DNA from: a virus
Strand: one strand, 5' to 3'
DNA: 64,000 nt
IMG/VR virus record: IMGVR_UViG_3300028553_000005
Span: 62,001 to 126,000 of that record
Shown here: positions 1 through 64,000 of the stretch, piece after piece
How the letters are laid out: every line of letters begins with the position of its first letter
Position numbering within the stretch: position 1 is the first letter of the stretch
The notes under the pieces: model-generated
The model's input: the letters and a program-made list of their open reading frames with translations, nothing else
Databases searched by the model: none
Told to the model about the DNA's origin: nothing
Program-made: the position numbers and the translations under genes

Positions 1-229
1 CAGTAACAGTACCACCACTTAACGACAATTTACTGTTGGCAGTATTACGAGCATATTGATCAATGTCTATTTCAATTGCTTCATTCAATAGTGTAAATCC
101 ACCGGGAGTTATACCATCATGAACAGTTAAAGTTTTATTGGTACTATTAATAATTAATTCACCATTGGCACCAGTTGTATTGGCCAATGTTGCTGAACCG
201 TATCGTTTAAATTGTAGTGTGCGTGCCAT
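1..229 (-). CDS. Phage fibre/structural protein, N-terminal part (cut by window edge)
   Basis: The reading frame is open from an ATG at 229 to the window edge, giving 76 residues without the C-terminus. The start (MARTLQFKRYGSAT) followed by a GELIINSTNKTLTVHDG stretch matches the short N-terminal module common to phage fibre proteins, the same kind as in the genes at 26163-28055 and 28080-28571. It ends in the ANTANSKLSLSGGTV type of stalk sequence seen in the other fibres here. It lies 11 bases downstream of gene 15, so it is probably co-transcribed with the neck genes. Role in attachment is inferred. Confidence 0.7.
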   Translation of the reverse strand, partial: MARTLQFKRYGSATLANTTGANGELIINSTNKTLTVHDGITPGGFTLLNEAIEIDIDQYARNTANSKLSLSGGTVT

Positions 230-240
230 TTTAATTACCT

Positions 241-1332
241 TTAATGTAAATCGGTTGTTTTTTCTTGTTCTATATGTAGGTCATCACGACCAACTTGTGT
301 AGTTAAATCACCAGCAAAATTATCTGGTAATATATTTGTTTCTATAATATTTGGTGTTTCGGATATTTGAACTGTTGCAACATAAGGTGTGCTGACATTG
401 GCATCTGTTGGCATTGGTGTCACATCTATCTGAACACGCTTCTGTGATTGAGGAACAAATGATGTGAACGCATAGTTTGCACCAGAGGTAGTGGATTTTA
501 TTGGCAAATCAGAAGTAAAATTACCATTAATATTTTGCAACTGTAATGTATTGTTATTAAAGAACACTACTTTGCCTGTAGCTACAGCCATTGGCGCAGA
601 GTAGCCTTGATAAACAGTTTCACCTACTTGATATGTTCCAATTCCTGAATTAGGATTGATTGTAAATTCTATAATCTCATTTTCAGTTAATTTAGTAAAG
701 ATTGAAGTAATTGAATGTGTAATTACTCCACCAGTATCAGATACTTTACCAAAGATAAATCCTTTAACTGTAAAATTTAATGTCCATATAATTAAGCGAG
801 TTTCATTTTCTTTATTGCCTTCATATTGTATTTCATGTGTGGTTGAATTTAATACAACAGGCACTTCTTTAATTATACCCATTTCAGGTATCAAATTTAA
901 TTTGATTGTATAATCTGGTGCAAAAAATGGAAGTATGTGTTCTATAATTTGTGTACCATCTTCTATGTTACGAACATAGATATAAAGATTAAAATCAAAA
1001 TCATATGGTACGGGATTATATTGAGAAACTATTCCTGCTGGTGTCTTTGCAAATGTTTTTGTATTTGTATTTAATTTTCTGGCTACATCATAATTTAAAC
1101 CAGACATTTCAAAAGACATTCTAGGTAAAGTTACTTGAACCTTTTTATCAAGGTTAGGATCTCCTTCTAACCTTCGAACATAAAATTCTTTAGTTGCATA
1201 AGCTATTGGTACAAGAAATCTTTGTGCCTCTGTTAAATCTGGATTGTAACGAACCAAGGTAATATCTTTAAAAAGATTACCAAAGCCAACAACCAGTTTA
1301 CGAATTACTCTATTGTATGAAATAGCGGACAT
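241..1332 (-). CDS. gp15: Tail sheath stabiliser and completion protein, gp15-like
   Basis: The 363-residue product resembles T4 gp15, the hexameric ring that caps the tail tube and sheath and joins tail to head. Family marks are the N-terminal FGNLF.DI block, the VPIAYATKEFYVRRL segment, LPRMSFEMSGLNYD, SQYNPVPYDF with a following YIYVRN, and IIEHILPFFAPDY (roughly residues 15-155). It is longer than T4 gp15 (272 residues); the extra part is C-terminal, after residue 200. The start codon overlaps the stop of gene 14 by one base, so it belongs to the 13-14-15 neck operon. Confidence 0.9.
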   Translation of the reverse strand: MSAISYNRVIRKLVVGFGNLFKDITLVRYNPDLTEAQRFLVPIAYATKEFYVRRLEGDPNLDKKVQVTLPRMSFEMSGLNYDVARKLNTNTKTFAKTPAGIVSQYNPVPYDFDFNLYIYVRNIEDGTQIIEHILPFFAPDYTIKLNLIPEMGIIKEVPVVLNSTTHEIQYEGNKENETRLIIWTLNFTVKGFIFGKVSDTGGVITHSITSIFTKLTENEIIEFTINPNSGIGTYQVGETVYQGYSAPMAVATGKVVFFNNNTLQLQNINGNFTSDLPIKSTTSGANYAFTSFVPQSQKRVQIDVTPMPTDANVSTPYVATVQISETPNIIETNILPDNFAGDLTTQVGRDDLHIEQEKTTDLH

Positions 1333-2216
1333 TATATGTTACCAAAAGGATTAGTTTCTGAAAAATCAATAATTGAATTTGCATTTGTTGCAATCAAATT
1401 ATTATCATATTCTTCACTATAAGTATTATCTTCTAAAGGATTAAATGTTGCAAGTGTATAACGAGCATTACTGCTTGCACCAATAATTGATCTACCAACA
1501 ACAAACTCTCCAGCAATATTAGTTACTGTTAATGTATTAGAAGTTGGAATCCAACTCTGTACTATAGCAACCGCAGTGGCAGTATTTCGTGTACTATTAA
1601 TAGATTGGTATACAGTTTCTTTTATTGTATATCGTCCTGTACCGACACCAGTATGTAGAGATTGTGTGTAAGCATTATTTGTAACCACCAAATCAATATC
1701 AGCAACACCAGTATCAATAATTTCTTGTGAGTATTTAAATTTCTCTAAGTACAGTTCATAGAAATAAGGTTGTTTTCTGCCTAGTGTATAAAAGTCTTTT
1801 GATTGTTCTGTGAATTTAATTTCAAACAATTCACCAGTACCATTTAAAAAAGGCACATAAACCAAATCACCTTCTCGTGGCCGTGTAAATGTATTCTGTG
1901 GAACTCGTTGTGAAAATGACCTACGAGATACCAATACATTCACATCGTCTTTAATTTCTAAACCAAATTTAGAAAAGATATCTTTCTGTCCAATGTAATC
2001 AGTTGGATCAGAAGAAAGATACATTTCTAATGGAAAAGCAGAACTAAACTTTTTAACTGGATCTTCACCATAAAGTAAATCACGTGCAGCATCATTATCA
2101 TTTGGCAAATAATAGGCATCAAAGCCCATAATTTTTATAGACTCTACAATTAAATCTTCAATTACATTTTGTTCTTGCTTAGAATTGTAATTGTTAAAAT
2201 AAGCTGACGTTGGCAT
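1332..2216 (-). CDS. gp14: Neck protein gp14-like
   Basis: This 294-residue protein matches T4 gp14, which with gp13 forms the neck between portal and tail completion ring. Recognisable are the N-terminal QNVIEDLIVESIKIMGFDAYYLP segment's VESI..G...YY.P core, the LLYGEDPVKKF block, the YIGQKDIFSKFGLEI block (about residues 75-90), REGDLVYVPF, and LFEIKF. It is about 40 residues longer than T4 gp14, with an extra beta-rich C-terminal region from about residue 185. The start overlaps the gene 13 stop as TAATG, which suggests translational coupling. Confidence 0.88.
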   Translation of the reverse strand: MPTSAYFNNYNSKQEQNVIEDLIVESIKIMGFDAYYLPNDNDAARDLLYGEDPVKKFSSAFPLEMYLSSDPTDYIGQKDIFSKFGLEIKDDVNVLVSRRSFSQRVPQNTFTRPREGDLVYVPFLNGTGELFEIKFTEQSKDFYTLGRKQPYFYELYLEKFKYSQEIIDTGVADIDLVVTNNAYTQSLHTGVGTGRYTIKETVYQSINSTRNTATAVAIVQSWIPTSNTLTVTNIAGEFVVGRSIIGASSNARYTLATFNPLEDNTYSEEYDNNLIATNANSIIDFSETNPFGNI

Positions 2217-2989
2217 TAGTTCATGTACCAGTCCACAGGTAAGGAGTACTTGTCTTGCATTTCAGTTTCAAGGTCCTTTATTTCGTTAACAGCTTCATCA
2301 AATATTTCTTTACCATTTAATGTTACACCACCTGGTAATTGAACACCTGAAAACTTCTTTAAATTATTTCCCCATGTTCTTTTGATAAGTGCTGTGGCAT
2401 ATTCTTTAACCCATCGGTCATTCCACACACGATTGTAAACATCAGGATTAATATTAGCCCAACACTCAGCAACAACAATTGATCCTACTGGTGCAGCTGC
2501 TCGACCCCATGCATGGTCAATAAAAAGTTTTCGCATGTGTCTTTGAAAACGAATTGGTACTTCTCCAGAAAACATAATTTCTAAAGAACGTAAATGTTGT
2601 TGTGTTAAAGTGTAATTAACATATGATGCAGAAGTAAAATCATACAATTCATTTAAACGCAATTGATATCTTAAATCAAACATATTAATTGTTGACTGAG
2701 AATCAGTAATTGGAAATACACGAGTCACACCAACAATTTCAAGTGCATTGTTGGCATCATCTCTTATATTTGAAAAATCCAGGTATTTGTTATTAATATC
2801 TGTTTGAGTTACAGATTTGACGTAGTATACTTTTTGTAAGCCATCAAAATGGTAATCTTGCCAATATTGTAAAGCATCATCAATACGATCTTCTACTTGA
2901 TCTTCATCTACGTTGATTTCAATAACAGGAAAACCTAATCTCCTCAAACAATATTCTTTTAATGTTTGTCTGTTTGTTACGGCCGGCAT
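2216..2989 (-). CDS. gp13: Neck protein gp13-like
   Basis: This 257-residue protein is the expected partner of gp14. It starts with MPAVTNRQTLKEYCLRRLG, then EINVDEDQVEDRIDDALQYW, an N-terminal helical signature of gp13 proteins in T4-like phages. The length is lower than T4 gp13 (about 309 residues). It is the first gene of the 13-14-15 operon: a strong ribosome site (AGGAGAT) lies just before the ATG and a perfect T4-type late promoter box lies 21 bases upstream. Position directly before genes 14 and 15 strongly supports the call. Confidence 0.87.
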   Translation of the reverse strand: MPAVTNRQTLKEYCLRRLGFPVIEINVDEDQVEDRIDDALQYWQDYHFDGLQKVYYVKSVTQTDINNKYLDFSNIRDDANNALEIVGVTRVFPITDSQSTINMFDLRYQLRLNELYDFTSASYVNYTLTQQHLRSLEIMFSGEVPIRFQRHMRKLFIDHAWGRAAAPVGSIVVAECWANINPDVYNRVWNDRWVKEYATALIKRTWGNNLKKFSGVQLPGGVTLNGKEIFDEAVNEIKDLETEMQDKYSLPVDWYMN

Positions 2990-3009
2990 ATTAATCTCCT
3001 ATATTAAGG

Positions 3010-3017
3010 TATTTATA
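3010..3017 (-). promoter_or_regulatory. Late promoter box TATAAATA before gene 13
   Basis: On the minus strand the bases read TATAAATA, identical to the T4 late promoter -10 consensus, 21 bases before the gene 13 ATG in an intergenic gap. A TTGACA lies 19 bases further upstream (3042-3037), which may be chance because T4 late promoters need no -35. It would drive the neck operon as a late transcript. Confidence 0.65.
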
Positions 3018-3077
3018 CCATGAGTTTTTAGTTGATTGTCAAAGTCCCGTTGGCAGTTTTACCTAAATTATTTTCTA

Positions 3078-4058
3078 TCATAATACTGTAAATATTCCAC
3101 TAGTTGTAAACGTGTGTAATGTATAGATTCCACTAGTTGATGTTGTGCCACCAGTTGCAGATAAAGCTCCTGTTGGATAACGAATTACAACAGTACCTGC
3201 AGCCCCACTCTGACCAGCAAAACCTGATCCTCTAAAACCTGCTCCTCCACCTCCAGAATTAGCTCTCGGTCCAATTTCGTCCCAATTTGGTTGTGGTCCT
3301 GTAAAGTATCCTGCTCCAAAAAAGCTTTTTGTGCCTCTCAATTCGGTGCCACCATATCCGGTTGCCGGCATGTTGCTAAATTGGCTTGTGTTTCCTCCTC
3401 CACCATAACCCAATCCTGTTATAACTGACGTGATGCCATCTCCACCAATATAATCGCCTGTTGTAGAACCTCCCCCGCCTGCGCCACCTCCAGCTCCAAC
3501 TGTGGCGCCTGTTGCAGTTGTTCCATATGCTGCAGATCCTCCGTTAGGCGCATTTCTAGCAAATACTTTAGGAAATCCTGCATTAGAACGAAGATAAAAA
3601 GAACCTCCACCTCTTATTCCTACAGGAGGATTATATGATCCACTACCACTTTGAACAGTGCTTGGTGATATTGCGCCAACGCCGCCACCAACAGCTGTTG
3701 TGTTGTTAAAACTTGAGTTGCCACCTGGATTACTAGTTTGTGATGCATAAGGTGCTGTTCCTCCTGGACCTATAGTAACAGGAAACTCTCCTTTTCCAGT
3801 AAGGTATTGAGCAAGTAATTCTTGAACTTGTCCTCCGCCCCCACCTCCAGTTATTGCCAGAAATGAACCGCCAGCATTTTGTCCTGGACCACCTGCACCG
3901 CCACCACCAACAACCAAATAATCTATTGGGCCAAATATAGGAAATGGCCAGAGGCTTTGTTTTACTTGTTGATAGTGCCGAGAGAGTGTGAATACACCAG
4001 AAGCAAAAGTCGTATTGGCGGTAGCGCTTCGGCCTCTAAATTTACCTAGATTGGCCAT
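3078..4058 (-). CDS. Glycine-rich tail fibre tip / adhesin
   Basis: The 326-residue protein has a short N-terminal part, then DYLVVGGGGAGG at about residue 46, followed by long runs of glycine clusters through residue 285. It closes with GAAGTVVIRYPTG and a short beta C-terminus (LHTFTTSGIFTVL). This is the phage glycine-rich domain often found at the distal end of fibres, where polyglycine sheets display variable loops for receptor contact. It is the last gene of the fibre block before the neck operon, and the gene before it is 3 bases upstream. A similar domain occurs in the protein at 19362-21230. Confidence 0.7.
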   Translation of the reverse strand: MANLGKFRGRSATANTTFASGVFTLSRHYQQVKQSLWPFPIFGPIDYLVVGGGGAGGPGQNAGGSFLAITGGGGGGQVQELLAQYLTGKGEFPVTIGPGGTAPYASQTSNPGGNSSFNNTTAVGGGVGAISPSTVQSGSGSYNPPVGIRGGGSFYLRSNAGFPKVFARNAPNGGSAAYGTTATGATVGAGGGAGGGGSTTGDYIGGDGITSVITGLGYGGGGNTSQFSNMPATGYGGTELRGTKSFFGAGYFTGPQPNWDEIGPRANSGGGGAGFRGSGFAGQSGAAGTVVIRYPTGALSATGGTTSTSGIYTLHTFTTSGIFTVL

Positions 4059-4060
4059 GA

Positions 4061-4435
4061 TTATGCTATATCTTCATAACTCACTAAGAATGAGATACCA
4101 TTACTTGTTCCTGAAGAAACAGTAATCGAAGCGTTTTCTTCCAAATAAAATGAAGTTGTTTTGTCTGATACAACCAAAGTAGAAAGAGCAGGTACACTTG
4201 CAAAAAGAATTAAAGCATTGTTTGCACCGGCACCATTGGCGGCCGTATTATAAAATACGTTTGCGGTAACTGTCGATGCGCCATTCTGATTTGAACATAT
4301 AATTGAATTAATTTTATATACTCGATTACTACTGGCAGCATTAGACAATATACTGTATGTAGCTGTGTTAGCTGGCCGAGAACTCACCGATTTTCCTGTA
4401 ATTGAAGTAACTGATAATATATTTGGTGCTGCCAT
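4061..4435 (-). CDS. Small beta-sandwich phage protein (paralogue 1 of 3)
   Basis: A 124-residue protein rich in Ser, Thr, Val and Asn. It resembles the proteins at 21230-21559 and 25817-26158 in size, in the N-terminal TATYSILSNAA-like strand, and in the C-terminal half where a VPALSTLVVSD strand is followed by a region ending in a short aromatic strand (FLVSYEDIA). No enzyme motif is visible. It sits between a stalk gene and a glycine-rich adhesin gene, so a structural role at the fibre or baseplate is likely but not shown. Confidence 0.55.
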   Translation of the reverse strand: MAAPNILSVTSITGKSVSSRPANTATYSILSNAASSNRVYKINSIICSNQNGASTVTANVFYNTAANGAGANNALILFASVPALSTLVVSDKTTSFYLEENASITVSSGTSNGISFLVSYEDIA

Positions 4436-4440
4436 TTAAA

Positions 4441-5085
4441 TTAACCTCCAAAAATTATTGAAAGAGCAATTGCTTTGCCGGTTGATGCGGCCGCACTTGC
4501 TGTTGTATTTGCTGCACTTGCTGTTGTATTTGCTGCAACACCTATGTTGTATGCAGATTGCGCTAAATTAGTTGCTGTATTGATATCGGTATTCTGTGTT
4601 GAATTAATACCATCAATTAAAGATATATTAGAACTCAACCAAGAAGTTAAATTCGATATATTGGTATTCTGAGTAACATTAACACCTTGAAGTATAACTG
4701 TATTGGATGCAGCCGTATTGGCTACGTTTCTGGCAAATCCGTCTTGTGCGGTACCACCACTTAAATTATTGGCAAAATCATAAGCAGCTTGTGCTAGTGT
4801 TACACCAGTATTTGCTTTTGTAAACGAAGCATTGGCTGTATTATAAGAAGCATTTGCATGGCCACGAACCCAAGAGTCTAATGCTACCGCTGTGGTTTGT
4901 CTTGTACCATCAGAAAAATTTATACCATTGGTGCTAGTAATGTATACAACATCAGCATAAACAATTTCGGTTGAACTTGGTATACCTGTGCCTACAGTCC
5001 AAGAATTATTTGCAGACGTATACACATAGCTGACACCATTGATAATCTTGGTTTGTCCATTAAAAGGAAGCTGAGAGTATGTCAT
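4441..5085 (-). CDS. Fibre stalk protein with Ala/Asn-rich repeats
   Basis: This 214-residue protein starts with MTYSQLPFNGQTKIINGVSY, a short YVYTSANNSWTVG module that resembles the start of the 22907 gene (LVNGIVYQWNAALGAWK), then INFSDGTRQTTA, then repeated units of the type ANxAxxxAxxAY. Near the end the unit ANTTASA is duplicated exactly at DNA level (4493-4534). Such repeats are typical of extended trimeric stalks in marine T4-like phages. The protein probably links a distal tip to the baseplate; its partner may be the 4061 or 3078 product. Confidence 0.6.
   Translation of the reverse strand: MTYSQLPFNGQTKIINGVSYVYTSANNSWTVGTGIPSSTEIVYADVVYITSTNGINFSDGTRQTTAVALDSWVRGHANASYNTANASFTKANTGVTLAQAAYDFANNLSGGTAQDGFARNVANTAASNTVILQGVNVTQNTNISNLTSWLSSNISLIDGINSTQNTDINTATNLAQSAYNIGVAANTTASAANTTASAAASTGKAIALSIIFGG
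4493..4534. repeat. 21-bp perfect tandem duplication
   Basis: Two identical 21-bp units (4493-4513 and 4514-4534) encode ANTTASA twice near the C-terminus of the stalk protein. The exact DNA identity points to a recent slippage event. Confidence 0.85.
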
Positions 5086-5158
5086 GACAAAAAAGAAATT
5101 GTATTAATTTTTAGTGATAGGTTAAGAGTAGAGTAATTAAAAGTTTTTTCATATTATT

Positions 5159-6886
5159 TTATGGAGCAATTGAAGTAATGGCAAGAACACCTCGTCCTGC
5201 ACTTATAAAACTCCACGTGGTGCTTGCTCCCACTTGCACAGGACTGGATCGGTTGGTTTGATTATTTTGTCCTAACTGCCCGTTACTATTGTCACCCCAG
5301 GCCCACATTGTGCCATCTGTCTTGGTGGCCAATCTATTCTGACTACCGGTTGAAGATGCACTTATTAAATTCCAATTTGTTCCTGTTCCCACCTGTGTTG
5401 GGCTGGACCTATTACTGATGTTACCGAGTCCTAACTGTCCAACATTATTGCGACCCCAGGTCCACAAAGTACCGTCAGTCTTGGTGGCCATAGAACCATA
5501 CTCTCCACCACTAACCAGACTCCAATTAGTTGATGTACCAATTTGTGTAGGACTGAGTTTTGTATAAGTTGAAATTTCGTTGAGTCCTAAAGAACCGTAG
5601 TTGTCATTTCTGCCCCATGCCCACAAGGTACCGTCAGTCTTAATAGCTAAACACTGAGAGGTGCTAATACTTATTCTATTCCACGTGGTATTTGCACCCA
5701 CCTGTACGGGGCTGGATCTATCAACTGTATCGCCAAGTCCTAATTTGCCCATGTAGCCTTGGCCCCAAGCCCACAATGTGCCATCAGTTTTGATAGCAAT
5801 AGAAGATGCTGAAGAAGTGTCAATACGGTACCAATCTGTTCCTGCTCCTACTTGTACTGGACTGGATCTGGCAACTGTATTACCAAGTCCTAACTGTCCT
5901 TGTGTGTTAACGCCCCAGGACCACAAGGTGCCGTCAGTCTTGGTGGCCATAATACTGTAGTTACCAACACTAACAAGGTTCCATGTTGTTGCTGTTCCTA
6001 CCTGTGTTGGGCTGGATCTGGCGTAAACTGTATCATTATGACCTAACTGGCCATTAGTATTGTATCCCCAAGTCCATAGAGTACCATCGTTTCTGATAGC
6101 TGCAGAATTGGTTGCACGGCTACTTACTGACTTCCAAGTTGTTCCTGTTCCTACTTGTGTTGGACTAAGCGTGTATCCCCCACTTGTATTTAAACCTCCA
6201 ACACCAAATCCATTCATACCCCAAGAATATAATCTTGTCAGCGGTGTTAGTGTCACAGTTACTTGGAATGTTTTGCTTGAATCTTGTAACTCAGCATCTG
6301 TAGCTACAACACTAAATGTGTATGTGGTTTGAGCACCAATAGAAACTGTACCAGAGAAATATCCGTTGGCAGCTAATGTTGTACCGGTTGGTAATGTAGA
6401 GCCGGCTGCTAAAGAATAAGATGTTGCACTAGTAGCACTAAGGTTAACACCAAAGGCTGTATTGGCTTCTTGATTTGCCAATGGACTTGCAGTGATCCAA
6501 GAAGGTTCAGAGCTGTATGTGATACCAGCAACTTTAATACCAACGCCACCATCAGGATTAACCACATAAAGATTATAAGATGCCGCTGATTTTGTAGGAA
6601 CTTGAACTTGTAGTGTTGTTGAATTTACATATGTAACGGCTGAAGCAGGAGTTGTGTCGATTAATATGGTGGCACCAGATTGAAATTCGGCACCAGTAAC
6701 AACAATGTAACCACCACCTACGTTAACCGCTGTATCATTTAATACTGTAAAGGTATTACTGGCCACGTTGGCATAGAGAACTTTAGGTGCTAGTGTTTTG
6801 GCAAAGGCTGCCGTGGCTGTATTACTTAATTGTACTGTGTCAATTGTGTAACTGGTGATCTGGTTTCCAAGAATCTTTGTGGTCAT
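5159..6886 (-). CDS. RCC1-repeat beta-propeller adhesin A
   Basis: The 575-residue protein has an N-terminal anchor, an IPT/TIG-like Ig domain (about 38-125), a second Ig-like domain of the putative-Ig type with LPTGTTLAANGYFSGTV (about 130-213), then seven repeats of about 52 residues (215-575). Each repeat carries the core TDGTLWxWGxN..GQLG followed by RSSPVQVG. Seven units is the canonical blade number of an RCC1 propeller. It probably displays a receptor-binding propeller on a fibre. It is first after a perfect late promoter box and directly follows the glycan cassette, on the 3' side of it. Confidence 0.82.
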   Translation of the reverse strand: MTTKILGNQITSYTIDTVQLSNTATAAFAKTLAPKVLYANVASNTFTVLNDTAVNVGGGYIVVTGAEFQSGATILIDTTPASAVTYVNSTTLQVQVPTKSAASYNLYVVNPDGGVGIKVAGITYSSEPSWITASPLANQEANTAFGVNLSATSATSYSLAAGSTLPTGTTLAANGYFSGTVSIGAQTTYTFSVVATDAELQDSSKTFQVTVTLTPLTRLYSWGMNGFGVGGLNTSGGYTLSPTQVGTGTTWKSVSSRATNSAAIRNDGTLWTWGYNTNGQLGHNDTVYARSSPTQVGTATTWNLVSVGNYSIMATKTDGTLWSWGVNTQGQLGLGNTVARSSPVQVGAGTDWYRIDTSSASSIAIKTDGTLWAWGQGYMGKLGLGDTVDRSSPVQVGANTTWNRISISTSQCLAIKTDGTLWAWGRNDNYGSLGLNEISTYTKLSPTQIGTSTNWSLVSGGEYGSMATKTDGTLWTWGRNNVGQLGLGNISNRSSPTQVGTGTNWNLISASSTGSQNRLATKTDGTMWAWGDNSNGQLGQNNQTNRSSPVQVGASTTWSFISAGRGVLAITSIAP

Positions 6887-6909
6887 TTGAATCTATCCTA
6901 AAATATGGG

Positions 6910-6934
6910 TGATTTATACTATATTTATAAATCA
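6910..6934. repeat. 9-bp perfect inverted repeat spanning the late promoter
   Basis: Arms 6910-6918 and 6926-6934 (TGATTTATA and its complement) are separated by 7 bases. Read on the minus strand, it lies just after the stop of the 6946 gene and could form an AT-rich hairpin; there is no U-run, so a classic terminator is not supported. The right arm overlaps the TATAAATA box. Confidence 0.6.
6922..6929 (-). promoter_or_regulatory. Late promoter box TATAAATA before RCC1 adhesin A
   Basis: A perfect TATAAATA on the minus strand lies 35 bases before the ATG at 6886, with a ribosome site (AGGAT) between. It would restart late transcription downstream of the glycan cassette. Confidence 0.62.
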
Positions 6935-6945
6935 TCCACATTTGG

Positions 6946-7776
6946 TTAGACTCCCATTTGCTTACGAATCTTGGTGGCTGAAATGTCGGTGATTGATTTA
7001 TCAAAGGTTTCTTGTTCGATTTTGTATCCTACATCACGACCATAGGTGATATTGACGATATTAGGTACCACTTGAATCTCGTATTGGCCTTGATAGATTG
7101 GATCCAAATCTCTACGGATATACGATTTAACTTGTTCAATGGCAAACGGATTAGAACCTTGCCATCCTTGGCAATCTCGAATTTGAATGACTACCTGACC
7201 AGTTTTGGCAATGGCTCGGTCAAACAATGCTCGGTGACCTTCATGCCATGGTTGCCAGCGACCCAACATTTGAACTGTTTCTTTCTTCCAGTCAAACACA
7301 GGACGCCTACGATTTTCAATAATGTGATTACCAATAAACTCAGCCCATTTCTCCGCATTTTGTTCTGTAACACGGAAGTCATATACATCTGGTGGTACAA
7401 ACATTTTATTAGTATCTTCATAACGACCAGCTTCAATTGTGTCAACCCAAATTGTCCAATCGGCTTTGAAATTGTTTCTCATCTCTGGAATAGGTGCCAC
7501 GAAATCACAAATAACATAATCACCACCAGCTTCAAATGCAAACTGTGCCATTCTTAATGATTGCCGAATACGTCCTTCTTTAGAGAAATCCCAATCATTG
7601 AATTTTTTACGAACATCATCAGCATTGAACCAAGTTACTTGAGCATTAAATCCTGTGATAGGTAACATTTCACCATAATCGGCTCGTTCACCATGTTTTT
7701 CTAGGTATTTTTTCAATGCTTCAGCCAAAAATGTTTTACCGGCACCAGGTAAACCCATAATTAAAATCTTTTTCAT
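6946..7776 (-). CDS. APS-kinase-like / nucleotidyltransferase fusion enzyme
   Basis: This 276-residue protein has two enzyme domains. Residues 1-150 form a P-loop kinase close to adenylylsulfate kinase (CysC): Walker A GLPGAGKT at 8-15, then NADDVR at 51-56, FSKEGRIRQ at 64-72, and CDFVAPIPEMR at 90-100. Residues 160-276 form an HxGH-type nucleotidyltransferase: GRWQPWHEGH at 172-181 and ISATKIR at 265-271. The second half looks more like cytidylyl/NMN adenylyltransferases than true ATP sulfurylase. It could supply PAPS for the sulfotransferase of the same cassette, or phosphorylate and then nucleotide-activate a sugar or alcohol. It is last in the cassette and overlaps glf by 4 bases. Confidence 0.8.
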   Translation of the reverse strand: MKKILIMGLPGAGKTFLAEALKKYLEKHGERADYGEMLPITGFNAQVTWFNADDVRKKFNDWDFSKEGRIRQSLRMAQFAFEAGGDYVICDFVAPIPEMRNNFKADWTIWVDTIEAGRYEDTNKMFVPPDVYDFRVTEQNAEKWAEFIGNHIIENRRRPVFDWKKETVQMLGRWQPWHEGHRALFDRAIAKTGQVVIQIRDCQGWQGSNPFAIEQVKSYIRRDLDPIYQGQYEIQVVPNIVNITYGRDVGYKIEQETFDKSITDISATKIRKQMGV

Positions 7777-8774
7777 ATTTGTTCCTTAATAAAATTATCA
7801 ACGATTGCCAATGATGAACTGATTGCCATATCCATATCGATATAAACATACAATCCACATCTACCAATAAACTGGACCTTGTCGTTTTTTATGTCCTTAT
7901 ACTTATTATATATTGCTCGATTTAAACCTTCTGAATCTTTTACTGGATAATACCGTTCATAATTATTATCTCGGTAATCACAAGGTTCTTCTAATGTATA
8001 TCTCTCACCAAATCCATGTTCAGGAAACAATTCCCATTTTGTAATGCGTGTATATGGTCCATCATCCGTAAAATTAACTACCGATGTTGGCATATCAAAG
8101 TAAGATTTATCGGTAAAATGAAACTTGATTGACCGATATGGTAATTCACCATGACAGTAATCATAATACTCATCTATTGCCATTGAATTAAAAACAAAAT
8201 CATATTCAGTTTCCATTTCTTTAGAAAACTTGGTGTTTAATTTTATTTTTATATTTGAATGATTTAATATATTTCCAAATAGTTTATTATAACCACCTTT
8301 GGGTAGGCATTGGTATTCATCATTTGGAAAATATAATTCGTTTAAATCATTTCTTAGTTTGATACGATTTAATATACTACTATCAATCTTATCGGTCGGC
8401 AAGCCCCACATCTTTTTAGAATAAGGCACATACAGAGTTTCAAACAATTTATCACCTAATATTTTTTGTGTTTCCAAATTAGGTGGTAAAGTTAGATATT
8501 GGCCTTTGTGATATGCTTTGACTTTATGTTGGTATGGTACCCATTCGGTGTATTGGGACAACCATTCAATTACTCTATTGTTATTTGTGTGTAGGATGTG
8601 CGGTCCGTAGCGGTGTACTAGAACACCATCTATCATCTCATCATAACAGTTGCCACCAATATGGCCTCTTTGGTCAATTATGGTAATATTGTAACCACGA
8701 TTGGCCAGTTCTCTGGTTATAACTGAACCTGAGAATCCTGTTCCAACGACCAGTATGTTTTGTTTTCTTCCCAT
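7773..8774 (-). CDS. glf: UDP-galactopyranose mutase
   Basis: The 333-residue enzyme converts UDP-galactopyranose to UDP-galactofuranose using reduced FAD. Seen are the dinucleotide-binding VGTGFSGSVITRELANRG (residues 10-27), the DQRGHIGGNCYD motif (35-46), YGPHILHTNN, the PYSKKMWGLP segment, and a late RCGLYVYIDMDMAI segment that binds FAD. It is slightly shorter than usual (360-390) but no core motif is missing. It starts within the upstream glycosyltransferase gene (58-bp overlap) and overlaps the next gene by 4 bases. A phage-encoded mutase implies that galactofuranose is used by the neighbouring transferases, which is inference. Confidence 0.93.
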   Translation of the reverse strand: MGRKQNILVVGTGFSGSVITRELANRGYNITIIDQRGHIGGNCYDEMIDGVLVHRYGPHILHTNNNRVIEWLSQYTEWVPYQHKVKAYHKGQYLTLPPNLETQKILGDKLFETLYVPYSKKMWGLPTDKIDSSILNRIKLRNDLNELYFPNDEYQCLPKGGYNKLFGNILNHSNIKIKLNTKFSKEMETEYDFVFNSMAIDEYYDYCHGELPYRSIKFHFTDKSYFDMPTSVVNFTDDGPYTRITKWELFPEHGFGERYTLEEPCDYRDNNYERYYPVKDSEGLNRAIYNKYKDIKNDKVQFIGRCGLYVYIDMDMAISSSLAIVDNFIKEQI

Positions 8775-9550
8775 AATTTAATTACGGCATCTTTCGTTAT
8801 ATAAAACGGTATGTCCATTTTGTTTGACATATGTACCACTAGTGAACCCATTGGCATAAACATTTTAAATTCTGGTTTATTCCACACCGTGGATATCGTG
8901 TTACCTTCCCAATGATGTTCTTTTTCACCAATAATTAATAACTTATCAAAGTGTTCTTTATACTTTTTAAATATCTTGGCTTGAATCATAAATGATTCTT
9001 GTGTAAACCATGTGCTTCTATAATATCTATGCTGTGTAGGAACAACAAAACATGGCCTATAATATGTTTCATTATATGGATGACTTGGATGATAATATAG
9101 TTGATTGAAATCTTGTGGAAAAATACCTATTTCTAAACCAGTAACCGATGAAAGATATGTCCACGATTCAATCATTTCACCAATGGCACCTGAAAAATGT
9201 AGATAGTCATCTTCTACAATGTACACCAAATCATCATCAGGTAAATTGTAGATGTATTCGTAGGCTACTTGAACTGAGTGCCTAGATTTTTTCTTAGGTG
9301 ATAATCCTTCTTGATTTCTTGGTGGTAAAAAATTGATTGTGACGAAATCGTGTGGTTGAATCAGTTCTTTAAGTATGTCCTGAAATTCAGCAACAGAGTT
9401 ATCATCAATAATGTGTAATGATTTTTCTGGTATATTTTTGAGATTGGTGATAATTGAATTTAAACACCGAAGAATACATTCAGATTTATTTACTATTCTA
9501 TCGGACTGTAGAGAAGTTCTATTACAAGTCCTTAATACAACATGAATCAT
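8717..9550 (-). CDS. Glycosyltransferase, GT-A type (GT2-like)
   Basis: This 277-residue protein begins MIHVVLRTCNRTSL, the first strand of a GT-A fold, followed by an IIDDNS motif near residue 48 and the metal-binding YIVEDDYLHFSGA around residues 109-122. The later part has aromatic-rich segments and a HHWEGNTIST block. The acceptor is unknown. It overlaps the methyltransferase by 4 bases upstream and glf by 58 bases downstream, so it sits in one tightly coupled operon. A role in building a galactofuranose-containing glycan is plausible from context only. Confidence 0.72.
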   Translation of the reverse strand: MIHVVLRTCNRTSLQSDRIVNKSECILRCLNSIITNLKNIPEKSLHIIDDNSVAEFQDILKELIQPHDFVTINFLPPRNQEGLSPKKKSRHSVQVAYEYIYNLPDDDLVYIVEDDYLHFSGAIGEMIESWTYLSSVTGLEIGIFPQDFNQLYYHPSHPYNETYYRPCFVVPTQHRYYRSTWFTQESFMIQAKIFKKYKEHFDKLLIIGEKEHHWEGNTISTVWNKPEFKMFMPMGSLVVHMSNKMDIPFYITKDAVIKLWEENKTYWSLEQDSQVQL

Positions 9551-10128
9551 AATTTACGAACAGCAGATTGATAACCACTAGGTAACTCAAAAATTTCTAA
9601 TTTATCCCAATAACATTGCATGAAATTATCTACTGCCATTTTAGGCGAGTTGCATGGGTTGTTATCTTTTCTCCACACCATACTGTCATCAAATAACATT
9701 ACACCACCTTTATTCAACAATTCAAATCCTAAAACACAATCTTGTAATACACCTGGTGCTCGGTGATCTCCATCAACATAGATAAAATCGGCTTTGACAC
9801 CACGATTATATAAGTCAATCAATCCATCAAAAGATTTTTTATTAATAAACTCCACCACACCTTTAGGTTCAAATTCTTCTAAGTTACTTAAAAACATTTC
9901 TTTGGTCTGTGGTATATTTTTTTCAGGCAAGTCATCACTATTGTCGTATGGATCAATTGCGTAATGTTTATAATTTGAATTTTGTTGATGACAAATACCA
10001 GTTATGTTAAATGTGCTGTCACCTTCAAAACATCCTATTTCAATTGATACTTTTGGAAAGCCAATTGAACTTACAATGTGTTGAAAACTTCTAATTGTGT
10101 GGTCGTGGAATCTTACGGTTAATTTCAT
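9547..10128 (-). CDS. Class I SAM-dependent methyltransferase
   Basis: This 193-residue protein shows SAM-binding motif I at VSIEIGCFEGDST (27-39), an acidic second motif at HYAIDPYD, ADFIYVDGDH with the DGDH typical of the Methyltransf_24 type (about 115-123), and GGVMLFDDS. The length suits a single-domain enzyme. Members of this family often modify sugars or glycan ends. It overlaps its neighbours on both sides by 4 bases (ATGA), within the glycan cassette, so a glycan O-methylation role is likely but not proven. Confidence 0.78.
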   Translation of the reverse strand: MKLTVRFHDHTIRSFQHIVSSIGFPKVSIEIGCFEGDSTFNITGICHQQNSNYKHYAIDPYDNSDDLPEKNIPQTKEMFLSNLEEFEPKGVVEFINKKSFDGLIDLYNRGVKADFIYVDGDHRAPGVLQDCVLGFELLNKGGVMLFDDSMVWRKDNNPCNSPKMAVDNFMQCYWDKLEIFELPSGYQSAVRKL

Positions 10129-10841
10129 GTTTCTAATCTATCATTACGAATTGTTGAACGGCCTTCTAGAGGTCTGCCAAGTATGGTTGTTTTAAGATTA
10201 CCATCTTCTTCTCTTTCTTTAACATCATAGGCGTAGATACCCATCTGATAAATTGGAAATATATCGGCTCGAAGAATGATATCTAATGGCGCACAGATAC
10301 CAAATTTAATTACATGAGAAATCATATTTTTTGCCACAGCAGGATCAATGGCATATGCATGAGCCCTACAAATAAAATGATAGTTTGGTCCTTCTGATGC
10401 ATGAGTAGGTGTTGGTAGAACTGGCCAACCACCGTTGACCTGTTCATTATTACCTAGATATGCGATTGAATTAAATACGGCATGCTTGAGATATGGTTGA
10501 ACCATAATCGAATCATGTTCTAAAATAACAATTGGTTGGTCTATCTCAACACACTTAGCCCACAAAGAAATATGGGACAATGCACAAGCCACTTCACCTC
10601 TCGTCAAGTAATGATCTGTGATTTTCATCATTTTCATTACTGAACTATTTTTAGAATGTTCCGGCTCTTTGATGCGCCGAGAATAACCATCATACGCATC
10701 CCAATACTCGTAAGGCATTTTTACTTGATTACAAGATTCGGCACATCGTAAGGCCACATCTTCAGATTTTTTATTATCTTTAACCCGAATGATGTAAGCC
10801 TTATCTACATCCATATTATACGAAAAAAACAAAGAATTCAT
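10125..10841 (-). CDS. Glycosyltransferase family 25-like (LPS-type)
   Basis: The 238-residue protein starts with a DVDKAYIIRVKD strand, has the WDAYDGY segment, and the family-typical TRGEVACALSHISLWAKCVE (80-99) followed by PIVILEHDSIM (103-113). GT25 enzymes transfer galactose or related sugars to LPS or to hydroxylysine of collagen. The usual EDD metal motif reads EHD here, a conserved-position change that may alter activity. It is the third gene of the cassette and overlaps the methyltransferase by 4 bases. Confidence 0.75.
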   Translation of the reverse strand: MNSLFFSYNMDVDKAYIIRVKDNKKSEDVALRCAESCNQVKMPYEYWDAYDGYSRRIKEPEHSKNSSVMKMMKITDHYLTRGEVACALSHISLWAKCVEIDQPIVILEHDSIMVQPYLKHAVFNSIAYLGNNEQVNGGWPVLPTPTHASEGPNYHFICRAHAYAIDPAVAKNMISHVIKFGICAPLDIILRADIFPIYQMGIYAYDVKEREEDGNLKTTILGRPLEGRSTIRNDRLET

Positions 10842-10858
10842 AACAAACTTTCAAAAAA

Positions 10859-11281
10859 TTACATTAGTGCGTCAACATCCTCATGTGTAGCGGCTGCATT
10901 AACTTGAATAACACGAGCATCTCTAGTTGACTTGGCGGCTTCAATTTCAGCTTCAAGTGTGGAGATTTGGTCAGCAAACTCTGGTATATTACGCTTCATT
11001 TGCAATTGGTTTTCTAAACGAATTACTTCAAAATTGGCTTGACCAATTAAAGAACCTTTACGCTCATCAACTGACAACTCACGCTTACCCCAAACAATCT
11101 CAATTGGATTTTTGGTAATATCAAATGTATGTGTTGTAAGAATTTCACGGTTAGGTGTGAGGTCTGGAGTAATCTCTACGGCTGCACTCCAACCGGATTG
11201 ACCTTCTGGTGCTGGTGTATCCCAGCAATCTGTTACCTTACCATTCTGAACTCGAACATTATAACCTGATCTTGTTGGCAT
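10859..11281 (-). CDS. Small conserved phage protein of unknown function
   Basis: The 140-residue product is not recognised as an enzyme. Residues 1-55 are beta-like with VRVQNGKVTDCWDTPAPEGQSGW, and residues 85-130 are charged and Ala/Glu-rich, probably a coiled coil. The layout (short beta head with a helical tail) recalls small fibre-associated or fibre-assembly proteins of phages, but no specific family can be shown. It has a good ribosome site (AGGAGATAG) and lies between the sulfotransferase fusion and the GT25 gene. Confidence 0.6.
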   Translation of the reverse strand: MPTRSGYNVRVQNGKVTDCWDTPAPEGQSGWSAAVEITPDLTPNREILTTHTFDITKNPIEIVWGKRELSVDERKGSLIGQANFEVIRLENQLQMKRNIPEFADQISTLEAEIEAAKSTRDARVIQVNAAATHEDVDALM

Positions 11282-11293
11282 TACTATCTCCTA

Positions 11294-13054
11294 TTACTTT
11301 TTAAAATTTTGTAAATCGACTTTGATCTGATCAAATGGAGCAGACCATTCTCCAAATACTTCTTGGCGATACAGCTTCACCGAATCATACCAGACTGTTG
11401 TGTTTCCTGGTGGAGCCCACAAATAGTAAGGCAATTTAGGTACTACAATCCATGTTGGTATTCCCATGGCACCACAGAGATGTGCAACAGAGGTACATGA
11501 TGTGATAATTAAATCACATGATGCAGCCGCTATTCGTGTTTCTTCCCAATGACCTAGTGGTACTTCTTTTACCCAATATGGTTTGTATTGAGAACCCTCA
11601 TCTCGTTGCAGTGATATAAATTCTGCATCAACATCTTCTAAGGCATCAAATAGTTTTGTTGGTGGGAATATCCGATGTTGTTCATGTTCGAACTGTGGAT
11701 TACCTTGCCACCGTAGACCGATTCTCAAACCTTTATGTGGTTCTACTAATGGTTTATTTATGTATGGTTTTCCTGATATGTCCTTGTATTCGTAACCAAG
11801 AATGGGTATCGTGGACATGGATGGTGCCCAATAATCATGTACAATACCATATACAGCATCACTCTGGCAGACCGCCACGACTCCTTCTATATCACGGAAT
11901 AGTGTCGCCAACGAACCGGAACACGCCACAATCACTTCTCCAGCAATCTTTGCAATATCCCTTGCGTAACGAACTCCGTGTATCTGGTCACCTAATCCAC
12001 CTTCTAGATTTAATAATACGGTACCTTTTGATTTGCCGTCCCACATTGGCATTGGTGATTTTGGTGGTTCATTACCAAACACTCCTTCGTCACGACCACG
12101 GAACAATAGTTTTTCACCTTCTAAAAGTTTACCATGTTGCATGAGATACCAACCACGATTAAAAGCGGCACGATTATTCCATGGTTCTTCTTTCTCTAAT
12201 TTCTGTGCTATCTTCCAACCTTCTTCAAAGTTACCCATTAGACCAGCAGCCAACTGTAAATCAAGGTCGTGAATAGGTTTATTGGCAACTTTTTCTCCTA
12301 ACCAAAATCTTGGTTGTACGAATTCATAATAACGATGCTTCAATACATCTTTAGAATCTTCTTTGTGTTGATAACCTAATTTTGGTTTAACATCATGAAG
12401 GCCTTTTACTTCCCAAATTTCTTCATCTTTTTCTTGTAGATTGGTACCATCAATGGCATTTAAATCATATTCAAAATCTGGTAATTCTAAAAACTCATGA
12501 ACTCGTTTTAATTCTTTTTGTGGATCATTCATCAGATCATCATAGTCAATAATTAAAAAACATTCAGGTGCAAATGAATATCCTTTTTCAAATGTTTGAT
12601 ATGATTCTTTGAGGTGTTTAATCAGGTCATCTTTGAGTAAAAAATGATCCAAATTTTTTGGTTTAGCCACACGAACAAAAGAAGCGGCACAATCTTCTAC
12701 ATTACGAACTGTGGCAATAATTTTAGGTTTATGTCCAAGAACTTTAGACATGGTACGCATGTTCGTATCATCAGCCCAACCTCTAGCTTTATCAAGAATG
12801 ATGGGTTTATCAATGTCATGATATTGAGTTTTACAGATGTTATTTAAAACATGCTGAATCTTTTCTTCTTCCTTTTTCTGATCCGTTTGAGCTCTAGTGG
12901 TCAAACTATCAGCCCATGCTCTTAGAGTACCTACTAGGGTATCTAAAAGATTAGAAGTGGATGTGGCATGAATGCTTGGATTTTGGCTAAGAATAGCAGC
13001 CAATACTGTTGAACCAGAACGTGGAAGTCCTGAAAGAAAATATATGTTTTTCAC
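11294..13054 (-). CDS. Sulfotransferase fused to TPR and GT-B glycosyltransferase
   Basis: The 586-residue protein starts at GTG. Residues 1-230 form a sulfotransferase: PAPS 5'-phosphosulfate loop GLPRSGST at 9-16, 3'-phosphate motif VRNVEDCAASF with Arg117 and Ser125, and the LIIDYDDLMNDP segment. Residues 265-320 are TPR-like helices (NNRAAFNRGWYLMQHGK). Residues 340-586 resemble GT9/heptosyltransferase or SPINDLY-type GT-B enzymes: LLNLEGGLGDQIHGVRYA, GLRIGLRWQGN, SLQRDEG, and CDLIITSCTSVAHLCGAMGIPTW. It probably both adds sugar and sulfate to a polymer or protein. It is the first gene of the cassette, behind a sigma70-like promoter. Confidence 0.82.
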   Translation of the reverse strand: MKNIYFLSGLPRSGSTVLAAILSQNPSIHATSTSNLLDTLVGTLRAWADSLTTRAQTDQKKEEEKIQHVLNNICKTQYHDIDKPIILDKARGWADDTNMRTMSKVLGHKPKIIATVRNVEDCAASFVRVAKPKNLDHFLLKDDLIKHLKESYQTFEKGYSFAPECFLIIDYDDLMNDPQKELKRVHEFLELPDFEYDLNAIDGTNLQEKDEEIWEVKGLHDVKPKLGYQHKEDSKDVLKHRYYEFVQPRFWLGEKVANKPIHDLDLQLAAGLMGNFEEGWKIAQKLEKEEPWNNRAAFNRGWYLMQHGKLLEGEKLLFRGRDEGVFGNEPPKSPMPMWDGKSKGTVLLNLEGGLGDQIHGVRYARDIAKIAGEVIVACSGSLATLFRDIEGVVAVCQSDAVYGIVHDYWAPSMSTIPILGYEYKDISGKPYINKPLVEPHKGLRIGLRWQGNPQFEHEQHRIFPPTKLFDALEDVDAEFISLQRDEGSQYKPYWVKEVPLGHWEETRIAAASCDLIITSCTSVAHLCGAMGIPTWIVVPKLPYYLWAPPGNTTVWYDSVKLYRQEVFGEWSAPFDQIKVDLQNFKK

Positions 13055-13086
13055 TGGTAAAACCTTTCAAATAATTAATTCACACT

Positions 13087-13115
13087 ATTATATATGATAC
13101 TTGGATTGATGGCAA
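13087..13115 (-). promoter_or_regulatory. Sigma70-like promoter for the glycan/sulfation cassette
   Basis: On the minus strand TTGCCA (13115-13110) is followed after exactly 17 bases by TATAAT (13092-13087), 5/6 and 6/6 matches to the consensus. It is 33 bases before the GTG start at 13054, inside a 94-bp intergenic gap. No TATAAATA box is present in this gap. It suggests host-polymerase, possibly early, expression of the cassette. Confidence 0.6.
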
Positions 13116-13148
13116 TGTTGTTAAGGTATTTTACAATATCATGTGGAA

Positions 13149-14957
13149 CTATGATAATTTGGCAAACCCGGCGTAAGGCCCCATACTAACTAAAGTCCAA
13201 TTTGTTGCTGATCCTACTTGTATTGGACTGGATCGGGTAACTTTATCATTTCTTCCTAATTGGCCATAATTATTTTGTCCCCAAGACCACAATGTGCCAT
13301 CTGTTTTGGTGGCCGTAAAACTATACGCACCTCCACTAATTAAACTCCAATTTGTTTCTGTTCCTACTTGTGTTGGACTGGATCTATAAACACCTCGATT
13401 ATTGTGTCCTAATTGGCCAAAATCATTTTTTCCCCATGTCCATAAAGTACCATCAGTTTTAGTAGCTGCTTGTATAGGACCGGGTGCACCGATAACAAAA
13501 TTATTTAAACTCCAATTGGTATTTGCTCCAATTTGTACTGGACTCGACCTACGAACTGTATCATTTCTTCCTAATTGGCCATTGTTATTATATCCCCAAC
13601 TCCATAGTGTGCCATTAGTTTTGGTGGCTATAGTATAATTATCTCCGAGTTTTGCTTGACTCCAAGTTGTATCTGATCCTACTTGTATTGGACTGGATCG
13701 GGTAACTCTATCATTTCTTCCTAATTGGCCTTCTTCGTTAATTCCCCACATCCATAAAGTACCATCAGTTTTGGTGGCCGATACAACTCCCACTCGACCA
13801 ACACCTATTTTACTCCAAGTAGTTCCTGATACTTGAACTGGACTAGATCGGTTAACTCTATCATTGCGGCCATGTTGACCAGAATCATTTTGTCCCCATG
13901 TCCATAAAGTACCATCGGTTTTGATAGCTGCAAAGAAATAGGGGCTGATACTTATCAATGACCAATTGGTATTTGTTCCAATTTGTACAGGACTGGATCT
14001 ATTGACTCGATCATTATGTCCTAATTGACCATTACTATTATTTCCCCATGACCATAGGGTACCATCAGTTTTGGTGGCCAACACAGAATACCTTGCCGTA
14101 CTTATTTGATTCCAATTTGTATCTGTTCCTACTTGTGTTGGACTGGATTTAGAAGAAGAACCAATATTTAATCCATCTTCTCCATTCCCAGAATGAAAAC
14201 CCCACACATATAATCCTGGCGCTGGACCTATCGTTACCGTCAAACTAAATGTACGACTTGCATCTTGATTTTCAACGTCAGTTGCTTTCACATCGAATGT
14301 GTAAGTTGTTTGTGTACCAATTGTTACAATACCAGAAAATAATCCGTTAGCGGCCAATGTAGTACCAGCAGGTAGCGATGTGGTGTTTGCATAAGTTATT
14401 GATGAATCGGAGTTTGCGCTCAGATTAACAGAAAAAGATGTATTGGCATTTTGGTTACTTAATGTTGCACCGGTGCTCCATGCTGGGAATGAACTTGTTG
14501 TCAATCCATTAATTCGAATACCTGTACCTCCATTACTGTTAACGACATATACAGGATATGAAGCCGCTGTGAGTGCTGGAACTTGTGCTCTGAGTGTTGT
14601 TGAATTTACAAAAGATACCGCAGGAGCCGCAGTTGATCCAAATACCACAGTTGAACTATTGGTAAATCCTGATCCAGTAATAACAACATATCCACCAGTA
14701 GTATTGGCTGCCGTATCATCTAAAATATTATAAGATGAATCTGCAATTTGAATTGTAGTAATTAGTGGAGATGCTGAGTTTGCCAGTATGGCTGCATTGG
14801 TATTTGCAGTTGCAAAAGCAGCAGCTGCCACAGCAGTAGCAATAGTTGCAAGAGTGTTTGCATTAGTTGCAGTAGCTAAACCACTTGCAACAGATGAATC
14901 AAGTTTATCTGAAGTAATTGATGATGCGAGGATATTGTTTGCTGTTATTTTTGCCAT
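13149..14957 (-). CDS. RCC1-repeat beta-propeller adhesin B
   Basis: The 602-residue protein has an Ala/Asn-rich N-terminal stalk (1-64), an IPT/TIG-like domain (65-155), a putative-Ig domain with LPAGTTLAANGLFSGIV (157-242), and seven RCC1 repeats (about 247-602). The Ig pair is nearly identical in wording to that of adhesin C at 16520. Repeat 1 starts at LYVWG and the last ends at the C-terminus, which would close the propeller. Two repeats share a 58-bp DNA stretch with a single mismatch. It is last of a run of three RCC1 genes and is followed by the glycan cassette. Confidence 0.82.
   Translation of the reverse strand: MAKITANNILASSITSDKLDSSVASGLATATNANTLATIATAVAAAAFATANTNAAILANSASPLITTIQIADSSYNILDDTAANTTGGYVVITGSGFTNSSTVVFGSTAAPAVSFVNSTTLRAQVPALTAASYPVYVVNSNGGTGIRINGLTTSSFPAWSTGATLSNQNANTSFSVNLSANSDSSITYANTTSLPAGTTLAANGLFSGIVTIGTQTTYTFDVKATDVENQDASRTFSLTVTIGPAPGLYVWGFHSGNGEDGLNIGSSSKSSPTQVGTDTNWNQISTARYSVLATKTDGTLWSWGNNSNGQLGHNDRVNRSSPVQIGTNTNWSLISISPYFFAAIKTDGTLWTWGQNDSGQHGRNDRVNRSSPVQVSGTTWSKIGVGRVGVVSATKTDGTLWMWGINEEGQLGRNDRVTRSSPIQVGSDTTWSQAKLGDNYTIATKTNGTLWSWGYNNNGQLGRNDTVRRSSPVQIGANTNWSLNNFVIGAPGPIQAATKTDGTLWTWGKNDFGQLGHNNRGVYRSSPTQVGTETNWSLISGGAYSFTATKTDGTLWSWGQNNYGQLGRNDKVTRSSPIQVGSATNWTLVSMGPYAGFAKLS
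13208..13265. repeat. 58-bp intragenic repeat, copy 1 (RCC1 blade)
   Basis: It matches 13673-13730 with one mismatch (13243 against 13708). Both copies encode the VTRSSPIQVGS type part of an RCC1 blade. Confidence 0.85.
13673..13730. repeat. 58-bp intragenic repeat, copy 2 (RCC1 blade)
   Basis: Partner of 13208-13265, 465 bp away in the same orientation and reading frame. Recombination between the copies would remove whole blades in frame. Confidence 0.85.
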
Positions 14958-14962
14958 GTAAT

Positions 14963-16513
14963 TTATGCATTTCTTTTTGCGATTGATGAGTAGTGTCCAG
15001 CATATACTTCACTCCAATCTGTTGCTGTTCCAATTTGAACAGGACTGGATCTGTTATTTATATCGTTTTGTCCTAATTGACCATTACCGTTATTTCCCCA
15101 AGACCATAGTGTGCCGTTAGATTTTAATGCCGTTACTCCATGATAATCACACACGGCATTTAACCAAGTTGTTTCTACTCCAACTTGAACTGGACTGGAT
15201 CTCTGAATTGAATCATTTAAACCTAATGATCCATATTCGGTATTATTCCATCCCCAAGTCCATAGTGTGCCATCAGTTTTAATACCTACAGAATTTCTTG
15301 ATGTTGAAATTGTATTCCAAGTACCTGTACCTATTTGTACCGGACTGGACCTATTAATTTTGTTATTTAATCCAAGTTCGCCTAAAGAATTTGATCCCCA
15401 TACCCATAGTGTACCATCTGTTTTAATAGCTGCAGGATAGGCCGTATCACAAGGACTTTCGGAGAATTTTAACCAATTTGTTAACGCACCAATTTGGACC
15501 GGAGAGGACCTATCAATTGTCGAATTGTTGCCAATTGCATATCCTGGACCCCAAGCCCATGCCGTGCCATCGGTTTTAATAGCATAAAGATTGTATGCTG
15601 CAGTTTTAATTTGAGCCCAATTTGTCATTGTGCCAACTTGAGTTGGACTGGACCTATCGGTTATACTATTTAATCCTAAAGCGCCATAATTACCATAACC
15701 CCATGTCCACAATGTACCATCAGTTTTAATGCCTGCAGAAAAATAATAACCAATGCTTATGGAAGACCAATTTCCTGTACCAATTTGAGTTGGACTGGAC
15801 CTATTAATTATATCATTTAATCCTAAGTTACCACGAAAATTTCGACCCATCGCCCACAAAGTTTTTGTTGGTGATTTTCCTTTTAAAAGTAATGTATGTG
15901 CAGCTCCACTAGTAGCGTTTGACCACAAATAAGCTTCACCAATTTGAACAGGACTGGACCTAGCAATTGCATCATTTGTGCCTAATTGTCCAAAAAAATT
16001 TTCTCCCCATCCCCATAGATTAGACAATTGACTACCAGGAAAATCACTTGTTATTAAACCTCTTGGTCGAATTGCAGTACCGCCACTACTATTCACCACA
16101 TATACAGGATAAGTTCCTGATGAGATGGCTGGAATCTGTGCTCTAAGTGTGGATGAATTCACCAATGTGGTTGTTAATGCGGTGTTACTGGATCCAACCA
16201 CAACAATTGCGCCGGATTGAAAATTGGAACCTGTAATTTGTAAGTATGCACCGGTGGTATTGGCTTCGGCAATATTTAGAACATTATAAGATGAATCTGT
16301 AACTGATACTACATTAATTGTTGGAGGCAAAGCGGCAAGCTCTTGAGTTTGTAATGTAACAAATGTATTAACTGCTTGTGCGGCCACATTGGCAGCAATT
16401 GCCAAATCATTAGCAATACCTGCGGCATTAAATGTGTTTGCTACACCAGAATCAAATACAAAAGACTTGATTGAGTTGTTTGCAATATTAATCGCACGGA
16501 CATATTGAGTCAT
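14963..16513 (-). CDS. RCC1-repeat beta-propeller adhesin D (one Ig domain)
   Basis: The 516-residue protein has an N-terminal anchor (1-58), one IPT/TIG-like domain (about 60-155, with LNIAEANTTGAYLQITGSNF), and then seven RCC1 repeats (about 162-516). It lacks the second Ig domain found in its neighbours. The second blade is degenerate (TLWAMG, preceded by LLLKGKSPTK instead of the usual IKTDG), and the fourth has AWAWG. It lies 5 bases from the RCC1 gene downstream and 6 bases from the one upstream, as part of a three-gene tandem array that arose by duplication. Confidence 0.82.
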   Translation of the reverse strand: MTQYVRAINIANNSIKSFVFDSGVANTFNAAGIANDLAIAANVAAQAVNTFVTLQTQELAALPPTINVVSVTDSSYNVLNIAEANTTGAYLQITGSNFQSGAIVVVGSSNTALTTTLVNSSTLRAQIPAISSGTYPVYVVNSSGGTAIRPRGLITSDFPGSQLSNLWGWGENFFGQLGTNDAIARSSPVQIGEAYLWSNATSGAAHTLLLKGKSPTKTLWAMGRNFRGNLGLNDIINRSSPTQIGTGNWSSISIGYYFSAGIKTDGTLWTWGYGNYGALGLNSITDRSSPTQVGTMTNWAQIKTAAYNLYAIKTDGTAWAWGPGYAIGNNSTIDRSSPVQIGALTNWLKFSESPCDTAYPAAIKTDGTLWVWGSNSLGELGLNNKINRSSPVQIGTGTWNTISTSRNSVGIKTDGTLWTWGWNNTEYGSLGLNDSIQRSSPVQVGVETTWLNAVCDYHGVTALKSNGTLWSWGNNGNGQLGQNDINNRSSPVQIGTATDWSEVYAGHYSSIAKRNA

Positions 16514-16519
16514 TTGAAA

Positions 16520-18244
16520 TTAATTTGAGGTAATAGCTATTGTGTGAGAATGTCCACCTACAATTTTACTCCAATTTGTATTTGTTCCTATTTGAACTGG
16601 ACTACTTGATGATATACCTGAATTTAATCCTCGTTTTCCATTACTACCATCTCCCCATGACCAAAGAGTGCCATCAGTTTTAATTGCTATAGCATGTGTT
16701 TGGCCGGTGCTTATTTCACTCCAATTTGTATTTGTTCCTACTTGAACCGGACTGGATCTATAAATTGTATTGTTAATTCCTAATTGACCATAAGCATTCA
16801 TTCCCCATGCCCATAAAGTGCCATCAGTTTTAATTGCAAAACTATGGTTCTGAGCTGCAGCCACTTTACTCCAAGTTGTTCCTGCAACTTGACTTAGATT
16901 AGAAACGTTGGACACGTTATTACGTCCTAGCTGGCCCGTATCATTATTTCCCCATGCGTAAAGAGTATTATCTGTTGATCTAACAGCTAAACAATGAGCA
17001 CCACCAAGAGCTATCGAACTCCATACTGATCCATCTATTAACTGTGGAGTTGTTTGTGTGGTTGTATTAAAGTTTCCTATTTGTCCAGAACCATTATGGC
17101 CCCATGACCAAAGTGTGCCATCAGTTTTTGTGGCCAAACCATTTTTTTCTGAAGCTAATATTAGATTCCATGTAGTACCTGAACCAACTTGAACAGGACT
17201 GGATTTATAACTACCACTACCAATGCCATCACCTAACCGGCCGTCATTGGTAACTCCCCAAGACCACAAGGTGCCATCAGTTTTTGTAGCTAAAGAATGA
17301 AGCGGTCCTACTGCTACTCTGTTCCAATTTGTTCCTGTTCCTACTTGAATTGGACTGGATCTATTAACTGTATTATTTTGTCCTAATTGGCCATAACTAT
17401 TACGACCCCATGACCAAAGTGTGCCATCCGTTTTTGTTGCTAAAGTATGTGTGCTGTCAAAATAATGATTGGCCGCTCCTATATTATTCCATGTAGTACC
17501 TGAACCAACTTGAACAGGACTGGAATAACTTGTTTCACTATTTTGACCTAATTTTCCATAACTACCAGAACCCCATAACCATAATTTTGTTTGTGGTATT
17601 ACTGTGACAGTTAAGCTAAATGTTCTAGAAACATCCTGATTTTCAGCATCGGTGGCTTTCACATCAAATGAATATGTGGTCTGAGCACCAATAGAAACTG
17701 TACCAGAAAAATATCCGTTAGCAGCTAATGTTGTACCAGCTGGTAATGCTGTAGTATTGGAATAAGTTATTGATGAATCGGAGTTTGCACTTAAACTAAC
17801 TGAGAAGGCTACATTTGATGATTGATTACTTAACGATGATCCAGTTGACCATGCTGGAAATGAACTGTATGTTATACCATTTACTTTAATTGCTGTTGCA
17901 CCAGTGACACTATCAACCACATATAAAGGATATGATGCTGCAGCCAAGCCAGGAACTTGAGCTCGTAACTGTTTTGTATTTGCAAATGTGGTACTAGTAG
18001 CATTAGTCGTACCAACAATAACAACAGACTGATTCGTAAAACCCGTTCCGTTAATTACCAAATAACCACCACCTGTATTAGCTGCTGTATCATCTATAAC
18101 ATTATAAGATGAATCGGCAATTTGCACACTACTAATGGCCAAAGAAACAATGTTTGCAACGGCTGCATTGGCTGCTTCGGCTGCCGCTAACTTTGTAGTA
18201 ATTGTATTATCTAAATTTGATGTTGTTATTTGTGTAAACGCCAT
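16520..18244 (-). CDS. RCC1-repeat beta-propeller adhesin C
   Basis: The 574-residue protein has an IPT/TIG-like domain (about 38-130), a putative-Ig domain with LPAGTTLAANGYFSGTV (132-215), and seven RCC1 repeats (about 220-574). The fifth blade departs most from the consensus (RSTDNTLYAWGNN, VSNLSQVAG). A ribosome site (AAGGAT) precedes the ATG. It is the first of the three tandem RCC1 genes and follows the stalk gene at 18254 by 9 bases, which suggests that the stalk protein may carry or link these propellers. Confidence 0.82.
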   Translation of the reverse strand: MAFTQITTSNLDNTITTKLAAAEAANAAVANIVSLAISSVQIADSSYNVIDDTAANTGGGYLVINGTGFTNQSVVIVGTTNATSTTFANTKQLRAQVPGLAAASYPLYVVDSVTGATAIKVNGITYSSFPAWSTGSSLSNQSSNVAFSVSLSANSDSSITYSNTTALPAGTTLAANGYFSGTVSIGAQTTYSFDVKATDAENQDVSRTFSLTVTVIPQTKLWLWGSGSYGKLGQNSETSYSSPVQVGSGTTWNNIGAANHYFDSTHTLATKTDGTLWSWGRNSYGQLGQNNTVNRSSPIQVGTGTNWNRVAVGPLHSLATKTDGTLWSWGVTNDGRLGDGIGSGSYKSSPVQVGSGTTWNLILASEKNGLATKTDGTLWSWGHNGSGQIGNFNTTTQTTPQLIDGSVWSSIALGGAHCLAVRSTDNTLYAWGNNDTGQLGRNNVSNVSNLSQVAGTTWSKVAAAQNHSFAIKTDGTLWAWGMNAYGQLGINNTIYRSSPVQVGTNTNWSEISTGQTHAIAIKTDGTLWSWGDGSNGKRGLNSGISSSSPVQIGTNTNWSKIVGGHSHTIAITSN

Positions 18245-18253
18245 TTTTTATCC

Positions 18254-19318
18254 TTAGATTGACATCTCTCTAATTTGAACGACCACATTGGCTACTGGTG
18301 CGGTTACAAATGTTAATGTTACTCCACTTACTGTGTAATCTGATACAGGCACTTGACAGATACCGTTTTCATATACAAACATTGAGTTGGCTGTTTGACC
18401 TGCTGTTACAGTAAATAAGGTTTGTGCACCATTTGCTGTGTATCTACGCATTACAGGTTGTGTTAATGGCACCAACTTATTAGTTGGCATCTCACGAATC
18501 TGTATGGTTTCATCTGATTGTGGAGTTAACACATAGGTTAATGTTGTACCACTTACTGTATAATCATCACCAGGGAATTGACACACACCATTGTTAAACA
18601 CCATGACTGTATTTGCGGTGTGTCCAACTGAAATTGTAAATGTGTTGGTTGATCCGTTACCTTGATAAATTCGTGTTGAGTAAGCAGTAGGGCTTACATT
18701 CATAATACTACCAGCAACTGTGGTCACTTCTATTGTATCATTGGCTGTTGCTACGCCTGTAAGAATAACATTTGCAGCAGCGATAGAATATGTGCCTTTT
18801 TCTTGATAGACACCATTTAAAAATACAAATGTGTTATCTTCAGAATCAGGCACAGCAGACAATGTAAATTGTGTTTGACTACCATTACCTGTAAATGTAT
18901 CTACTGTTGCAGTGAATGAAGTTAAACTACCACCACCTGCACCACCTGAACCTGCGGCTGCATTTGCTGTATTGGCTAAAGTGTAAGCATCGTTGGCTTT
19001 ATTAAATGCAGCTTGTGCTTTCGTATCAGCAGCAGTTATATTGGTGTTTTGAGTTGTGTCTACACCTTGTAGTATGGTGATATTTGTATTCTGTGTGGTA
19101 TCAACACCCTCGATGATTGACATACGTGTATTTTGTGCTGTGTTTACACCTTGAATAATTGTAATATTATTGGTTGCAGTATTGGCCAACACAAAAGCTT
19201 CTGCAACGGCTGTACCAAGATCCACACCATTAGCAGTAATCGAAGTGGTAGTAACATTACCAAACACAAAACTTGCTGTGTTACTGATTGCATCTGGTAG
19301 TATTTTTAATATTGGCAT
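18254..19318 (-). CDS. Fibre stalk protein with three C-terminal beta repeats
   Basis: The 354-residue protein has an N-terminal anchor, a run of units of the type TTQNTNITILQGVD (about 45-95), an Ala/Asn segment (KAQAAFNKANDAYTLANTANAA), and three repeats of about 65 residues with the pattern TFTGNGSQTQFTLS, FVFLNGVYQEKG, YSI...ILTGVATANDTIEV (about 135-354). The repeats look like stacked beta domains. The C-terminal repeat type also occurs once at the end of the 21570-22907 product. A structural link between baseplate and adhesins is the best guess. Confidence 0.65.
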   Translation of the reverse strand: MPILKILPDAISNTASFVFGNVTTTSITANGVDLGTAVAEAFVLANTATNNITIIQGVNTAQNTRMSIIEGVDTTQNTNITILQGVDTTQNTNITAADTKAQAAFNKANDAYTLANTANAAAGSGGAGGGSLTSFTATVDTFTGNGSQTQFTLSAVPDSEDNTFVFLNGVYQEKGTYSIAAANVILTGVATANDTIEVTTVAGSIMNVSPTAYSTRIYQGNGSTNTFTISVGHTANTVMVFNNGVCQFPGDDYTVSGTTLTYVLTPQSDETIQIREMPTNKLVPLTQPVMRRYTANGAQTLFTVTAGQTANSMFVYENGICQVPVSDYTVSGVTLTFVTAPVANVVVQIREMSI

Positions 19319-19343
19319 TTACAAACCTTTTATTCTTATTGTT

Positions 19344-19351
19344 TATTTATT
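19344..19351 (-). promoter_or_regulatory. Possible late promoter box AATAAATA
   Basis: 7 of 8 bases match TATAAATA on the minus strand, 25 bases before the ATG at 19318, in a 43-bp intergenic gap. In AT-rich DNA a chance match is possible. Confidence 0.35.
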
Positions 19352-19361
19352 TGTTTTGTAA

Positions 19362-21230
19362 TTAAGCTATTGCCCAATTTTGTAGCACTCTTATACCAGC
19401 ATAACTAGGCGGAGTACCACTAATTATTTCTGTAAAATTCAAATTATCATTACTTGCACTAACTGTTATATTACTTACATATCGGGTAGAATCATCTGAA
19501 CTACCTATTCGTAAAAATTTTACATCAGTACCTACATATTTTTCAGATCCCATATCGTAATCAACTACAAATGGCAGAGGATTCATATTAGTATCGTCCA
19601 GCGCTGTAGCATTTTGATTATTCAGATTTGTTAATGATCCAGCACTAGGAGCTACAGGAGAAGATAATGTTTGTGTGATATAATTTCCAGCACTATCTCT
19701 AAATGATAATTCTGTTAATTGAGCTTGCGAGCCGCCACCATTTACTGAATTTAATGTTACTCTAAAATATCTATATGATTGCAAAAACGTAATTGCTCCA
19801 GAAGAAGTAAATTTATAATATCTGTATCCACCAGAAGTTGTTACTGTTGGTGATCCAGTTGTTGAAGTTGCAAGTGCAAATGAATCAGGATACCTGAATA
19901 TACAAACACCAGATCCACCGGCAAACATTCTACCACCACCGCCTCCTCCAGTATTTGTTGAACCAGCACTAGTGCCTCCTGTGCCACCACCACCGGTGCC
20001 ACCAAGACCGTTAACGGCTCCATAGCTGTTAGATCCTGTACCTCCACCACCAGCATAATAAGTTCCATCTAACCATTGTTTTCCAGCACCGCCAGCACCT
20101 CCGCTAGTTCCAGAAACACCTACTGCTCCAGCTCCACCACCACCACCTCCAGTATATGGAGCTCCGGTTTGGTTTGCGCCTCCAGCATTTCCATATCCAG
20201 TTCCGCCATTATTACTTGTTTGTATGGAATTTCCTACATTTGTTACGCCGCTGTGTATTCCTCCGCCACCACCTGAACCTCCATCTTGGCCATTATAAGA
20301 ATAAGGTTGTGATGATCCTGCACCGCCACCCATACCTCCACCATAAGTGAGTCGTGTTATAGAAGAATTAGCTAAAGTCGAATTGTCACCTCTTTGTGAA
20401 CCTGAAGCACCACCAGCACCTATCGTAACAGTATAAGCCAATCCACTTCCTGTTATTGTTCCTTCTAACCAACCGCCAGCGCCACCACCGGCACCATCAA
20501 CTGTACCACCAGTTCCAGAACCTCCGCCTGCACCACCACCTGCTATTAACAAATAGTCAATCGATGTCGGCACAGGTAAAAAAGCACTGACAGTTAAATT
20601 AAATGTTCTGGTAGAATCTTGATTTTCAACATCTGTAGCTTTAACACCAAATGAATAAGTATTAGCTGATGTTATGGTACCATAATAATATCCATTGGAC
20701 AATAAATTAAAGCCTGTTGGTAGTATTGTGGTATTCGAGTATGTAACTGATGAATCTGATGTTGCGGATAATGTATTAGAAAATGCAATATTAGATGTTA
20801 CATTAGCTAAAGTTGTTGATGTTAACCATTGTGGCATGGTTGAAATAACAAATGAACTAGAGTATAAAGCACCTGATGAATTTGAATTGTAAACCGATAC
20901 TGCATAGTTTCCTGTGTTTGAAACAGGTAATTGAGCTCTCAATTCTGATGAATTTACAAATGTAACATTGGCTGTTGGTATCATCGTACCATTAAGAAAC
21001 ACATTCGCTGTTGAAGTGAAATTACTACCAAGAATACGAATATATGAATTGCTGATTGCAGCAGCCGTATCATCTAAAGTATTATAACCACTATCAGTTA
21101 CAACAATAGATGAAATAGAAGGACCTGTAGACGCACCAGAATTTACCAATCTGACAGATGTTGTAACAATCTGACTATTCTTGGCTGTTTCTTGTCCTAT
21201 CTGAGATTGGCTTGCTGTTGTAATTGCCAT
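19362..21230 (-). CDS. Glycine-rich adhesin with Ig stalk and discoidin-like C-terminus
   Basis: The 622-residue protein has an IPT/TIG-like domain (38-130) and an Ig domain (132-215) closely related to those of the RCC1 adhesins, then DYLLIAGGGAGGGSG opening a glycine-rich domain (223-450), and a C-terminal domain (about 470-610) beginning YRYFRVTLNSVN with LTELSFRDSAG, FVVDYDMGSEKYV, and ITVSASNDNLNF. The last part resembles F5/8-type (discoidin) carbohydrate-binding domains. The same stalk carries a different head than in the RCC1 proteins. The start overlaps the stop of the 21230 gene by one base. Confidence 0.72.
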   Translation of the reverse strand: MAITTASQSQIGQETAKNSQIVTTSVRLVNSGASTGPSISSIVVTDSGYNTLDDTAAAISNSYIRILGSNFTSTANVFLNGTMIPTANVTFVNSSELRAQLPVSNTGNYAVSVYNSNSSGALYSSSFVISTMPQWLTSTTLANVTSNIAFSNTLSATSDSSVTYSNTTILPTGFNLLSNGYYYGTITSANTYSFGVKATDVENQDSTRTFNLTVSAFLPVPTSIDYLLIAGGGAGGGSGTGGTVDGAGGGAGGWLEGTITGSGLAYTVTIGAGGASGSQRGDNSTLANSSITRLTYGGGMGGGAGSSQPYSYNGQDGGSGGGGGIHSGVTNVGNSIQTSNNGGTGYGNAGGANQTGAPYTGGGGGGAGAVGVSGTSGGAGGAGKQWLDGTYYAGGGGTGSNSYGAVNGLGGTGGGGTGGTSAGSTNTGGGGGGRMFAGGSGVCIFRYPDSFALATSTTGSPTVTTSGGYRYYKFTSSGAITFLQSYRYFRVTLNSVNGGGSQAQLTELSFRDSAGNYITQTLSSPVAPSAGSLTNLNNQNATALDDTNMNPLPFVVDYDMGSEKYVGTDVKFLRIGSSDDSTRYVSNITVSASNDNLNFTEIISGTPPSYAGIRVLQNWAIA

Positions 21231-21559
21231 TAACTAATCTCACTACCATATGCATTGATGCTTACAAAAGAAGTATTTGCATTGGCAGTAAGAACATCTG
21301 TAGCAGCCAATGTAATACCGAGTGTTAACGAAACAGTATCATTACCTGGAACGGGAGTATCATAGTTAATATAATGTTTAGCTGCAAGTGCTTCACCAGA
21401 TGGCCGAACAGCCAATCTAAATGTAGCACCTGTGTTTGCCTGATTACATACTGTAACAGTACTCAATATGGTACTTGTAAGAGATGGCACAGTATACACA
21501 GTTGTTGCTGTGTGTGCTGTTGGGTTAATTTGTCCTAGAACTTTATATGTTATTGGCAT
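21230..21559 (-). CDS. Small beta-sandwich phage protein (paralogue 2 of 3)
   Basis: A 109-residue protein with a TTVYTVPSLTSTILSTVTVCN start and alternating hydrophobic strands, ending SFVSINAYGSEIS. It matches the size and strand pattern of the 4061 and 25817 products (TTVYT.P near the N-terminus, a VP or IPVSD strand in the second half). It overlaps the glycine-rich adhesin start by one base. No function is known from sequence; structural role inferred from neighbours. Confidence 0.6.
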   Translation of the reverse strand: MPITYKVLGQINPTAHTATTVYTVPSLTSTILSTVTVCNQANTGATFRLAVRPSGEALAAKHYINYDTPVPGNDTVSLTLGITLAATDVLTANANTSFVSINAYGSEIS

Positions 21560-21569
21560 TTTATTTCCT

Positions 21570-22907
21570 TTAAGCGCCCATCAATAAGAATGGACTAATA
21601 ATATTATTAACTGTATATAGTGTGGTATTGGATGTACCAATTGTTGTTACTTCTATAATCTGAGTATTGGCTGGTGCAGAGGTAAATGTAAGTGTTGTTC
21701 CAACAACAGAGTAAGCAGACCTTGGTTGTGTAACACCACCAATCACAGCCGTTGTATAGTTAATAGTTGCTGGTGTTGTTGATAATGTGTATGCAACAGT
21801 TGAACCATCACCTGTGAATGTATCAACAGTAGAAGTTAATACGGCATCAGATGTGTTTGCTTTATTAAAGGCTGCTTGTGCTAATGTTGTTGCTGTATTA
21901 GCTTGAGTGAATGCAGCATTGGCTGTTTGTCTAGCAAATGTATCAGCACCACCAGCAGTGTTAGCTGCATTAAAGGCTGCTTGAACGTATGTTAGTCCAG
22001 CAATCTTTTCGTAAGTTGTTCCGTTGTTGGTAAATTCCCAAGCCGTATTGGCTTCAGACCATAATAGTTTTGTATTGGTAGAAGAACCACGATTGACTTC
22101 AATACCAGCACTTAAAGAAGGTGCACCAGTTACATTTGAATTCAATGTAATGATGTTATCTTTGACAGTTAAGTTTTCTGTGTTTGCATATACGGTGGCA
22201 CCAGTAATTGTTAAGTTTCCTGTTACTACTGTATCACCAGTAATTGTACCACCAGATGATGAGAATTTTGTATTGGCTGTATTGAAAGCTGCCTGTGCCA
22301 GTACATTGGCTGAGTTTGCTTTATCAAAAGCGGCTTGTGTTTGTGTTTCTGCATTACCAATTCTAGTATTTTGTGTTACTTCAATACCAGCAAACAAAGA
22401 ACTAAAGTTTGCTAAATCACTGGCTACAGTATTGGCTTTTGCAAAGGCCGAATTAGCATATTGATTGGCCGCATTAGCTTGTGCAAAGGCTGCGTTTGCT
22501 TGGCCGTAAGCTGAACCAGCTAAAGAGTTGGCTGCATTAGCTTGAGCATAAGCTGAATTAGCATATTGATTGGCCGCATTAGCTTGATCAAAAGCAGCTG
22601 CACCTGTGGCCGCTGAAGCGCCAGCAGATGTTTGTACCGAACCATCTGAGAATGTAATACCATTGGCACCAGTAACATAAATGCCACCTGTATATAAATT
22701 ACCTGTGATGCCTACACCACCAGAAACGATTAACGTGCCTGATACATTTGATGTGGAGATTTGTCCTGAAGATAAAACTAATTGGCCGATAGTAGCGGAG
22801 TTAATTGAACCGTTTCTTTTCCAAGCACCAAGCGCAGCATTCCATTGATAAACAATGCCGTTTACTAGAGCGGTTTGATTATTTGCCGGTGAGGTTGGAA
22901 ATGCCAT
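21570..22907 (-). CDS. Long Ala/Asn-repeat fibre stalk protein
   Basis: The 445-residue protein starts MAFPTSPANNQTALVNGIVYQWNA-like with a short baseplate-type module, then GITFSDGSVQTSAGA, then a long region of repeats such as ANQYANSAYAQANAAN (about 95-165) and QAAFDKANSANVLAQAAFN (190-215). A GTGD-like beta block near 215-290 (TGDTVVTGNLTITGATVYANTENLTVKDNIITL, in parts) recalls the phage stalk domain also present at 24729 and 29221. The C-terminal 65 residues are the TFTGDGSTVAYTLS beta repeat shared with the 18254 product. Confidence 0.65.
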   Translation of the reverse strand: MAFPTSPANNQTALVNGIVYQWNAALGAWKRNGSINSATIGQLVLSSGQISTSNVSGTLIVSGGVGITGNLYTGGIYVTGANGITFSDGSVQTSAGASAATGAAAFDQANAANQYANSAYAQANAANSLAGSAYGQANAAFAQANAANQYANSAFAKANTVASDLANFSSLFAGIEVTQNTRIGNAETQTQAAFDKANSANVLAQAAFNTANTKFSSSGGTITGDTVVTGNLTITGATVYANTENLTVKDNIITLNSNVTGAPSLSAGIEVNRGSSTNTKLLWSEANTAWEFTNNGTTYEKIAGLTYVQAAFNAANTAGGADTFARQTANAAFTQANTATTLAQAAFNKANTSDAVLTSTVDTFTGDGSTVAYTLSTTPATINYTTAVIGGVTQPRSAYSVVGTTLTFTSAPANTQIIEVTTIGTSNTTLYTVNNIISPFLLMGA

Positions 22908-22929
22908 GTAATATTCCTAGGTTATCTTA

Positions 22930-22937
22930 TATTTATT
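22930..22937 (-). promoter_or_regulatory. Possible late promoter box AATAAATA
   Basis: 7 of 8 match to TATAAATA on the minus strand, 22 bases before the ATG at 22907, overlapping the stop codon of the upstream gene. Spacing equals that of the gene 13 promoter. Confidence 0.4.
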
Positions 22938-23295
22938 CTGTTGGTGGAACAAATTCTACCCAAGATGTTGTATCTTCATCCCAAACAAACATTTTACCTT
23001 CTTCTACAGGCATTGGTGTTGGTGCATCCCACAGACAAGTATCTTCATTCAATACCCATGAATTGAATGGCTTTGGCGGAATAAATGCATCACGACCAGC
23101 ATCGTATGCGTAACCAATACCAGCAAAGTTCTTTCTTAATGGAGTTCCACCATTAGCGTGAACACCACCGTGTGTGTTGTATGATGTTTGCACCCAAGAT
23201 GCTGGGTCACCCCAATGTCCGGTGTTTAAAACATCTTGCTCAATAACAATAACTTGCGTTACTGTTCCATCTTCTACTTTTGCAAAATGACTCAT
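22933..23295 (-). CDS. Conserved small phage protein (MSHFAKV family), fibre-associated
   Basis: The 120-residue protein begins MSHFAKVEDGTVTQVIVIEQD, has WVQTSYNTHGGVHANGG, LRKNFAGIGYAYDAGRDAFIPPKPF, and a C-terminal WDEDTTSWVEF. This set of segments is widespread in marine T4-like phages, usually near fibre genes, with unknown function. It lies between an RCC1 adhesin and a stalk gene with a strong ribosome site (AAGGAGAAG). A role as a fibre tip or assembly factor is conceivable. Confidence 0.75.
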   Translation of the reverse strand: MSHFAKVEDGTVTQVIVIEQDVLNTGHWGDPASWVQTSYNTHGGVHANGGTPLRKNFAGIGYAYDAGRDAFIPPKPFNSWVLNEDTCLWDAPTPMPVEEGKMFVWDEDTTSWVEFVPPTE

Positions 23296-23315
23296 TTTTT
23301 ACTTCTCCTTTTTAT

Positions 23316-24719
23316 TTAACCTAATATAGCCAGGCCAGCATATAGAGTGGATGTGGCTCGCAACCAAGTTGTTCCTGTTCCGACTTGAACGGGACTTGAT
23401 CTACTAGTGGTTGAACCCAATCCTAACGGACTGGTGCCGCCACCTGCATTGCCCAATCCCCAAGACCATAATGTACCATTTGTTTTAGTTGCTAGTGTAA
23501 ATTCATTATTTTTACCACAAAAAACTTCACGCCAAGTTGTATCGGTTCCTATCTGAACAGGACTGGAATAATTATTTGTGTTATTTGTACCTAATTGGCC
23601 TCGATTATTATTTCCCCATGCCCATAGTGTTCCATCGGTTTTGATTGCTAGAGCTCTATCACCACTCATAGAAACGTTTGACCAATTTGTTCCTGTTCCG
23701 ACTTGTGTTGGACTGGACCTATGAGATGTAGTGTTATGACCAAGAGATAGTCCTGGAGCTCCCCAAGTCCACAATGTTCCATCAGTTTTAATTGCTGCAC
23801 TATTTCGAGTTCCAGCGGAAACTTTTGACCAATTTGTTGATGATCCATTTTGCACAGGACTATCTGTTATTACATATGGGCTAGATTCATTTAATCCTAA
23901 AGCACCAGTATTACTTGGATTTCCATTTGTACCCCAAACCCACAAGGTACCATCGTTTTTAACTGCTAATGTGTGAGTATATCCACCGACAACCTCTGCC
24001 CAAGTTGTTAATGATCCTACTTGTGTTGGTACATAGGTAAAATAACCAGGTCCTCCATATCCTATACCTGATTGTCTATATGAATTATCACCCCAAGCCC
24101 ATAATGTGCCGTTGTCTTTGATTGCAAATGAAGTATTGTATCCGGCTGAAACTTTATTCCAATTCGTAGCGCTTCCAATTTGTATAGGACTACCTACTGA
24201 AGTTATACTATTGTTACCCAATTGTCCGTTACCGTTAAATCCCCAAGCCCACAAAGTATAATCAGATTTTTTTGATATAGTATGATTGTGACCAGCAGAA
24301 ATATTCATCCAAGTTGTTAGAGATCCAACTTGAACTGGACTTAAAACACCCCCACCTCCGGTACCTAAAACTCCGTATGTGTTATTACCCCATGTATACA
24401 AATAACCATAGTCTGGTGTTTGAGAGGTATCAGTAATTACAATTGGGCTTGCGGTATTTACTACTGGTGTACCATCTAATGAGCCAGTAAGAATTTGAAT
24501 ACCTAAAGTTTTAGTTCCATCTGTAGCATCATCCGCTGAAATTGTTACATTCCATACAGCACGATTATTTGTAACTGTAATAGAACCCGTATTACCGCCA
24601 ACAATATCCGAATTGGTGGTGTTACCCGTGGTCTTCCAATACAATGTGGTACCATCGGCTGTGTTGGTTGTAGTTACTGTAAATTGTACCGTAGTGTTCG
24701 AGGTTTCATTTAATGGCAT
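23316..24719 (-). CDS. RCC1-repeat beta-propeller adhesin E (different N-domain)
   Basis: The 467-residue protein opens with one beta domain of about 100 residues (TVQFTVTTTNTADGTTLYW, GGNTGSITVTNNRAVWNV, DDATDGTKTLGIQI), which resembles Calx-beta-like repeats and not the IPT/Ig pair of the other four RCC1 proteins. Seven RCC1 repeats follow (about 105-467), starting at YLYTWG and ending in LAILG. It is separated from the other RCC1 genes by fibre genes. Four upstream genes (26158 to 24729) lead into it without gaps. Confidence 0.82.
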   Translation of the reverse strand: MPLNETSNTTVQFTVTTTNTADGTTLYWKTTGNTTNSDIVGGNTGSITVTNNRAVWNVTISADDATDGTKTLGIQILTGSLDGTPVVNTASPIVITDTSQTPDYGYLYTWGNNTYGVLGTGGGGVLSPVQVGSLTTWMNISAGHNHTISKKSDYTLWAWGFNGNGQLGNNSITSVGSPIQIGSATNWNKVSAGYNTSFAIKDNGTLWAWGDNSYRQSGIGYGGPGYFTYVPTQVGSLTTWAEVVGGYTHTLAVKNDGTLWVWGTNGNPSNTGALGLNESSPYVITDSPVQNGSSTNWSKVSAGTRNSAAIKTDGTLWTWGAPGLSLGHNTTSHRSSPTQVGTGTNWSNVSMSGDRALAIKTDGTLWAWGNNNRGQLGTNNTNNYSSPVQIGTDTTWREVFCGKNNEFTLATKTNGTLWSWGLGNAGGGTSPLGLGSTTSRSSPVQVGTGTTWLRATSTLYAGLAILG

Positions 24720-24728
24720 TTCTAATCC

Positions 24729-25808
24729 TTAACTTACATTAGATGTGATGGTGTATTGAACAAGAATATTGGACGATATCAGTATTGGTCCAGAAATATC
24801 AATCCAATTATTACTTACACCATCATATGAATACATATACAATGTTTCATCTGTTAAACTTAACCATAAATCACCAACAGTATTACCTGTAGGTGCTGTG
24901 TTACTTGATGTTGCTCGAGCACCAGAGTTTGCTCTGTTGAAAGCAGCTTGTGCTAAAGAATTTATGTTGGTAATATTTGTATTCTGTGTAACATCAACAC
25001 CTTGAGTATAAATGGTGTTTGCAGAAACGGTGTTTGCTGTTGTTCTAGCATACGAATCTATGCCTGTTGCAGCTGTTGTTTGTGTGGTACCATCCGGGAA
25101 TGCTACATTACCTTTAAAGTAGTCTGCATTAACATTAGCTTTAGCAAATGAAGCATGGTTAATATTAACATTGTTATTTGCAGTAATTTCAGGAGTATAA
25201 CCTTTAAATACATACCATTCTTTTGTGTCAGGATCTCTTATGAATCCTGTGTGTGCATTGGTGCCATCATTGTAGTGACCACTAATACCAATGTCTAATA
25301 AATCGGATGTATAATTTCCTGTTCCTAATGTTATTAAAGAATCGATAACAGTAAATGAAGTTGTATTGATTGTTGTTGTTGTACCTAGTACAGTCAAGTT
25401 TCCTGTAACGGCTAAATCTTGTGATACATTTAATGATCCAGTGATTGTACCACCTGAAGATGACAACTTTGTATTGGCAGCATTAAAGGCTGCTTGTGCA
25501 TTAGTTTCTACGGCTGTAAGTCTGGTGTTCTGTGCAACATCAACACCAGAGAGATATAATGTATTTGCTGAAGCAGTGTTTGCCTCTGAGTATGCAGCTT
25601 CACCAATTGATCCACGAATTTCAGCTTGAGCAGTCCACTTACGACCACCTGGAAATGTACTATCATAAATTAATACATCACCAGTATTACCTGTACCAAG
25701 ATTTGGCTCAGCAGAACTTAGGTCTAAGTATTGATATCTATTAGCTGCAACGTTAGCTGCACTAGTTACAGGTACACGGCCACTAATTAATCTGGATTTG
25801 GTCGACAT
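24729..25808 (-). CDS. Fibre stalk protein with tail-type beta module
   Basis: The 359-residue protein has an N-terminal module (MSTKSRLISGRVPVTSAANV), then Ala/Asn repeats, a block GTITGSLNVSQDLAVTGNLTVLG with TTTINTTSFTVIDSLITLG and the HYNDGTNAHTGFIRDPDTKEWYVFKGYTPEI segment (about 125-215), more Ala/Asn repeats, and a C-terminal TGNTVGDLWLSLTDETLYMYSYDG module. The FIRDPDTKEWYVFKGY block has a near copy in the 29221 product. These are typical long structural fibres of marine T4-like phages. It begins the transcription order just after the 25817 gene. Confidence 0.68.
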   Translation of the reverse strand: MSTKSRLISGRVPVTSAANVAANRYQYLDLSSAEPNLGTGNTGDVLIYDSTFPGGRKWTAQAEIRGSIGEAAYSEANTASANTLYLSGVDVAQNTRLTAVETNAQAAFNAANTKLSSSGGTITGSLNVSQDLAVTGNLTVLGTTTTINTTSFTVIDSLITLGTGNYTSDLLDIGISGHYNDGTNAHTGFIRDPDTKEWYVFKGYTPEITANNNVNINHASFAKANVNADYFKGNVAFPDGTTQTTAATGIDSYARTTANTVSANTIYTQGVDVTQNTNITNINSLAQAAFNRANSGARATSSNTAPTGNTVGDLWLSLTDETLYMYSYDGVSNNWIDISGPILISSNILVQYTITSNVS

Positions 25809-25816
25809 GTTTTATA

Positions 25817-26158
25817 TTAAGCGTTAGCAGTTTCGAGATAAGATAATACCAATTGTGCTCTGTCGTTTGCACTAGCACTAATTGAGAATGAATCTCCAGT
25901 TTGTAATATTAATTTACCAGTTAACAGACTTGCAGCATCACTAACAGGTATGGTTGTATTTTTAATAAGTGATACTGAATTACCACTACGAACATGGTTA
26001 GCCGAAACAGTTACAGAATTAGTAGGATCAATATTTGAAACTTGTGTCAACAGAACAACAGTTGTTACACCAGCAGGTGTGGTATATACGGTTGTCGTTG
26101 ACGTTGTAACGTTGGCTGTTGTTGTTTTAAATGTATTTAATGGAATTTGTGTTGCCAT
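25817..26158 (-). CDS. Small beta-sandwich phage protein (paralogue 3 of 3)
   Basis: A 113-residue protein starting MATQIPLNTFKTTTANV, with TTTVYTTPAGVTTVVLL, a central SVTVSANHVRSG strand, TTIPVSDAASLLTGKLIL and a C-terminal AQLVLSYLE strand. It is the clearest member of the three small paralogues. It lies between the beta-helix protein gene (26163) and the stalk gene (24729), with 4- and 8-base gaps. Structural role inferred. Confidence 0.62.
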   Translation of the reverse strand: MATQIPLNTFKTTTANVTTSTTTVYTTPAGVTTVVLLTQVSNIDPTNSVTVSANHVRSGNSVSLIKNTTIPVSDAASLLTGKLILQTGDSFSISASANDRAQLVLSYLETANA

Positions 26159-26162
26159 TTTA

Positions 26163-28055
26163 TTAACCTTCTAGAGCGAGTATATAAGGAGTCATTTCAG
26201 CAAAAAGACTTTTCGAAAAGGTTCTTCCTGAAATCGTAGATGTTGACTGATTAATCGTTAAATCAGATACAACAAAATTACCACTTTGGTCTGTTGAAGT
26301 AGCAAACACAGCACCTTCATCAATTCCAATTATCTGTGCAGCCGAGTTAGCAATACCACCTAACTTAGGTAAAGCATTAATTGATGTACCAGCACCAACA
26401 TATTCAAAAGTCTGGCCGGATGCTCTCAATTGACTTTGCTGATAAAATTTAACACCTGTTCCACTTGAGAATGAATTTGCAATTGAGTTTTGGAATGTTA
26501 CTGTTGTATTACCACCACTTAATGTTGTTGCTTCAGTAACAGGATAATAACTTTCAGCTGCATCTCCATCTATTTTCATAATCAAACCTGTGTATGGAAT
26601 AGTTGCTGTGATTCCCAAAGCACTATTCGCTACGACATTATTTAGGTCGATTGTAAAAGTTGCTTCAGCACTAGTCATTGACAAATTAGCTGTCATCGCC
26701 AACTTACCTTTACCGTTGGCAACTAAACCTTTGTTACCAAAGTTTACGTTACAGTTACCCATTGAAGCAGTACCACCTGATTCGGCTAAGAATGCCGTAT
26801 CACAGAAAATACCATAAATGGAAACCAACTGTGTGTAACCATCATTCAATACATGTATCCCCGTACCACCAGAATTGACCTGAGTGAATTGTGCAGAGAT
26901 AATACTCTTGTTGCCTGTCGCCAAATCTCCATCGATTTTGATGCCTGTTCCTGTCGTTGTGATTGACGAGCAATTATAAATGTATGGACTACCAGTAATG
27001 TATGTGGTATACCTAGAACTTGCAGCTGCAGGTGAATTTCTAAGTGGTATGCCTAAAGAATATACAGAAGTATTATTTGGTTGTGTTGACCAGTTTGCAT
27101 CTACTGTGGCAACTTTTGTTGTGCCGTTGTAAGAAGAAACATTGGCTGATTGTCCTGATCCTGTTCCACCAGTAATAGTAACTTTCATACTCTTATAATG
27201 ATCGGTGTAAGTCGATGCGCCAGAATTTAAAGTAATTGTATTTGCACCACCGGCTTGTGCTGTACCTGTTTCTAATGTAGTTGTTGGAAAAGAAACAGCG
27301 GCACCAGTATATTCTATAAATTTAAAACCAGTTACATAACTGTTATTGTTTACATAGAAAACATTATTAGAAGTTGTTGTTGGTTTAATAATACAAGTTC
27401 TTTCACCAGAACCTTGTACTTGAACATTCTGTGGAATAATAATTGGTGTAATTTCTGTATATGTTCCTGAATGAACTACAACAGAATCACCAGGTTGTGC
27501 CAGAGCTACAGCTGCACGAATGGTTGCCTTAGCGGCACTTGGTGTATCACCTTTAAAGTTATCGTTACCATTCATTGCCACATGCCAAGTGTTACCTGTT
27601 GGTGCAGAAGATATATCAATAATTTGACCATTGTTTAATTGAATAAACATTCTACCATCAATTAGATTGATAGATGGTTCACCTGGTTTTAAACTGTTAA
27701 CTGCTGGTATTGTACCAGAAGCAGTATTAGAAAATGTTAATGATACATTAGAAATAGCACCAGCAGCAATTGTGTTTGCAAAATTATATGATGCCTGTGC
27801 TAACACATTGGCTGAATTGGCTTTATCAAATGCTAATTGACCAACTGTACCTGTGGCAGTATTGGCTGCATTAAAAGCCGCTTGAGCAAATGATTTAGTT
27901 GCAAGTGTTGTACCACCTAGAGTTACACCATCATGAACAACAACTGTTTTTTGGTCTGTATCAACCGTGAGTTCGGCCAAAGCACCAGTAAAAGATGCTG
28001 TCTGTGCCGTAGTACCTCTACGGATTTGAACTATAGTAGAATTGTTAGCTGCCAT
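26163..28055 (-). CDS. Right-handed beta-helix fibre protein
   Basis: The 630-residue protein starts with the phage fibre N-module (IVQIRRGTTAQTASFTG, AELTVDTDQKTVVVHDG; residues 7-50), then Ala/Asn repeats, then WHVAMNGNDNFKGDTPSAAKATIRAA (about 155-180), GDSVVVHSGTYTEITPIIIP and VQVQGSGERTCIIKP, which is the start of a parallel beta-helix as in pectate-lyase-like spikes (about 155-470). The C-terminus is a separate beta domain ending in MTPYILALEG. No catalytic residues can be assigned. It has a perfect late promoter box just upstream. Confidence 0.72.
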   Translation of the reverse strand: MAANNSTIVQIRRGTTAQTASFTGALAELTVDTDQKTVVVHDGVTLGGTTLATKSFAQAAFNAANTATGTVGQLAFDKANSANVLAQASYNFANTIAAGAISNVSLTFSNTASGTIPAVNSLKPGEPSINLIDGRMFIQLNNGQIIDISSAPTGNTWHVAMNGNDNFKGDTPSAAKATIRAAVALAQPGDSVVVHSGTYTEITPIIIPQNVQVQGSGERTCIIKPTTTSNNVFYVNNNSYVTGFKFIEYTGAAVSFPTTTLETGTAQAGGANTITLNSGASTYTDHYKSMKVTITGGTGSGQSANVSSYNGTTKVATVDANWSTQPNNTSVYSLGIPLRNSPAAASSRYTTYITGSPYIYNCSSITTTGTGIKIDGDLATGNKSIISAQFTQVNSGGTGIHVLNDGYTQLVSIYGIFCDTAFLAESGGTASMGNCNVNFGNKGLVANGKGKLAMTANLSMTSAEATFTIDLNNVVANSALGITATIPYTGLIMKIDGDAAESYYPVTEATTLSGGNTTVTFQNSIANSFSSGTGVKFYQQSQLRASGQTFEYVGAGTSINALPKLGGIANSAAQIIGIDEGAVFATSTDQSGNFVVSDLTINQSTSTISGRTFSKSLFAEMTPYILALEG

Positions 28056-28076
28056 ATTTTTTCCAACTTATATGTA

Positions 28077-28084
28077 TATTTATA
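28077..28084 (-). promoter_or_regulatory. Late promoter box TATAAATA before beta-helix gene
   Basis: A perfect TATAAATA on the minus strand lies 21 bases before the ATG at 28055 and overlaps the stop codon of the upstream gene. Same geometry as before gene 13. Confidence 0.62.
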
Positions 28085-28571
28085 GTGTTCCGTAATCGAA
28101 TAATATTGGACCCGGTGTTTGGGGTATCCAACCGTGGTCTATATATTGACCACCGGTTATCGTATAAGTTCCTGCTCCCGTGTTTGCTTGATCAAAAGCC
28201 GCTTGAGCCAAAACATTGGCTGAATTGGCTTTATCTCTGGCAAATTGATCGGTTGAATCGCCACCGCCGCTTGCTGTAGAATTAATTGTGATTCTTTTAT
28301 TAAATGTGTCCGTAGATATGGTAATATTATTACCAGGAAGAATTGATAGTGTATCATACGGAGAAGTTGCTAATATCAGAGAAGAATTAGCATTGATTGT
28401 AGCAAAAGAATCGGTTGCTGGGCTAGTAGAAATACTAGCGATTGAACCATTTGAGGCTTTATAGAACAGTTTTCCATCAGCGTAGTTTAACGCCAACTCA
28501 CCATACGATAGTGAAGGTGGTACGTTACCTGTTACACCTGATTTCTTTAACTGTACTGTTGTGTTTGCCAT
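28080..28571 (-). CDS. Short fibre protein with phage N-module
   Basis: The 163-residue protein opens MANTTVQLKKSGVTGNVPPSL, then YGELALNYADGKLFYKASNG (residues 23-42), the same N-terminal module as the long fibres. It follows with a beta segment (ILPGNNITISTDTFNKRITI) and an Ala/Asn unit, and ends GPILFDYGTL. It is much shorter than its relatives and may be a collar or adaptor for them, or a reduced fibre. Located between a coiled-coil gene and the beta-helix gene. Confidence 0.6.
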   Translation of the reverse strand: MANTTVQLKKSGVTGNVPPSLSYGELALNYADGKLFYKASNGSIASISTSPATDSFATINANSSLILATSPYDTLSILPGNNITISTDTFNKRITINSTASGGGDSTDQFARDKANSANVLAQAAFDQANTGAGTYTITGGQYIDHGWIPQTPGPILFDYGTL

Positions 28572-28576
28572 TTACC

Positions 28577-29182
28577 TTAAAAACTTCCGCCATCTTTGAG
28601 TGTATCTTCCGAATTACTAAAAACATCCAATGTTGGTGTTTCAGTAACTTCTTTTTTTACTTCCTCAACTTTTTTTCTTTTAGCAGGAGTTAATTGTAAA
28701 TAGTCAATCTTATCATTTAGTTCTTTAATTTTTAATTCATACGAACTAGTTAAATCAGCAATAATTTTTTCATTATCAACACGAACATTATTTAATTCTT
28801 CCCGTGTTTTGTTTAACTCGGTTCTGAAAGTGTCTACATGTTGTACTTGATGTTTAACATTTTCATATTCAGCTTTCATTGTTTTTAACTGAGAAATCTC
28901 CTGATTCAATGTGTTGATTGTGTTTACATGGTCTTTGATACTATTTTCTAAATTTTGATAACGTTGATTATCAGAATCATTTTGCTGTTTTTTAGCAGAT
29001 TCTAAATCTACTTTAAGAGCATTAATAGTACCATCTAAACCTTCAACCTTCTTAGTGTGTTCCTCAATTATTTCTTTGCTGATTCTGTCATTTGCTTGTA
29101 ATGAAATGTTTCTTATCAAACAATCATTTAATGTAGTAATCAATCCCTCAATATAATAATTAACAAACTTTTCATTACCCAT
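28577..29182 (-). CDS. Coiled-coil structural protein with C-terminal DGGSF
   Basis: The 201-residue product starts MGNEKFVNYYIEGLITTLND and has a continuous, charged heptad-like helix from about residue 35 to 165, then a Lys/Glu linker (PAKRKKVEEVKKEV) and a low-complexity tail that ends DTLKDGGSF. No enzyme motif is seen. The tail sequence matches the ends of the next three genes upstream. It could be an elongated bridge in the tail, similar in principle to fibritin-type coiled coils, but homology to T4 wac is not evident. Confidence 0.65.
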   Translation of the reverse strand: MGNEKFVNYYIEGLITTLNDCLIRNISLQANDRISKEIIEEHTKKVEGLDGTINALKVDLESAKKQQNDSDNQRYQNLENSIKDHVNTINTLNQEISQLKTMKAEYENVKHQVQHVDTFRTELNKTREELNNVRVDNEKIIADLTSSYELKIKELNDKIDYLQLTPAKRKKVEEVKKEVTETPTLDVFSNSEDTLKDGGSF

Positions 29183-29220
29183 TTCAAACTCCCTATTATA
29201 AAAAAATTATATAGTATTAC

Positions 29221-31029
29221 TTAGAATGTGCCTCCATCAAGAGCACTTGTCCAAACCGGAACACCAGCATTAGTAACAGTAAGAAGTTGATTACTAAATG
29301 TTTGATCAGAAGTACCAGCAGCTGCAGTTACTAATAGTCCGTCAGTAGAGTTACCATATACTAGACCGTTAGTAGTAAATGTTGAACGACCTGTACCGCC
29401 TTGGCCAATTGTTAGACCAGAGATTGCAGAGAACGTTGCAGCTGTTACACGACCATAAGCATCAACACTTAACGAAGATACTGTATTGTTAGCGGCACCA
29501 GAACCTGTTGCTGTGTATGTTGAGTTAGCAAGAGTTTGTAAAGCGCCTGAGCCATTACCAACAAGAATTGCACCATTTGTAAATGAACCTTGGCCTGTAC
29601 CGCCTCTTTCAACACCCAATGTGCCAGCAGTAATCTGTGATGCATTAATTGCAATATCAGCACCAGTAGCAGCAGTTACACGACCATAATTGTCAACTGA
29701 AAGTGATGTGATTGTTTTAGCAGCAGCTAAAGAACCAGTTAATGTATAAGAAGCATTGGCAAGACTCTTTAACGAATCTGTACCATCTGCAACAACCATC
29801 TGACCAAACGTAAAGTCAGTTGATGCTACTACAGCATTATTTGCCTTATCGAAAGCAGCTTGTGCCTTGGTATCAGCATGAGTAATGTTGGTATTTTGTG
29901 TTGCATCTACGCCTTGTGTGTAGATAGTATTAGCATTTGCATTACTTGCTGTTGTTGATGTTGTATTGGCAAGGTTGTATAGACCTTGAATATGAGTATC
30001 TAAATTGATACCATTGTTAATAATGCCAGTAGATTTAACATATCCAACATTAACGTTTGCTGTGTTAAAGCTGGCGTTGGCTACATCGATACTATTACCA
30101 ATTAATTCTGGAGTGTATCCATCAAATACATAGTATTCTTTTGTACCAGCATCACGGAAGAAACCAGTATGTCTTGCAACACTACTACCATCCGTGTAAT
30201 GTCCAGCAAAACCAATGTCAACCGCATCAGAACTATTGTTCGAAGCTAAAATAATTAATGGGTCAACAACATTCAATGTAGCTGTATTAACTGTTGTATG
30301 CATACCTTGAACTGTTAAATTGCCAGCAATTGTTACAGAACCATCAATTGTTTGACTTGTGATTGCTGTATTGGAACGAACAACAGTTGTGTCAACATCT
30401 AATGTAATTGTGTTGGCTGTAATTGCCGATGTGATGCCAGCACCACCAACCACATATAGTGTTTCACCACCATCAATTTGAGTTGTACCGGAATCACCAG
30501 AAAGACCAAATGATGTGGAAATGGACTGCGTTGAAATGGCTGTAACACGTCCGTTAGCGGCAACAGTAACAACTGGAATGGCAGTAGAAGAACCGTATGA
30601 ACCAGCACTTAGACCTGGAATGGCATTAAGTGAGGCATTTAATGTAACTGCACCTGTACCATCAAAGTTAACGCCGGTAGCAGAGATGTCGCCACCAGAA
30701 ATAGAGAAACTTCTTGGTGTCTGTAGACGGACAGCAGCATTGGCAACACCGTCAATTGTACCAGAAATGAATCCTGTTACTGTGATGTTTGTAAAGGTTG
30801 AATTACCTGAAGCATCACGTTTAACGATTGTGTCTGGAGTTGCAGCCGAAGTTGCATTGTCGATTGCTTGAGTATAATAGACACCACCAACGTTGATGGC
30901 ACCGTTACCAGCGGCAGTACCTAAGAAAAGAGTATTCGATAGATACGAATAACCTAACTCACCAGCTGCCAGGGAACTTGGTCTGGTTGTGCTTGACGAG
31001 CGTTTGATTAAAATATTTGTATTTGCCAT
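29221..31029 (-). CDS. Long fibre stalk protein with C-terminal DGGTF
   Basis: The 602-residue protein begins with the N-module ILIKRSSSTTRPSSLAAGELGYSY, then a long beta-rich stalk with repeated VTVAANGRVTAIS, SLSVDNYGRVTAA and SLSVDAYGRVTAA units (about 150-560), a GNLTVQGMHTTVNTATLNVVDPLIIL block and a GFFRDAGTKEYYVFDGYTPEL segment close to that of the 24729 product. It ends SALDGGTF. The pattern is that of large tail fibres of T4-like marine phages. A ribosome site (AAGGAAAA) precedes the start. Confidence 0.72.
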   Translation of the reverse strand: MANTNILIKRSSSTTRPSSLAAGELGYSYLSNTLFLGTAAGNGAINVGGVYYTQAIDNATSAATPDTIVKRDASGNSTFTNITVTGFISGTIDGVANAAVRLQTPRSFSISGGDISATGVNFDGTGAVTLNASLNAIPGLSAGSYGSSTAIPVVTVAANGRVTAISTQSISTSFGLSGDSGTTQIDGGETLYVVGGAGITSAITANTITLDVDTTVVRSNTAITSQTIDGSVTIAGNLTVQGMHTTVNTATLNVVDPLIILASNNSSDAVDIGFAGHYTDGSSVARHTGFFRDAGTKEYYVFDGYTPELIGNSIDVANASFNTANVNVGYVKSTGIINNGINLDTHIQGLYNLANTTSTTASNANANTIYTQGVDATQNTNITHADTKAQAAFDKANNAVVASTDFTFGQMVVADGTDSLKSLANASYTLTGSLAAAKTITSLSVDNYGRVTAATGADIAINASQITAGTLGVERGGTGQGSFTNGAILVGNGSGALQTLANSTYTATGSGAANNTVSSLSVDAYGRVTAATFSAISGLTIGQGGTGRSTFTTNGLVYGNSTDGLLVTAAAGTSDQTFSNQLLTVTNAGVPVWTSALDGGTF

Positions 31030-31065
31030 TTGTTTTCCTTATTATTAGGCGTTAACCACTATTAC

Positions 31066-31073
31066 TATTTAGA
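31066..31073 (-). promoter_or_regulatory. Possible late promoter box TCTAAATA
   Basis: 7 of 8 match to TATAAATA on the minus strand, 36 bases before the ATG at 31029; it overlaps the stop codon of the 31069 gene, so it may be chance. Confidence 0.3.
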
Positions 31074-31305
31074 AATTTCCACCGTCTACGGTAGCTACAT
31101 TTATATTACCTGCTGAATCTCTTAGAACTATTGTATTTGCTGCATTTTCGGTGGTTGTGAGACCACCAATTCTAATAATTTGACCAGTCCTATCACCAAT
31201 ATAAAGTGTATTGGCTATAAAAGAATAAGCCAACTCACCATCATTGAGAGTTGTTGGTCTCGTATTTGCATACGACCGAAGTATTTGTATTGATGTATTG
31301 GACAC
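31069..31305 (-). CDS. Mini-fibre N-module protein with C-terminal DGGNF
   Basis: A 78-residue protein: SIQILRSYANTRPTTLNDGELAYSFIANTLYIGD is the same N-module that starts the 29221 fibre, followed by a short TIVLRDSAGNINVATVDGGNF. It is essentially a fibre N-terminal head plus the C-terminal tag with no stalk. It is 1 base away from the next gene upstream. It may compete with or cap a fibre attachment site; this is inference. Confidence 0.65.
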   Translation of the reverse strand: MSNTSIQILRSYANTRPTTLNDGELAYSFIANTLYIGDRTGQIIRIGGLTTTENAANTIVLRDSAGNINVATVDGGNF

Positions 31306-31533
31306 TTAGAATGTTCCTGCGTCTAGTCCAGCCACAGCGGCCGATACTGGTGCAACAATAAACGAATCGGTTGCAGCTCTATATACCAGAACTTCTCCGT
31401 CTGCAGCACCTCTAACATCAACATCAGTAGCACCTTTAATTGTACCTGAACCGCCATAATTAATCGAGCTAACTCTTGGATTAACTGTTGTACCTACTTG
31501 TACTCTTACTGTTCCTATGGTTTGATCTGGCAT
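31306..31533 (-). CDS. Small phage structural protein with C-terminal DAGTF
   Basis: A 75-residue protein: IGTVRVQVGTTVNPRVSSI, then a Gly-rich turn, DVRGAADGEVLVYRAATDSFIVAP, and the tail AAVAGLDAGTF. The DGEVLVYRA segment resembles the module in other fibre starts of this window (GDVLIYDSTFPGGRKW in the 24729 product). It is flanked closely by genes of the same transcription unit (1 and 3 bases). Function unknown. Confidence 0.6.
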   Translation of the reverse strand: MPDQTIGTVRVQVGTTVNPRVSSINYGGSGTIKGATDVDVRGAADGEVLVYRAATDSFIVAPVSAAVAGLDAGTF

Positions 31534-31536
31534 TTT

Positions 31537-31875
31537 TTACCTCGTAACTGATGGAGAAACATCTACAGAACCTTCCAATATTCTTGTAATTTGGCCATTA
31601 TTTGTTCCAATAATTTTGGTATCATAAACATAACGACCTGGGGCAATATTTGCCGTTACTGCTGAAGATAAACTAAGAGTAATTGAACCTTGACCAGAAT
31701 TGACACTCGTAGTAAACGTAGCCGTGGTGTTAGCGGAATAATGTGACTTACGAATTTGGCTCTGAGCCGTATAGTTTGTCAAATCAAAGACATCTCCATA
31801 GACATCATCAACGGTGATTGTCGTAGTGAAAGAAGTACCTTGTTCGATGTATAGATTTGAATAGGCTGCCGGCAT
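31537..31875 (-). CDS. Small beta-sandwich protein of the fibre operon
   Basis: A 112-residue protein starting YSNLYIEQGTSFTTTITVDDVYGDVFDLTNYTAQSQIRKS in overlapping parts, then GSITLSLSSAVTANIAPGRYVYDTKI and RILEGSVDVSPSVTR. The pattern (EQG...T..D..G...DLTGY...QIR...; ...G.Y.YD..I....G...RI..G.V.V.P.VTR) is a common phage protein of baseplate/fibre regions with an Ig-like fold. It is the first of the group that leads to the DGGxF-tagged proteins. Function unknown. Confidence 0.65.
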   Translation of the reverse strand: MPAAYSNLYIEQGTSFTTTITVDDVYGDVFDLTNYTAQSQIRKSHYSANTTATFTTSVNSGQGSITLSLSSAVTANIAPGRYVYDTKIIGTNNGQITRILEGSVDVSPSVTR

Positions 31876-31909
31876 CTTATTTTACTTATAGTTAACTATT
31901 ATATTTAGG

Positions 31910-32506
31910 TTATACAAACGCTGGACCAGTAGCCCAAACTACTAAACTTTTTCTAATTCCTGAAGTAACTGGTGTTACTCTGTGTGTTTTAAAAGAAGGA
32001 AACATTGCTAAAAATCCTTTCTTTTTATCTACAGTCAATACTTCTCCTTGACTAGACAATATTTCTAAATTACCGCCCTCATATTCACTTGGGTCACTCA
32101 ACTGTAATACCATTGATAACTTTCTTGGTGCATCTTGTCCGTGATCTGCGTGCCACCGATAATGACCACCTTCTTCTTGTTTACCATAATATGTTGTATA
32201 TTGTATAGATTCATTGAATCCAGTAATATTAAATCGATAAAATTGTCCGTTCAACTGCCTTAATATCCAAGATAATTTATTAAATATCCATACATTCTTT
32301 TCACTGGGGTGTATCCAAGATATGTCACTTATTCGCACATCTTTTGGAGAAACCTCACCAGCATCTATCTTAGAATCTTCTTTCTCTAAAGAATCTCCTA
32401 GTTCTATTATCTTAGATATTTCTTCATCAGTAAACCCACCATTCCAAGTTACGAAATCTTGTTCTGTTATGCCAAAATTTGGTGACGGTGCAATCGCATA
32501 TAACAT
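31910..32506 (-). CDS. 2OG-Fe(II) oxygenase, prolyl 4-hydroxylase-like
   Basis: The 198-residue enzyme has all residues of the double-stranded beta-helix oxygenase site: iron ligands His119 and Asp121 (RWHADHG), distal His175 (FKTHRVTPV) and Arg185 ten residues later for 2-oxoglutarate. EYEGGNLEI and GFLAMFPSFKTHRV are hallmarks of the prolyl 4-hydroxylase/PiuC group. It lies 22 bases after the gene for a collagen-like protein in the same direction, whose prolines are mostly in the Y position that collagen prolyl hydroxylases modify. Hydroxylation of that protein is the leading hypothesis. Such oxygenases also occur in other marine phages with unknown targets. Confidence 0.85.
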   Translation of the reverse strand: MLYAIAPSPNFGITEQDFVTWNGGFTDEEISKIIELGDSLEKEDSKIDAGEVSPKDVRISDISWIHPSEKNVWIFNKLSWILRQLNGQFYRFNITGFNESIQYTTYYGKQEEGGHYRWHADHGQDAPRKLSMVLQLSDPSEYEGGNLEILSSQGEVLTVDKKKGFLAMFPSFKTHRVTPVTSGIRKSLVVWATGPAFV

Positions 32507-32528
32507 AATAATCCACTTTCAAAAAAAA

Positions 32529-34286
32529 TTAATTAACTGTTCTGTTCCAAGATACTGTAACTGATCCTGAATTTGTTCCTGTGCCTATTCCAATAGGATA
32601 TATTCCTCTACGATTTACTGATACTGAATTATAAGACTTAGTTTCACCTGCATCACCTGTAGAACCTAACACTCCAAGTCCTGGATCTTTTCCGTCCCAA
32701 GTTGTTGGTGCTGGCGAAGCAGAACCCCCTAAAGTTGCACCTGTTCCTATATTTCCAGTAACACCGGTAGTTCCTGGATTGCCGGCCGAACCAGCATTTC
32801 CGTTACCACCAGCACCACCAGATGTTGCATTTCCATTTGCACCAGCATTTCCTACTGAACCGGCACCACCCGTTGCACCTGGACTTCCTACAGGTGACAT
32901 GCCTGTATAATCATTAGTGAGATATGGTGTGAAAGAAAAGTTTGCTGTTCCTGAAGCGCCACCTAATCCAAAACCAGAATTGTTAGAATTACCAGCACGA
33001 CCAGCAGTAGCATTTCCTGTTCCTGAATTATATCTTGCATTATTAAACCAAGAAACATGATTCATCTGACTTGATGCTGGATTAAAAAATCCAGGATTAT
33101 TTCCTAAAGGCGAACAAAATTGAGAATTTTCTGCGCCCCAATATAGAGCGGCTGCACCACCACCGCCACCACCGCCTCCACCACCTTGACTTCCAGCCGT
33201 TCCTGGATTTCCTACGCCAGCGTTGCCAGCTAAACCTCCATTGCCATTAGCTCCTGGATTTCCAGAATTTCCTGTTGCACCTTGATTTCCTGGATTTCCA
33301 ATTAATCCAGCAGCACCGCCAGCTGTTCCTGGTCCTGCTAATCCTCCAGGACTTCCTGCGCCACCTAATCCTCCAGCGCCACCATTCCATGTATAATTAT
33401 TTACTGTGTCAAAATATGTTAAATTTCCTGGTGTACCAGTTGCGCCAGTATTTCCTGGTGTTCCTGATGAACCAAAGTTACCTGCATTACCTGGATTTCC
33501 TGCTGTACCGTCTTTACCAACCCATGTTGATGGCGCTGCACCGCCAGAACCTGCGGTAACAATTGCACTTCCTGGTGTACCTGCTGTGCCGGTACTTCCT
33601 GGAGTTCCTGGATTTCCTGGTGATCCTGACCCTCCAGTTGATCCACCATCACCACCATAACCACCCATAATAGGGGTGTAAATAGTGTTGCTGACCAAAT
33701 TTGTAGTTCCAATTGCTGATTGAGGATATACAACATTTCCACTTCCTGATCCAATAGCCGTCATACCATAAGACCTTGGACTAAGGCTGCTGTGTACTGC
33801 TCCAAGTCCTCCAGTGCCTCCTCTACCACTTGCTGCATTACCACTAGGTCCCCTAGGAGCATTTACAGGTTGAACAACAAATCCACTAGTATTTGACCAA
33901 GAAACTCCACGATTTGTAAGTGAGGTAACTCCTCTTGAACCTCCAGGACCTCCAGCACCACCGTTACCACCAGCACCTGCAGTGCCAGCTGTACCTGGAT
34001 TTCCTGCTGTACCAGCTGTTCCCGGATTACCTAATGCACCTGCATTACCGCCAACACCACCTGGACCACCAACGCCATTTGAACCTGGATTCCCAGCATT
34101 TCCTGGATTTCCAATAGTACCCGGTGTTCCTGTATTACCTCTTGCACCTTGAATACCTTGCGCACCAAATCCCGATAGGTTAACTTGTGTTATGCCTAAA
34201 GGGATTTGAAAATTTCCAGGACTATTGAAAGTTCTTGAACCAGAACTTACTACACCTTGTTTAAGTGTGCGAAAGGCAACAGGCAT
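32529..34286 (-). CDS. Collagen-like tail fibre protein
   Basis: The 585-residue protein has a short N-terminal beta strand domain (NFQIPLGITQVNLSGFG), then four blocks of Gly-X-Y triplets (roughly 42-115, 215-290, 300-375 and 465-540), with non-collagen inserts between, and a C-terminal beta segment ending VTVSWNRTVN. Typical triplets are GNP, GTP, GSP, GNA and GTA; prolines sit mostly in Y, few in X. One insert carries a run of nine or more glycines. It is probably a trimeric fibre. Its start has a clean ribosome site (AGGTAAG) and it is followed by the oxygenase gene. Confidence 0.82.
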   Translation of the reverse strand: MPVAFRTLKQGVVSSGSRTFNSPGNFQIPLGITQVNLSGFGAQGIQGARGNTGTPGTIGNPGNAGNPGSNGVGGPGGVGGNAGALGNPGTAGTAGNPGTAGTAGAGGNGGAGGPGGSRGVTSLTNRGVSWSNTSGFVVQPVNAPRGPSGNAASGRGGTGGLGAVHSSLSPRSYGMTAIGSGSGNVVYPQSAIGTTNLVSNTIYTPIMGGYGGDGGSTGGSGSPGNPGTPGSTGTAGTPGSAIVTAGSGGAAPSTWVGKDGTAGNPGNAGNFGSSGTPGNTGATGTPGNLTYFDTVNNYTWNGGAGGLGGAGSPGGLAGPGTAGGAAGLIGNPGNQGATGNSGNPGANGNGGLAGNAGVGNPGTAGSQGGGGGGGGGGAAALYWGAENSQFCSPLGNNPGFFNPASSQMNHVSWFNNARYNSGTGNATAGRAGNSNNSGFGLGGASGTANFSFTPYLTNDYTGMSPVGSPGATGGAGSVGNAGANGNATSGGAGGNGNAGSAGNPGTTGVTGNIGTGATLGGSASPAPTTWDGKDPGLGVLGSTGDAGETKSYNSVSVNRRGIYPIGIGTGTNSGSVTVSWNRTVN

Positions 34287-34287
34287 C

Positions 34288-34620
34288 TTACCTGCCTATT
34301 GCGTAAAGGTCTTTTAACTTGCTAGTAATTTCATCATATCCAACTAAAACTTTTCTTGGGTAATGTGAAATTGGCAAATCTTCAACAACTTCACAATAAA
34401 CAATAAAGGGAAGCTTAGTGATAGCAGCTGGTTGGTCTGGAGTTACAAACCAAAGATTTACTGTATCAATAACTTCTTGACATTGGTTCTCATCGGTATA
34501 AAAGAGATGAACAAAGTTGATGTTGTTGTCATCCATCCACTTTTTAACCCGATAACAATCAGCTGCGTCAGCTGTTAAGCCAGCATACAAATGAATATCA
34601 TCAATTTTGACAAAAGACAT
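34288..34620 (-). CDS. Small protein with a possible thioredoxin-like fold
   Basis: The 110-residue protein reads as alternating strand and helix: FVKIDDIHLYAG, ADCYRVKKWMDDNNINFVHLFY, then KLPFIVYCEVVEDL and KVLVGYDEITSKLKDLY. The helix-then-strand start and the LPFIVY strand with a probable cis-proline, followed by VGYDE and a last helix, suggest a thioredoxin/glutaredoxin-like fold. There is no CxxC pair, only Cys22 at the expected helix start, so redox activity is doubtful. It lies 1 base upstream of the collagen-like gene in the same operon. Confidence 0.55.
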   Translation of the reverse strand: MSFVKIDDIHLYAGLTADAADCYRVKKWMDDNNINFVHLFYTDENQCQEVIDTVNLWFVTPDQPAAITKLPFIVYCEVVEDLPISHYPRKVLVGYDEITSKLKDLYAIGR

Positions 34621-34737
34621 TTTTTTATTACTCCTTTTAATTAATTAAAAAACTACTAAAACTAAAATTGCTTTTTGGAATCTTGGAATCACGAAAAATT
34701 AATTTTGGGGCTCCGAGCGTCCAGACCTTTTTGTATT
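34621..34737. other. 117-bp intergenic region with a GC-rich palindromic segment
   Basis: This is the largest gap of the minus-strand block. It holds a GC-rich patch near 34708-34733 with the 9-base palindrome-like GCTCCGAGC, a direct repeat of GGAATC a few bases away (34678-34691), and AT-rich flanks. A ribosome site (AAAGGAG) for the 34620 gene lies at the left end. No TATAAATA box is seen. Confidence 0.45.
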
Positions 34738-36741
34738 TTAGTAGGCGTTAGCCATAGCAAAAGCACCAAAATACGTTGATCCACCATTAAATGTAAAATA
34801 GGTCAAAACATCTGTTGCATTTGGACCTACAGATAATGCCGGAGCAATACCATCCGAGTATTTAGCCGTTGGCAAGGTTACAACTCTGCCACCCGTAACA
34901 TCTTGTGTCAATATCAATGTAACAGAGAACAAGTTTCCTGAAGTCGGTGCACCAGTGAACGAAAGTGTTGTATTGGTACCCAAAGTTAAATTGAAAATGT
35001 TGGAATCTGCTAGATTTATTGCATATGTTGATGTGGTAACTGTTGCAGTATTTACATATTCTTTGTATGCTCGTAATTGAACACTTTGTAGAGCAGCCGC
35101 TGATGAATTAGCTGAATTAAAAGCAGCCTGTGCAAGAGTGGTAGCAACGTTAGCTTGTCCGTAACCAGATGTGGAAAATGTTTCAACTACGGTCAATCTT
35201 GTGTTCTGTGTAGCATTTGTCGTAACGGAAAGATTTGCTGTTTCAAAAGCAGCTTGAGCTAATATTGTAGCCGCATTGGCCTGAGCAAATGCCGGTTGAA
35301 CTTGTGGAAATACGTTGTTAGCAGCTGCAAATGAGGCATTAGCATGAACAAAAGCTGCATTGGCATGTGTGTATGCCGAGAACGTAATATTATTAGTTGC
35401 GTTAGCCTGTGAGTATGCTGAGTGTGCATACTGATTAGCTGCATTGGCTTGTGAGTAACCAGAAGCAGCATAGGTATCTACAGCTGTAATTCTAGTGTTT
35501 TGCCATGTATCAACACCTTGAATAATAATGGTATTGGATTGTGCTGAATTGGCAGTAAGATATGCTGCATTGGCATGATTAAAGCCAGAATTTGCGTGCT
35601 GATAGGCACTTTGAGCATATCTTTCTGTATTTGCTACATACAATGTTAAAGTTACATTTGTTGTATTTGCAAACGCATATGCTCCATGAGCATAGTTATT
35701 AACAGTATTGGCATAATCATAAGAAGCATTTGCATGTACAAAGGCTGCATTTGTGGCATTGTAATTTGCTTGAGCATATCTTAATATGGTATTCGCAGCA
35801 AACGATGTTGCTACGTTAAATGTGTTGGTTGATAAAACAGAATTATCTACATGCTTTGTTGTAATAATCTGGTTATATGTTGTTGTATTAGAACTATTGA
35901 CATCTCGTAAGTCCCAATACGAATTTGCATCATTCCAACGAATTTCAGCATTCATTGACGCTGGGCTCATACCAGAACGTCTATTAATCACCAAATAAGA
36001 CGATTGACCGTCATTTGTTCCTGTATTTGCTCTGAGTGTAAATGTGTTGGAATCAGTAATTGTTACACCGTTAATTGTGAAGTTACCACCAACAGTTAAA
36101 CCACCAGTAATCGATACAGTACCATCAACTGTACCACCACCAGCTGCAAATTTTGTATTTGCTAAATCAAAAGCTGCATTGGCGTGAGTGTAACTTCCGT
36201 TAGCATGATTGAAAGCAGCTTGTGCTAATACGTTGGCTGCGTTAGCTTTACTAAATCCTGTGTTTGCATGTAAGAATGCAGCATTTACATAAGCACTATT
36301 TAAAGTGTTAACATTAATTACAGAAGATGTTACTGTATTGGCAATAACACTATTGATGTTTGCAAAACCATTGATTGTTGCATTATTTGAAACTAATAAT
36401 CCAGTACCAGTGCTATTTGCTGTTATTAAACCACTAAAAATTGATGGACCAGCATTTGTTAGTCCTAGTGTTGTGTTTGTAAAATATACTTGTTGGTCTA
36501 CACGAAGGTTGTTTTGTATATAAGCAGAAGAACCTGTTCCTTGAACTTGTAATTGGCCAGCAATCACAGCCACATTGGCAACCTGTAAACCTAAACTTGG
36601 ATCATTTAAATAAAGTGTTCCAGTAGGTTTAACATAATTGTTTGCTGCCAAATCATTATTTTCTTTTGCAAGATTATTGGTTACAGATACCCAATCTTCA
36701 AAAGTATTATTTAAATTTAATAAAAAAACTGTGTTAGCCAT
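34738..36741 (-). CDS. Long Ala/Asn/His-repeat fibre stalk protein
   Basis: The 667-residue protein starts MANTVFLLNLNNTFEDWVSVTN, followed by a beta block (PTGTLYLNDPSLGLQVANV, GTGLLVSNNATINGF), then many units of the type AFxHANxAYxxANxA over roughly 150-560, broken by a GLTVGGNFTINGVTIT...RSGMSPASMNAEIRWNDANSYWDLRD block (about 215-280). The C-terminus (580-667) is a beta domain: TYAINLADSNIFNLTLGTN, LSVTLILTQDVTGGR and TYFGAFAMANAY, a type also found at the end of the 44695 product. It is a large structural fibre. Confidence 0.7.
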   Translation of the reverse strand: MANTVFLLNLNNTFEDWVSVTNNLAKENNDLAANNYVKPTGTLYLNDPSLGLQVANVAVIAGQLQVQGTGSSAYIQNNLRVDQQVYFTNTTLGLTNAGPSIFSGLITANSTGTGLLVSNNATINGFANINSVIANTVTSSVINVNTLNSAYVNAAFLHANTGFSKANAANVLAQAAFNHANGSYTHANAAFDLANTKFAAGGGTVDGTVSITGGLTVGGNFTINGVTITDSNTFTLRANTGTNDGQSSYLVINRRSGMSPASMNAEIRWNDANSYWDLRDVNSSNTTTYNQIITTKHVDNSVLSTNTFNVATSFAANTILRYAQANYNATNAAFVHANASYDYANTVNNYAHGAYAFANTTNVTLTLYVANTERYAQSAYQHANSGFNHANAAYLTANSAQSNTIIIQGVDTWQNTRITAVDTYAASGYSQANAANQYAHSAYSQANATNNITFSAYTHANAAFVHANASFAAANNVFPQVQPAFAQANAATILAQAAFETANLSVTTNATQNTRLTVVETFSTSGYGQANVATTLAQAAFNSANSSAAALQSVQLRAYKEYVNTATVTTSTYAINLADSNIFNLTLGTNTTLSFTGAPTSGNLFSVTLILTQDVTGGRVVTLPTAKYSDGIAPALSVGPNATDVLTYFTFNGGSTYFGAFAMANAY

Positions 36742-36756
36742 TTAAATTCCTATGTA

Positions 36757-36954
36757 TTATTTTTCTAACATTGAAAATATTTTATTTAACATCTGTTTCA
36801 TCTCACCAATGTCAGATTTTAAAGAATCAATATCTTTTTTCATTTCTTGTTTCTTTTTGTAATCCAATAGTGCAGCAGCATTAGTATTTAATATAGCTTT
36901 ACTATCCATGTCTTTTACCAAATTGGCGTGTTCTTGAACTTTATATAATCTCAT
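36757..36954 (-). CDS. Short coiled-coil protein
   Basis: The 65-residue product has a Lys/Asp/Met-rich helix from about residue 30 to the end (KKKQEMKKDIDSLKSDIGEMKQMLNKIFSMLEK in overlapping parts) with heptad hydrophobics. It is 2 bases after the stop of the DUF4815 gene and 15 bases before the next, so it is real and co-transcribed. Possibly a small trimerising accessory factor. Function unknown. Confidence 0.6.
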   Translation of the reverse strand: MRLYKVQEHANLVKDMDSKAILNTNAAALLDYKKKQEMKKDIDSLKSDIGEMKQMLNKIFSMLEK

Positions 36955-36956
36955 AG

Positions 36957-39900
36957 TTATGCCGTTGCGATTGCTCTAAAATTCTTAATTCTAGGAACTA
37001 TTGCTGGATTGTCAGAATACATCACAATCTTAATAGCAAACACTTTAAAGTTTGTATATACTGAACCAGTAGAAACATCACTATATGTAATGTTTAGTGC
37101 CTGATAGGTATCTGTTGTATAATCACTTACTCCAGTAGACTCTAAACTTCCACCAACAGTAAATTTAGGATTCATCAATACATATGGTTGACTATCAAAA
37201 CTGTTTTGGTCATTTGAGTTCAAAACTTTATAGTACACTTCAATCTTTGTTCCAGGTCTACGATTTACATCTAAAAATACTGTTAAACCAGATGAATCAA
37301 AGTTATTATTAAGTGTTACTCGTTTTGTTATATATTTAGCAATACTTCCATTGTTGCCAAAGCCAGGTAAAAGTTCTAATGCAGTATTTGATGATTCATT
37401 GACATAATTAGTAATATTATTTTTTACCAATATTGCATTGAGTCGTTCTAGATCAACAACAGGAGATGTCCATTTATCAACGTTTTCAATTGTTGAACGA
37501 ATGATAATATTACCATTTGCTGAGTGAATTTGTCTTGTATTGAAAACGTTATTCTCATTTGCAAACACATTTACTTCACCAGATTGAACTGAAGTGCCTT
37601 TGTCAACAGTCAACATTTTATAACCAACAGAACCATAATTACTAAATGTTAAATCTTGAGTCATTAGATTTAATAAATCATATTCAATTGCTGGGTTTGA
37701 AGCTATTGAAGTTGTATCAAATGTTCCTCGACCTCCAGCAAAATCACATATATTTAATTTAAATGCTAATTGTTCATTTGGTGCGGCAACCCAAGTTGAA
37801 GCATTCTGTGACCTGAATAAAGATCCACTATATGTTACTTGTGAAACAATTCTATCGGTGCCAAATTGAGTTTCACCAACTTTAGAAGCATACACATTAT
37901 AAAGTTTTGAATCGGTTGCCAACATTAATGAATATTGACCAGGTTTCAAATAGATTGGATTACTAAATGTAAATGTTGTTGGTAATCCAAGAGCTTGTTC
38001 TATCAAAGTTTGATCTGGTACAACAATATCGTTTGGATTCAAATAAACGACTGAATCAGGAATATCCGTTTCAGCATCAGGATATCCATTAACAGTTGGT
38101 CGAATACGAACACTAACAGGAGAAACAGGATCCTTTGTAGCAAAGTGTATATCTACAGATGAAATAAACACACCTCTTGGGAATTGAATTGGATTAACAA
38201 AGAAGTTTTGTGATAACGGATCAATTCCATCCAATGCACAATTACCAACTGAACCTTTTGCTGTAGAGTATTGTGATGAATTACTTGGGTCAGTAGCAAA
38301 CTGGCCAGCTAAAGTTACTAATTCTTCTGGACCATATTGTGCAACAATATCTCGTATCTTTGCAACAGTATTTGTTTCCCAAGTCGCATCACCAGCTAAA
38401 GCCAACTGATATGCGTGCAAATAAACGGCTGCCATTTGCGTTCCTGTTGGTATAGATCCTGTAGCCGCATACAAAGCACCATATAAACCATCGTTTGCAG
38501 AACTGGTGCCTGTACCAAAACTGTCAGTAATACCGATTAATAAATCAGAATTTGCAGCCGTCACACCACTTGTTAACATTAGATTTTGTATTTGTGATGT
38601 TATTAATGCTTTACCTTCTACAAAACTTAATGAAGTATTGTTATAGGCATCAGCAACAAAAGCAGCAGCTGCAGTAACAGTTGATGATGTAGTTGCTTGA
38701 TTATACATTGTGAAACTTGATTGAGTTCCAGTAAATGTATAACCATTTTGAGTTGTTGATGTTCCGGATAATGTGCCTCCAGTACCACCAGATGCACCTG
38801 TTAAATTCAGAACAGTTTGACCTGTTGTGCTGCCGGTTCGAACTGTTATACTTGCAGTGAAATCAGAAACACCAGGAATTGTGCTAACAATAGGAACAGT
38901 AAATGTTGTGTTCGAACCGGCAGCAGAATTCAAATATGCATAAATCGATGCACTACCACCATATATCTGTGTTGATGGTCTAATAGCAATACCATAAGTT
39001 CCTGGACCTGGTGTTGGTGCAGGAGGAGGTGGTGGTAACACCACAGCTGGCGGTGCCGGTGGAGTTGGCGGTGGCACCGGCTTAATTGGAGGCGGTGGTG
39101 GAGGTGGAATCTGTGGAGTTGTTACTGGAGGTCTTGTGCTAACAACATCTTCATTTGTATCCAATAATCCTTTTGCTGTGAATATTGCTTTAGCATATGT
39201 TTGTGATCTAGAAGGATTTAAGAAGTTGTCTGTAAATTCAACAGATAAAGCACCCGTTGGGAAATGAACCAATCGATCATTTGGTATCAATATTGTACCA
39301 GATGCTTCACCATGAATATTTGTTACAAGTTCTGCACCAGTAAACGAAGATTGTCTAATTCTCAAAACTGGAGCCACAGCATAAGATGATGTTGTTAAAG
39401 ATACGTTTGCAGTAGTTAAATCATAACCACGGCCGTTTTGTAACATTCTAACATTCGTAATTGCACCGCCAGAAACGTTAGCTCGAGCAATTGCAGGAAT
39501 TGTGTTAGCACCAGTAATCGATACAATAGAAAGGTCATTTCCATTAGTTAATCCTGATCCACCATTTACAATATCAATAAATGGAACACTTGATGTTGAA
39601 GTGTAAGTTGGAGTAACATATGCATCAATACAAACACCATTCATAAACACATGTAATAAAGTGTTTGGTGCCATACCATAAACAGTAAATTCAAATGGTT
39701 TACTTCTTGCGTAAGGAACAACTGCATTAGAAACTACTTTAGTTGTTCTGATTGATGAACGCACACCAGGCACAGACATCCAAGACATTGTTTGTCTAAA
39801 TTTTACAGTACTAGGTGTTGTATAAGATGGTCGACCTGATTGAGCATCTCTTGCTGTAGTGATTACACTTTCTCTTTCTGCTAGTCTTGATAAAGTGGCT

Positions 39901-42900
39901 GATGATGTGCCAGACCAGTGTATGTCCCAATCTTCCCATGTCTGAGATTTTAATCCTACAATATCAACAAAATTTTCCCAGGCAGAAGTTTGTTGTGTTT
40001 TATATGTAACAATTGGTTGAGTTTTTGTATCATACCAAACATCACTTGAGGGGGTTAATTGAGCGTAACCAATAAAACGACTGAGCTCAAATGGATTAAT
40101 ATTAATAATTTGTGTTGCAACATTTTGAAATACCATAGGTACTTCATTATAAGAAAATGTTACAATATTATTTTTAAGGAACAAATAATTGTTTTGTTTT
40201 CCTGGTGTTAATTTAAAAGCACCTTGAGTGGAAACAGTAAAATAATCAGCCACATTTGATGTAAATGTAGGTCTTAAACATTTTTCGAATGTATCAATGG
40301 CACAAGCATAATCTGGATTTGCAGTATCACCAACAGTATGGCTAGTAAAACTATCAACTAAAAATCCATTTTTAAATAATATGTTTTCATTATTTTCATC
40401 CGTAATATCTGATCCCGTTACTTCTTTTTCCAATAATGATAATGAAGTGTAATATTCTAAATTACCAATTCTTTTATCCAAAACACCAATATCACGCATT
40501 GTATACCTTCTTAGATCGGAAGGTGTGATAATGACTGTATTGCTACTAAACGTATATGGAGGATATTCTAAAGTAAACAATGTCATTGTTCCTGGAATAT
40601 CAGCTGGCACAACTGGATTAATGTAAGAGCTTACACCACGAATAGTTTTAAACACTCCTGTTGGATATAATACAATTTTATCTTTACGACCCAAATAATA
40701 ATTATAATCGGTGTAAATATTCTCGTATGGTGCAGGTATTTGATATGTACTAAATGTTGAAACACCAACACCATCATCTCTGCGAGGTCTAAAATCAATT
40801 ATATCTCGTAAATTATAATTTGATCCATACTGTGGAGATGTAAATGATGGAGTATCAGAATAATCAACAGGATAAGAATCTACTGTGAAGAAACCTGTAC
40901 CACCAGAGTGTGTGAAATGATCAAATACAACAACAACGTTACCTTGAGCAGATCCAGTTAAATTTGTAATTGTACCGTGGTCGTAGAAAGCATCTTTTTG
41001 TCCATCGTTTAAGTAGTATTCATCGATGCTATTTGTGATTTGTGTCCAATATGCTGTTTGTGTTTCTGGATTTCGATTAATATTACTGGTAGTTAACGAT
41101 ACATAAACGTTACTATCATATACAACTGCACTATCGGAGTTGTAAGTGGTATATTCAGACCAGTTACCGAGATAAGTTGCTGTGTTACCTAATTCATATA
41201 CACCTTTGAAATTATAAATGTCTGCCACACCTAAACTAACTGGTGTACCAATTGTATTTGCCGAAGCTAAAACTGCGGTATCGTACTGAATAACTTTATT
41301 CTTAATGGAATCACCCACCACGCTGATGGTAGCATAGATTGTAGCAGAACCATTAAATCCTCCACCAATGTTGATGGTCGCCTGTCCTGCTGAAACCCCA
41401 GAGTTGGAGATACTAATACTAACATTCGCCTGATCCATTGGTATAAATGTACCAGTCGCATAACTACCACTAGCAGAAGTGGTAACTACAGCAAAATTTA
41501 ATTGACGTTGAGCTGCAGGAATTGAACCAGAACCACCAACAAAATCTTCATTGCTACCATTTGTGTTAATGGTATACGAACCATTTACAAACGTTGGAGC
41601 ACTAAAGAATCTACGAGTTTCATAATTAATATTATTTACGTTTGCAATATTATTTTGCGGTAAAGCAAATATTAATGAATTGTAATTACTATCAACTAAT
41701 GTATATGGTGAAATTGTGTTTGCTGAGAATGTGACGGATGTATAACTATTCGCTGCACCAGGAATAATCATTGAACGAACATTGGAAAATGGATTGCTGT
41801 TCAAACCAACATTAAACAAAAATGCTTTGTATTGTGAATTTTGTCCGGTATCACTAGAATAATCAAAGTTACGAATTCGAGCGGTACCAATTTTTGTTGC
41901 TGAAGTTGCTGCACCAAATGCGGCATTGTGTAGTTCAACTTGAACACCTTGTTGAAAGTTTATAATTGAACCATTTAAATTTTTAATCAAAGTATAATTT
42001 CCATAATAAGTGGAAATATTTTGATCGGTCAAACTTTCTGTATCTCTTGCCTTTTCTAATTCATATTGTGTTGGAGCAATTTTTTCAACACGAAATCCAT
42101 TAATGTATGCTTTACCCGTTGAAATAGCTGCAGGCATCACATTGGCTTCATTAAAATAATCTTGTATTGATAGTGAAAATGGATTTACAAAGAAATCACC
42201 AGATTGATCGTAAATACCACGAGCAATCGATTTTTGTACTTCTGAAAATATTGGAGTGTCATTGATTGATTCAATAACTCCAGCATTAATTCGAACTAAC
42301 TCAATAAACTTATTTGTTGTTAAATTAGTAACCTCTTGTGTGCTAGTGTATGGTTTGTAAACCAAAGTTAATGATATTTTATATCGATCAGCACCAGGAG
42401 CTTGATAATTGGAAGCACCAATCGCAGGATCTAATAGAGAAGAATCTGTAAACGTATCTACAATTTCATCTTCAACTTCAAAACCAACAACAACAGATGG
42501 AAAAGCATTTAATTGGTCAGGAATAATACTTGATGCCACATGGCGAACAAAATATCCACTAGTAAACCAAACACCATCATCAACAGAAACTTCCAATGCA
42601 CGAACTGATGCTTTTTTGTATACTGTAACGGTAGCGTCAGTTAAATCTTGTGTTAATGGTGTATTGATGGTAATCGAATTGACACCGGTAATGGCTGTAA
42701 CATAAGCGTTCAAATTAATTGATGTCATAACAATGTTGTCACCAACACTAATGCTAGCAGAAGAAACACTTAATGATTTAGATAAAAAAGTACCAGTTAC
42801 AAAACGTGAAAAATTTGTTTCTGTAATTGCTGTGGCTGTATATGTTGGAGCAATGTCATAACCCATAACAGAGTTTAGAGCATCATTCTTTGAATCAAAA

Positions 42901-43307
42901 AATTTAATTGTTTCACCAGATGAAAATGCTTTATTGTTATTTGTGTTGATCGATTTAGTTCTGATATAAAGATTTATATCATCAACTGAAATAACTCTAG
43001 TTACAAATTTTGACGTAACACCAACAGCATAATAACCAACATAATTTAAAATATCTTCTGAAGTTGTGCCTGTTGTTAACTTACAGGTAATAATGTTTGT
43101 ATCAACAAAAATGTTTCCGCCAGTAACTTTTGATCCATCAACATAGATGCCAGCACCAAACTTAGAAATTTGGTCTTGTAGTATTGTTTGAGCTTGAGTT
43201 AATTCTCTGGCTTGAACCGCAAATCCAGGTTTAAAAAGAATCCGATGGAAATTTTTAGTGTCATCGAAATCATCATAGTAAGGGTCAACGTTGAAATTTA
43301 AAGCCAT
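36957..43307 (-). CDS. Large DUF4815-type baseplate/tail structural protein
   Basis: The 2116-residue protein starts with the DUF4815 signature MALNFNVDPYYDDFDDTKNFHRILF followed by KPGFAVQARELTQAQTILQDQI. Further N-terminal segments (INGFRVEKIAPTQYELEKARDTES, YTMRDIGVLDKRIGNLEYYTSLSLLE) fit this family of marine T4-like phages. A proline-rich linker (about residues 1397-1432) precedes an insert with an Ig-like strand pattern and a helical domain (about 1540-1690). After this comes NFFVNPIQFPRGVFISSVDIHF and a C-terminal set of beta domains. It probably forms the periphery of the baseplate, between gp8 and the fibres. A ribosome site (AAAGGAAAA) precedes the ATG. Confidence 0.85.
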   Translation of the reverse strand: MALNFNVDPYYDDFDDTKNFHRILFKPGFAVQARELTQAQTILQDQISKFGAGIYVDGSKVTGGNIFVDTNIITCKLTTGTTSEDILNYVGYYAVGVTSKFVTRVISVDDINLYIRTKSINTNNNKAFSSGETIKFFDSKNDALNSVMGYDIAPTYTATAITETNFSRFVTGTFLSKSLSVSSASISVGDNIVMTSINLNAYVTAITGVNSITINTPLTQDLTDATVTVYKKASVRALEVSVDDGVWFTSGYFVRHVASSIIPDQLNAFPSVVVGFEVEDEIVDTFTDSSLLDPAIGASNYQAPGADRYKISLTLVYKPYTSTQEVTNLTTNKFIELVRINAGVIESINDTPIFSEVQKSIARGIYDQSGDFFVNPFSLSIQDYFNEANVMPAAISTGKAYINGFRVEKIAPTQYELEKARDTESLTDQNISTYYGNYTLIKNLNGSIINFQQGVQVELHNAAFGAATSATKIGTARIRNFDYSSDTGQNSQYKAFLFNVGLNSNPFSNVRSMIIPGAANSYTSVTFSANTISPYTLVDSNYNSLIFALPQNNIANVNNINYETRRFFSAPTFVNGSYTINTNGSNEDFVGGSGSIPAAQRQLNFAVVTTSASGSYATGTFIPMDQANVSISISNSGVSAGQATINIGGGFNGSATIYATISVVGDSIKNKVIQYDTAVLASANTIGTPVSLGVADIYNFKGVYELGNTATYLGNWSEYTTYNSDSAVVYDSNVYVSLTTSNINRNPETQTAYWTQITNSIDEYYLNDGQKDAFYDHGTITNLTGSAQGNVVVVFDHFTHSGGTGFFTVDSYPVDYSDTPSFTSPQYGSNYNLRDIIDFRPRRDDGVGVSTFSTYQIPAPYENIYTDYNYYLGRKDKIVLYPTGVFKTIRGVSSYINPVVPADIPGTMTLFTLEYPPYTFSSNTVIITPSDLRRYTMRDIGVLDKRIGNLEYYTSLSLLEKEVTGSDITDENNENILFKNGFLVDSFTSHTVGDTANPDYACAIDTFEKCLRPTFTSNVADYFTVSTQGAFKLTPGKQNNYLFLKNNIVTFSYNEVPMVFQNVATQIININPFELSRFIGYAQLTPSSDVWYDTKTQPIVTYKTQQTSAWENFVDIVGLKSQTWEDWDIHWSGTSSATLSRLAERESVITTARDAQSGRPSYTTPSTVKFRQTMSWMSVPGVRSSIRTTKVVSNAVVPYARSKPFEFTVYGMAPNTLLHVFMNGVCIDAYVTPTYTSTSSVPFIDIVNGGSGLTNGNDLSIVSITGANTIPAIARANVSGGAITNVRMLQNGRGYDLTTANVSLTTSSYAVAPVLRIRQSSFTGAELVTNIHGEASGTILIPNDRLVHFPTGALSVEFTDNFLNPSRSQTYAKAIFTAKGLLDTNEDVVSTRPPVTTPQIPPPPPPPIKPVPPPTPPAPPAVVLPPPPPAPTPGPGTYGIAIRPSTQIYGGSASIYAYLNSAAGSNTTFTVPIVSTIPGVSDFTASITVRTGSTTGQTVLNLTGASGGTGGTLSGTSTTQNGYTFTGTQSSFTMYNQATTSSTVTAAAAFVADAYNNTSLSFVEGKALITSQIQNLMLTSGVTAANSDLLIGITDSFGTGTSSANDGLYGALYAATGSIPTGTQMAAVYLHAYQLALAGDATWETNTVAKIRDIVAQYGPEELVTLAGQFATDPSNSSQYSTAKGSVGNCALDGIDPLSQNFFVNPIQFPRGVFISSVDIHFATKDPVSPVSVRIRPTVNGYPDAETDIPDSVVYLNPNDIVVPDQTLIEQALGLPTTFTFSNPIYLKPGQYSLMLATDSKLYNVYASKVGETQFGTDRIVSQVTYSGSLFRSQNASTWVAAPNEQLAFKLNICDFAGGRGTFDTTSIASNPAIEYDLLNLMTQDLTFSNYGSVGYKMLTVDKGTSVQSGEVNVFANENNVFNTRQIHSANGNIIIRSTIENVDKWTSPVVDLERLNAILVKNNITNYVNESSNTALELLPGFGNNGSIAKYITKRVTLNNNFDSSGLTVFLDVNRRPGTKIEVYYKVLNSNDQNSFDSQPYVLMNPKFTVGGSLESTGVSDYTTDTYQALNITYSDVSTGSVYTNFKVFAIKIVMYSDNPAIVPRIKNFRAIATA

Positions 43308-43316
43308 TTTTTTCCT

Positions 43317-44684
43317 TTAGTAGCCTAATACAATCTTAAATTGTTCTATACCATCTTCACTTCTTGTTATTCCTGTTCTGTTCTCAATAAAAGTCATATA
43401 TCCAGACTGTGGTACAAAGTTTGGTGTACTATATGTTAACAGAGTTCTAACGGTGCCTGATACTGATCCATGAACTGAATCATTATATGCTAATGTTCCT
43501 TCTGTATTTATTAGCTTTAATGTATTGGTTCCAGAGTCAAAACTCAAAACTGTTCCAATAAAATATGCGTCAGCCAGTGAAGTTCCTTGATAAACAATTT
43601 CATCATTAGTATATGCACCTTGGCCAGAGGCAACAACCAAGTCAGTAGTTGTTTTGTATATTTGACCATTTGCTGGATTTGGTGACAATTCTCGTGTCGT
43701 GGGGTTCACAATAATGCCCAATTGATGATAGTCAATATCAATGGGTATGTTGCCATTCTCACTAGCATTGAATTCCACAGCAACCATTACTTTAGTACAA
43801 CCAAGTTCAGAAATAGGATCATAAGCATGGCCAGAAATTGGTGAAACTGGACAAATAGCTGTTGCATTTGAACCGATAGCCGAAACGATAGCCACATTGG
43901 CGTAAGTGTAGTTTGTACCCGGATTGGTAACAATAACATCAGCAATTTCATCACCATCAATCTCAGCAGTTGCAACCGCACCAGTTCCGTCACCAGTTAT
44001 TACAACAGTAATGGCTGCATTTGACGGATCGTATCCCGAACCACGATTAGTAATATTGATGACTGGAATATCACCTGTTCCTGAATCACTATTTAAAGGA
44101 TTTGGAATGGTTGTACCAACAGGTACAGGAATCCAGTTACTATCTAAGAATTTAACTCGCAGACCATCATCAATGGTATACATGTACTTCCATTTGTAAT
44201 CATCCGAACCTCTAAAAATATTATCCGTACCATATGTTCCCGGTTCAAAGTAAGGTTCTACTGTTGATGGAGAATCGTTATTGTTCCATAAACATTTAAA
44301 AATCTGGTCATATCTATTTTTAACATAGAACTTATAATTAGCAAATCCATTTTCATCAACATCGAAAATATCAACGTCATCTTGATAGTAATCGTAGGTA
44401 ATTCCTGAAGTCCAATCAACTCGTGGTATAACAGGACTAATATCGTTTGATGTTATCTTTTTGGCCACAAACATATTTTTAAATGTTCGTTTAATATATT
44501 TTACATCTTGTTGTGGTATTGGTGGATTATCTTCATCGTCCCAAGGATCAACTTTAGAAAGAAAACAATACATTGAGGTTAATACTGAAGATATATTAGG
44601 AGGAACAACAGCCACCGGTGAAAAGTAAAACTGCTCAACCGTAGTCTGTTTTGAAAAAGTTGTTAATAGTGTTTTATTGGCCAT
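43317..44684 (-). CDS. gp8: Baseplate wedge subunit gp8-like
   Basis: The 455-residue protein matches T4 gp8 in its N-terminal half: FYFSPVAVVPPNISSVLTSMYCFLSKVDPWDDE (about 18-50, in parts), then VIPRVDWTSG, YQIFKCLWNNNDSPS-like CLW segment, and YKWKYMYTIDDG before VPVG. A short IPVINITNRGSGY/VIVTNPGTNYTYANV beta repeat lies in the middle (about 215-275), as in gp6 and gp7 of this phage. It ends SGYMTFIENRTGITR with EQFKIVLGY, also gp8-typical. It is longer than T4 gp8 (334 residues) by this insert. It follows the 44695 gene by 10 bases. Confidence 0.85.
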   Translation of the reverse strand: MANKTLLTTFSKQTTVEQFYFSPVAVVPPNISSVLTSMYCFLSKVDPWDDEDNPPIPQQDVKYIKRTFKNMFVAKKITSNDISPVIPRVDWTSGITYDYYQDDVDIFDVDENGFANYKFYVKNRYDQIFKCLWNNNDSPSTVEPYFEPGTYGTDNIFRGSDDYKWKYMYTIDDGLRVKFLDSNWIPVPVGTTIPNPLNSDSGTGDIPVINITNRGSGYDPSNAAITVVITGDGTGAVATAEIDGDEIADVIVTNPGTNYTYANVAIVSAIGSNATAICPVSPISGHAYDPISELGCTKVMVAVEFNASENGNIPIDIDYHQLGIIVNPTTRELSPNPANGQIYKTTTDLVVASGQGAYTNDEIVYQGTSLADAYFIGTVLSFDSGTNTLKLINTEGTLAYNDSVHGSVSGTVRTLLTYSTPNFVPQSGYMTFIENRTGITRSEDGIEQFKIVLGY

Positions 44685-44694
44685 GATTTATTTA

Positions 44695-46767
44695 TTAAGC
44701 GTGTTGGACTGTTACAAATGTATTTGCTAAATCACCATCAATACTGAAATATCTTAGGTATGCAGAACTTGTTGATGGCATTGTAAATGTTGTTGCATTT
44801 TCTGATGAATTAATTGATGAACAACCGTGTGTAATAGTTCTAGTTAATCCACTCGTATTGGTTAACCAAACTTCAACCACTTTACCAAACACAAAATTTG
44901 AAAGTGTAAATGTCAAGTCAGCTGCTAAGTTGGCTTTAATAATCACATCACTCGAAAAATCAATTGTAATGGCCGTTTGATTACCAACAGGTAATCTTGG
45001 TGTAAAGATAAATCCTTTTTCTGGTTCCACGACACCAGTAAAATAAACAGAATCGGCATTAAATGAAGCAATCTCATTAACAACATTTGAACCTGTTGGT
45101 GTATTCCAAAATCTTATTCTGGAACCACGATTTGTGTCTGAATGATTTTCGGTGGCCACAAAATCGATTCTTGCATCACCAAAGGGTGCATATCCTGTAT
45201 CGCCATAAGAGTTACCAGCAATACGCAACAGAATATCATTGTTCTGTGTTGGTGCTGGTGTGTCTACTGTACCTCTGGCATTTCTACCAGCAATGATAGG
45301 GTATGCTGTATTTGAAGTGCCAAAAGAATCAATCAACACTCTAGCTGGTACATTTGCTTTATTGGTCAATTGCATTAGTGTGCCGGCTTGTGTTGGAGTT
45401 TGTGAACTTCCTGCGGCCGTGATTCTAAAGGCAGCTTCTGATGCTGAGAAATTTGAATTAGCTAAAACCAGTGTGCCGTTGGCAGTTAAATCACCAGATA
45501 TGTTGAAATCACCAGCAGTAAACACACCAACAGTATTTGCAATTGCATTATTAGCAATATAATATGCACTATTAGCTAAAGCATAAGCCACATTGCCTTC
45601 ATCAAAAGCCACATTAGCATGTTCGTAAGCATTGTTTGCGTGAATAAATGCTACATTTGCTTTCTCGTGCGCAGCATTTGCATGACCATAACTTGCTGTT
45701 GAATAAGAGAACGGAGCGGCCGCAGTAATTTGTGTGGTATTATCTGGGAATTTTATACTGCCATTCGTGTTGAATGTCCAAAGATTACTTGCAACATTGA
45801 TATTAACTTTTCCGTAACCAGAATTACCGGTACCTGGAACTATATTAACGTCACCGCCATAACCACTAACTGCACCACCTGAACCTGTTGTAATATTGAT
45901 AGAACCACTATTACCTGTACTGACTTCATCACCAGTTAAAAGTGAAAGGTTTTTAAAGTTGCCTGTACCTGTTTCAGTTCTAATTAATCCGTTTGCAGAA
46001 AAACTCAATCGATGAACAGCAGTAAGAATATTGGCTGTAATTGTTTGTGGGCTTGTTAAACTAAATCCAAACGTAGCATTGGCCACATTCGCCAAAGCAT
46101 TATTGGCTTTTAAGAATGCTGCATCAAGGCGAGTTGTGAGTGATGTTTCTTGTATTGAGTTATCACCAAAAATAATATTATCAACATAAACGTTACCAGT
46201 AACAACAAGGTCATCATTAATATCTACTTGATTAAAGAAATTAAACTTGTTGGCATTAAAACGACCAACAATATTATTTGATTGTGTACCACCAGCAATT
46301 AAAACAACGTTTGCATTAGATGAAGCGGTACCAATAACTAAATTACCACGATAGTCGTTGTGTGATGGACCATGTGAGTAAACATAACCATCATAAGGTA
46401 ACATAGAAGAATAAACTGGATCATTGAAACCTGGTCCATTAATACCCATATCAATATAGTTATTTGAACCACTACTATTGTTGGCTGATGCTACAAAATC
46501 ACTGGAACCCACACCATCAAAGTTTTGTAGGTTAATTTGAATAAATTTACTACTAGTGTTGGTAAACTGTGCAACAACATTTTCTAATATAATTGGATTA
46601 GTACCAACGTTTAGTACATCTCTGGAATATAAACCACTTGCCAAAGTCCGAACTGAAATTTTACCAGTTAATCCTGAAACCAAATCTACACCAGCTATCA
46701 GAGTTTTCTCTGTGTTAGCATTCAACTGTGTTATAAAAGGTAGTTGTGATATTTTTACTGTTGACAT
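44695..46767 (-). CDS. Structural fibre-like protein in the baseplate operon
   Basis: The 690-residue protein starts MSTVKISQLPFITQLNANT, then KTLIAGVDLVSG, a module found at the start of phage structural proteins that read 'sample' stalks. Residues 70-180 hold FIQINLQNFDGVGSSDFVAS, YIDMGINGPGF and SHGPSHNDYRGNLVIGTASS. The middle has a GNVYVDNIIFGDNSIQETS segment and Ala/Asn repeats (HANNAYEHANVAF); the C-terminus (600-690) has TAITIDFSSDVIIKANLAADLTFTLS. It is likely a fibre or wedge accessory between gp7 and gp8. T4 has no equal at this place. Confidence 0.65.
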   Translation of the reverse strand: MSTVKISQLPFITQLNANTEKTLIAGVDLVSGLTGKISVRTLASGLYSRDVLNVGTNPIILENVVAQFTNTSSKFIQINLQNFDGVGSSDFVASANNSSGSNNYIDMGINGPGFNDPVYSSMLPYDGYVYSHGPSHNDYRGNLVIGTASSNANVVLIAGGTQSNNIVGRFNANKFNFFNQVDINDDLVVTGNVYVDNIIFGDNSIQETSLTTRLDAAFLKANNALANVANATFGFSLTSPQTITANILTAVHRLSFSANGLIRTETGTGNFKNLSLLTGDEVSTGNSGSINITTGSGGAVSGYGGDVNIVPGTGNSGYGKVNINVASNLWTFNTNGSIKFPDNTTQITAAAPFSYSTASYGHANAAHEKANVAFIHANNAYEHANVAFDEGNVAYALANSAYYIANNAIANTVGVFTAGDFNISGDLTANGTLVLANSNFSASEAAFRITAAGSSQTPTQAGTLMQLTNKANVPARVLIDSFGTSNTAYPIIAGRNARGTVDTPAPTQNNDILLRIAGNSYGDTGYAPFGDARIDFVATENHSDTNRGSRIRFWNTPTGSNVVNEIASFNADSVYFTGVVEPEKGFIFTPRLPVGNQTAITIDFSSDVIIKANLAADLTFTLSNFVFGKVVEVWLTNTSGLTRTITHGCSSINSSENATTFTMPSTSSAYLRYFSIDGDLANTFVTVQHA

Positions 46768-46772
46768 TTATA

Positions 46773-49601
46773 TTACCCTAATATGATTAATCGATCATCT
46801 TCCGTTATTAAAGATTGTCCATCTTCTGTTGTGAGTTCTGGATAGAACTGAATTCCAACAGGTCCAAATATTCGAATTGCTCTGGTTGATAAAGTTCTTT
46901 TGACAGACAATAAGACATTACTTGCATTTCCAGTCAAAGTACCAGACAATGTGATTACACCGGTTCCATAATTAACATTGGAAACTTGAATCGTATCATT
47001 GTTGGCATTGTTAATTCTTATGGTATCACCTGAGAATACGATATCTTCTAGTTTGTTTCTAGTATTACTATAATTTCCATTATTAACTATATCGTAAGAA
47101 CCAGTCAAGGTTCGTATATTTATCGTGTTTGAATTGACATTTCCAGAAACATAGGCGACATTTGCATAAGTTAATAAAACATTATCTTTAAGGTAAACGG
47201 TATTTGATGTATAATCTACATGAATTACCTCGGAACGTACATTTGGACCATTTGATGGTGTCAATTCGACCACAGAATTTGACTTAACCGATAAATTATC
47301 ACCGGTCGAGAATATGAATTCTGCAATGTTTGCACCAACCAAATCTGAGAACGTTATGATATTATTGCTTCGGTTATTAAAATCAGTAACTATAGTGGCT
47401 AAAGATGGTTCTCCAGTATAATTAGCAATTGGTCTACCTGTAAAGAGTAATGTTTCTTCTGTAACGGTAAAATTAGAATTTGCTCTTAGAGCATACCTAC
47501 CCAAAACTTTCATTCCGGCTGGATGTAGAAGTCCTAATAGTGTTTCTCTGTATTTTGCTATCTCTTTTTCTACAGTAATTTGGTAGGTGTAATTGTTGAA
47601 GTTTTCACTTTGTAATACGTCAAAAGAACTTAACTGACCTTTTTTATCAAGATATTGTCCTTGACTAAAAACGAGACCATTTAAAAATCTTGTGTTTGCT
47701 CTTGCACGACCATTACCATATGTTTTAATACCACTTGAATTATAACCCGAATTATAAGCTACGTTAGCCATTCTCAAATTAATATTTTGATCTTCTGTGC
47801 CAACTTTAATATTTTGTTTTGTGTTTGCTGAACCAGAATAATTGAAGACTCTCAAATTATACAAAGTATTAGCAGGATTTGCATCTGGTGCTAAAAGTGA
47901 AATAGATTCAACTAATGCAGAATAAAAAGCAGTTGCAACGTTGCTTCCTTGATAAGCTACATCACCTTTTTGTGGAATATTTAAAATACTTACATTTGAT
48001 ACAGCAATGTCTTGGACTTTTAACGAAATGATTGGTGTTGAAACATAATCTTCACCATTACTGTTTAGTTTAATTTTAGACACAGCACCAATACTGGTTG
48101 TGTTAGCCTCAAATACTGCACCATCACCTAAAATACCAGAAACAGTTATCAAAGCATTGGCTGCATTTGCATTTGCTGATACAACACTTAAAGTTGGTAA
48201 TGCAGTTAATCTATACCCAAGACCACCTTTTGGATAAAGTTGTTCACCATAAACATAAGCAACATTAGTGATGGCACCATTAGCAGCAACAGTAATCACA
48301 TTGGCATATGCACCATAACCAGAACCACCCGAAAATACGATTCTGTCATTTGCTTGATAACCTCTACCAGCATTTTGAATTGTCATTGAAGCAAGAATAC
48401 CTAAAAATTTTAAATCACTATAATTATTTGATGTAACAGGATCACTATTGTTTGTAAGATACAATGCTTTTGTCGTGATGTCTGGTGGTGAAGAAAAACC
48501 TCCGCCACCATTAGTAACTAAAACAGAAGAAATGGGGCTAACTGTAACTGTTTGAAAATCTAAAGAGTTGTATATTGTTGACTGTATATTTGTGGTATAA
48601 CTTTTGAATCCATAATTTGGTACACCAATTTGAATTCCTGATTTGGTTGCAATAGCATTGTTTGCAATTAAAACTTGTGAAGCTTTAGTTGGATCTAAAG
48701 AAGCCACCGCAGCAGATGCACCACCAGTAGGTGTAATAGTAATAGGAGATTCTAAAGTGTAACCAAAACCACCATCAATAACATTGATTGATTGTATTGA
48801 TCCTGTTGTTACAGTTTCTACTTCTGCATTGGCACCAACTGGAAATAAAACATCTTCATTCAGACCACCATAAACAACTACTGGATCACCTGGTTCATAA
48901 AATAAACCACGAGCATTTGGATTAATTATTATACTACTAATTTGACCAACAATCTTAGCTCTTAATGGTTGACCACCAAATAAAACATCTTGATTGTTTG
49001 CATCAACTACACGAACAAATTCTCCAGATTCAAATAATCTTTGAATGTTGGAAAGAAACACTTCAGTTTTGTTTCCTGCCACGACAGAATTTTCTATTGT
49101 GGCAATTGCTCTAGAAATTTCACCTAATAATCTATATTGTTTAATATTCAATAAATTATCATTAAGTGATGCAAGTTTAAGACTTTTTGCAACGTACCAA
49201 CTACCAGCAGAAGCTCTTAATACAGATTCTTTTGTGTAATATACATCAAAATCAGAATTGTATAAAATCTTAAACAAGAATTTATAAGAAGCTGGAGTGC
49301 CTTTTGCTTGATAAAACTGTTTAGCATATTTTACTGCTCGAGCTTTATCAATTAATAAATCTTTTGGAAAGAAAGGTAAAAAATCATTGACAAAGTAATC
49401 AATGAATTCTGATGTTGTATTATCAATATCTGTGTAGTTTAATATATTTTTTGAACGATTTGTAACACCACCTTCTTGTTCCATCCATTCATAATATGCT
49501 TGTAGGAACAATACAAAATTAGCATATGCGGGATCGTCCCGAATATATGCAGGAAGTTGATACGGTATTAATAAAGAAGTTTTTGTGTTATCTGGAATCA
49601 T
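46773..49601 (-). CDS. gp7: Baseplate wedge subunit, gp7-like
   Basis: The 942-residue protein starts MIPDNTKTSLLIPYQLPAYI, then YANFVLFLQAYYEWMEQEGG, DFLPFFPKDLLIDKARAVKYAKQFYQAKGTPASYKFLFKILY (in parts, about 75-120). Repeats of the GGFGYTLESPITITPTGG type with VTNGGGGFSSPPDI, NAGRGYQANDRIVFSGG and similar (about 270-440) are beta modules. It follows gp6 with a 1-base overlap and matches gp7 in place and rough size (T4 gp7 is 1032). Sequence similarity to T4 gp7 itself is weak, so the assignment rests on order and on the marine-phage family. Confidence 0.7.
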   Translation of the reverse strand: MIPDNTKTSLLIPYQLPAYIRDDPAYANFVLFLQAYYEWMEQEGGVTNRSKNILNYTDIDNTTSEFIDYFVNDFLPFFPKDLLIDKARAVKYAKQFYQAKGTPASYKFLFKILYNSDFDVYYTKESVLRASAGSWYVAKSLKLASLNDNLLNIKQYRLLGEISRAIATIENSVVAGNKTEVFLSNIQRLFESGEFVRVVDANNQDVLFGGQPLRAKIVGQISSIIINPNARGLFYEPGDPVVVYGGLNEDVLFPVGANAEVETVTTGSIQSINVIDGGFGYTLESPITITPTGGASAAVASLDPTKASQVLIANNAIATKSGIQIGVPNYGFKSYTTNIQSTIYNSLDFQTVTVSPISSVLVTNGGGGFSSPPDITTKALYLTNNSDPVTSNNYSDLKFLGILASMTIQNAGRGYQANDRIVFSGGSGYGAYANVITVAANGAITNVAYVYGEQLYPKGGLGYRLTALPTLSVVSANANAANALITVSGILGDGAVFEANTTSIGAVSKIKLNSNGEDYVSTPIISLKVQDIAVSNVSILNIPQKGDVAYQGSNVATAFYSALVESISLLAPDANPANTLYNLRVFNYSGSANTKQNIKVGTEDQNINLRMANVAYNSGYNSSGIKTYGNGRARANTRFLNGLVFSQGQYLDKKGQLSSFDVLQSENFNNYTYQITVEKEIAKYRETLLGLLHPAGMKVLGRYALRANSNFTVTEETLLFTGRPIANYTGEPSLATIVTDFNNRSNNIITFSDLVGANIAEFIFSTGDNLSVKSNSVVELTPSNGPNVRSEVIHVDYTSNTVYLKDNVLLTYANVAYVSGNVNSNTINIRTLTGSYDIVNNGNYSNTRNKLEDIVFSGDTIRINNANNDTIQVSNVNYGTGVITLSGTLTGNASNVLLSVKRTLSTRAIRIFGPVGIQFYPELTTEDGQSLITEDDRLIILG

Positions 49602-51682
49602 TAAAAGTTTGTTCTAGGTATAACATTGACGGTGATAGCGTTTGCATCATATTCATCAATTGTAATAATTCTATTGTAAGATGAAGATATTGTTGAAACT
49701 GTTGGTGTTGCTGTGACTGTCAATAAACCAAATTCATTGTTTACACTAACGGGACTAAAAGCATCCAGAGTGATGACACCATTATCATATTCAATATTTC
49801 CAATGTTATCACTTAAAACAGTTTTAGCGTTGTTATTGTTGTTATAATATGTTCTTAGTGTACCATATTTGCCTTCCAAATTAACAACTAATGCCGCTAA
49901 TTGGCCCGTAGTATCGCCTGGTTGAGGAGTTACTGCTGCAATTGCACTTGTGTAATTGTTACCGGTATTTGTAATTACAACATTCTTAATACTTCCACTA
50001 GCTAACACAGCGGTTGCTGTTGCACCAGATCCATCACCTAGAATATCAATTTTTGGTGCATACTGATAACCATAACCAGGATTAATAACAGAAATCGATT
50101 CGACACCATATGTGGCCACAGGAACTTCATCAATGTACACATTATTGATTGTTCTTTGTGGATTTGCTGGGTCAATATATTGTAACGTTGGTGAACTGCT
50201 TGTACCGGATTGAAACAAACCTCTTTGTAAAGGAACATTATAATATAATTTATATGTTGTTGGTGTTGAAAGGCTTGGATAAAATTTCTTTTGTAGTTTT
50301 ATTTTATAATCACTGGTAATTACTGCATTATTAAAAGATTGAATGGTTGTCAATAATTCATAACTACTAAAAGTTGAGTTAAATGTGTTAAGTGTCCTTC
50401 TACCAAATGCCGCTATGGCATTTCTTACACCATTTTGCATCTCTGAAGCAGACAATGATGTTTTTGTTGGATCATAATAAACATTGACATCCAATTTGAT
50501 GTATGTGTAATCAGGATCAACAATTGTAGGCGTAACAGTCAACACACTAATAGGTTTAATAACATCGTCTGCAATCTTTTGTTTTTGAACTTGAGTTAAA
50601 CTGTAACCACCTGTTGGTTTCAAAGAAATAAACACTTGGCCGTAAACTGGTGGATCGTTTTCTTCTCCGCCCCAAACATTGACCGCATCAAAAGAAAAAC
50701 CTAAACTATTTTGTTGAATTGCTGAAATATAATCATTCTTAGAAACCGCTCTGTTTTGTGCAGAATACGATTTAACAGATTGATATTTGATTGATTCTAT
50801 AGTTTCTTTAGATGATCCTTGAGAAGCTTTTACTCTCGGTTGAATTGAAACTGATGTGTAACCAAGAACACGATCCATTAATAAGAAGTTGTTTGCACCT
50901 GTGGCTCTGTTACCATCTGTAGCAATATAAGATACTGTAACAATGTTACCATCACTCAGCTCTTTTCCTAAAATGTCATCACCAAAAGAAATTTCATAGT
51001 TTCCATTGTTTAACTCTTGTAAAAAATAAACTTTAGATTCTTTATCGAGTGTCAAATAATTTTCAGCTGATTGATAAACATCATAAGAAGTATTACCACT
51101 ACTCTGTTGAACCATAACTTTTAATGTTGTAGTGTCAATCAAAGTGTTTGTTAATTCAAATTTTTTCTTTGGATTGGTAGTTCTGTTGACTGTATATCGG
51201 TGTGTAATAGGCGTACCTTGTTTCAATTCAACATTTGTAAAAGACGCAGTGTTGCTTGATACCGCCACAGTAGATGCATCGGTCGTTACAAAATTATAGT
51301 TTACACCATTAATTGCCTCAGACAAAAAGTTGGTAAATTTTGGTAAAGTAAAAGAACTATTTGCAACACCATTAAAATTTATATTAACAAATGCTGCGGG
51401 TGCTACGGAAGACCTTGGCACATAGTTTAACAGTTTGGCGTGAGAAACAACGGAACCTCTCTGTAGTGCACTATCCAAGAACATTTCATTGGCCACCATA
51501 TTCAAATAGAATGAATTGTAGTGTGTATTATAGGCTAATATGTCCAACAAGACGGACATTGTTGAACCCTCAAAATTATAGTCTTTGAGTGTATCTTGTG
51601 ATTGAAGAAACTGTATAAAGTTTCTTTTAATATTACTGAAATCTAAATCAGCAATTTGTATATTAGAATTGGCTGTTGCCAT
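49601..51682 (-). CDS. gp6: Baseplate wedge subunit gp6-like (baseplate J family)
   Basis: The 693-residue protein shows the gp6 N-terminus: IADLDFSNIKRNFIQFLQSQ, DYNFEGSTMSVLLDILAYNTHYNSFY (in parts), MVANEMFLDSALQRGSVVSHAK (about residues 10-85), and the later QNRAVSKNDYISAIQQNSLGFSF and IKLDVNVYYDPTKTSLS blocks. gp6 dimers make the inner iris of the T4 baseplate. It starts on the stop of gene 25 (1-base overlap) and ends on the start of gp7, so 25-6-7 are coupled. Confidence 0.93.
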   Translation of the reverse strand: MATANSNIQIADLDFSNIKRNFIQFLQSQDTLKDYNFEGSTMSVLLDILAYNTHYNSFYLNMVANEMFLDSALQRGSVVSHAKLLNYVPRSSVAPAAFVNINFNGVANSSFTLPKFTNFLSEAINGVNYNFVTTDASTVAVSSNTASFTNVELKQGTPITHRYTVNRTTNPKKKFELTNTLIDTTTLKVMVQQSSGNTSYDVYQSAENYLTLDKESKVYFLQELNNGNYEISFGDDILGKELSDGNIVTVSYIATDGNRATGANNFLLMDRVLGYTSVSIQPRVKASQGSSKETIESIKYQSVKSYSAQNRAVSKNDYISAIQQNSLGFSFDAVNVWGGEENDPPVYGQVFISLKPTGGYSLTQVQKQKIADDVIKPISVLTVTPTIVDPDYTYIKLDVNVYYDPTKTSLSASEMQNGVRNAIAAFGRRTLNTFNSTFSSYELLTTIQSFNNAVITSDYKIKLQKKFYPSLSTPTTYKLYYNVPLQRGLFQSGTSSSPTLQYIDPANPQRTINNVYIDEVPVATYGVESISVINPGYGYQYAPKIDILGDGSGATATAVLASGSIKNVVITNTGNNYTSAIAAVTPQPGDTTGQLAALVVNLEGKYGTLRTYYNNNNNAKTVLSDNIGNIEYDNGVITLDAFSPVSVNNEFGLLTVTATPTVSTISSSYNRIITIDEYDANAITVNVIPRTNF

Positions 51683-52074
51683 TATCTTGACCTTTCAAGA
51701 AGTAGATTAACTGCAGTCGGCAAAGTATTGTTTCCTATAAGAAAAGTTAAAGTAACTTTAAAAGCATTTCTATCCGGTGAAGGATCCACAACAATGTCTT
51801 GTATAGTAACCCTCGGTTCAAAATTATTAATCACGTTTCTAATTTCTGCTTTGATTAATCCAGCAGTTAAAACTGTGATTGGTTCAAATAATAATGTATC
51901 GATGTTTGAACCTAAAGTAGGTTGAAACAATCTTTCATAAAAATTAGTCAATAACAAATTTCTAACCGAACGAATGACTGCTTGCTCATCAAAACTTAAA
52001 GCTACGTCATTGGACACGGGTAGCCTTCTGAAAGTCAGATCCAAGTCAGAATATAGTTTTTTAATTGTTGCCAT
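51682..52074 (-). CDS. gp25: Baseplate wedge subunit gp25
   Basis: The 130-residue protein is close to T4 gp25 (132 residues): LYSDLDLTFRRLPVSNDVALSFDEQAVIRSVRNLLLTNFYERLFQPTLGSNI (in parts, 8-60), LFEPIT, and FKVTLTFLIGN. The conserved EPR motif is seen as NNFEPRVTI (about 82-90). It makes the core contact between gp6 and the sheath. It is followed directly by gene 6. A CATAAATA box sits too near the start to be counted as a promoter. Confidence 0.93.
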   Translation of the reverse strand: MATIKKLYSDLDLTFRRLPVSNDVALSFDEQAVIRSVRNLLLTNFYERLFQPTLGSNIDTLLFEPITVLTAGLIKAEIRNVINNFEPRVTIQDIVVDPSPDRNAFKVTLTFLIGNNTLPTAVNLLLERSR

Positions 52075-52089
52075 TTAATATTTATGTCG

Positions 52090-52968
52090 TTAAAATTGAT
52101 TAAAATATTCAAAATATGAAGGTGGAGGAACAACTACAGGAGGTTCTGTGACAGGTATTACAACATTATTATTTGCAATATCGGTTTTAATCGTTTCTGT
52201 GCCTATGTAATTGTCAATTAAATATGACTGAGTTGAGCCTATATTGTTTAAATTGTCTATTTTAAAGTAATCATTTAAAAGGCTTACTGAGTTTCCATAA
52301 AAAGTCCAATCATGTGACCATCTGGTATAAAGAAAACCATTTAAATTATCAACCACATTTTTAATAGATGTGATTGCCGAAGATGATAAGTTTGTGGTGT
52401 TGCTGCTTACAGAATTAATATAAATCTGGCAATTACTGCCTAACGATACATTATTTGCATTTAGTTCTGGTTCTATAAAAATACTTGTAAATGATCCCAT
52501 AGCAGGTAAACTATTGGCCATACCATCAGTTTTATTTAATATTGTTAATAACATTTGACCGGTGTCTATGGCTGTTGAATAACAAGGAATAGTATTAGAA
52601 GCAGTTGTTTCAGCAACACCAGAAACGTTATCTGTATGAGATTTAAATCTATCAATTTGAATCATACAATTAAATGAAGAATTTAATAAAGCTAAAGAAT
52701 CACTATCAATTACAGATAATGTTGATATGGATGTTATTAAATTTGAAAGATTGGCACCAAAATTATCACAAACATTGGCGACAGGATTAATAAAATATTT
52801 TGTTGTGATTACATTGTTATTCGCCAAATCATTAAGTTGCCAATCTGATAACTCAATATCTGTTGCTGCGTCTGAAATAGTATTTACAGATTCTTCAGAC
52901 AAAGTTGTGCCGGCACCAAATTTGGTTTGATCAAAATTAAATTGTAATCTATCAAATAGTGATGTCAT
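52090..52968 (-). CDS. Unknown baseplate-region protein
   Basis: The 292-residue protein is not recognised. It starts MTSLFDRLQFNFDQTKFGAG, is rich in Asn, Ser and Thr, with two Cys-containing segments (FNCMIQIDR, SNCQIYINS), and ends with a proline-rich tail PVTEPPVVVPPPSYFEYFNQF (in parts). The last PPP and aromatic residues may be an attachment peptide. It lies between gp25 and the gp5 spike C-domain gene, with 15- and 3-base gaps. A role in spike or hub assembly is possible. Confidence 0.6.
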   Translation of the reverse strand: MTSLFDRLQFNFDQTKFGAGTTLSEESVNTISDAATDIELSDWQLNDLANNNVITTKYFINPVANVCDNFGANLSNLITSISTLSVIDSDSLALLNSSFNCMIQIDRFKSHTDNVSGVAETTASNTIPCYSTAIDTGQMLLTILNKTDGMANSLPAMGSFTSIFIEPELNANNVSLGSNCQIYINSVSSNTTNLSSSAITSIKNVVDNLNGFLYTRWSHDWTFYGNSVSLLNDYFKIDNLNNIGSTQSYLIDNYIGTETIKTDIANNNVVIPVTEPPVVVPPPSYFEYFNQF

Positions 52969-52971
52969 TTA

Positions 52972-53784
52972 TTATGGCATTCTTTGATTAGGTGGAGAAG
53001 TTGCGCCTTTTGGTGCACTGTGGTTATGGCCATTGAATTTTGCTCGAGTTGTTTGCATTGATCCTTGAGAATCTTTTACTACACCACCTTGAACAGTATT
53101 TGTTCCTGTTACCATTGGTGATAATACTGAATCGTTGGCAACAACTTTACCTGCAGGATTTTCATAGCCAGGTACTGTGAATCCAACATTCACACCGCCA
53201 ATTGAATCTATTCCGCCTTGTGAGAATACTTTGTAACCACAAGTCAAGTTTGTTGTTGCATTAACAGAACCACCACTGGTTATACTACCTGATACAGCCA
53301 AATCTCCTTTGATTGTCAGAGCATTTTCACAAGAGAATGTTATATCTCCATTTTCACCCCCAGCGTCTATATTAATTTCTTTTGCAGCAACTATATCAAT
53401 GTTACCATCCGAATTAATTTTAACATCACCAGCAACCTGTGAATATAATTTACCATCAATTTGTGAATAACAATCACCAACAACATGAAGTTTAGAATCA
53501 CCATAAATTTCTATGTTACAAGTACCTTTGACAACAATATTTCTGTCCCTCATATAAACAGAGAAACCATCTCCCAAAACAATGTGTTCTGTGGAACCGT
53601 CAGGTAACATTTCATAAAATGTTCCTGTTCTATGTTGAGTTCGAATTCTCTCGTTCTCTGGTGTATCGTCCATCATTTGTATGTGACCAGATTCCGTTTG
53701 TGTCATATTCACATACGGATATTTTCCTGGTCTTACATCATGCTGTGTATACCAAATACTAGTGTTATTCGCTTGTTCTGCCAT
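52972..53784 (-). CDS. gp5: gp5 C-terminal spike protein (beta-helix needle)
   Basis: The 270-residue protein matches the part of T4 gp5 after its lysozyme domain: PYVNMTQTESGHIQMMDDTPENERI (in parts), HRTGTFYEMLPDGSTEHIV (about 45-70), then DGFSVYMRDRNIVVKGTCNIEIYGDSKLHVVGD and further 8-residue turns (75-150) that form the triple-stranded beta-helix. It lacks any OB-fold and lysozyme domain. The end has GHNHSAPKGATSPPNQRMP, a His-rich tip that could bind metal or a PAAR-type cap. In T4 this is one polypeptide with the OB-fold part; here that part is at 54548-55006. Confidence 0.88.
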   Translation of the reverse strand: MAEQANNTSIWYTQHDVRPGKYPYVNMTQTESGHIQMMDDTPENERIRTQHRTGTFYEMLPDGSTEHIVLGDGFSVYMRDRNIVVKGTCNIEIYGDSKLHVVGDCYSQIDGKLYSQVAGDVKINSDGNIDIVAAKEINIDAGGENGDITFSCENALTIKGDLAVSGSITSGGSVNATTNLTCGYKVFSQGGIDSIGGVNVGFTVPGYENPAGKVVANDSVLSPMVTGTNTVQGGVVKDSQGSMQTTRAKFNGHNHSAPKGATSPPNQRMP

Positions 53785-53792
53785 GACTTACC

Positions 53793-54536
53793 TTATAGTA
53801 TTTTTTTAGCTTTTTTCTTACTCGTTGGTCCCGAGCCAGAAAATGTAGAGGCTAATAAAGCAACACTTGTTCCTAATAATAAAGCACTACTAGCTACTGA
53901 AGCAGCACTAGTTAATGTTTGTTTTGTTTGTTTCAATAAACCACCAAGTTCAGAACCAGAACTTTTGTTTGAACCACTACCACCAATTTTACTAACAGAA
54001 GCTGAAGCGGCTGCTTTGCCTGCTGAAATCAGTTTAGCTAATATTTTGGCCATCAAAAGAACAATAGTAACAGGTAACGCTTTAATAAAAGCTATGATTT
54101 GATTAATTTTCATGGCAACTGTTGCCAACATTTTAAAGAAGTTATCAATCGTTTTTAACAGTTTATTTATTAGTTTTAATTTGGCTCGAACCCATTTAAT
54201 TGCTTCACTTAATTGTGTGTTGATGGCACCGCTTTTTGATTCATTTAACTGTTTACTTTCGGTGCTGTCCCTTTTAGTTCGAACTGTGTTTCTTACCGCT
54301 GTGTGTTGAGTTCTTACATATTGTGGTAATGTAACTTTAGGATCATCAATAGACATCGTATGATAGTTTGTAAAAGAAACTACTGTGCCGTTTCTATGAC
54401 CTCTGGACAATTCCGGTGTTGTCGGCCGACCAGGAACATCCAAACGATCACCAACCCATAAAGGCTTTGGTGGATTAGTTTCCACAACACTATTGTATTT
54501 ACTCTCATCATATTCAATTTCTGCTAATACTGGCAT
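53793..54536 (-). CDS. Hydrophobic protein between the two gp5 parts
   Basis: The 247-residue protein is not recognised. Residues 1-105 are hydrophilic, with a WVGDRLDVPGR-type segment and beta features. Residues 108-182 are helical with a strongly hydrophobic stretch (133-175), and a second hydrophobic helix lies at 211-232, followed by a basic C-terminus KKKAKKIL. This suggests membrane insertion or a hydrophobic core packed in the tail. It is 8 bases before the spike gene and follows the OB-fold gene by 11 bases, so it is probably carried by the hub-spike complex. It has a strong ribosome site (AAAGGAG). Confidence 0.6.
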   Translation of the reverse strand: MPVLAEIEYDESKYNSVVETNPPKPLWVGDRLDVPGRPTTPELSRGHRNGTVVSFTNYHTMSIDDPKVTLPQYVRTQHTAVRNTVRTKRDSTESKQLNESKSGAINTQLSEAIKWVRAKLKLINKLLKTIDNFFKMLATVAMKINQIIAFIKALPVTIVLLMAKILAKLISAGKAAASASVSKIGGSGSNKSSGSELGGLLKQTKQTLTSAASVASSALLLGTSVALLASTFSGSGPTSKKKAKKIL

Positions 54537-54547
54537 TTTATCTCCTT

Positions 54548-55006
54548 TTATTCTTCTGGTTCTTCAGGTGTATCTGTTGGCTCTGCATTATAAGAATCTG
54601 TAACTTCATTTGGATCTGAACCTTCTAATTCTTCTGGATCACTATATTGGTCTTTTTCTGTATCAGTCATATCTGGATCTTCTGACTGTTCAAACTTGTA
54701 ACTATCTGGATCTTGCCAAGTTCCAGGCATAACACCTAACATACAAGGAAATTGGCCACTTTCTCCGTCCATAAAGAATCCTAATATCCAATCGCCTAAC
54801 ATTGGTGCCGAAAAATGTTTTGAGTGATTGATTGGATATACAGCTTGAGCCCAAGGCAATTCTTTTGTTGGTATTTCTTTACCATACCAACCAAATATTC
54901 TAACTTGACAACGACCCAAACCCAATGGATCTACTCGGTTTTCTACTGCACCAACCCACCAAACAAAACCATTTAATCCAGCAAAGTTATTAACCGCTTT
55001 TGTCAT
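54548..55006 (-). CDS. gp5: gp5 N-terminal OB-fold hub protein
   Basis: The 152-residue protein, counted from the ATG at 55006, matches the N-terminal OB-fold of T4 gp5: VWWVGAVENRVDPLGLGRCQVRIFGWYG (in parts), then PTKELPWAQAVYPI, the SAPMLGDWILGFFMDGESGQFPCMLGV region. The C-terminus is very acidic (many Asp/Glu/Pro). The start chosen has GAGGA just before it and follows the stop of the 55014 gene by 7 bases; the longer frame (17 more residues) lacks such a site. No lysozyme domain follows. Confidence 0.85.
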   Translation of the reverse strand: MTKAVNNFAGLNGFVWWVGAVENRVDPLGLGRCQVRIFGWYGKEIPTKELPWAQAVYPINHSKHFSAPMLGDWILGFFMDGESGQFPCMLGVMPGTWQDPDSYKFEQSEDPDMTDTEKDQYSDPEELEGSDPNEVTDSYNAEPTDTPEEPEE

Positions 55007-55013
55007 TTCATCC

Positions 55014-56357
55014 TCATTCCAAAGTACCTGTAGCAGAAGCATACTTTGTAGGTACACTATCTTTTGCCAATTCTAATACAGTTTTATATTCATTCATTGT
55101 AATCATATGTCTTACTGCTGTAATTAAGTATTTGCCAGAATAATATGCATCAGGTGTTTTTGATTCTGGTGTCAAAGATAATAAAGAAAAATTCAAAGTT
55201 TGACCAACAGTCAATGCAGGATCTCCAGGCACAGATATTTTTATTCTGATATAGTTTGTTAATGATAGTTGTGCTGTTCTATATGGTATAAAAGTTTCAG
55301 CAAAAATATCAGCACCAACAGCTGGCGAATCTACTGTGCCACCTTCAACTTCTTCATCTTCAGGATCACGTCCTTCTTTTTCTATATATTCTACAATTTT
55401 TTGATTAAAATTAGAAAATGCTAATTTATATACAGCTTTTGAAGTATCTGTTAATTTGTCACCATATATGTTTGAATAATCATTTATAATTGGTGATCTA
55501 TTTAAAGATTTTGATTTTTTTTCATAAGCCATATAATCAAACTCTGTAGTTTTTAATCGTCTAGTTAAAACATCAATAGACAACAAATGATTTGCAAACA
55601 CACCAGAGTTTATACCATGTAATGTATCAAACGAATTTAATATTTCATATGTTGTAACGTTGTAAACATTACTGTGCATGTTCTTTTCATCAGTATTTTT
55701 TGGATTGTAACTATAATTATAATATGGTGGTTGAGTCATTAACTTTTGTAATGACTTAAAGTTGAATCCATGTTTGTTTTCAAAAAATACCATGTCAGCA
55801 CCAGGAACACCTGCAGATGGTCGAGCATAATTTGACATCCAATTGATTGCATCAAATGGTTTTAAAGTAGGCACAACAAAATCATACACACCATACGTTT
55901 CATCTATCTCCATTTTATCATCAGATATGCCTAATTCATAACTAAGTATATCATACACATTATCTGATATGGTAGATTGTGGATAAGATTTACATATTTT
56001 ATACTGTTCAGACATTAACATTTCTTCAGAACAAAAATACAAACAATATGACTCGGTGTACATATTGTTTTCTAATTTTCTCTTATCAACTTTATATACT
56101 CTAAATGTTTTATCAACCTCAGATTGGCCATTAACTTTAGCAAAAGTCATTTTTAAAAATTCAGTACCATTCATACTGAGTAATTCAATGTATCCCATAG
56201 AATCAGCAACCATTACATAACCTGATGCCGTGTTGTTGAATATATCTTCATGGTATGACAGTTCAACCATGATGTTTTTCAAATCCATATTTTGTACGGA
56301 ATTGACCAACAATAAATTGACTAGAGCATAGTCCTTAGGATATAGAATACCTGCCAT
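55014..56357 (-). CDS. gp27: Baseplate hub protein, gp27-like
   Basis: The 447-residue protein is placed directly before the gp5 OB-fold gene and looks like a gp27/VgrG-type hub ring: NIMVELSYHEDIFNNTASGYVMVADSMGYIELL (in parts, 28-60), GTEFLKMTFAK, FRVYKVDKRKL, and a late segment SVPGDPALTVGQTLNFSLL and YYSGKYLITAVRHMIT (about 370-425). Hub proteins of this type have two tube-like domains that make a pseudo-hexamer from three subunits. T4 gp27 itself is 391 residues. Sequence identity to T4 is low; the family of marine phages and context support it. Confidence 0.78.
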   Translation of the reverse strand: MAGILYPKDYALVNLLLVNSVQNMDLKNIMVELSYHEDIFNNTASGYVMVADSMGYIELLSMNGTEFLKMTFAKVNGQSEVDKTFRVYKVDKRKLENNMYTESYCLYFCSEEMLMSEQYKICKSYPQSTISDNVYDILSYELGISDDKMEIDETYGVYDFVVPTLKPFDAINWMSNYARPSAGVPGADMVFFENKHGFNFKSLQKLMTQPPYYNYSYNPKNTDEKNMHSNVYNVTTYEILNSFDTLHGINSGVFANHLLSIDVLTRRLKTTEFDYMAYEKKSKSLNRSPIINDYSNIYGDKLTDTSKAVYKLAFSNFNQKIVEYIEKEGRDPEDEEVEGGTVDSPAVGADIFAETFIPYRTAQLSLTNYIRIKISVPGDPALTVGQTLNFSLLSLTPESKTPDAYYSGKYLITAVRHMITMNEYKTVLELAKDSVPTKYASATGTLE

Positions 56358-56360
56358 GGT

Positions 56361-56993
56361 TTACCGACTCATCAATTGTTTAAATTGGTTTTCTATTTGT
56401 GGTGCGTAGATGTTATTAATTAAATATATGTTTCTTTTTCTTTCATTCAATTCTACTTCATAATCATAGATACTCAAAGCTTTTATAGCAATACTTCTTT
56501 GTACAACTGCACCGTTTGGAAAGTTCTGTGTTATTGTTTCTGGTATAGTTGAATTGTATTCTGATTCATCAATAATCATAGTTCGTTGACTCTTACCACC
56601 CTCACTATTGTTCGTACCAAATATTTTTTGATGATACTTTACAGTTTGTTGTGCATATGATATAACACTTGATACATTGGCTGTGTTGGCTGCATCTGCA
56701 TACTTATCTTGAATGTATATTTTTAATTGTTGTGAGGTCAAAGGCCATTGCCATTGTGGATCTATTATCTGATTAGCATATAATACTAACCAATGTCTAT
56801 TAACATCACCATAATATTTGCTTGCAACAATTTCTGGTGTATCACCTTCTTGTATATCATATGAATAAAACAATAAAGGATTAGTCAACAAAGATGGAAT
56901 AATTGCTGTTCTTGCCATCAAGTTGGTTGCCAATACAGCATTGTTTTTATAATCTGTGGTGGCTATTTTAGGAAAGTTTTGAAAATATAACAT
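56361..56993 (-). CDS. gp53: Baseplate wedge subunit gp53-like
   Basis: The 210-residue protein has the gp53 core: FYSYDIQEGDTPEIVASKYYGDVNRHWLVLYANQIIDPQWQWPLT (in parts, about 44-90), a LysM-like fold segment, then LKIYIQDKY. T4 gp53 is 196 residues. It starts one base within the stop of gene 48 (56993) and is followed by gp27-like after 3 bases. gp53 binds the wedge to complete it before joining to the hub. Confidence 0.87.
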   Translation of the reverse strand: MLYFQNFPKIATTDYKNNAVLATNLMARTAIIPSLLTNPLLFYSYDIQEGDTPEIVASKYYGDVNRHWLVLYANQIIDPQWQWPLTSQQLKIYIQDKYADAANTANVSSVISYAQQTVKYHQKIFGTNNSEGGKSQRTMIIDESEYNSTIPETITQNFPNGAVVQRSIAIKALSIYDYEVELNERKRNIYLINNIYAPQIENQFKQLMSR

Positions 56994-58201
56994 TATCTTA
57001 AACCTCCTTCAACACCATAATAACCTTTTTGTATTTTGCCTTTATCTAATATCTCTGTTTCTTTGAATGTCATTGTGAGTGTCGATTGAACTGGTGCACC
57101 ATCATCATACGAAGCCCAACCATTTGGTGCAAAATTAACATCGATGTCGGATAAAACACAACTACCATATTTTGGTAAAAATGGATTTTCTTTACCATCA
57201 ATCATGAATTCAACATTAAAGATTGAAGGTGGTACCAAATACATTGAGTCGGAAGAAACTTCTTTAGCAGATATTAATGTTGGTGCAAAATGATATTTGA
57301 ATAAATTTATAATATAGTTTACTTCATTTGCTTCACCTTGAGAGTTTGGTGTGAACACAAATGATAACTGAAAATTTCTTAAACCAATACCACGATAAAT
57401 CATTTGTAACTGTGGATTAATGGCATAACCTTGACCTTTTAACAACACATCTTCTAATGCTCCTCCATTTACACCAAAGCCTGCTTTATTAGCTAAAGCA
57501 GCGCCACCCCGTGTAATTAAAGATATGGCGGCTGGATCTGTGCCTGCTATATTACCGGCTTGTTTTAGTGCTGATCCAACACCACCAAGACCTCCGCCAC
57601 CAGATTTATACGATTCTACAATGGACTTTGCTGGCCCAGCCAACTGGTCAATTGTTCTGAGTGTGTTTATTCCCGAACCCAAATCTGTGAGTTTTAATTC
57701 ATCATACGAAGCATTGTATTGTGCATTGAGTGTATCTGGCATATACAATGAAACAAAAGCCTTTGGCTGAGTTCTTGTTGGTGATATTTTTAAACCTTTC
57801 GATATTGTGGCACCAAAATCACCTAAAAATCCACCCGAACCAGAATCTTCAGATAACTCAAACAATCCTGTGCTCGATTCTGTCCAGGAGCTTTCATCAC
57901 CAGACATAGAACCAGCTTCTTGAGCTATACCACCAAATCCAGGTAAACCAACAGAATCACCCTCAATTAAATTTTCATTAAGTGGTACTTGGCCACCACC
58001 ACTATAACTTGCAGGTATAATTTCTGATATCGAAAATTGAACGTAGTGGGATTTTGATGGACTGGTTGCTAAATCTGAAGGATATTTGTATGTTTTAACT
58101 CCAAGACCGCCGTATAATAAAGCTAGTGGACTATTTGGGTTAAATAGACCTGATGGTATCGATACACCAGCTACGGATGTTGGAATGGATAAGATAGCCA
58201 T
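56993..58201 (-). CDS. gp48: Baseplate tail tube cap gp48-like
   Basis: The 402-residue protein starts MAILSIPTSVAGVSIPSG and has a Gly/Ser-rich middle, like T4 gp48 (364). The C-terminal half contains MIYRGIGLRNFQLSFVFTPNSQGEANEVNYIINLFKYHFAP (in parts, 265-310), then PPSIFNVEFMIDG, and YGSCVLSDIDVNFAPNGWASYDDGAP, as in tube-type proteins gp48/gp54. It is the first gene of the minus-strand block, with a ribosome site (AGAGGAA) and a promoter-like box in the 32-bp divergent gap. Confidence 0.82.
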   Translation of the reverse strand: MAILSIPTSVAGVSIPSGLFNPNSPLALLYGGLGVKTYKYPSDLATSPSKSHYVQFSISEIIPASYSGGGQVPLNENLIEGDSVGLPGFGGIAQEAGSMSGDESSWTESSTGLFELSEDSGSGGFLGDFGATISKGLKISPTRTQPKAFVSLYMPDTLNAQYNASYDELKLTDLGSGINTLRTIDQLAGPAKSIVESYKSGGGGLGGVGSALKQAGNIAGTDPAAISLITRGGAALANKAGFGVNGGALEDVLLKGQGYAINPQLQMIYRGIGLRNFQLSFVFTPNSQGEANEVNYIINLFKYHFAPTLISAKEVSSDSMYLVPPSIFNVEFMIDGKENPFLPKYGSCVLSDIDVNFAPNGWASYDDGAPVQSTLTMTFKETEILDKGKIQKGYYGVEGGLR

Positions 58202-58228
58202 TGATTCCTCTAAAAAAGTTATACATAG

Positions 58229-58236
58229 TATTTATG
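58229..58236 (-). promoter_or_regulatory. Possible late promoter box CATAAATA for gene 48 operon
   Basis: 7 of 8 match to TATAAATA on the minus strand, 27 bases before the gene 48 ATG. It overlaps the ATG of gene 4 on the other strand, so both functions share the same bases. It is the only candidate in the divergent gap for the long minus-strand baseplate operon. Confidence 0.45.
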
Positions 58237-58671
58237 GCATATTCTGGACGATTTACACCTAAAAACCCTCAAAAGTATGTTGGGGATGCAAATAACATCA
58301 TTTACCGGTCCTCATGGGAATGTAAGGTAATGTCTTGGCTCGACAGAAACGATAACATTGTTTCTTGGGCTTCTGAAGAATTGATTATTCCTTATATATC
58401 TCCCGTAGACGGAAAAAGGCACCGATACTTTCCTGATTTTTTGGTTAAAATCAAAACGAGAGATGGTCTCTTAAAAACTATGATACTAGAAGTTAAACCT
58501 AAAAAACAAACTCAACGACCAGAACATAGAAAAAGAGTCACGAAACAGTATATCAACGAGGTGACCACTTGGGGGGTCAATCAAGCTAAATGGAAGGCGG
58601 CTACCGAGTTTTGTTTGGATCGTGGTTGGGAGTTCAAATTACTGACTGAAGATCATCTGGGAATCAACTAA
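58234..58671 (+). CDS. gp4: Head completion protein gp4 (nuclease-like fold)
   Basis: The 145-residue protein, from ATG 58234, closely follows T4 gp4: MAYSGRFTPKNPQKYVGDAN, then YRSSWECKVMSWLDRN, SWASEELIIPYISPVDGKRHRYFPDFLVKIK (in parts, about 45-75), TMILEVKPKKQT, and YINEVTTWGVNQAKWKAA. The fold is that of TnsA/restriction-like nucleases: an Asp (PDF) and E-x-K (LEVKP) are kept. gp4 (with gp50 in T4) finishes the packaged head for tail joining. A TTG 33 bases upstream in frame is less likely as start because T4 homologues begin MAYSG. Confidence 0.93.
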   Translation: MAYSGRFTPKNPQKYVGDANNIIYRSSWECKVMSWLDRNDNIVSWASEELIIPYISPVDGKRHRYFPDFLVKIKTRDGLLKTMILEVKPKKQTQRPEHRKRVTKQYINEVTTWGVNQAKWKAATEFCLDRGWEFKLLTEDHLGIN

Positions 58672-58679
58672 ATAATCAA

Positions 58680-59273
58680 ATGGTATCTAAACTTACAACA
58701 CTAGCAAATCAAAAGTCATCTGCTGAAATTCAAACGATGTCGAAAGACTCTTTGAAATGGATGAAATCAAAGATTTCGGATTTAGTAAATCCAGCAAATG
58801 TTCGAGCAGCTATTAACCGTGAAGAATTTAGACAAAAGAATACCTTTGGTTTAGGTGGATTATATTGTTTTTATTATAATCCAATTGGTAAAAAAGATTT
58901 ACCTTATTATGATAAATTTCCTTTGGTATTGGTATTGGAGAAATATTCTGATGGTATTTTGGGACTTAACTTACATTATTTACCATTACAGTACAGACTG
59001 GCATTTTTAGGGAAACTCATGGATTTCGCTGTCCTTGACAGAAAAGATGATATTAAGAAGATGAGAGTCACCTATGAAATTCTTGGCGCCTCCAAGCGGT
59101 TTAAAGAGTTTCGGCCATGTCTTAAAAAGTATTTGTATGGTCAAATTCAGTCTAAATTACTTGCCATACAGCCAAATGAATGGGACATTGCGGCATATTT
59201 ACCTATTCATATGTTTGCCAAAGCACAGCCAGCCACAGTCTGGCAAGAATCATTAGATCAAATAAGGAAATAG
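58680..59273 (+). CDS. Conserved T4-like phage protein of unknown role
   Basis: The 197-residue product has a helical start, then FGLGGLYCFYYNPIGKKDLPYYDKFPLVLVLEKYSDGILGLNLHYLPLQYR (in parts, about 55-105) and AFLGKLMDFAV, followed by CLKKYLYGQIQSKLL and EWDIAAYLPIHMFAKAQPATVW. This set is found in marine T4-like phages next to gene 4 and is probably a virion or assembly protein. No T4 name can be given with confidence. It is 8 bases after gene 4 and 4 bases before the gp54-like gene. Confidence 0.7.
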   Translation: MVSKLTTLANQKSSAEIQTMSKDSLKWMKSKISDLVNPANVRAAINREEFRQKNTFGLGGLYCFYYNPIGKKDLPYYDKFPLVLVLEKYSDGILGLNLHYLPLQYRLAFLGKLMDFAVLDRKDDIKKMRVTYEILGASKRFKEFRPCLKKYLYGQIQSKLLAIQPNEWDIAAYLPIHMFAKAQPATVWQESLDQIRK

Positions 59274-59277
59274 TTAA

Positions 59278-60162
59278 ATGGCCATTTTCGATAACCTATT
59301 TGGTAATATCGGCCTTTTTGGTAACGAACCAGGTACCAGCGGTAGCATCAGTGACTTTAAATCGAGCTTTGTCACCGATGTGGCAAGACCTAATAAATTT
59401 GATGTAGAAATACCTGTACCCATTACATTGATACCTTTTAGAGGTATGTCAAGAATATTAAAGATGCGTTGTGAGAATGCAGAACTGCCTAGCAGAACAT
59501 TTGCTACAGCAGACAGAAAAATAGGATCAAATCCTGTTGAAAAGTTTCCGTATCAGCCAACATACAATGATACAACATTAACTTTTATTGTTAGTGATGA
59601 TATGAATGAAAGAATATTCTTTGATACATGGCAAGAATTTATAAATCCAACGTATTCTTTTAATTTTACATATAAAACAGATTATGTTTCAAATATTACA
59701 ATAAATCAATATGATGTAGAAAATGATAAAAGTTATTCTGTAACATTGATTGATGCTTATCCAATTTCTGTCAATCAATTAGACTTAGATTGGTCTGCTG
59801 ATGGTCACCACAAATTAACAGTAGTATTTGCCTATTCTTACTGGATGAATAATTCAGTACAAGCACTAGGCACTTCTTTATTGTTAAGTGTTATATCAAG
59901 AATCACTGCTGCTTTGGGTGGCATTGGTTCACTTGGCACATTTGGTGATGAAGCAGATTTAAGTAATCCATTTACAACAATTGGAAATGACAACACCGGT
60001 CGAAGCGGTTATGATGGTTATGATGATTCAGGATCATCATGGTTTGGTGGAACGGACGATTATGTATCGGAAGAAGCACCATATCCTTTAGAATATGAAT
60101 CTGGCCAAGATTATTATGAAGAAACTGGACCATTTCAATATTCTGAATGGGATGGTTATTAA
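59278..60162 (+). CDS. gp54: Tail tube initiator gp54-like
   Basis: The 294-residue protein has the tube fold seen in gp19/gp54: SDFKSSFVTDVARPNKFDVEIP (in parts), ILKMRCENAELPSRTFAT (about 60-80), YNDTTLTFIVSDDMNERIFFDTWQEFI, VTLIDAYPISVNQLDLDWS, and LTVVFAYSYWM. gp54 sits on the gp48 cap and starts tube polymerisation; T4 gp54 is 320. The C-terminus from about 240 is acidic, Tyr-rich and specific (ending SEWDGY). Tail tube gp19 is an alternative but the context (4, 54, 26) fits gp54. Confidence 0.72.
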   Translation: MAIFDNLFGNIGLFGNEPGTSGSISDFKSSFVTDVARPNKFDVEIPVPITLIPFRGMSRILKMRCENAELPSRTFATADRKIGSNPVEKFPYQPTYNDTTLTFIVSDDMNERIFFDTWQEFINPTYSFNFTYKTDYVSNITINQYDVENDKSYSVTLIDAYPISVNQLDLDWSADGHHKLTVVFAYSYWMNNSVQALGTSLLLSVISRITAALGGIGSLGTFGDEADLSNPFTTIGNDNTGRSGYDGYDDSGSSWFGGTDDYVSEEAPYPLEYESGQDYYEETGPFQYSEWDGY

Positions 60163-60188
60163 TATTTTTTTAGAGGAGTGATAATAAA

Positions 60189-60914
60189 ATGGCTTTACCA
60201 AAAATTGATGCACCAGTATATGAAATAGATTTACCTTTATCGAAGAAACATATTCGATTTAGGCCGTTTCTTGTAAAAGAACAAAGAAACTTAATGATGG
60301 CAATGGAGTCAGATGATAAAGAAACAATTGAAAAAAACATCAGGCAAGTTTTACACAATTGTACTTTGACACCCAATGTTGACATTGATTCATTACCTAT
60401 TATTGATGTTGAATTTTACTTTATTAATTTGAGAGCACGTTCGGTTGGTGAAGTAATTGAAACCAAATATCGTTGTGAAAATGAAGTTAATGACAAACCT
60501 TGTGGTAATTTGATGGACACATCTGTTAATCTTCTTGACATCAAAGTTGAATTTAAAGAAGATGCTAAAGATATTGTTCAATTAACCGACATAATTGCCA
60601 TTAAGTTAAAGTATCCAGAATTTTCTATGTTAGAAAGAGCAACAAAGTTTAGTAGTGCCACAGACATGGCATTTCAAATGATTGTTGAGAGTATAGAATA
60701 TATTTTTGATGGTGAACAATATTATTATTCAAAAGAAACTGATCCAGCAGAATTGATAGAATTTGTTGAGTCTTTAAATCAAGATCAATTTGCAAAGATT
60801 GAAAACTTTTTTAATAACCTACCAACAATGAATAAGGTTATTAATACTACTTGTGGTAAGTGTGGATACAACCACACGATAGAGGTGGAAGGGTTAGACA
60901 ATTTTTTCGGTTAA
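60189..60914 (+). CDS. gp26: Baseplate hub/assembly protein gp26-like
   Basis: The 241-residue protein opens VYEIDLPLSKKHIRFRPFLVKEQRNLMMAMESDD (in parts, 10-42), the signature of the T4 baseplate gp26 family (T4 gp26 is 208). Two Cys-rich parts, YRCENEVNDKPCGN (about 94-107) and TCGKCGYNH (about 221-229), probably bind zinc together. The protein ends VEGLDNFFG. Just before its stop lies T TTT TTC in frame, and the next frame continues directly. A ribosome site (AGAGGAG) lies before the start. Confidence 0.78.
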   Translation: MALPKIDAPVYEIDLPLSKKHIRFRPFLVKEQRNLMMAMESDDKETIEKNIRQVLHNCTLTPNVDIDSLPIIDVEFYFINLRARSVGEVIETKYRCENEVNDKPCGNLMDTSVNLLDIKVEFKEDAKDIVQLTDIIAIKLKYPEFSMLERATKFSSATDMAFQMIVESIEYIFDGEQYYYSKETDPAELIEFVESLNQDQFAKIENFFNNLPTMNKVINTTCGKCGYNHTIEVEGLDNFFG

Positions 60915-61096
60915 CATTTCGTCATGACAATTTAAGAAATTATTATAAAACAAACTTTTCCTTGATGCAACATCACAAGTATAGTTTGACTGAACTTGAA
61001 AATATGATACCTTGGGAACGTGATATTTACGTTAATATGCTTATACAATTCATTGAAGAAGAAAACGAAAAGATAAAGCAAAGACAAGGTAAATGA
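60860..61096 (+). CDS. Short reading frame after gp26, probable -1 frameshift product
   Basis: The frame is -1 relative to gp26 and overlaps its end. From the overlap the protein reads FFRLTFRHDNLRNYYKTNFSLM, then HHKYSLTELENMIPWERDIYVNML and a Glu/Lys-rich tail, the form of a helical assembly factor that is often annotated next to gp26 in marine T4-like phages. The first in-frame start is a GTG at 60860 inside gp26 without a good ribosome site; an internal ATG at about 60965 would give only 43 residues and lose the conserved-looking start. Expression by frameshift as a gp26 extension is therefore preferred. It ends as ATGA with the next gene. Confidence 0.62.
   Translation: MWIQPHDRGGRVRQFFRLTFRHDNLRNYYKTNFSLMQHHKYSLTELENMIPWERDIYVNMLIQFIEEENEKIKQRQGK
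60902..60908 (+). promoter_or_regulatory. Candidate -1 ribosomal slippery heptamer T TTT TTC
   Basis: In the gp26 frame the codons are AAT TTT TTC GGT TAA; the heptamer fits X XXY YYZ for slippage at two Phe codons, two codons before the stop. Slippage gives ...DNFF joined to RLTFRHDN in the downstream frame. No strong downstream stem-loop is visible. Confidence 0.5.
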
Positions 61097-62796
61097 TAAG
61101 CAAATACGAACAAGCAGCGACAACCAGAAAACGAGGAGTCTTAGGTACTATTACCGATAGATTAGTCGCTGGCCAAGGATTTGGTCAATCCATTGGTGGA
61201 GGCGTATCTGAATCATTCAAAGCAAAAACTACAGGTTTAAAAGAAAAATTTGATCCGTTAAACATTGCAAAGATATTAACGGGTAATCTTGGTATGGCTT
61301 TCTTAGGTAAGATAACAGGTAGAAAACCTGAAGATATGCAATACTTCTTCAATAAAAATAGAAAAAAAGGTGAGAAACCTTATTCTTTTACACAACCACA
61401 AGAAACTAAAGTTGGCAATGTAGAAACTGCCTTTTATAGTAAAATTAGAGAAGGTCAAAGAGGTTCATTACAAAAAGGTGATAATGTGGCTACTGTAGCC
61501 GCTCGTTTGGTTAATGTCATGAAAACCTTTTATGAAAAAGAAAATTTAAATCGTGAGTTAGACTATAATTTTGAAGAAGAAGTTCAAGCAGAAGATGCCA
61601 AACGGCATGAAAATTTAATTAATGAAATTAAAAAATTAAAAGATAAAAAACCAGCAAAAACGGATATTGAAAAAGTCAAAAAAGATTTAAAAATTGAAGA
61701 GCCGCCTACAAAAAAACCTGAAGAATCAAAGAAACCAGAAACACCTGCATCCACAGTTACATCACCTACTGTTGCAACCACCTCTGCAGCCGCACCAGTA
61801 GTAACTACTGTTGTTAGTAAAGCCGTTACTAAAGCCAAAGATATTCCAGGTGTGGCCACGGTTGTTAGTAAAGCAGAAAAAATTATACAACCAACAAAGA
61901 CTGTACCAAAAATAACAAAAGAAATAGATAAGCCAGTCGCTGGTGTGGTTGAAGCTGCCAAAGCAACTAAAATTCCAACACCTTCTGTAGGAGGTGCGGC
62001 GGCCATTGGTGGTACTGCCGCAGTGGTCGCTGGTATAGGATCGGCTTTGGCTGAAGTTGGTATAACAAATGAGTATGCACAAAAAGCTATTTTAGGTAAT
62101 GTTGGTAAAGAATCAGGATTTACTGCAAAATATGAAACTGGTTATGCCAATACTTCAAACGATAGAATCCGTAAAATATTTGGCAGTAGAGTTGCAGGTC
62201 TTACAGATGACCAACTAAATGAAATTAAAAAAGATGATTCTAAATTTTTTGAAACAGTTTACGGTTATCAGACTGCCAAAGGTCAAGAGTTAGGTAATAA
62301 AGAACCAGGTGATGGATTTAAATATCGTGGCCGTGGTCTGATTCAATTGACAGGAAAAGATAACTATAACAGAATTGGTAAACAAATTGGTGCCGATTTA
62401 GTTTCCAATCCAGACTTAGTAAATGATTCAGTATTGGCACCAAAAATTGTTGCAGCTTTTGTTAAAAATAAATTAGGTAGTAGAGTAAATTCATTTAAGA
62501 GCCAATCAGAAGCGAATAACGAAATAACTAAAGCAATCGTTGGTGCCAGTGTAGATTTAACAAGAGGGTTTGGTGCTGAACAAATGGCCAAAGTTGAAGC
62601 CTTCACCAGTTCACCTTCTGGTGAGGCTGTATATGCTATGTCGAAACAAAATCAAGAATTAAAAGAACAAGTACCTGTAACAAATATAGCAGTAAACAAT
62701 ACCAAAACAATCATTAATGCTGGTGGTGGTCAATCCAGACAAATTATAAGTACAGCACAGATTGACGATTATCCAGTTTTAGAAACAACAATATAA
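61093..62796 (+). CDS. Tape-measure/hub-type protein with GH19 lysozyme domain
   Basis: The 567-residue protein has an N-terminal region (1-100) with GLKEKFDPLNIAKILTGNLGMAFLGKITG (in parts, about 47-75), a Lys/Glu coil (150-210), a Pro/Thr/Ala/Val-rich linker (210-300), a short Ala/Gly helix, and a GH19 chitinase/lysozyme domain (about 318-500): YAQKAILGNVGKESGF with catalytic Glu340, then YRGRGLIQLTGKDNYNRIG and a DLVNDSVLAPKIVAAF helix. GH19 phage enzymes cut peptidoglycan. It is presumably virion-borne and opens the wall on DNA entry, taking the place of the missing gp5 lysozyme. Its start overlaps the previous stop by 4 bases. Confidence 0.8.
   Translation: MISKYEQAATTRKRGVLGTITDRLVAGQGFGQSIGGGVSESFKAKTTGLKEKFDPLNIAKILTGNLGMAFLGKITGRKPEDMQYFFNKNRKKGEKPYSFTQPQETKVGNVETAFYSKIREGQRGSLQKGDNVATVAARLVNVMKTFYEKENLNRELDYNFEEEVQAEDAKRHENLINEIKKLKDKKPAKTDIEKVKKDLKIEEPPTKKPEESKKPETPASTVTSPTVATTSAAAPVVTTVVSKAVTKAKDIPGVATVVSKAEKIIQPTKTVPKITKEIDKPVAGVVEAAKATKIPTPSVGGAAAIGGTAAVVAGIGSALAEVGITNEYAQKAILGNVGKESGFTAKYETGYANTSNDRIRKIFGSRVAGLTDDQLNEIKKDDSKFFETVYGYQTAKGQELGNKEPGDGFKYRGRGLIQLTGKDNYNRIGKQIGADLVSNPDLVNDSVLAPKIVAAFVKNKLGSRVNSFKSQSEANNEITKAIVGASVDLTRGFGAEQMAKVEAFTSSPSGEAVYAMSKQNQELKEQVPVTNIAVNNTKTIINAGGGQSRQIISTAQIDDYPVLETTI
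61239..61280. repeat. 42-bp perfect direct repeat, copy 1
   Basis: Identical to 63132-63173, in the same orientation and codon frame, encoding the KEKFDPLNIAKILT core of the shared segment of two neighbouring genes. The flanks are diverged. Confidence 0.9.
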
Positions 62797-62799
62797 AAA

Positions 62800-64000
62800 A
62801 TGGTTATAATAAAAACATTAGGTCAAGATACTTTCTCATGGAACCCTAACGCCTTTAATAAGAAAGGCCATTGGTTTCTTTTAGCTGAAACCGGCAGTTA
62901 TATTCGTGCGGCTACAAAAGAAGAAATGGGTAAATTAGGTAAACCAAAAAAACAAGATGAAGCTTCTATTACGGACACAACAGAAAAGAAAATGTCGTAT
63001 AAACAGGCATCACAGATTAGAAAGAAATCATTAAAAGATTTGATTACAGAAAAATTGGTAGAAGATAAAGGTGTATTAACTTCCATCAAATCAGGCATTT
63101 CAGAAAAAATGCAAGCACGTTCAACCGGTCTAAAAGAAAAATTTGATCCGTTAAACATTGCAAAGATATTAACTGGAAAATTAGGCTCTGCTTTATTAGG
63201 TCGAATGACTGGAAGAAGTAAAGAAGATATTAGTTATTTTGCTGGCGACAAGAAAGCAAAAGAAACCAAACCAAAGCCAGCATATATCAATGAAAAATTA
63301 AACAAATCCGATGTAGGTTTGTATTCTGCCATTTCAGAAGGCAATACACAATCTATGAAAAAAGGTGACGGTATTGCTACTATATTAGCAAGAATGTATA
63401 ATTTAATTAAAGCCGAACAAATTAATTCTTTAAAAAGATATCAAATAGAAAAAAGTTTTAAGAAAATACGTGAAAAAGAAAAAGAAAAACGTAACAAAGA
63501 ATTGATTAATGCGATAAAATCTTTAGGATCTTTTGCTGTAGTAAAAACTGAAGCAAAAAAAGAAGAAAGTGGTGGCCTATTCGATTTCATCAAAGGGTTA
63601 ATTGAAACTGCAAAAAATATGTTGCTTGGAGTTATATCCAGCATATGGAGTGGATTGTGGAGTGTAATTGGACCTTTAATGACCTTAATTGGTGAAATTG
63701 GAGGAGTATTAGGATTAAAAAGCCTTTTAGATAGATTAAGAGGCATTAAAACTCCAACTATTCCGTCAGAACCAAAACCAGGAACTGCTGAGCCTAAACC
63801 AGCAGAACCTAAGCCAGCTGAACCAAAGCCAGCAGAACAAAAACCTGGAGAAAAACCAGCAGAAGGTGAAAAGAAAACAGGAGAAAAACCCAATAAGACT
63901 GCTGAGAAGGCAACCAAAAAAGGTAAAGAGAAATACGAAGAAGAAAAGAAAGCTACGAAAGTAGAAAAGGTTGAAGAAAAACCTAAAGCAACAAAGATGT
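62800..64000 (+). CDS. Tape-measure-like protein, N-terminal part (cut by window edge)
   Basis: The frame is open from ATG 62800 to the window end (400 residues). Residues 1-50 are specific (MVIIKTLGQDTFSWNPNAF). Residues 105-140 repeat the GLKEKFDPLNIAKILTGKLGSALLGRMTG segment of the upstream gene (in parts), and SDVGLYSAISEGNTQSMKKGDGIATILARMYNLI matches the upstream TAFYSKIREGQRG...GDNVATVAARLVNVM, so the N-terminal halves are paralogous. Hydrophobic helices lie at about 263-310, then a tandem AEPKP-rich and Lys/Glu-rich region (330-400). These are features of tape-measure proteins; gp29 equivalence is a guess. Confidence 0.68.
   Translation, partial: MVIIKTLGQDTFSWNPNAFNKKGHWFLLAETGSYIRAATKEEMGKLGKPKKQDEASITDTTEKKMSYKQASQIRKKSLKDLITEKLVEDKGVLTSIKSGISEKMQARSTGLKEKFDPLNIAKILTGKLGSALLGRMTGRSKEDISYFAGDKKAKETKPKPAYINEKLNKSDVGLYSAISEGNTQSMKKGDGIATILARMYNLIKAEQINSLKRYQIEKSFKKIREKEKEKRNKELINAIKSLGSFAVVKTEAKKEESGGLFDFIKGLIETAKNMLLGVISSIWSGLWSVIGPLMTLIGEIGGVLGLKSLLDRLRGIKTPTIPSEPKPGTAEPKPAEPKPAEPKPAEQKPGEKPAEGEKKTGEKPNKTAEKATKKGKEKYEEEKKATKVEKVEEKPKATKM
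63132..63173. repeat. 42-bp perfect direct repeat, copy 2
   Basis: Partner of 61239-61280, 1.9 kb away. An exchange between the copies would fuse the two genes in frame and remove the GH19 domain. Confidence 0.9.

Follow-up and report, generated by a model that had tools for sequence, protein, structure and literature searches.

The RCC1/RLD propellers of eukaryotes, among them those of UVR8, HERC2, RPGR, and RCC1, belong to signalling, ubiquitin-ligase, or chromatin proteins and are not virion fibres, and the Ran exchange and chromatin functions of RCC1 itself would be unexpected in a phage. RCC1 repeat proteins are nevertheless encoded by the Asteriusvirus/GAP32-type jumbo phages (phAPEC6, 121Q, UB, and GAP32) and by Septuagintavirus W70, where they are mostly of about 40 kDa and are named DNA condensation or chromosome condensation proteins; each of these phages has several RCC1 paralogues except GAP32, which has one. 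Mass spectrometry has detected RCC1 proteins in the virions of phAPEC6 (PMC7247149), GAP32 (PMC5259590), and W70 (PMC11370258). Here we describe five RCC1 genes in a 64,000-nucleotide stretch of viral DNA (the window; positions 62,001 to 126,000 of IMG/VR record IMGVR_UViG_3300028553_000005). Their products are, in our view, probably tail or baseplate fibre subunits, each with its C-terminal RCC1 propeller as a putative receptor-binding tip.

Five RCC1 genes within a T4-type fibre cluster

The phage of the window is T4-like, and its RCC1 genes are inside a T4-type fibre cluster, between the baseplate wedge and neck genes, which is the tail/baseplate setting of fibre proteins. All five are intact ORFs, and the cluster is laid out as follows.

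241-2989, minus strand: tail sheath stabiliser, head closure Hc2, and adaptor Ad2 genes, one edge of the fibre cluster
5159-6886, minus strand: gene A, 575 aa; TIG and He_PIG stem (about 6240-6886), seven-bladed RCC1 propeller (about 5162-6286)
6946-7776, minus strand: P-loop kinase (APS kinase-like) joined to a nucleotidyltransferase-like half, immediately upstream of gene A
11294-13054, minus strand: enzyme with a sulfotransferase half (PF13469/PF00685) and a TPR/glycosyltransferase-like half, 94 bp downstream of gene B
13149-14957, minus strand: gene B, 602 aa; Ala-rich N-stem, TIG, and He_PIG, seven-bladed RCC1 propeller (about 13152-14267)
14963-16513, minus strand: gene C, 516 aa; N-stem and TIG without He_PIG, seven-bladed RCC1 propeller (about 14966-16069)
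16520-18244, minus strand: gene D, 574 aa; TIG-like and He_PIG stem, seven-bladed RCC1 propeller (about 16523-17638)
19362-21230, minus strand: sister fibre; TIG/He_PIG-like stem 41% identical to that of D, glycine-rich tip (PF21722), no propeller
23316-24719, minus strand: gene E, 467 aa; different N-terminal domain, seven-bladed RCC1 propeller (about 23319-24455)
43317-44684, 46773-49601, and 49601-51682, minus strand: baseplate wedge genes, the other edge of the fibre cluster

The stem of A–D is not shared by gene E. The copy of gene C in a related contig (L010) has an additional He_PIG-like segment. Within residues ~69-258 of the gene B product (P0002), part of its stem is 31-38% identical to Pelagibacter phage proteins, many of which are annotated as tail fiber.

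Repeat number and fold

The initial annotation, which counted exactly seven terminal RCC1 repeats per gene, was right: the LWxWG-type cores number seven in each of A–E, and the framework motifs that it quoted (TDGTLWxWG, GQLG, and RSSPVQVG) are correct. With a profile made from all 35 blades each gene gives seven domains, a match by construction, and, independently of that profile, the Pfam RCC1-like domain PF25390 scores 196-260 bits in all five genes against a cut-off of 150. PF00415 matches each of the five with E = 1.4e-45 or better; at E <= 0.001 its matches in the 136,428-base record number 30 repeats, every one within genes A–E and none elsewhere in that record, and no repeats in 14 control genomes. 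A chance origin of the seven-repeat pattern is excluded. Seven repeats are a demand of the RCC1 fold. Of the complete phage RCC1 ORFs in the fetched loci 132 are unique, and 118 of these have seven repeats and a further 7 have 14, 21, or 42. The remaining 7 have 20 (four ORFs), 17, 6, and 2 repeats; in three of these ORFs a blade may be concealed in unassigned gaps of 38 or 68 aa.

Structure prediction for gene D, from an alignment of 106 sequences with D leading, gave a confident model (pLDDT 90.5) in which a TIG/He_PIG stem carries a seven-bladed RCC1/RLD propeller. This is the same fold as that of the eukaryotic RCC1/RLD propellers, for which profile matches reach E = 7.3e-76 and target-normalised TM-scores against the model reach 0.88, the value obtained with the RCC1-like domain of HERC2. 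For the other four genes the seven-bladed fold is deduced from sequence; a single-sequence prediction of gene B had a pLDDT of 31.9.

The rarity of RCC1 propellers that the initial annotation implied does not extend to phages, in which at least 581 relatives were found, with more than five such genes on some contigs. RCC1 genes are therefore common in phages, and five in one genome are not exceptional. It had also been considered that just one of the five might be found in virions, but other phages carry several RCC1 paralogues together in theirs (PMC11370258, PMC7247149), including three in W70 (PMC11370258), and the RCC1 proteins of the window phage are presumably virion components as well.

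Conserved stems and exchanged tips

The relatives compared are metagenome contigs. One IMG/VR contig, represented by L009, L022, L105, L146, and L182, is from the very virus of the window or a near-identical one (L009, a 21.3-kb slice, is 100% identical to the window), and its slices were excluded from the repeat, stem, and enzyme-adjacency counts. L010 was dropped as nearest relative; L140, L147, L158, L162, and L165 are 93-96% identical to the window over parts of 6252-13004. At the gene A locus, nucleotide identity to the window is 93% in L140, 88% in L143, and 94% in L147, and it ends at 6243-6252, which is the stem/propeller border of gene A, so that the flanking DNA and the stem are kept in these relatives up to that border. 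Their gene A stems are 86-88% identical to that of the window, as against 47-48% for the propellers.

The stem also occurs with other tips. After 90% clustering and removal of 7 truncated or near-duplicate copies from 82, the 75 stem-bearing ORFs of the fetched loci comprised 40 with an RCC1 tip, 33 with another tip, and 2 with none, a tally drawn from loci picked by RCC1, stem, and other queries that is not a frequency. The 33 non-RCC1 tips include 17 that match Laminin_G_3 and 11 that match Gly_rich_2; for example, L016 has a D-type stem (80% identical) with a glycine-rich tip, and L023 has an A-type stem (76% identical) with three Laminin_G_3 stretches. The mosaic fibres proposed in the initial annotation are thus borne out, with tips replaced while stems are kept, and genes A–D have the conserved N-terminal mount and the variable, exchangeable C-terminal tip of fibre proteins. 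In the arrangement that we propose, the short N-stem of A–D and the TIG and He_PIG beta-sandwich domains behind it (He_PIG being absent in C) would form the mount, on which propeller, Laminin_G lectin, and glycine-rich tip would be swapped as modules, and the propellers are most likely interchangeable host-gripping tips. Decay of paralogues in relatives, also raised earlier, is seen in part: in L010 a 76-aa stub of the stem is all that is left of gene A, and in L162 the gene is split, in both cases on a metagenome contig where an assembly fault is possible, but RCC1-tipped versions are intact behind the same neighbour gene in L136, L137, L140, L142-L145, L147, and L148.

This architecture bears on the function suggested by the eukaryotic name and by several phage annotations, namely that RCC1 proteins condense or organise the phage DNA in the head. 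That function was proposed or repeated by the authors of the phAPEC6 (PMC7247149) and W70 (PMC11370258) proteomes, in PHROGs the families carry the category DNA, RNA and nucleotide metabolism, and solved structures have eukaryotic RCC1 bound to nucleosomes. We nonetheless consider it very improbable for the window proteins, whose neighbours are fibre genes, whose stem is common to lectin and glycine-rich tips, and whose propellers are not markedly basic (K+R 6.0% vs D+E 4.8%); in addition, Pseudomonas phage PollyC has RCC1 repeats behind a T7-tail-fibre-like N-domain (23.1 bits, below the cut-off of 25.2).

Divergence and one-sided variation of the propellers

When genes B, C, and D are compared with their L010 counterparts, the stem parts are 66-96% identical and the propellers 51, 51, and 76%, respectively. 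The propeller has the highest dN each time, and its dN/dS is 0.31-0.37, with dS up to 1.5, near saturation. Together, tip exchange and fast tip divergence suggest a lineage with a changing set of tips. Blade order relative to the positional orthologues has no memory in B (P=0.44) or C (P=0.94) and is kept in D, where it is the best of 720 orders. Between the five paralogues no in-register blade signal was present in ten pairs (P 0.06-0.76); ordered blade descent among them was therefore rejected, and the order in which they arose cannot be read.

The variation of the loops is concentrated on one side: the entropy of the 14 loops on one face is 2.42 bits and that of the 13 on the other 0.88, without overlap. 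The antiparallel meander puts the B–C and D–A loops all on one face, and these variable loops would contact the host surface, probably a glycan, while the propeller core would be the constant scaffold. It could be that RCC1 propellers in general vary in this one-sided way. A diversity-generating retroelement was rejected: the 136-kb record, possibly an incomplete one, has no match to the RVT_1 (PF00078) reverse transcriptase.

The shared stems, the tip divergence, and the one-face loop variation together support the earlier suggestion of a receptor-recognition scaffold with variable loops. Many similar paralogues per genome would also be expected of a non-specific surface decoration, a sticky or spacer layer on the tail or the head that lacks a specific receptor, and RCC1-rich phAPEC6 has hairy appendages of unassigned composition (PMC7247149). 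Such a decoration seems improbable given variation centred on one face, exchange with lectin tips, and tips that diverge rapidly with a propeller dN/dS below 1. We therefore favour adhesin tips, in which the propellers would bind the host and different tips would recognise different receptors. The use of several receptors at one time, or a switch from one to the next as the initial annotation also suggested, is speculative.

An enzyme gene habitually beside RCC1 genes

The enzyme downstream of gene B is a sulfotransferase by its first half (PF13469, 70.4 bits vs a curated cut-off of 27), with a GLPRSGST loop that is nearly invariant in 22 sequences and that we take to be the PAPS-binding (donor-binding) loop. 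Its glycosyltransferase-like half matched PF01075 in 5 of the 17 members, with a best E of 0.022, and several members have weak matches to TPR families. Of 505 enzyme matches, the best 80 gave 63 countable enzyme ORFs, and 62 of these have an RCC1 gene adjacent, or 38 of 39 after 90% clustering; conversely, the enzyme is directly downstream of just 48 of 150 RCC1 genes. In L013, L017, and L101 the two halves are encoded separately, each behind a different RCC1 gene. At stem loci the sulfo/TPR-GT enzyme is present in 9 of 28 with RCC1 tips vs 2 of 23 without, which is not significant (P=0.08).

The kinase-like gene beside gene A may provide for sulfate-donor supply, its APS kinase assignment being weak (Pfam 32.4 bits, cut-off 21.1, but NCBIfam 22.7 vs 138.7). 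It is found at 14 of 28 stem loci with RCC1 tips vs 1 of 23 without (P=0.0004). A specific partnership with RCC1 was rejected: this gene led to 596 loci, and of the best 80 of them 25 have RCC1, 41 have a sulfotransferase-like ORF, and 35 have neither RCC1 nor either enzyme half.

The habitual position of the enzyme suggests that tips may be chemically decorated, and sulfation or glycosylation by the neighbour enzyme may be read, boldly, from this adjacency. The TPR half would bind the Ser/Thr-rich propeller and add sugar, the sulfotransferase half would add sulfate to the propeller, and the kinase/nucleotidyltransferase would supply the donor, so that the phage would alter the charge and specificity of its own tips with their sequence unchanged. 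Ser/Thr content was discarded as a sign of modification, at 23.7% in 48 enzyme-adjacent propellers vs 23.0% in 102 others, no clear difference. The enzyme could instead act at the surface of the host cell, perhaps to block superinfection, its link to RCC1 being that of a co-transferred host-interaction cassette. This is a reasonable possibility, in keeping with the sugar-modifying genes of the same cluster (UDP-galactopyranose mutase, GT2, GT25, and a methyltransferase) and with the sulfotransferases of cyanophages S-SKS1 and S-SCSM1, which are outside the 25 records matched by a window RCC1 protein; against it, the near-constant adjacency of the fused enzyme and the separate halves behind different RCC1 genes are tighter than cassette sharing requires. 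We tentatively put forward, as a candidate, a dedicated self-decoration system of adhesins, tailoring enzyme, and donor supply, in which host recognition would be tuned post-translationally. Whether fibres are sulfated or glycosylated by the phage's own enzymes is a question that the adjacency raises.

Comparison with known systems

If the adhesin reading is correct, the virion RCC1 proteins, for which a DNA-organising role has been suggested in two phages or more, would become a widespread class of receptor-binding tips, and viewing them as a constant scaffold with a one-sided hypervariable surface would help host prediction. For the enzyme, the nearest likenesses are the protein-tyrosine sulfotransferases TPST1/2 and other sulfotransferases, which match its sulfotransferase half (E ~2e-7), the phage enzyme differing in the fusion of this half to a TPR/GT9-like half. 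Pelagibacter phage tail fibres have a related TIG/He_PIG-like stem region, the matched stretch being without an RCC1 tip. The T7-like tail fibre of PollyC likewise has its RCC1 repeats C-terminal to a fibre-type N-domain, but in a podovirus, on another stem, and at the one RCC1 place found in its record. The W70 RCC1 proteins belong to phrog_4219, which two of the window proteins, P0001 and P0005, also match. Of the 10 UB cluster proteins, 9 have a PF25390 match, with scores under the curated cut-off of that domain; TIG or He_PIG had no match in the ten UB proteins. What distinguishes the window from the jumbo phages and W70 is that its RCC1 propellers are fused to a fibre stem in a T4-type fibre cluster.

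Five RCC1 genes in the fibre cluster

The window carries five genes in which an N-terminal part, the stem in A-D, is followed by a seven-bladed RCC1 propeller, the tip and a probable adhesin:
Gene A: 5159-6886, minus strand, seven RCC1 repeats at the C-terminal end
Gene B: 13149-14957, minus strand, seven RCC1 repeats at the C-terminal end
Gene C: 14963-16513, minus strand, seven RCC1 repeats at the C-terminal end
Gene D: 16520-18244, minus strand, seven RCC1 repeats at the C-terminal end
Gene E: 23316-24719, minus strand, seven RCC1 repeats at the C-terminal end

A PF00415 search of the full virus record (136,428 bases, of which the window covers 64 kb) gave no match outside A-E. Pfam finds TIG in A, B, and C and He_PIG in A, B, and D, and the D stem aligns as a homolog of the A and B stems across both domains; C is without He_PIG, and the E N-terminus differs from the others. 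The fibre cluster is bordered on one side by baseplate wedge genes and on the opposite side by adaptor Ad2, head closure Hc2, and sheath stabiliser genes. For one wedge protein, the top isolates among the matches listed are Synechococcus cyanophages, at ~30% identity.

Between the baseplate and fibre genes lies a 2116-aa protein (36957-43307; phrog_358, phrog_877) with no assigned function, and within the fibre cluster are genes for a UDP-galactopyranose mutase, a GT2, a methyltransferase, and a GT25-like protein (7773-10841). At 31910-34286, a 2OG-Fe(II) oxygenase gene (PF13640, 4.2e-15) adjoins a gene whose glycine/proline-rich product is collagen-like (PF01391, under the cut-off), a pair for which hydroxylation of prolines in a collagen-like fibre is possible.

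Stems are retained while propellers change

The related contig L010, whose three main blocks have 86, 80, and 74% nucleotide identity to the window, has positional orthologues of B, C, and D. At the amino-acid level, stem parts are 74, 85, and 87% identical for B, 72 and 66% for C, and 89, 96, and 84% for D, compared with 51, 51, and 76% for the respective propellers. The propeller has the highest dN in each gene, with a dN/dS of 0.31-0.37, a ratio taken from computed values in which dS is near saturation in places. When blades 2-7 were compared in all 720 orders, the in-register order was best for D (P=0.0014), and no in-register match was found for B (P=0.44) or C (P=0.94), so that the B and C tips have been replaced or scrambled, or have diverged beyond register, upon a retained stem.

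For gene A, nine loci (L136, L137, L140, L142, L143, L144, L145, L147, and L148; six after 90% clustering, which dropped L137, L143, and L147) repeat the window's order of an APS-kinase-like gene followed by a stem with 6 or 7 detected RCC1 blades. Their stems are 72-88% identical to that of A, but their propellers only 46-51%. The nucleotide match to the window ends at 6252 in L140 (93%) and L147 (94%) and at 6243 in L143 (88%), which is the stem/propeller border of A. All that is left of A in L010 is a 76-aa ORF, identical to A over residues 1-69 apart from one change, and in L162 the A stem and propeller are in different frames.

Stems also carry tips of other kinds. Searching the retrieved loci with a stem profile turned up 82 ORFs, 75 after 90% clustering; 40 bear RCC1 blades, 33 another tip (>=100 aa), and 2 none, a ratio that is not a frequency, because loci were picked by RCC1, stem, and other queries and the stem scan covered the best 80 of 108. 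The 33 include Laminin_G_3 in 17 and Gly_rich_2 in 11. L016 has a glycine-rich tip on a D-type stem (80% identical), L023 has three Laminin_G_3 stretches behind an A-type stem (76% identical), and within the window a glycine-rich tip sits on a related stem at 19362-21230. In L015 (5013-6854), a single protein contains an RCC1 propeller and then a glycine-rich domain.

Loop variation in the D model

The AlphaFold2 model of full-length D, built with 106 aligned sequences, is confident (mean pLDDT 90.5) and comprises one helix, two beta domains, and a 28-strand propeller. Using the model strands (lettered by us) and the 106-row alignment, mean loop variation is 2.42 bits for B-C plus D-A loops (14) versus 0.88 for A-B plus C-D loops (13). 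The two classes, assigned to alternating faces by topology, do not overlap (Mann-Whitney P=1.1e-5, a guide only, as loops are non-independent and rows related); variation is concentrated on one face of the modelled propeller.

A two-halved enzyme adjoins RCC1 genes

Beside B is a further gene:
Enzyme: 11294-13054, just downstream of B, sulfotransferase half (PF13469) plus TPR/GT9-like half (weak)

Solved chains matching the sulfotransferase half include protein-tyrosine sulfotransferases (E ~2e-7). Among loci gathered with RCC1 and stem queries, together with a small number of phage records taken by name, 62 ORFs have either half, and RCC1 lies directly upstream of 51 of them; for the remaining ORFs of >=150 aa the figure is 91 of 1041. 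An enzyme-only scan, overlapping this set in several contigs, took the best 80 of 505 relatives, or 79 loci without the window's own virus, which held 66 unique two-halved ORFs on the matched strand, 3 of them too near an end. Among the 63 counted, RCC1 is directly upstream of 56, directly downstream of 6, and absent beside 1, with 87 of 430 other ORFs having RCC1 upstream; adjacency persists in 38/39 after clustering at 90% and 12/13 at 70%. RCC1 likewise adjoins the enzyme match in seven of nine bacterial and archaeal genome contigs (eight being MAGs), and none is adjacent in L262 or the partial match L268. In L013, L017, and S-SRM01, the halves are separate genes, each behind its own RCC1 gene.

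The enzyme might putatively add sulfate or sugar to RCC1 tips. For the 150 unique RCC1 ORFs followed by >=900 bp of sequence, the next gene is the enzyme or one half in 48, another RCC1 gene in 45, and another ORF or no ORF of >=150 aa in 57; the 102 without the enzyme directly downstream count against such tailoring, as do an amino-acid composition without clear effect, an APS-kinase-like gene that is not RCC1-specific, and the presence of sulfotransferases in cyanophages to which the window's RCC1 protein gave no match. A sulfotransferase-like ORF is present in 41 of the best 80 loci found with the APS-kinase-like gene. Among the papers listed, our literature search gave no link between sulfotransferase and phage RCC1, the sole co-mention in the collection searched being in a paper on another subject. 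The APS-kinase-like/nucleotidyltransferase fusion just upstream of A (6946-7776) is highly conserved (72% mean column identity, 14 sequences).

Comparison with known RCC1 proteins

RCC1 is common in phages, with at least 581 relatives (best 80 kept), mostly metagenomic; of eight contigs searched whole, one has 83 repeats. Single phage ORFs in L054, L067, and L040 have 42, 21, and 14 blades, multiples of seven, as if several propellers were on one chain. Escherichia phage UB has a tandem RCC1-like cluster (12210-26418 of its locus), whose members include short ORFs that the annotation calls DNA condensation proteins.

In published work, three RCC1 proteins are part of W70 virions (233, 196, and 141 spectra; PMC11370258), GAP_001 belongs to the virion of GAP32 (PMC5259590), and phAPEC6 encodes eleven RCC1-like proteins and lists six 'DNA condensation' proteins in its virion table (PMC7247149), which we take to belong to the eleven. 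The phAPEC6 and W70 authors suspect a role in DNA organisation (PMC7247149, PMC11370258), and the available part of PMC12648861 adds nothing on RCC1 function.

By Foldseek, the D model resembles eukaryotic RCC1-like domains, including HERC2 (7q40_A; TM-score by target 0.88, rmsd 2.0), UVR8, and RCC1 (1a12). Its viral matches are phage RCC1 proteins, the Littlefix and PollyC tail fibre proteins, and the GAP32 DNA condensation protein, and in PollyC and Ppr_SeaP3 the RCC1 repeats stand behind a T7-tail-fibre-like N-domain that scores just under the Pfam cut-off (23 vs 25.2 bits).

Follow-up and report, generated by a model that had tools for sequence, protein, structure and literature searches.

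A kinase-nucleotidyltransferase fusion in a sulfotransferase cassette of a T4-like phage, shared with SAR11 and SAR86, as a candidate PAPS-forming enzyme

The fibre region of a T4-like phage encodes a fusion of an APS-kinase-like domain with a small HxGH nucleotidyltransferase (KINT), and the same family is common to viruses, SAR11 and SAR86, with its halves fused or adjacent in all three. This widespread and overlooked family may have a novel route to the sulfate donor PAPS, in phages and also in SAR11 and SAR86, both abundant bacteria of the ocean, and the wider pattern is of more interest than the cassette itself. Supported here are the genes, an APS-kinase-like predicted fold, the conserved PAPS motifs of the accompanying sulfotransferase, the recurrent pairing of the two in freshwater-type viral records, the association with APS reductase seen in SAR11 and how seldom genomes with this family carry a known ATP sulfurylase. 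The two reactions of KINT, the acceptor and the destination on the virion are what we infer. Tentatively, KINT might be a minimal PAPS synthase, its ATP-sulfurylase half coming from an NMNAT/PPAT-like nucleotidyltransferase, common to freshwater T4-like phages, SAR11 and SAR86, filling the missing Sat step beside the SAR11 APS reductase, with the phages sulfating their own fibres.

The window (the whole 64,000-nt stretch analysed) belongs to a 136-kb T4-like virus record of a phage described as freshwater-type. The seven ORFs that the sequence-only reading had proposed at positions 6946–13054 were all recovered with the same starts and stops on the minus strand. At three junctions (10125/10128, 9547/9550 and 7773/7776) adjoining ORFs share 4 nt; the overlap at 8717/8774 is 58 nt long. 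Genes of RCC1-repeat, fibre-like proteins bracket the cassette on the same strand, one at 5159–6886, the product of which is a possible modification target, and the other upstream at 13149–14957, confirming the placement inside a fibre region.

Family profiles upheld the calls of a sulfotransferase, a UDP-galactopyranose mutase (UGM), a GT25-like enzyme and a methyltransferase. The GT25-family glycosyltransferase (10125–10841, 238 aa) matched PF01755 at 60.0 bits (3.8e-16, cut-off 24), and a GT25 structure in the PDB, 8xc8, at E 0.002. The SAM methyltransferase (9547–10128, 193 aa), similar to Methyltransf_24 and rhamnosyl-O-methyltransferases, scored 58.7 bits with PF13578 (1.2e-15, cut-off 26.3) and had no PDB match at E 0.1. 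The mutase (7773–8774), at 333 aa below the typical length, matched the GLF profile PF03275 at 151.8 bits (2.6e-44, cut-off 26.3), its FAD-binding N-terminus NAD_binding_8 at 64.5 bits and the UGM structure 3hdq at 2.8e-65; its 270.1 bits lie under the NCBIfam equivalog cut-off of 303.75. The GT-A, TPR and GT-B labels fared less well: the probable GT-A glycosyltransferase (8717–9550, 277 aa) reached 23.7 bits with Glycos_transf_2 (PF00535), barely above the cut-off of 23.3, and the TPR and Glyco_transf_9 matches, with scores below cut-off, come from relatives of the C-terminal half of the sulfotransferase protein, for which the window protein itself gave no Pfam TPR or GT family match. The 140-aa protein (10859–11281), to which no family had been assigned, gave nothing significant in family profile searches here either; it is perhaps a fibre accessory protein.

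The GT25, GT9-like, GT-A and UGM enzymes would build a glycan acceptor, which the methyltransferase may cap, and the most likely destination of the modification would be the neighbouring RCC1-repeat fibres. The galactofuranose glycan of the sequence-only reading is one candidate for this acceptor. Related loci share a recurrent core of sulfotransferase-GT gene, 140-aa protein and GT25 gene, with the kinase present or absent and the UGM and GT-A genes as variable additions; the methyltransferase scan yielded 9 loci only. Enzymes of the GT25, UGM and GT9-like kinds typically serve to make surface polysaccharides, and the product might instead alter the host cell surface, in superinfection exclusion, and leave the virion unchanged. 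We consider this rather unlikely and lean towards the fibre, because an RCC1-like gene lies within 2 ORFs of the sulfotransferase-GT gene in 39 of 45 loci, the 140-aa protein is its conserved downstream partner (within 2 ORFs in 35/45), and a polymerase, a flippase and a lipid-carrier transferase are absent from the seven genes of the cassette.

The sulfotransferase protein (11294–13054, 586 aa, GTG start) joins a sulfotransferase domain (residues ~1–255) to a putative TPR/GT9-like C-terminal half. It matched Sulfotransfer_3 (PF13469) at 70.4 bits (3.4e-19, cut-off 27) and carries the PAPS 5' motif LPRSGST at residues 10–16 and the 3' motif at R117...S125; both motifs are kept across 65 related sequences, in which the R and S are invariant. 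The domain family and the PAPS motifs are shared with Sulfotransfer_3 proteins of marine bacteria and cyanophages (such as S-SKS1 and S-SRM01), unlike which the window protein is fused to the TPR/GT9-like half and is encoded in a fibre operon that includes a candidate enzyme for making the donor.

The pairing of a sulfotransferase with an APS-kinase-like protein, first seen in the window, proved to be a real and recurrent linkage across freshwater-type viral records. In a neutral-marker sample of 47 viral records drawn by neck gene, KINT and PF13469 co-occurred in the same 6 records and the other 41 had neither (Fisher 9e-8). This overturned an initial idea that KINT greatly outnumbers the sulfotransferase and hence has no relation to it. 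PF13469 was found in 39 of 50 KINT-bearing viral records, and our own sulfotransferase profile matched in 53 of 80 KINT loci, with the sulfotransferase on the same strand as KINT in 53/53, upstream of it in 52/53 and at a median distance of 3 ORFs. The paired sulfotransferases form 7 clusters at 35% identity and 10 at 40%, and KINT occurs in 22 of the 45 sulfotransferase-GT loci, as counted in the stretch at the locus; these counts draw on incomplete records, viral and in many cases cellular, and relatives among them are non-independent. Our literature searches turned up nothing direct on a phage sulfotransferase plus APS kinase or on virion glycosylation by a phage UGM.

KINT itself (6946–7776, 276 aa) consists of an APS-kinase-like P-loop domain (residues ~1–156) and a minimal HxGH nucleotidyltransferase (~161–276); profile and predicted fold of the kinase half, and motif and predicted fold of the other half, agree with the fusion proposed earlier. 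The kinase half matched APS_kinase (PF01583) at 32.4 bits (gathering cut-off 21.1) and stayed under the NCBIfam adenylyl-sulfate kinase equivalog cut-off (TIGR00455, 22.7 vs 138.7 bits), so that by its sequence it is a divergent relative of APS kinases rather than an orthologue. In the AlphaFold model (pLDDT 87.5), the alignment for which left out rows from the phage collection, the kinase part aligns best with APS kinases (Z 15–18), which are its closest solved relatives. With CysC it shares the P-loop, the DxxR motif, the Phe and Arg of the APS site and the overall fold, but its C-terminal part is shorter and contains a DTNxxFxxP segment. Across 24 sequences R56 and F64 are invariant and R69 is kept in at least 90%, in register with APS kinases, and we take them to correspond to the Arg, Phe and second Arg that contact APS there. 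The kinase is likely to act on APS.

The nucleotidyltransferase half, modelled alone (pLDDT 89.8), has a PPAT/NMNAT-like, Rossmann-like fold with the HxGH motif, and GRxQPxHxGH is nearly invariant among KINT domains. It shares this motif, an ISxTxIR-type motif and the core fold (Z ~10) with NadM and PPAT but is shorter, an invariant YGRxVGY segment replacing the substrate part. It belongs to no known ATP sulfurylase family: the window protein did not match PF01747, the best relative tested against that profile (L165) reached 13.0 vs 24.3 bits, and ATP sulfurylases were absent from its best 50 fold matches, though lower-ranking ones may exist. It also stayed below the NMN adenylyltransferase equivalog cut-off (TIGR01527, 24.3 vs 181.2 bits), and neither KINT half reached any NCBIfam equivalog cut-off. 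NAD salvage of the NadR/NadM-like type had no equivalog support, and the context favours APS. Whether or not this half acts on APS, by making or breaking it, we regard as evenly balanced. The proposed domain order is that of human-type PAPS synthases (PAPSS1/2), with an N-terminal APS kinase and a C-terminal ATP sulfurylase. The kinase domains align at Z 16–18; in comparison, the C-terminal half of KINT, a predicted enzyme, is an HxGH nucleotidyltransferase of ~115 aa, NMNAT/PPAT-like rather than of the ATP-sulfurylase family, and its kinase lid differs.

In SAR11, the family was found in 110 of 147 genomes sampled, mostly with the two domains as separate neighbouring genes, the split kinase scoring 38.2 bits with PF01583. 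Presence of the nucleotidyltransferase domain is strongly associated with that of AprB (100/10/9/28, odds ratio 31, p 2.6e-14); the two lie within 5 kb in 38 genomes, and the gene order KINT-TenA-membrane protein-AprB-AprA occurs in L143, L144 and L149–L151. Sat was detected in 6 of the 147 genomes. P. ubique has aprBA but lacks sat and cysDN, and its cysC column equals the aprA column (PMC5069961). Among 40 cellular genomes with KINT, PF13469 was found in 36, Sat in 2 and CysD in 1, both Sat and CysD being absent from 37; the expected association of KINT with PF13469 did not appear within SAR11 (65/45/23/14, p 0.85).

The HxGH domain would most likely form APS from ATP and sulfate, as a non-orthologous ATP sulfurylase, and the kinase domain would phosphorylate APS to PAPS, from which the fused sulfotransferase would move the sulfate onto a glycan, or onto protein. 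That this cassette makes an activated sulfate donor, as the sequence-only reading had it, is the best-supported reading, given the viral pairing and a kinase family that tracks APS reductase in SAR11; the earlier interpretation as a whole is partly supported. On balance, we favour a module in the fibre region by which the phage sulfates and builds glycans, with KINT supplying the donor. If KINT makes PAPS, the phages bring their own sulfation chemistry into hosts perhaps incapable of sulfate activation, and SAR11 gains a candidate enzyme for its reported missing step, APS reductase without Sat. It also offers a directly testable non-orthologous substitute for ATP sulfurylase.

The kinase might also make PAPS from APS of other origin (host CysDN or Sat during infection, AprBA in SAR11), with the nucleotidyltransferase half, nearest to NMNAT/PPAT, performing a different adenylyl or cytidylyl transfer. 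AprBA can form APS from sulfite and AMP (PMC5069961), so the SAR11 kinase would need no sulfurylase to feed it. We consider this unlikely, since in viruses, SAR11 and SAR86 alike the halves remain joined or next to each other, which suggests consecutive reaction steps, and nearly all of the cellular KINT genomes lack both Sat and CysD.

A KINT with no activity on APS appears improbable. HxGH domains are paired with P-loop kinases in the synthesis of CoA and of NAD, and a Campylobacter APS-kinase homologue uses another nucleotide conjugate; KINT might likewise salvage or activate a CoA-like, NAD-like or CDP-phosphoramidate-type donor, its link with the sulfotransferase arising only from shared fibre and glycan islands. 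The unreached equivalog cut-offs of both halves would fit, as would the location of KINT in some marine phages, where UvsX and DnaB flank it. Against it stand the neck-marker pairing (6/6 vs 0/41) and, in SAR11, the link to aprBA by statistics and by gene position. Of 77 UGM-selected glycan loci, 8 have a sulfotransferase and each of these also has KINT, which counts against it too, although the 8 are members of the window's own group. Direct action of the sulfotransferase on protein, such as fibre tyrosines, with the sugar enzymes serving a separate function, is suggested by its closest solved structures, the protein-tyrosine sulfotransferase TPST2 (E 9e-7) beside curacin sulfotransferases, but is hardly probable for a domain fused to a GT9-like half amid glycosyltransferases, the TPST likeness being possibly generic for the fold.

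PF13469 was not detected in the complete KINT-bearing phage genomes DLP6, Suzuki, Clavibacter 33 and AhaSv, nor in several partial marine viral records, two of which, on inspection, had the kinase and nucleotidyltransferase between the UvsX and DnaB genes. Two KINT loci, L134 and L123, yielded no sulfotransferase candidate, the latter having a TauD-like dioxygenase instead. Locus L125, without a profile match, encodes a protein that falls just short of the Sulfotransfer_3 cut-off (26.0 vs 27 bits). Other P-loop proteins of L125 and L103, without a Pfam match, look sulfotransferase-like by eye.

The seven coupled ORFs that a sequence-only reading had proposed at window positions 6946-13054 are all present as listed, on the minus strand, with overlaps between neighbours of 4 nt at three junctions and 58 nt at one. 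Its family labels stood above the Pfam cut-off for the sulfotransferase (Sulfotransfer_3), GT25, the methyltransferase (Methyltransf_24), UDP-galactopyranose mutase (UGM) and the APS-kinase-like domain (APS_kinase), the GT-A call was only marginal in Pfam, and no Pfam family was found for the 140-aa protein (10859..11281). The TPR and GT-B labels given to the C-terminal half of the sulfotransferase-GT protein (11294..13054) are unsupported in the window protein itself; its relatives match TPR and Glyco_transf_9 with scores under the cut-off. Both PAPS motifs, the 5' one (LPRSGST) and the 3' one (R117...S125), are kept across 65 sequences related to the window sulfotransferase, the R and S of the latter motif being invariant, and the closest solved structures are protein-tyrosine and curacin-type sulfotransferases.

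The pairing of this sulfotransferase with the APS-kinase-like/nucleotidyltransferase fusion (KINT; 6946..7776), singled out in the same reading, holds strongly in fibre loci of the freshwater type without being universal, because KINT records without PF13469 exist, complete phages included. At least 590 viral stretches encode a KINT relative, and 56 in a like scan encode the sulfotransferase-GT protein. Among 47 viral records picked by a neck protein encoded where the fibre region ends and searched whole, KINT and PF13469 each occurred in six, and these six were identical (Fisher p 9e-8, relatedness of the records uncorrected); the sulfotransferase was fused in three and stand-alone (~265 aa) in three. 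PF13469 was present in 39 of 50 viral records bearing KINT, and a purpose-built profile found a sulfotransferase in 53 of 80 KINT loci, on the same strand in all 53, upstream in 52 and at a median distance of 3 ORFs; these proteins fall into 7 clusters when grouped at 35% identity and into 10 at 40%. In a second sample, 77 loci chosen by UGM, eight had a sulfotransferase, all with KINT, and 53 had neither (p 3.5e-5), the eight coming entirely from the window's own group; ten other records of this sample have KINT homologues but no sulfotransferase nearby.

When KINT records without a local sulfotransferase and four complete named KINT phages were searched whole, PF13469 exceeded the cut-off in just one large record. 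KINT homologues with 35-39% identity occur in DLP6 (L138:6998-7729), Suzuki (L137:5995-6732), Clavibacter 33 (L139:5995-6732) and AhaSv (L140:5995-6741), in whose complete genomes PF13469 was not found. The same negative result was obtained for the records of two T4-like phage loci with split kinase and nucleotidyltransferase (NT) ORFs between the UvsX and DnaB genes (L292:10257-11043; L334:13123-14239); a further T4-like phage locus has the kinase ORF alone (L288:6572-7027). An annotated cysteine dioxygenase lies ~3 kb upstream of the KINT homologue in Clavibacter 33 and AhaSv. P-loop proteins near KINT at loci L125 (9369-9995 and 11689-12912) and L103 (7320-7955) resemble sulfotransferases by eye, without a Pfam match.

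Action of the KINT kinase on APS is a well-supported prediction from fold, residues and context. In the AlphaFold model of KINT (pLDDT 87.5), the kinase part aligns best to APS kinases (Z 15.4-18.0, rmsd 1.7-2.7 A, 128-142 residues, two rows spanning both domains being set aside), followed by gluconate kinase (Z 14.6), and sequence search likewise ranks APS kinases first. The NT half, modelled alone (pLDDT 89.8), resembles PPAT and NMNAT folds (Z ~10) and carries a YGRxVGY segment that is invariant or almost so, plus an IxATxIR motif; in the window protein it gave no match to the Pfam ATP sulfurylase profile.

SAR11, SAR86 and a small number of further genomes encode KINT relatives of roughly 40-60% identity; in most cases the kinase ORF comes first and a separate NT ORF adjoins or overlaps it. 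In SAR11 loci L143, L144 and L149-L151, the genes after the pair encode a TenA-like protein, a membrane protein, the APS reductase subunit AprB (PF12139, 4e-33) and a 618-aa AprA-like flavoprotein. Across 147 Pelagibacterales genomes, the NT domain was present in 110 and AprB in 109; the two occurred together in 100 genomes and were both missing from 28 (odds ratio 31, p 2.6e-14); 38 pairs lay at most 5 kb apart, and Sat occurred in six genomes. The 40 cellular genomes bearing KINT included 36 with PF13469, two with Sat and one with CysD, and inside SAR11 there was no association of KINT with PF13469. P. ubique has AprBA, proposed to detoxify sulfite, and lacks sat and cysDN, cysC being listed for the same strains as aprA (PMC5069961); that cysC is presumably the kinase half of KINT. 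The simplest account of the NT half would be that it makes or breaks APS, since it is constantly paired with the kinase, is linked to APS reductase and occurs where known ATP sulfurylases are rare. In locus L165, a 367-aa protein without a Pfam match (8895-9998) is encoded immediately before the kinase-NT pair, on its upstream side, and ORFs of about this length occupy that place in nearly all SAR86 loci.

The virus record (136,428 bases) has tail and baseplate genes matching T4-like PHROGs and, by eye, apparent T4-like DNA polymerase, UvsX, clamp, major capsid and portal genes in the remainder; among named phages, cyanophages have the baseplate protein closest to its own, with identity below 30%. 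An RCC1-repeat gene lies at most 2 ORFs from the sulfotransferase-GT gene in 39 of 45 loci, the genes for the 140-aa protein and GT25 are downstream of it in 35 and 34, and KINT falls within the examined stretch in 22. By these co-occurrence counts the recurrent core is fibre, sulfotransferase-GT, 140-aa protein and GT25, the UGM, GT-A and methyltransferase genes differing from one locus to another. Since the cassette adjoins fibre genes, its position favours the virion as the probable destination of sulfate. The fibre region of the window holds at least five RCC1-repeat fibre paralogues (5159-6886, 13149-14957, 14963-16513, 16520-18244 and 23316-24719) and a 2OG-Fe(II) oxygenase (PF13640, 31910-32506). 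Beyond the window, the same record has a second glycan-like cluster of nine ORFs (L348:9668-16406), which by eye resemble genes for glycosyltransferases, two SAM methyltransferases and an NDP-sugar epimerase.

What the first reader, a model, noticed from the sequence alone, without database searches (positions are those of the whole stretch)
31910..34286. Collagen-like fibre gene followed by a prolyl-4-hydroxylase-like oxygenase
Seen: a 585-residue protein with four Gly-X-Y blocks in which prolines fall mostly in the Y position (GNP, GTP, GSP), and 22 bases downstream a 2OG-Fe(II) oxygenase with His119, Asp121, His175 and Arg185. Known: animal collagen prolyl 4-hydroxylases act on Y-position proline. 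Inferred: the phage hydroxylates its own fibre during infection to stabilise a triple helix without host enzymes. The matching of substrate pattern with enzyme type makes this more than simple adjacency, and it could be an undescribed phage fibre-maturation pair.
Basis: partly seen in the sequence, partly recalled or inferred. Interest (0 to 1): 0.88.

Follow-up and report, generated by a model that had tools for sequence, protein, structure and literature searches.

The report
Phage tail adhesin and its hydroxylase
A phage carries, side by side, a glycine-rich tail protein whose prolines sit where animal collagen is modified and an enzyme with the active-site signature of a prolyl 4-hydroxylase, and in related phages this tail protein is almost never found without such an enzyme, which suggests that phages chemically modify their own host-binding fibres much as animals modify collagen.

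Summary
The 585-aa protein has 19 Y- and 2 X-position prolines; 22 bp downstream lies a PF13640 oxygenase with H119/D121/H175/R185. AlphaFold (pLDDT 91.5) and profile searches place it among prolyl hydroxylases; Tyr116 and Arg128 sit at the spacing of PHD2 Tyr310/Arg322, and all six residues are invariant in 57 homologues.

Starting from the fibre alone, 78 of 80 dereplicated homologues (41 of 41 with full flanks) have a 2OG oxygenase within 3 kb; both exceptions are truncated contigs. Among phages sharing a tail gene, oxygenases occur in 4/4 with the fibre and 1/22 without. Eight T4-like relatives lack both genes at the window's site. The reverse fails: the enzyme family also sits beside other glycine-rich or collagen-like fibres, sometimes none.

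Two additions. The fibre is probably not an animal-type triple helix: 35% of its family's triplets hold extra glycine, and it resembles polyglycine-lattice adhesins (gp38, Pam3 gp24). And a neighbouring oxygenase clade sits in operons of true collagen-like genes with LH3/L230-like lysyl hydroxylases, some with COLGALT1-like domains.

Most likely the enzyme hydroxylates the adhesin's G-[N/Q/S/T]-P-G prolines. No chemistry has been shown.

The parts
32529..34286 (-). class A glycine-rich adhesin/fibre gene, 585 aa
   Evidence: ORF; Gly-X-Y runs with 19 Y-Pro and 2 X-Pro; homologues
34167..34286 (-). conserved N-terminal region (residues 1-40), predicted beta strands
   Evidence: alignments A2 and A8; strands 16-20, 24-27, 34-40 in the model, local pLDDT about 70
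33924..34166 (-). Gly-X-Y block, residues 41-121, 27 triplets
33663..33923 (-). variable loop region, residues 122-208
   Evidence: 38-44% identical to close relatives against 74-83% for the preceding block
33564..33662 (-). Gly-X-Y block, residues 209-241
33420..33518 (-). Gly-X-Y block, residues 257-289
33150..33383 (-). Gly-rich / Gly-X-Y block, residues 302-379
32889..33149 (-). variable loop region, residues 380-466
   Evidence: 44-62% identity with gaps to close relatives
32739..32888 (-). Gly-X-Y block, residues 467-516
32532..32642 (-). conserved C-terminal region (residues 549-585), predicted beta strands
   Evidence: alignment A8; model strands 549-556, 562-565, 575-580, local pLDDT 54-68
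31910..32506 (-). 2OG-Fe(II) oxygenase of prolyl-hydroxylase type, 198 aa
   Evidence: PF13640 E = 4e-15; pLDDT 91.5; nearest PDB folds and profile hits are prolyl and PKHD-type hydroxylases
32123..32161 (-). Tyr116-x-x-His119-x-Asp121-x6-Arg128 active-site signature with PHD2 spacing
   Evidence: invariant in 57/57; PHD2 Tyr310/Arg322 from PMC4396695
31952..31984 (-). distal iron ligand His175 and 2-oxoglutarate ligand Arg185
   Evidence: invariant in 57/57
32507..32528 (-). 22-bp intergenic gap with a purine-rich stretch (GAAAGTGG) before the oxygenase ATG
   Evidence: sequence

Best explanation
The two genes are a tail-adhesin maturation unit. The 585-aa protein is a host-recognition fibre or tip made of glycine-rich Gly-X-Y segments with variable loops between them. 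The 198-aa protein is an Fe(II)/2-oxoglutarate prolyl hydroxylase, probably made from the same transcript during infection. It most likely adds 4-hydroxyl groups to the Y-position prolines of the adhesin's G-[N/Q/S/T]-P-G repeats before or while the adhesin folds and is built into the tail, using the host's oxygen, iron and 2-oxoglutarate. The hydroxyl groups would stiffen or solubilise the polyproline/polyglycine-II segments or add hydrogen bonds at the receptor-facing surface. Shown: gene order, conserved linkage, enzyme fold, active-site residues, proline pattern. Inferred: co-transcription, the reaction, the target residue and its effect.
For: Enzyme: pLDDT 91.5. Foldseek's best PDB hits are P. 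putida P4H with and without EF-Tu, PiuC and PHD2. A 57-sequence profile finds in the PDB only PKHD-type hydroxylases, B. anthracis P4H, Chlamydomonas P4H, other P4Hs and PHD2. Tyr at H-3 and Arg at H+9 have the spacing of PHD2 Tyr310/His313/Asp315/Arg322; PMC4396695 gives the Tyr as shared by all P4Hs and the Arg by all P4Hs and P3Hs; all are invariant in 57/57. Linkage from the fibre side: 78/80 dereplicated fibres have a 2OG oxygenase within 3 kb, 69/80 one of the window's family, all 69 on the same strand; 41/41 when 3 kb is present on both sides; the enzyme lies downstream, upstream or overlapping in different phages. Same-lineage control: 4/4 with the fibre against 1/22 without, Fisher p = 3e-4. 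T4-like site: eight relatives have neither gene. Substrate pattern: 960 Y-Pro against 143 X-Pro in 5,959 triplets; the residue before a Y-Pro is Asn in 72% against 26% otherwise, Gln is 5-fold enriched, Ala 0.09-fold. Earlier work states that phage collagens lack a Y-Pro preference and the enzyme (PMC3368898); this fibre has both. A neighbouring enzyme clade lies in operons with LH3/L230-like lysyl hydroxylase and COLGALT1-like domains beside collagen-like genes.
Against: No chemical evidence. Enzymes with the same signature also sit beside fibres with few or no Y-prolines: class B collagens (36 Y-Pro in 2,655 triplets) and class C glycine-rich adhesins. The Y-Pro and Asn-Pro-Gly preferences could be structural rather than enzymatic. 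In most relatives two to four oxygenases lie next to the fibre, so the target of any one is ambiguous. The best structural match acts on EF-Tu, a host protein. The enzyme has Arg where, from memory, collagen-type P4Hs have Lys to bind 2-oxoglutarate.
Confidence: 0.6

Rival explanations
1. The enzyme modifies the neighbouring fibre, but not mainly its Y-prolines: for instance the abundant X-position Asn, or residues in the loops. Several different oxygenases together decorate glycine-rich adhesins.
For: Asn is the commonest X residue (33%). Class B and class C partners have few Y-prolines although their enzymes carry the same signature. Most class A loci have two or more oxygenases within 3 kb.
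Against: The Tyr/Arg pair and all structural neighbours point to proline. Asn is partly replaced by Gln before Pro, which an Asn hydroxylase would not be expected to accept.
Confidence: 0.17
2. The enzyme acts on a host protein such as EF-Tu, or on a surface glycan or small molecule, and lies beside the adhesin because both are cargo of a variable host-recognition island.
For: Closest fold is P. putida P4H, which was solved in complex with EF-Tu. Oxygenases are among the frequent genes of host-recognition islands in marine phages (PMC3909814), and earlier authors proposed DNA repair for cyanophage P4H-domain genes (PMC2984593).
Against: Island cargo should be lost and replaced independently of the fibre, but no fibre with complete flanks lacks an oxygenase (41/41) and the two appear and disappear together. 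Same strand in all 69 cases.
Confidence: 0.18
3. One reading: the fibre is a collagen triple helix and hydroxyproline at Y raises its melting temperature as in animals.
For: Y-Pro preference as in animal collagen. Long homologues match PF01391 strongly with up to 137 unbroken triplets.
Against: 35% of triplets have an extra Gly against 5% in class B, which should weaken a triple helix (general knowledge). Blocks are broken by fast-diverging loops. The window protein is below the Pfam collagen cut-off. Ordinary phage collagens form triple helices without hydroxyproline (PMC3368898).
Confidence: 0.12

Closest known systems
Mimivirus collagen modification (L230 lysyl hydroxylase-glycosyltransferase; Luther et al. 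2011 as cited in PMC8968730; PDB 6ax6)
   Same: A virus encodes Gly-X-Y proteins and a 2OG oxygenase to modify them; class B relatives of the window encode an L230/LH3-like enzyme.
   Different: The window phage infects bacteria, its enzyme is of prolyl- not lysyl-hydroxylase type, and its fibre is not a canonical collagen.
Bacillus anthracis prolyl 4-hydroxylase (PDB 3itq, 5hv0)
   Same: Bacterial 2OG prolyl hydroxylase active on collagen-like peptides (PMC8968730); matched by the family profile at E = 3e-7.
   Different: Cellular enzyme; the window's 2OG ligand is Arg, not the Lys of this class (Lys from memory).
Pseudomonas putida P4H (PPHD) and PHD2/EGLN1
   Same: Closest folds; same Tyr/His/Asp/Arg spacing as PHD2.
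   Different: Their substrates are EF-Tu and HIF-alpha; neither belongs to a tail operon.
PKHD-type hydroxylase PiuC
   Same: Among the best PDB sequence matches of the family profile, E = 1e-15.
   Different: Its residue aligned to Tyr116 is Phe; linked by name to iron uptake.
gp38 adhesins of phages S16 and PP01, and Pam3 gp24
   Same: Glycine-rich motifs with hypervariable loops forming a tail-tip receptor-binding domain.
   Different: No oxygenase partner is described in the papers read; the regular G-N-P-G pattern is not described. Structural identity of the window's fibre was not shown.
Collagen-like fibres of E. coli O157 prophages (EPcl proteins)
   Same: Gly-X-Y segments in phage tail fibres.
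   Different: No Y-Pro preference, prolines mostly at X, no hydroxylase (PMC3368898).

Membership tests
2OG-Fe(II) oxygenase superfamily (PF13640) | profile match above the curated cut-off | tested here: met
   56.9 bits against 27; all 57 homologues match at E <= 0.001
2OG-Fe(II) oxygenase superfamily (PF13640) | HxD...H iron triad and basic 2OG ligand | tested here: met
   H119, D121, H175, R185 in 57/57
2OG-Fe(II) oxygenase superfamily (PF13640) | double-stranded beta-helix fold | tested here: met
   pLDDT 91.5; 467 PDB matches at E <= 0.001, led by prolyl hydroxylases
Prolyl 4-hydroxylase | Tyr and Arg that contact the substrate proline (PHD2 Tyr310, Arg322) | tested here: met
   Y116 and R128 at identical spacing from the His, 57/57
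Collagen-type prolyl 4-hydroxylase branch | Lys as ligand of the 2OG C5 carboxylate (feature recalled from memory) | tested here: not met
   R185 in 57/57; Arg is the PHD-type residue
Prolyl 4-hydroxylase | hydroxylates peptidyl proline | not testable with these tools
   needs an enzyme assay
Collagen (PF01391) | profile match above the curated cut-off | tested here: not met
   22.6 bits against 27.2 for the window protein; met by longer homologues
Collagen (PF01391) | long uninterrupted Gly-X-Y with little extra Gly | tested here: not met
   26% of the window's triplets have Gly at X or Y and blocks are interrupted by loops
Collagen (PF01391) | forms a triple helix | not testable with these tools
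   fibre model mean pLDDT 30
Polyglycine-II / glycine-rich lattice adhesin (gp38, Pam3 gp24 type) | glycine-rich motifs flanking hypervariable loops | tested here: met
   glycine blocks 64-83%, two large loops 38-44% identical between window and L007
Polyglycine-II / glycine-rich lattice adhesin (gp38, Pam3 gp24 type) | lattice of packed PGII or extended glycine-rich segments | tested here: inconclusive
   model confidence too low

The most novel reading that the evidence does not exclude
Tailed phages run collagen-style maturation of their host-binding fibres: prolyl hydroxylases for G-N/Q-P-G adhesins, as in the window, and in related phages whole operons with collagen-like fibres, a prolyl-hydroxylase-type enzyme, an LH3/L230-like lysyl hydroxylase and a COLGALT1-like galactosyltransferase domain. 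Hydroxylation and glycosylation of tail fibres would then be a widespread, undescribed layer of phage host recognition and the function of one of the most abundant viral 'auxiliary' gene families.
Probability: 0.5. Interest if true: 0.92.

Novelty: new variant of a known kind. Interest (0 to 1): 0.8.

Why it matters
Genes annotated P4HA are among the most abundant auxiliary genes in Baltic viromes, and how viruses use them 'remains cryptic' (PMC9301287). The linkage shown here names a concrete substrate and a simple test. If true, phage adhesins carry post-translational modifications that depend on oxygen and 2-oxoglutarate, which would bear on host range, particle stability and the reading of tail structures. 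It would correct the statement that viruses of bacteria lack the enzymes for collagen-type hydroxylation (PMC3368898), and it could supply prokaryotic hydroxylase/substrate pairs for making hydroxylated biomaterials.

Tried and rejected
(1) tblastn of the fibre or its homologues in 50,697 GenBank phages: no match, apart from one meaningless hit at E = 6 when the limit was raised to 10, so no cultured carrier. (2) Search of 84,980 bacterial and archaeal genomes with the fibre N-terminus: no relative, so no prophage host. (3) Single-protein scans of viral contigs found only near-identical or very close copies. (4) AlphaFold of the 585-aa fibre: mean pLDDT 30, only the ends at about 45-74; no fold search was made on it. 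(5) T4-type late promoter TATAAATA: none near the pair, and fewer in the window than expected by chance. (6) Alignment A3 was too divergent to scan, A2 likewise for genomes. (8) A PF13640 search over 20 whole records missed oxygenases that a direct Pfam scan confirmed, so its negatives were not used. (9) The first tree labelling put class B fibres into class A; it was redone with an N-terminal match required. (10) DNA repair and metabolic-cargo readings were considered and ranked below fibre modification.

Full report
What is there. The window is bases 62001-126000 of a 136,428-bp IMG/VR phage record with a T4-like gp5 gene. On the minus strand, 32529-34286 encodes a 585-aa protein of 29% glycine and 31910-32506 a 198-aa protein, 22 bp apart. 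In Gly-X-Y runs the first has 19 prolines at Y and 2 at X. The second is a PF13640 2OG-Fe(II) oxygenase.

The enzyme. A 57-member alignment gives a confident model (mean pLDDT 91.5, pTM 0.89). Foldseek against the PDB is led by Pseudomonas putida P4H, PiuC and PHD2, and the profile finds only PKHD-type hydroxylases and prolyl hydroxylases, including B. anthracis P4H. According to PMC4396695, all P4Hs and P3Hs have an active-site Arg that binds the carbonyl of the substrate proline, and all P4Hs a Tyr that points to its nitrogen (PHD2 Arg322 and Tyr310). The window's Tyr116-His119-Asp121-Arg128 has exactly the PHD2 spacing 310-313-315-322 (His313 and Asp315 from memory), and these four plus His175 and Arg185 are invariant in 57 of 57 sequences. 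The 2OG ligand is Arg, as in PHDs, not the Lys that I recall for collagen-type P4Hs. So it is a prolyl-hydroxylase-type enzyme but not a member of the collagen-P4H branch.

Does the fibre require the enzyme? I searched viral contigs with the N-terminal region of the fibre only, which carries no information about the oxygenase. After dereplication there were 80 homologues ('class A'). Of these, 78 have a 2OG oxygenase within 3 kb, 69 one of the window's family; where at least 3 kb is present on both sides the count is 41 of 41, 39 of the window's family. The two exceptions, L282 and L306, end 2 and 1,753 bases downstream; in similar loci (L280, L300, L308) the gene starts about 1.6 kb downstream. 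The count of 78 includes one oxygenase-like family ('fam4') recognised mainly by its HxD...H motif, with only a weak Pfam match. The enzyme lies upstream in 46 and downstream in 25 cases, always on the same strand, and some phages have four oxygenases in a row (L182, L309).

Controls. (a) Same lineage: loci were collected with an unrelated upstream tail protein. Of 26 dereplicated loci with at least 4.5 kb downstream, oxygenases occur in 4 of 4 with the class A fibre and in 1 of 22 without it (Fisher p = 3e-4). (b) T4-like site: in MED4-213, HTVC008M, Melnitz-1, Mosig, S-SRM01, DSL-LC03, P-HM1 and ACG-2014f the region around the LtfC-like gene has neither a class A fibre nor an oxygenase of the four searched families (Mosig has annotated Asp/Arg-hydroxylase-domain genes there). 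(c) Other oxygenase: loci of a second PF13640 family have a Gly-rich gene within 1 kb in 4 of 38 cases against 29 of 63 for the window's family (p = 2e-4), though the control contigs are shorter. (d) Other glycine-rich adhesins: L396, L402, L404 and L406 have no oxygenase of these families in view. Non-independence remains: many short homologues share one cassette and related flanks, and each scan kept the best 80 by similarity.

The converse fails. On the enzyme tree, of 113 members with known surroundings 65 are near class A, 10 near true collagen-like fibres (class B), 26 near other glycine-rich proteins (class C) and 12 near none; this sample is enriched for class A by design. In the sample found through the enzyme alone, about two thirds have a Gly-rich or Gly-X-Y gene within 3 kb. 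Fibre class follows enzyme clade (15 changes against 44 on average when shuffled), which partly reflects simple linkage.

The fibre. Across 5,959 class A triplets, prolines are at Y 960 times and at X 143 times. The residue before a Y-proline is Asn in 72% (26% otherwise), Gln is 5-fold enriched and Ala 0.09-fold. PMC3368898 notes that phage and bacterial collagens show no Y-Pro preference and that bacteria and viruses lack the hydroxylase. Class A is an exception in both respects at once. But it is not ordinary collagen: 35% of triplets contain an extra Gly against 5% in class B, few residues are charged, and the blocks are broken by loops that diverge faster than the blocks (two large loops 38-44%, blocks 64-83% identical to L007). 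Several long homologues repeat every 27 residues. This recalls gp38 and Pam3 gp24, whose glycine-rich motifs form lattices with receptor-binding loops (PMC12892980; PMC9608196). The AlphaFold model of the fibre is too poor to decide.

A neighbouring clade. Eight class B loci (L072, L074, L077, L085, L094, L090, L095, L100) have, close to a window-family enzyme, collagen-like genes (PF01391 E = 7e-115 in L072) and a large glycosyltransferase protein that in seven of them also has an OGFOD2-like oxygenase domain by Pfam; L072 adds a GT2 enzyme. In L072 the C-terminal part matches human LH3 at E = 1e-30 and mimivirus L230 at E = 6e-22, with the HxD, His and Arg positions kept. In L100 the protein also matches procollagen galactosyltransferase 1 at E = 2e-10. 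The collagens have Lys at Y 503 times and at X 5 times, the pattern lysyl hydroxylase needs, though Y-Lys is also usual in bacterial collagens. This does not prove the window's chemistry, but it shows that oxygenases near phage collagen-like fibres include close relatives of known collagen-modifying enzymes.

Judgement. The best account is a tail-adhesin hydroxylation unit. I put about 0.77 on the enzyme acting on the neighbouring fibre at all, 0.6 on Y-prolines of G-[N/Q/S/T]-P-G as the target, and 0.12 on triple-helix stabilisation as the purpose. The literature held here contains hints (PMC9301287: viral P4HA abundant, role cryptic; PMC3909814: oxygenases frequent in host-recognition islands; PMC2984593: DNA-repair proposal), but my searches found no description of this pairing. 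Most subscription journals are not in that library.

Noticed in passing
L072:2699-13609, L074, L077, L085, L094; L090, L095, L100: Operons of large collagen-like genes, a window-family oxygenase and glycosyltransferase fusions; the L072 and L100 proteins match human LH3 and mimivirus L230, L100 also matches COLGALT1, and L090/L095/L100 carry Pfam GT25. Lys is at Y 503 times and at X 5 times in their collagens.
   Followed up: partly
L182:3475-5804, L309, L281, L289: Rows of four different 2OG-oxygenase-like genes (PF13759, two PF13640 families, one weakly PF13532-like) around a class A fibre.
   Followed up: partly
L072:2699-5893: Collagen-like protein with an N-terminal stretch that reads like a Hint/intein domain ending in 'LLVHNTG'; Pfam reported only Collagen.
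   Followed up: no
window 19362-21230 and 3078-4058 (-): Two further glycine-rich proteins matching PF21722 (Gly_rich_2) in the same genome, with no oxygenase of the searched families nearby.
   Followed up: no
G000:C1:129066-129377 and 132712-132972 (outside the window): Two other PF13640 oxygenases in the same genome, not near glycine-rich genes; they fall in a second family that in other phages often joins the fibre cassette.
   Followed up: partly
window 58201-58671 (+): TnsA-like endonuclease N-terminal domain (PF08722, E = 6e-25) encoded in the structural region.
   Followed up: no
L009:9830-14593 (HTVC008M) and L008:5211-12078 (S-SSM5): Oxygenase clusters in cultured T4-like phages (2OG oxygenase, phytanoyl-CoA dioxygenase, 'leprecan-like') lie within a few kb of a glycine-rich protein; in HTVC008M it matches PF21722.
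   Followed up: partly
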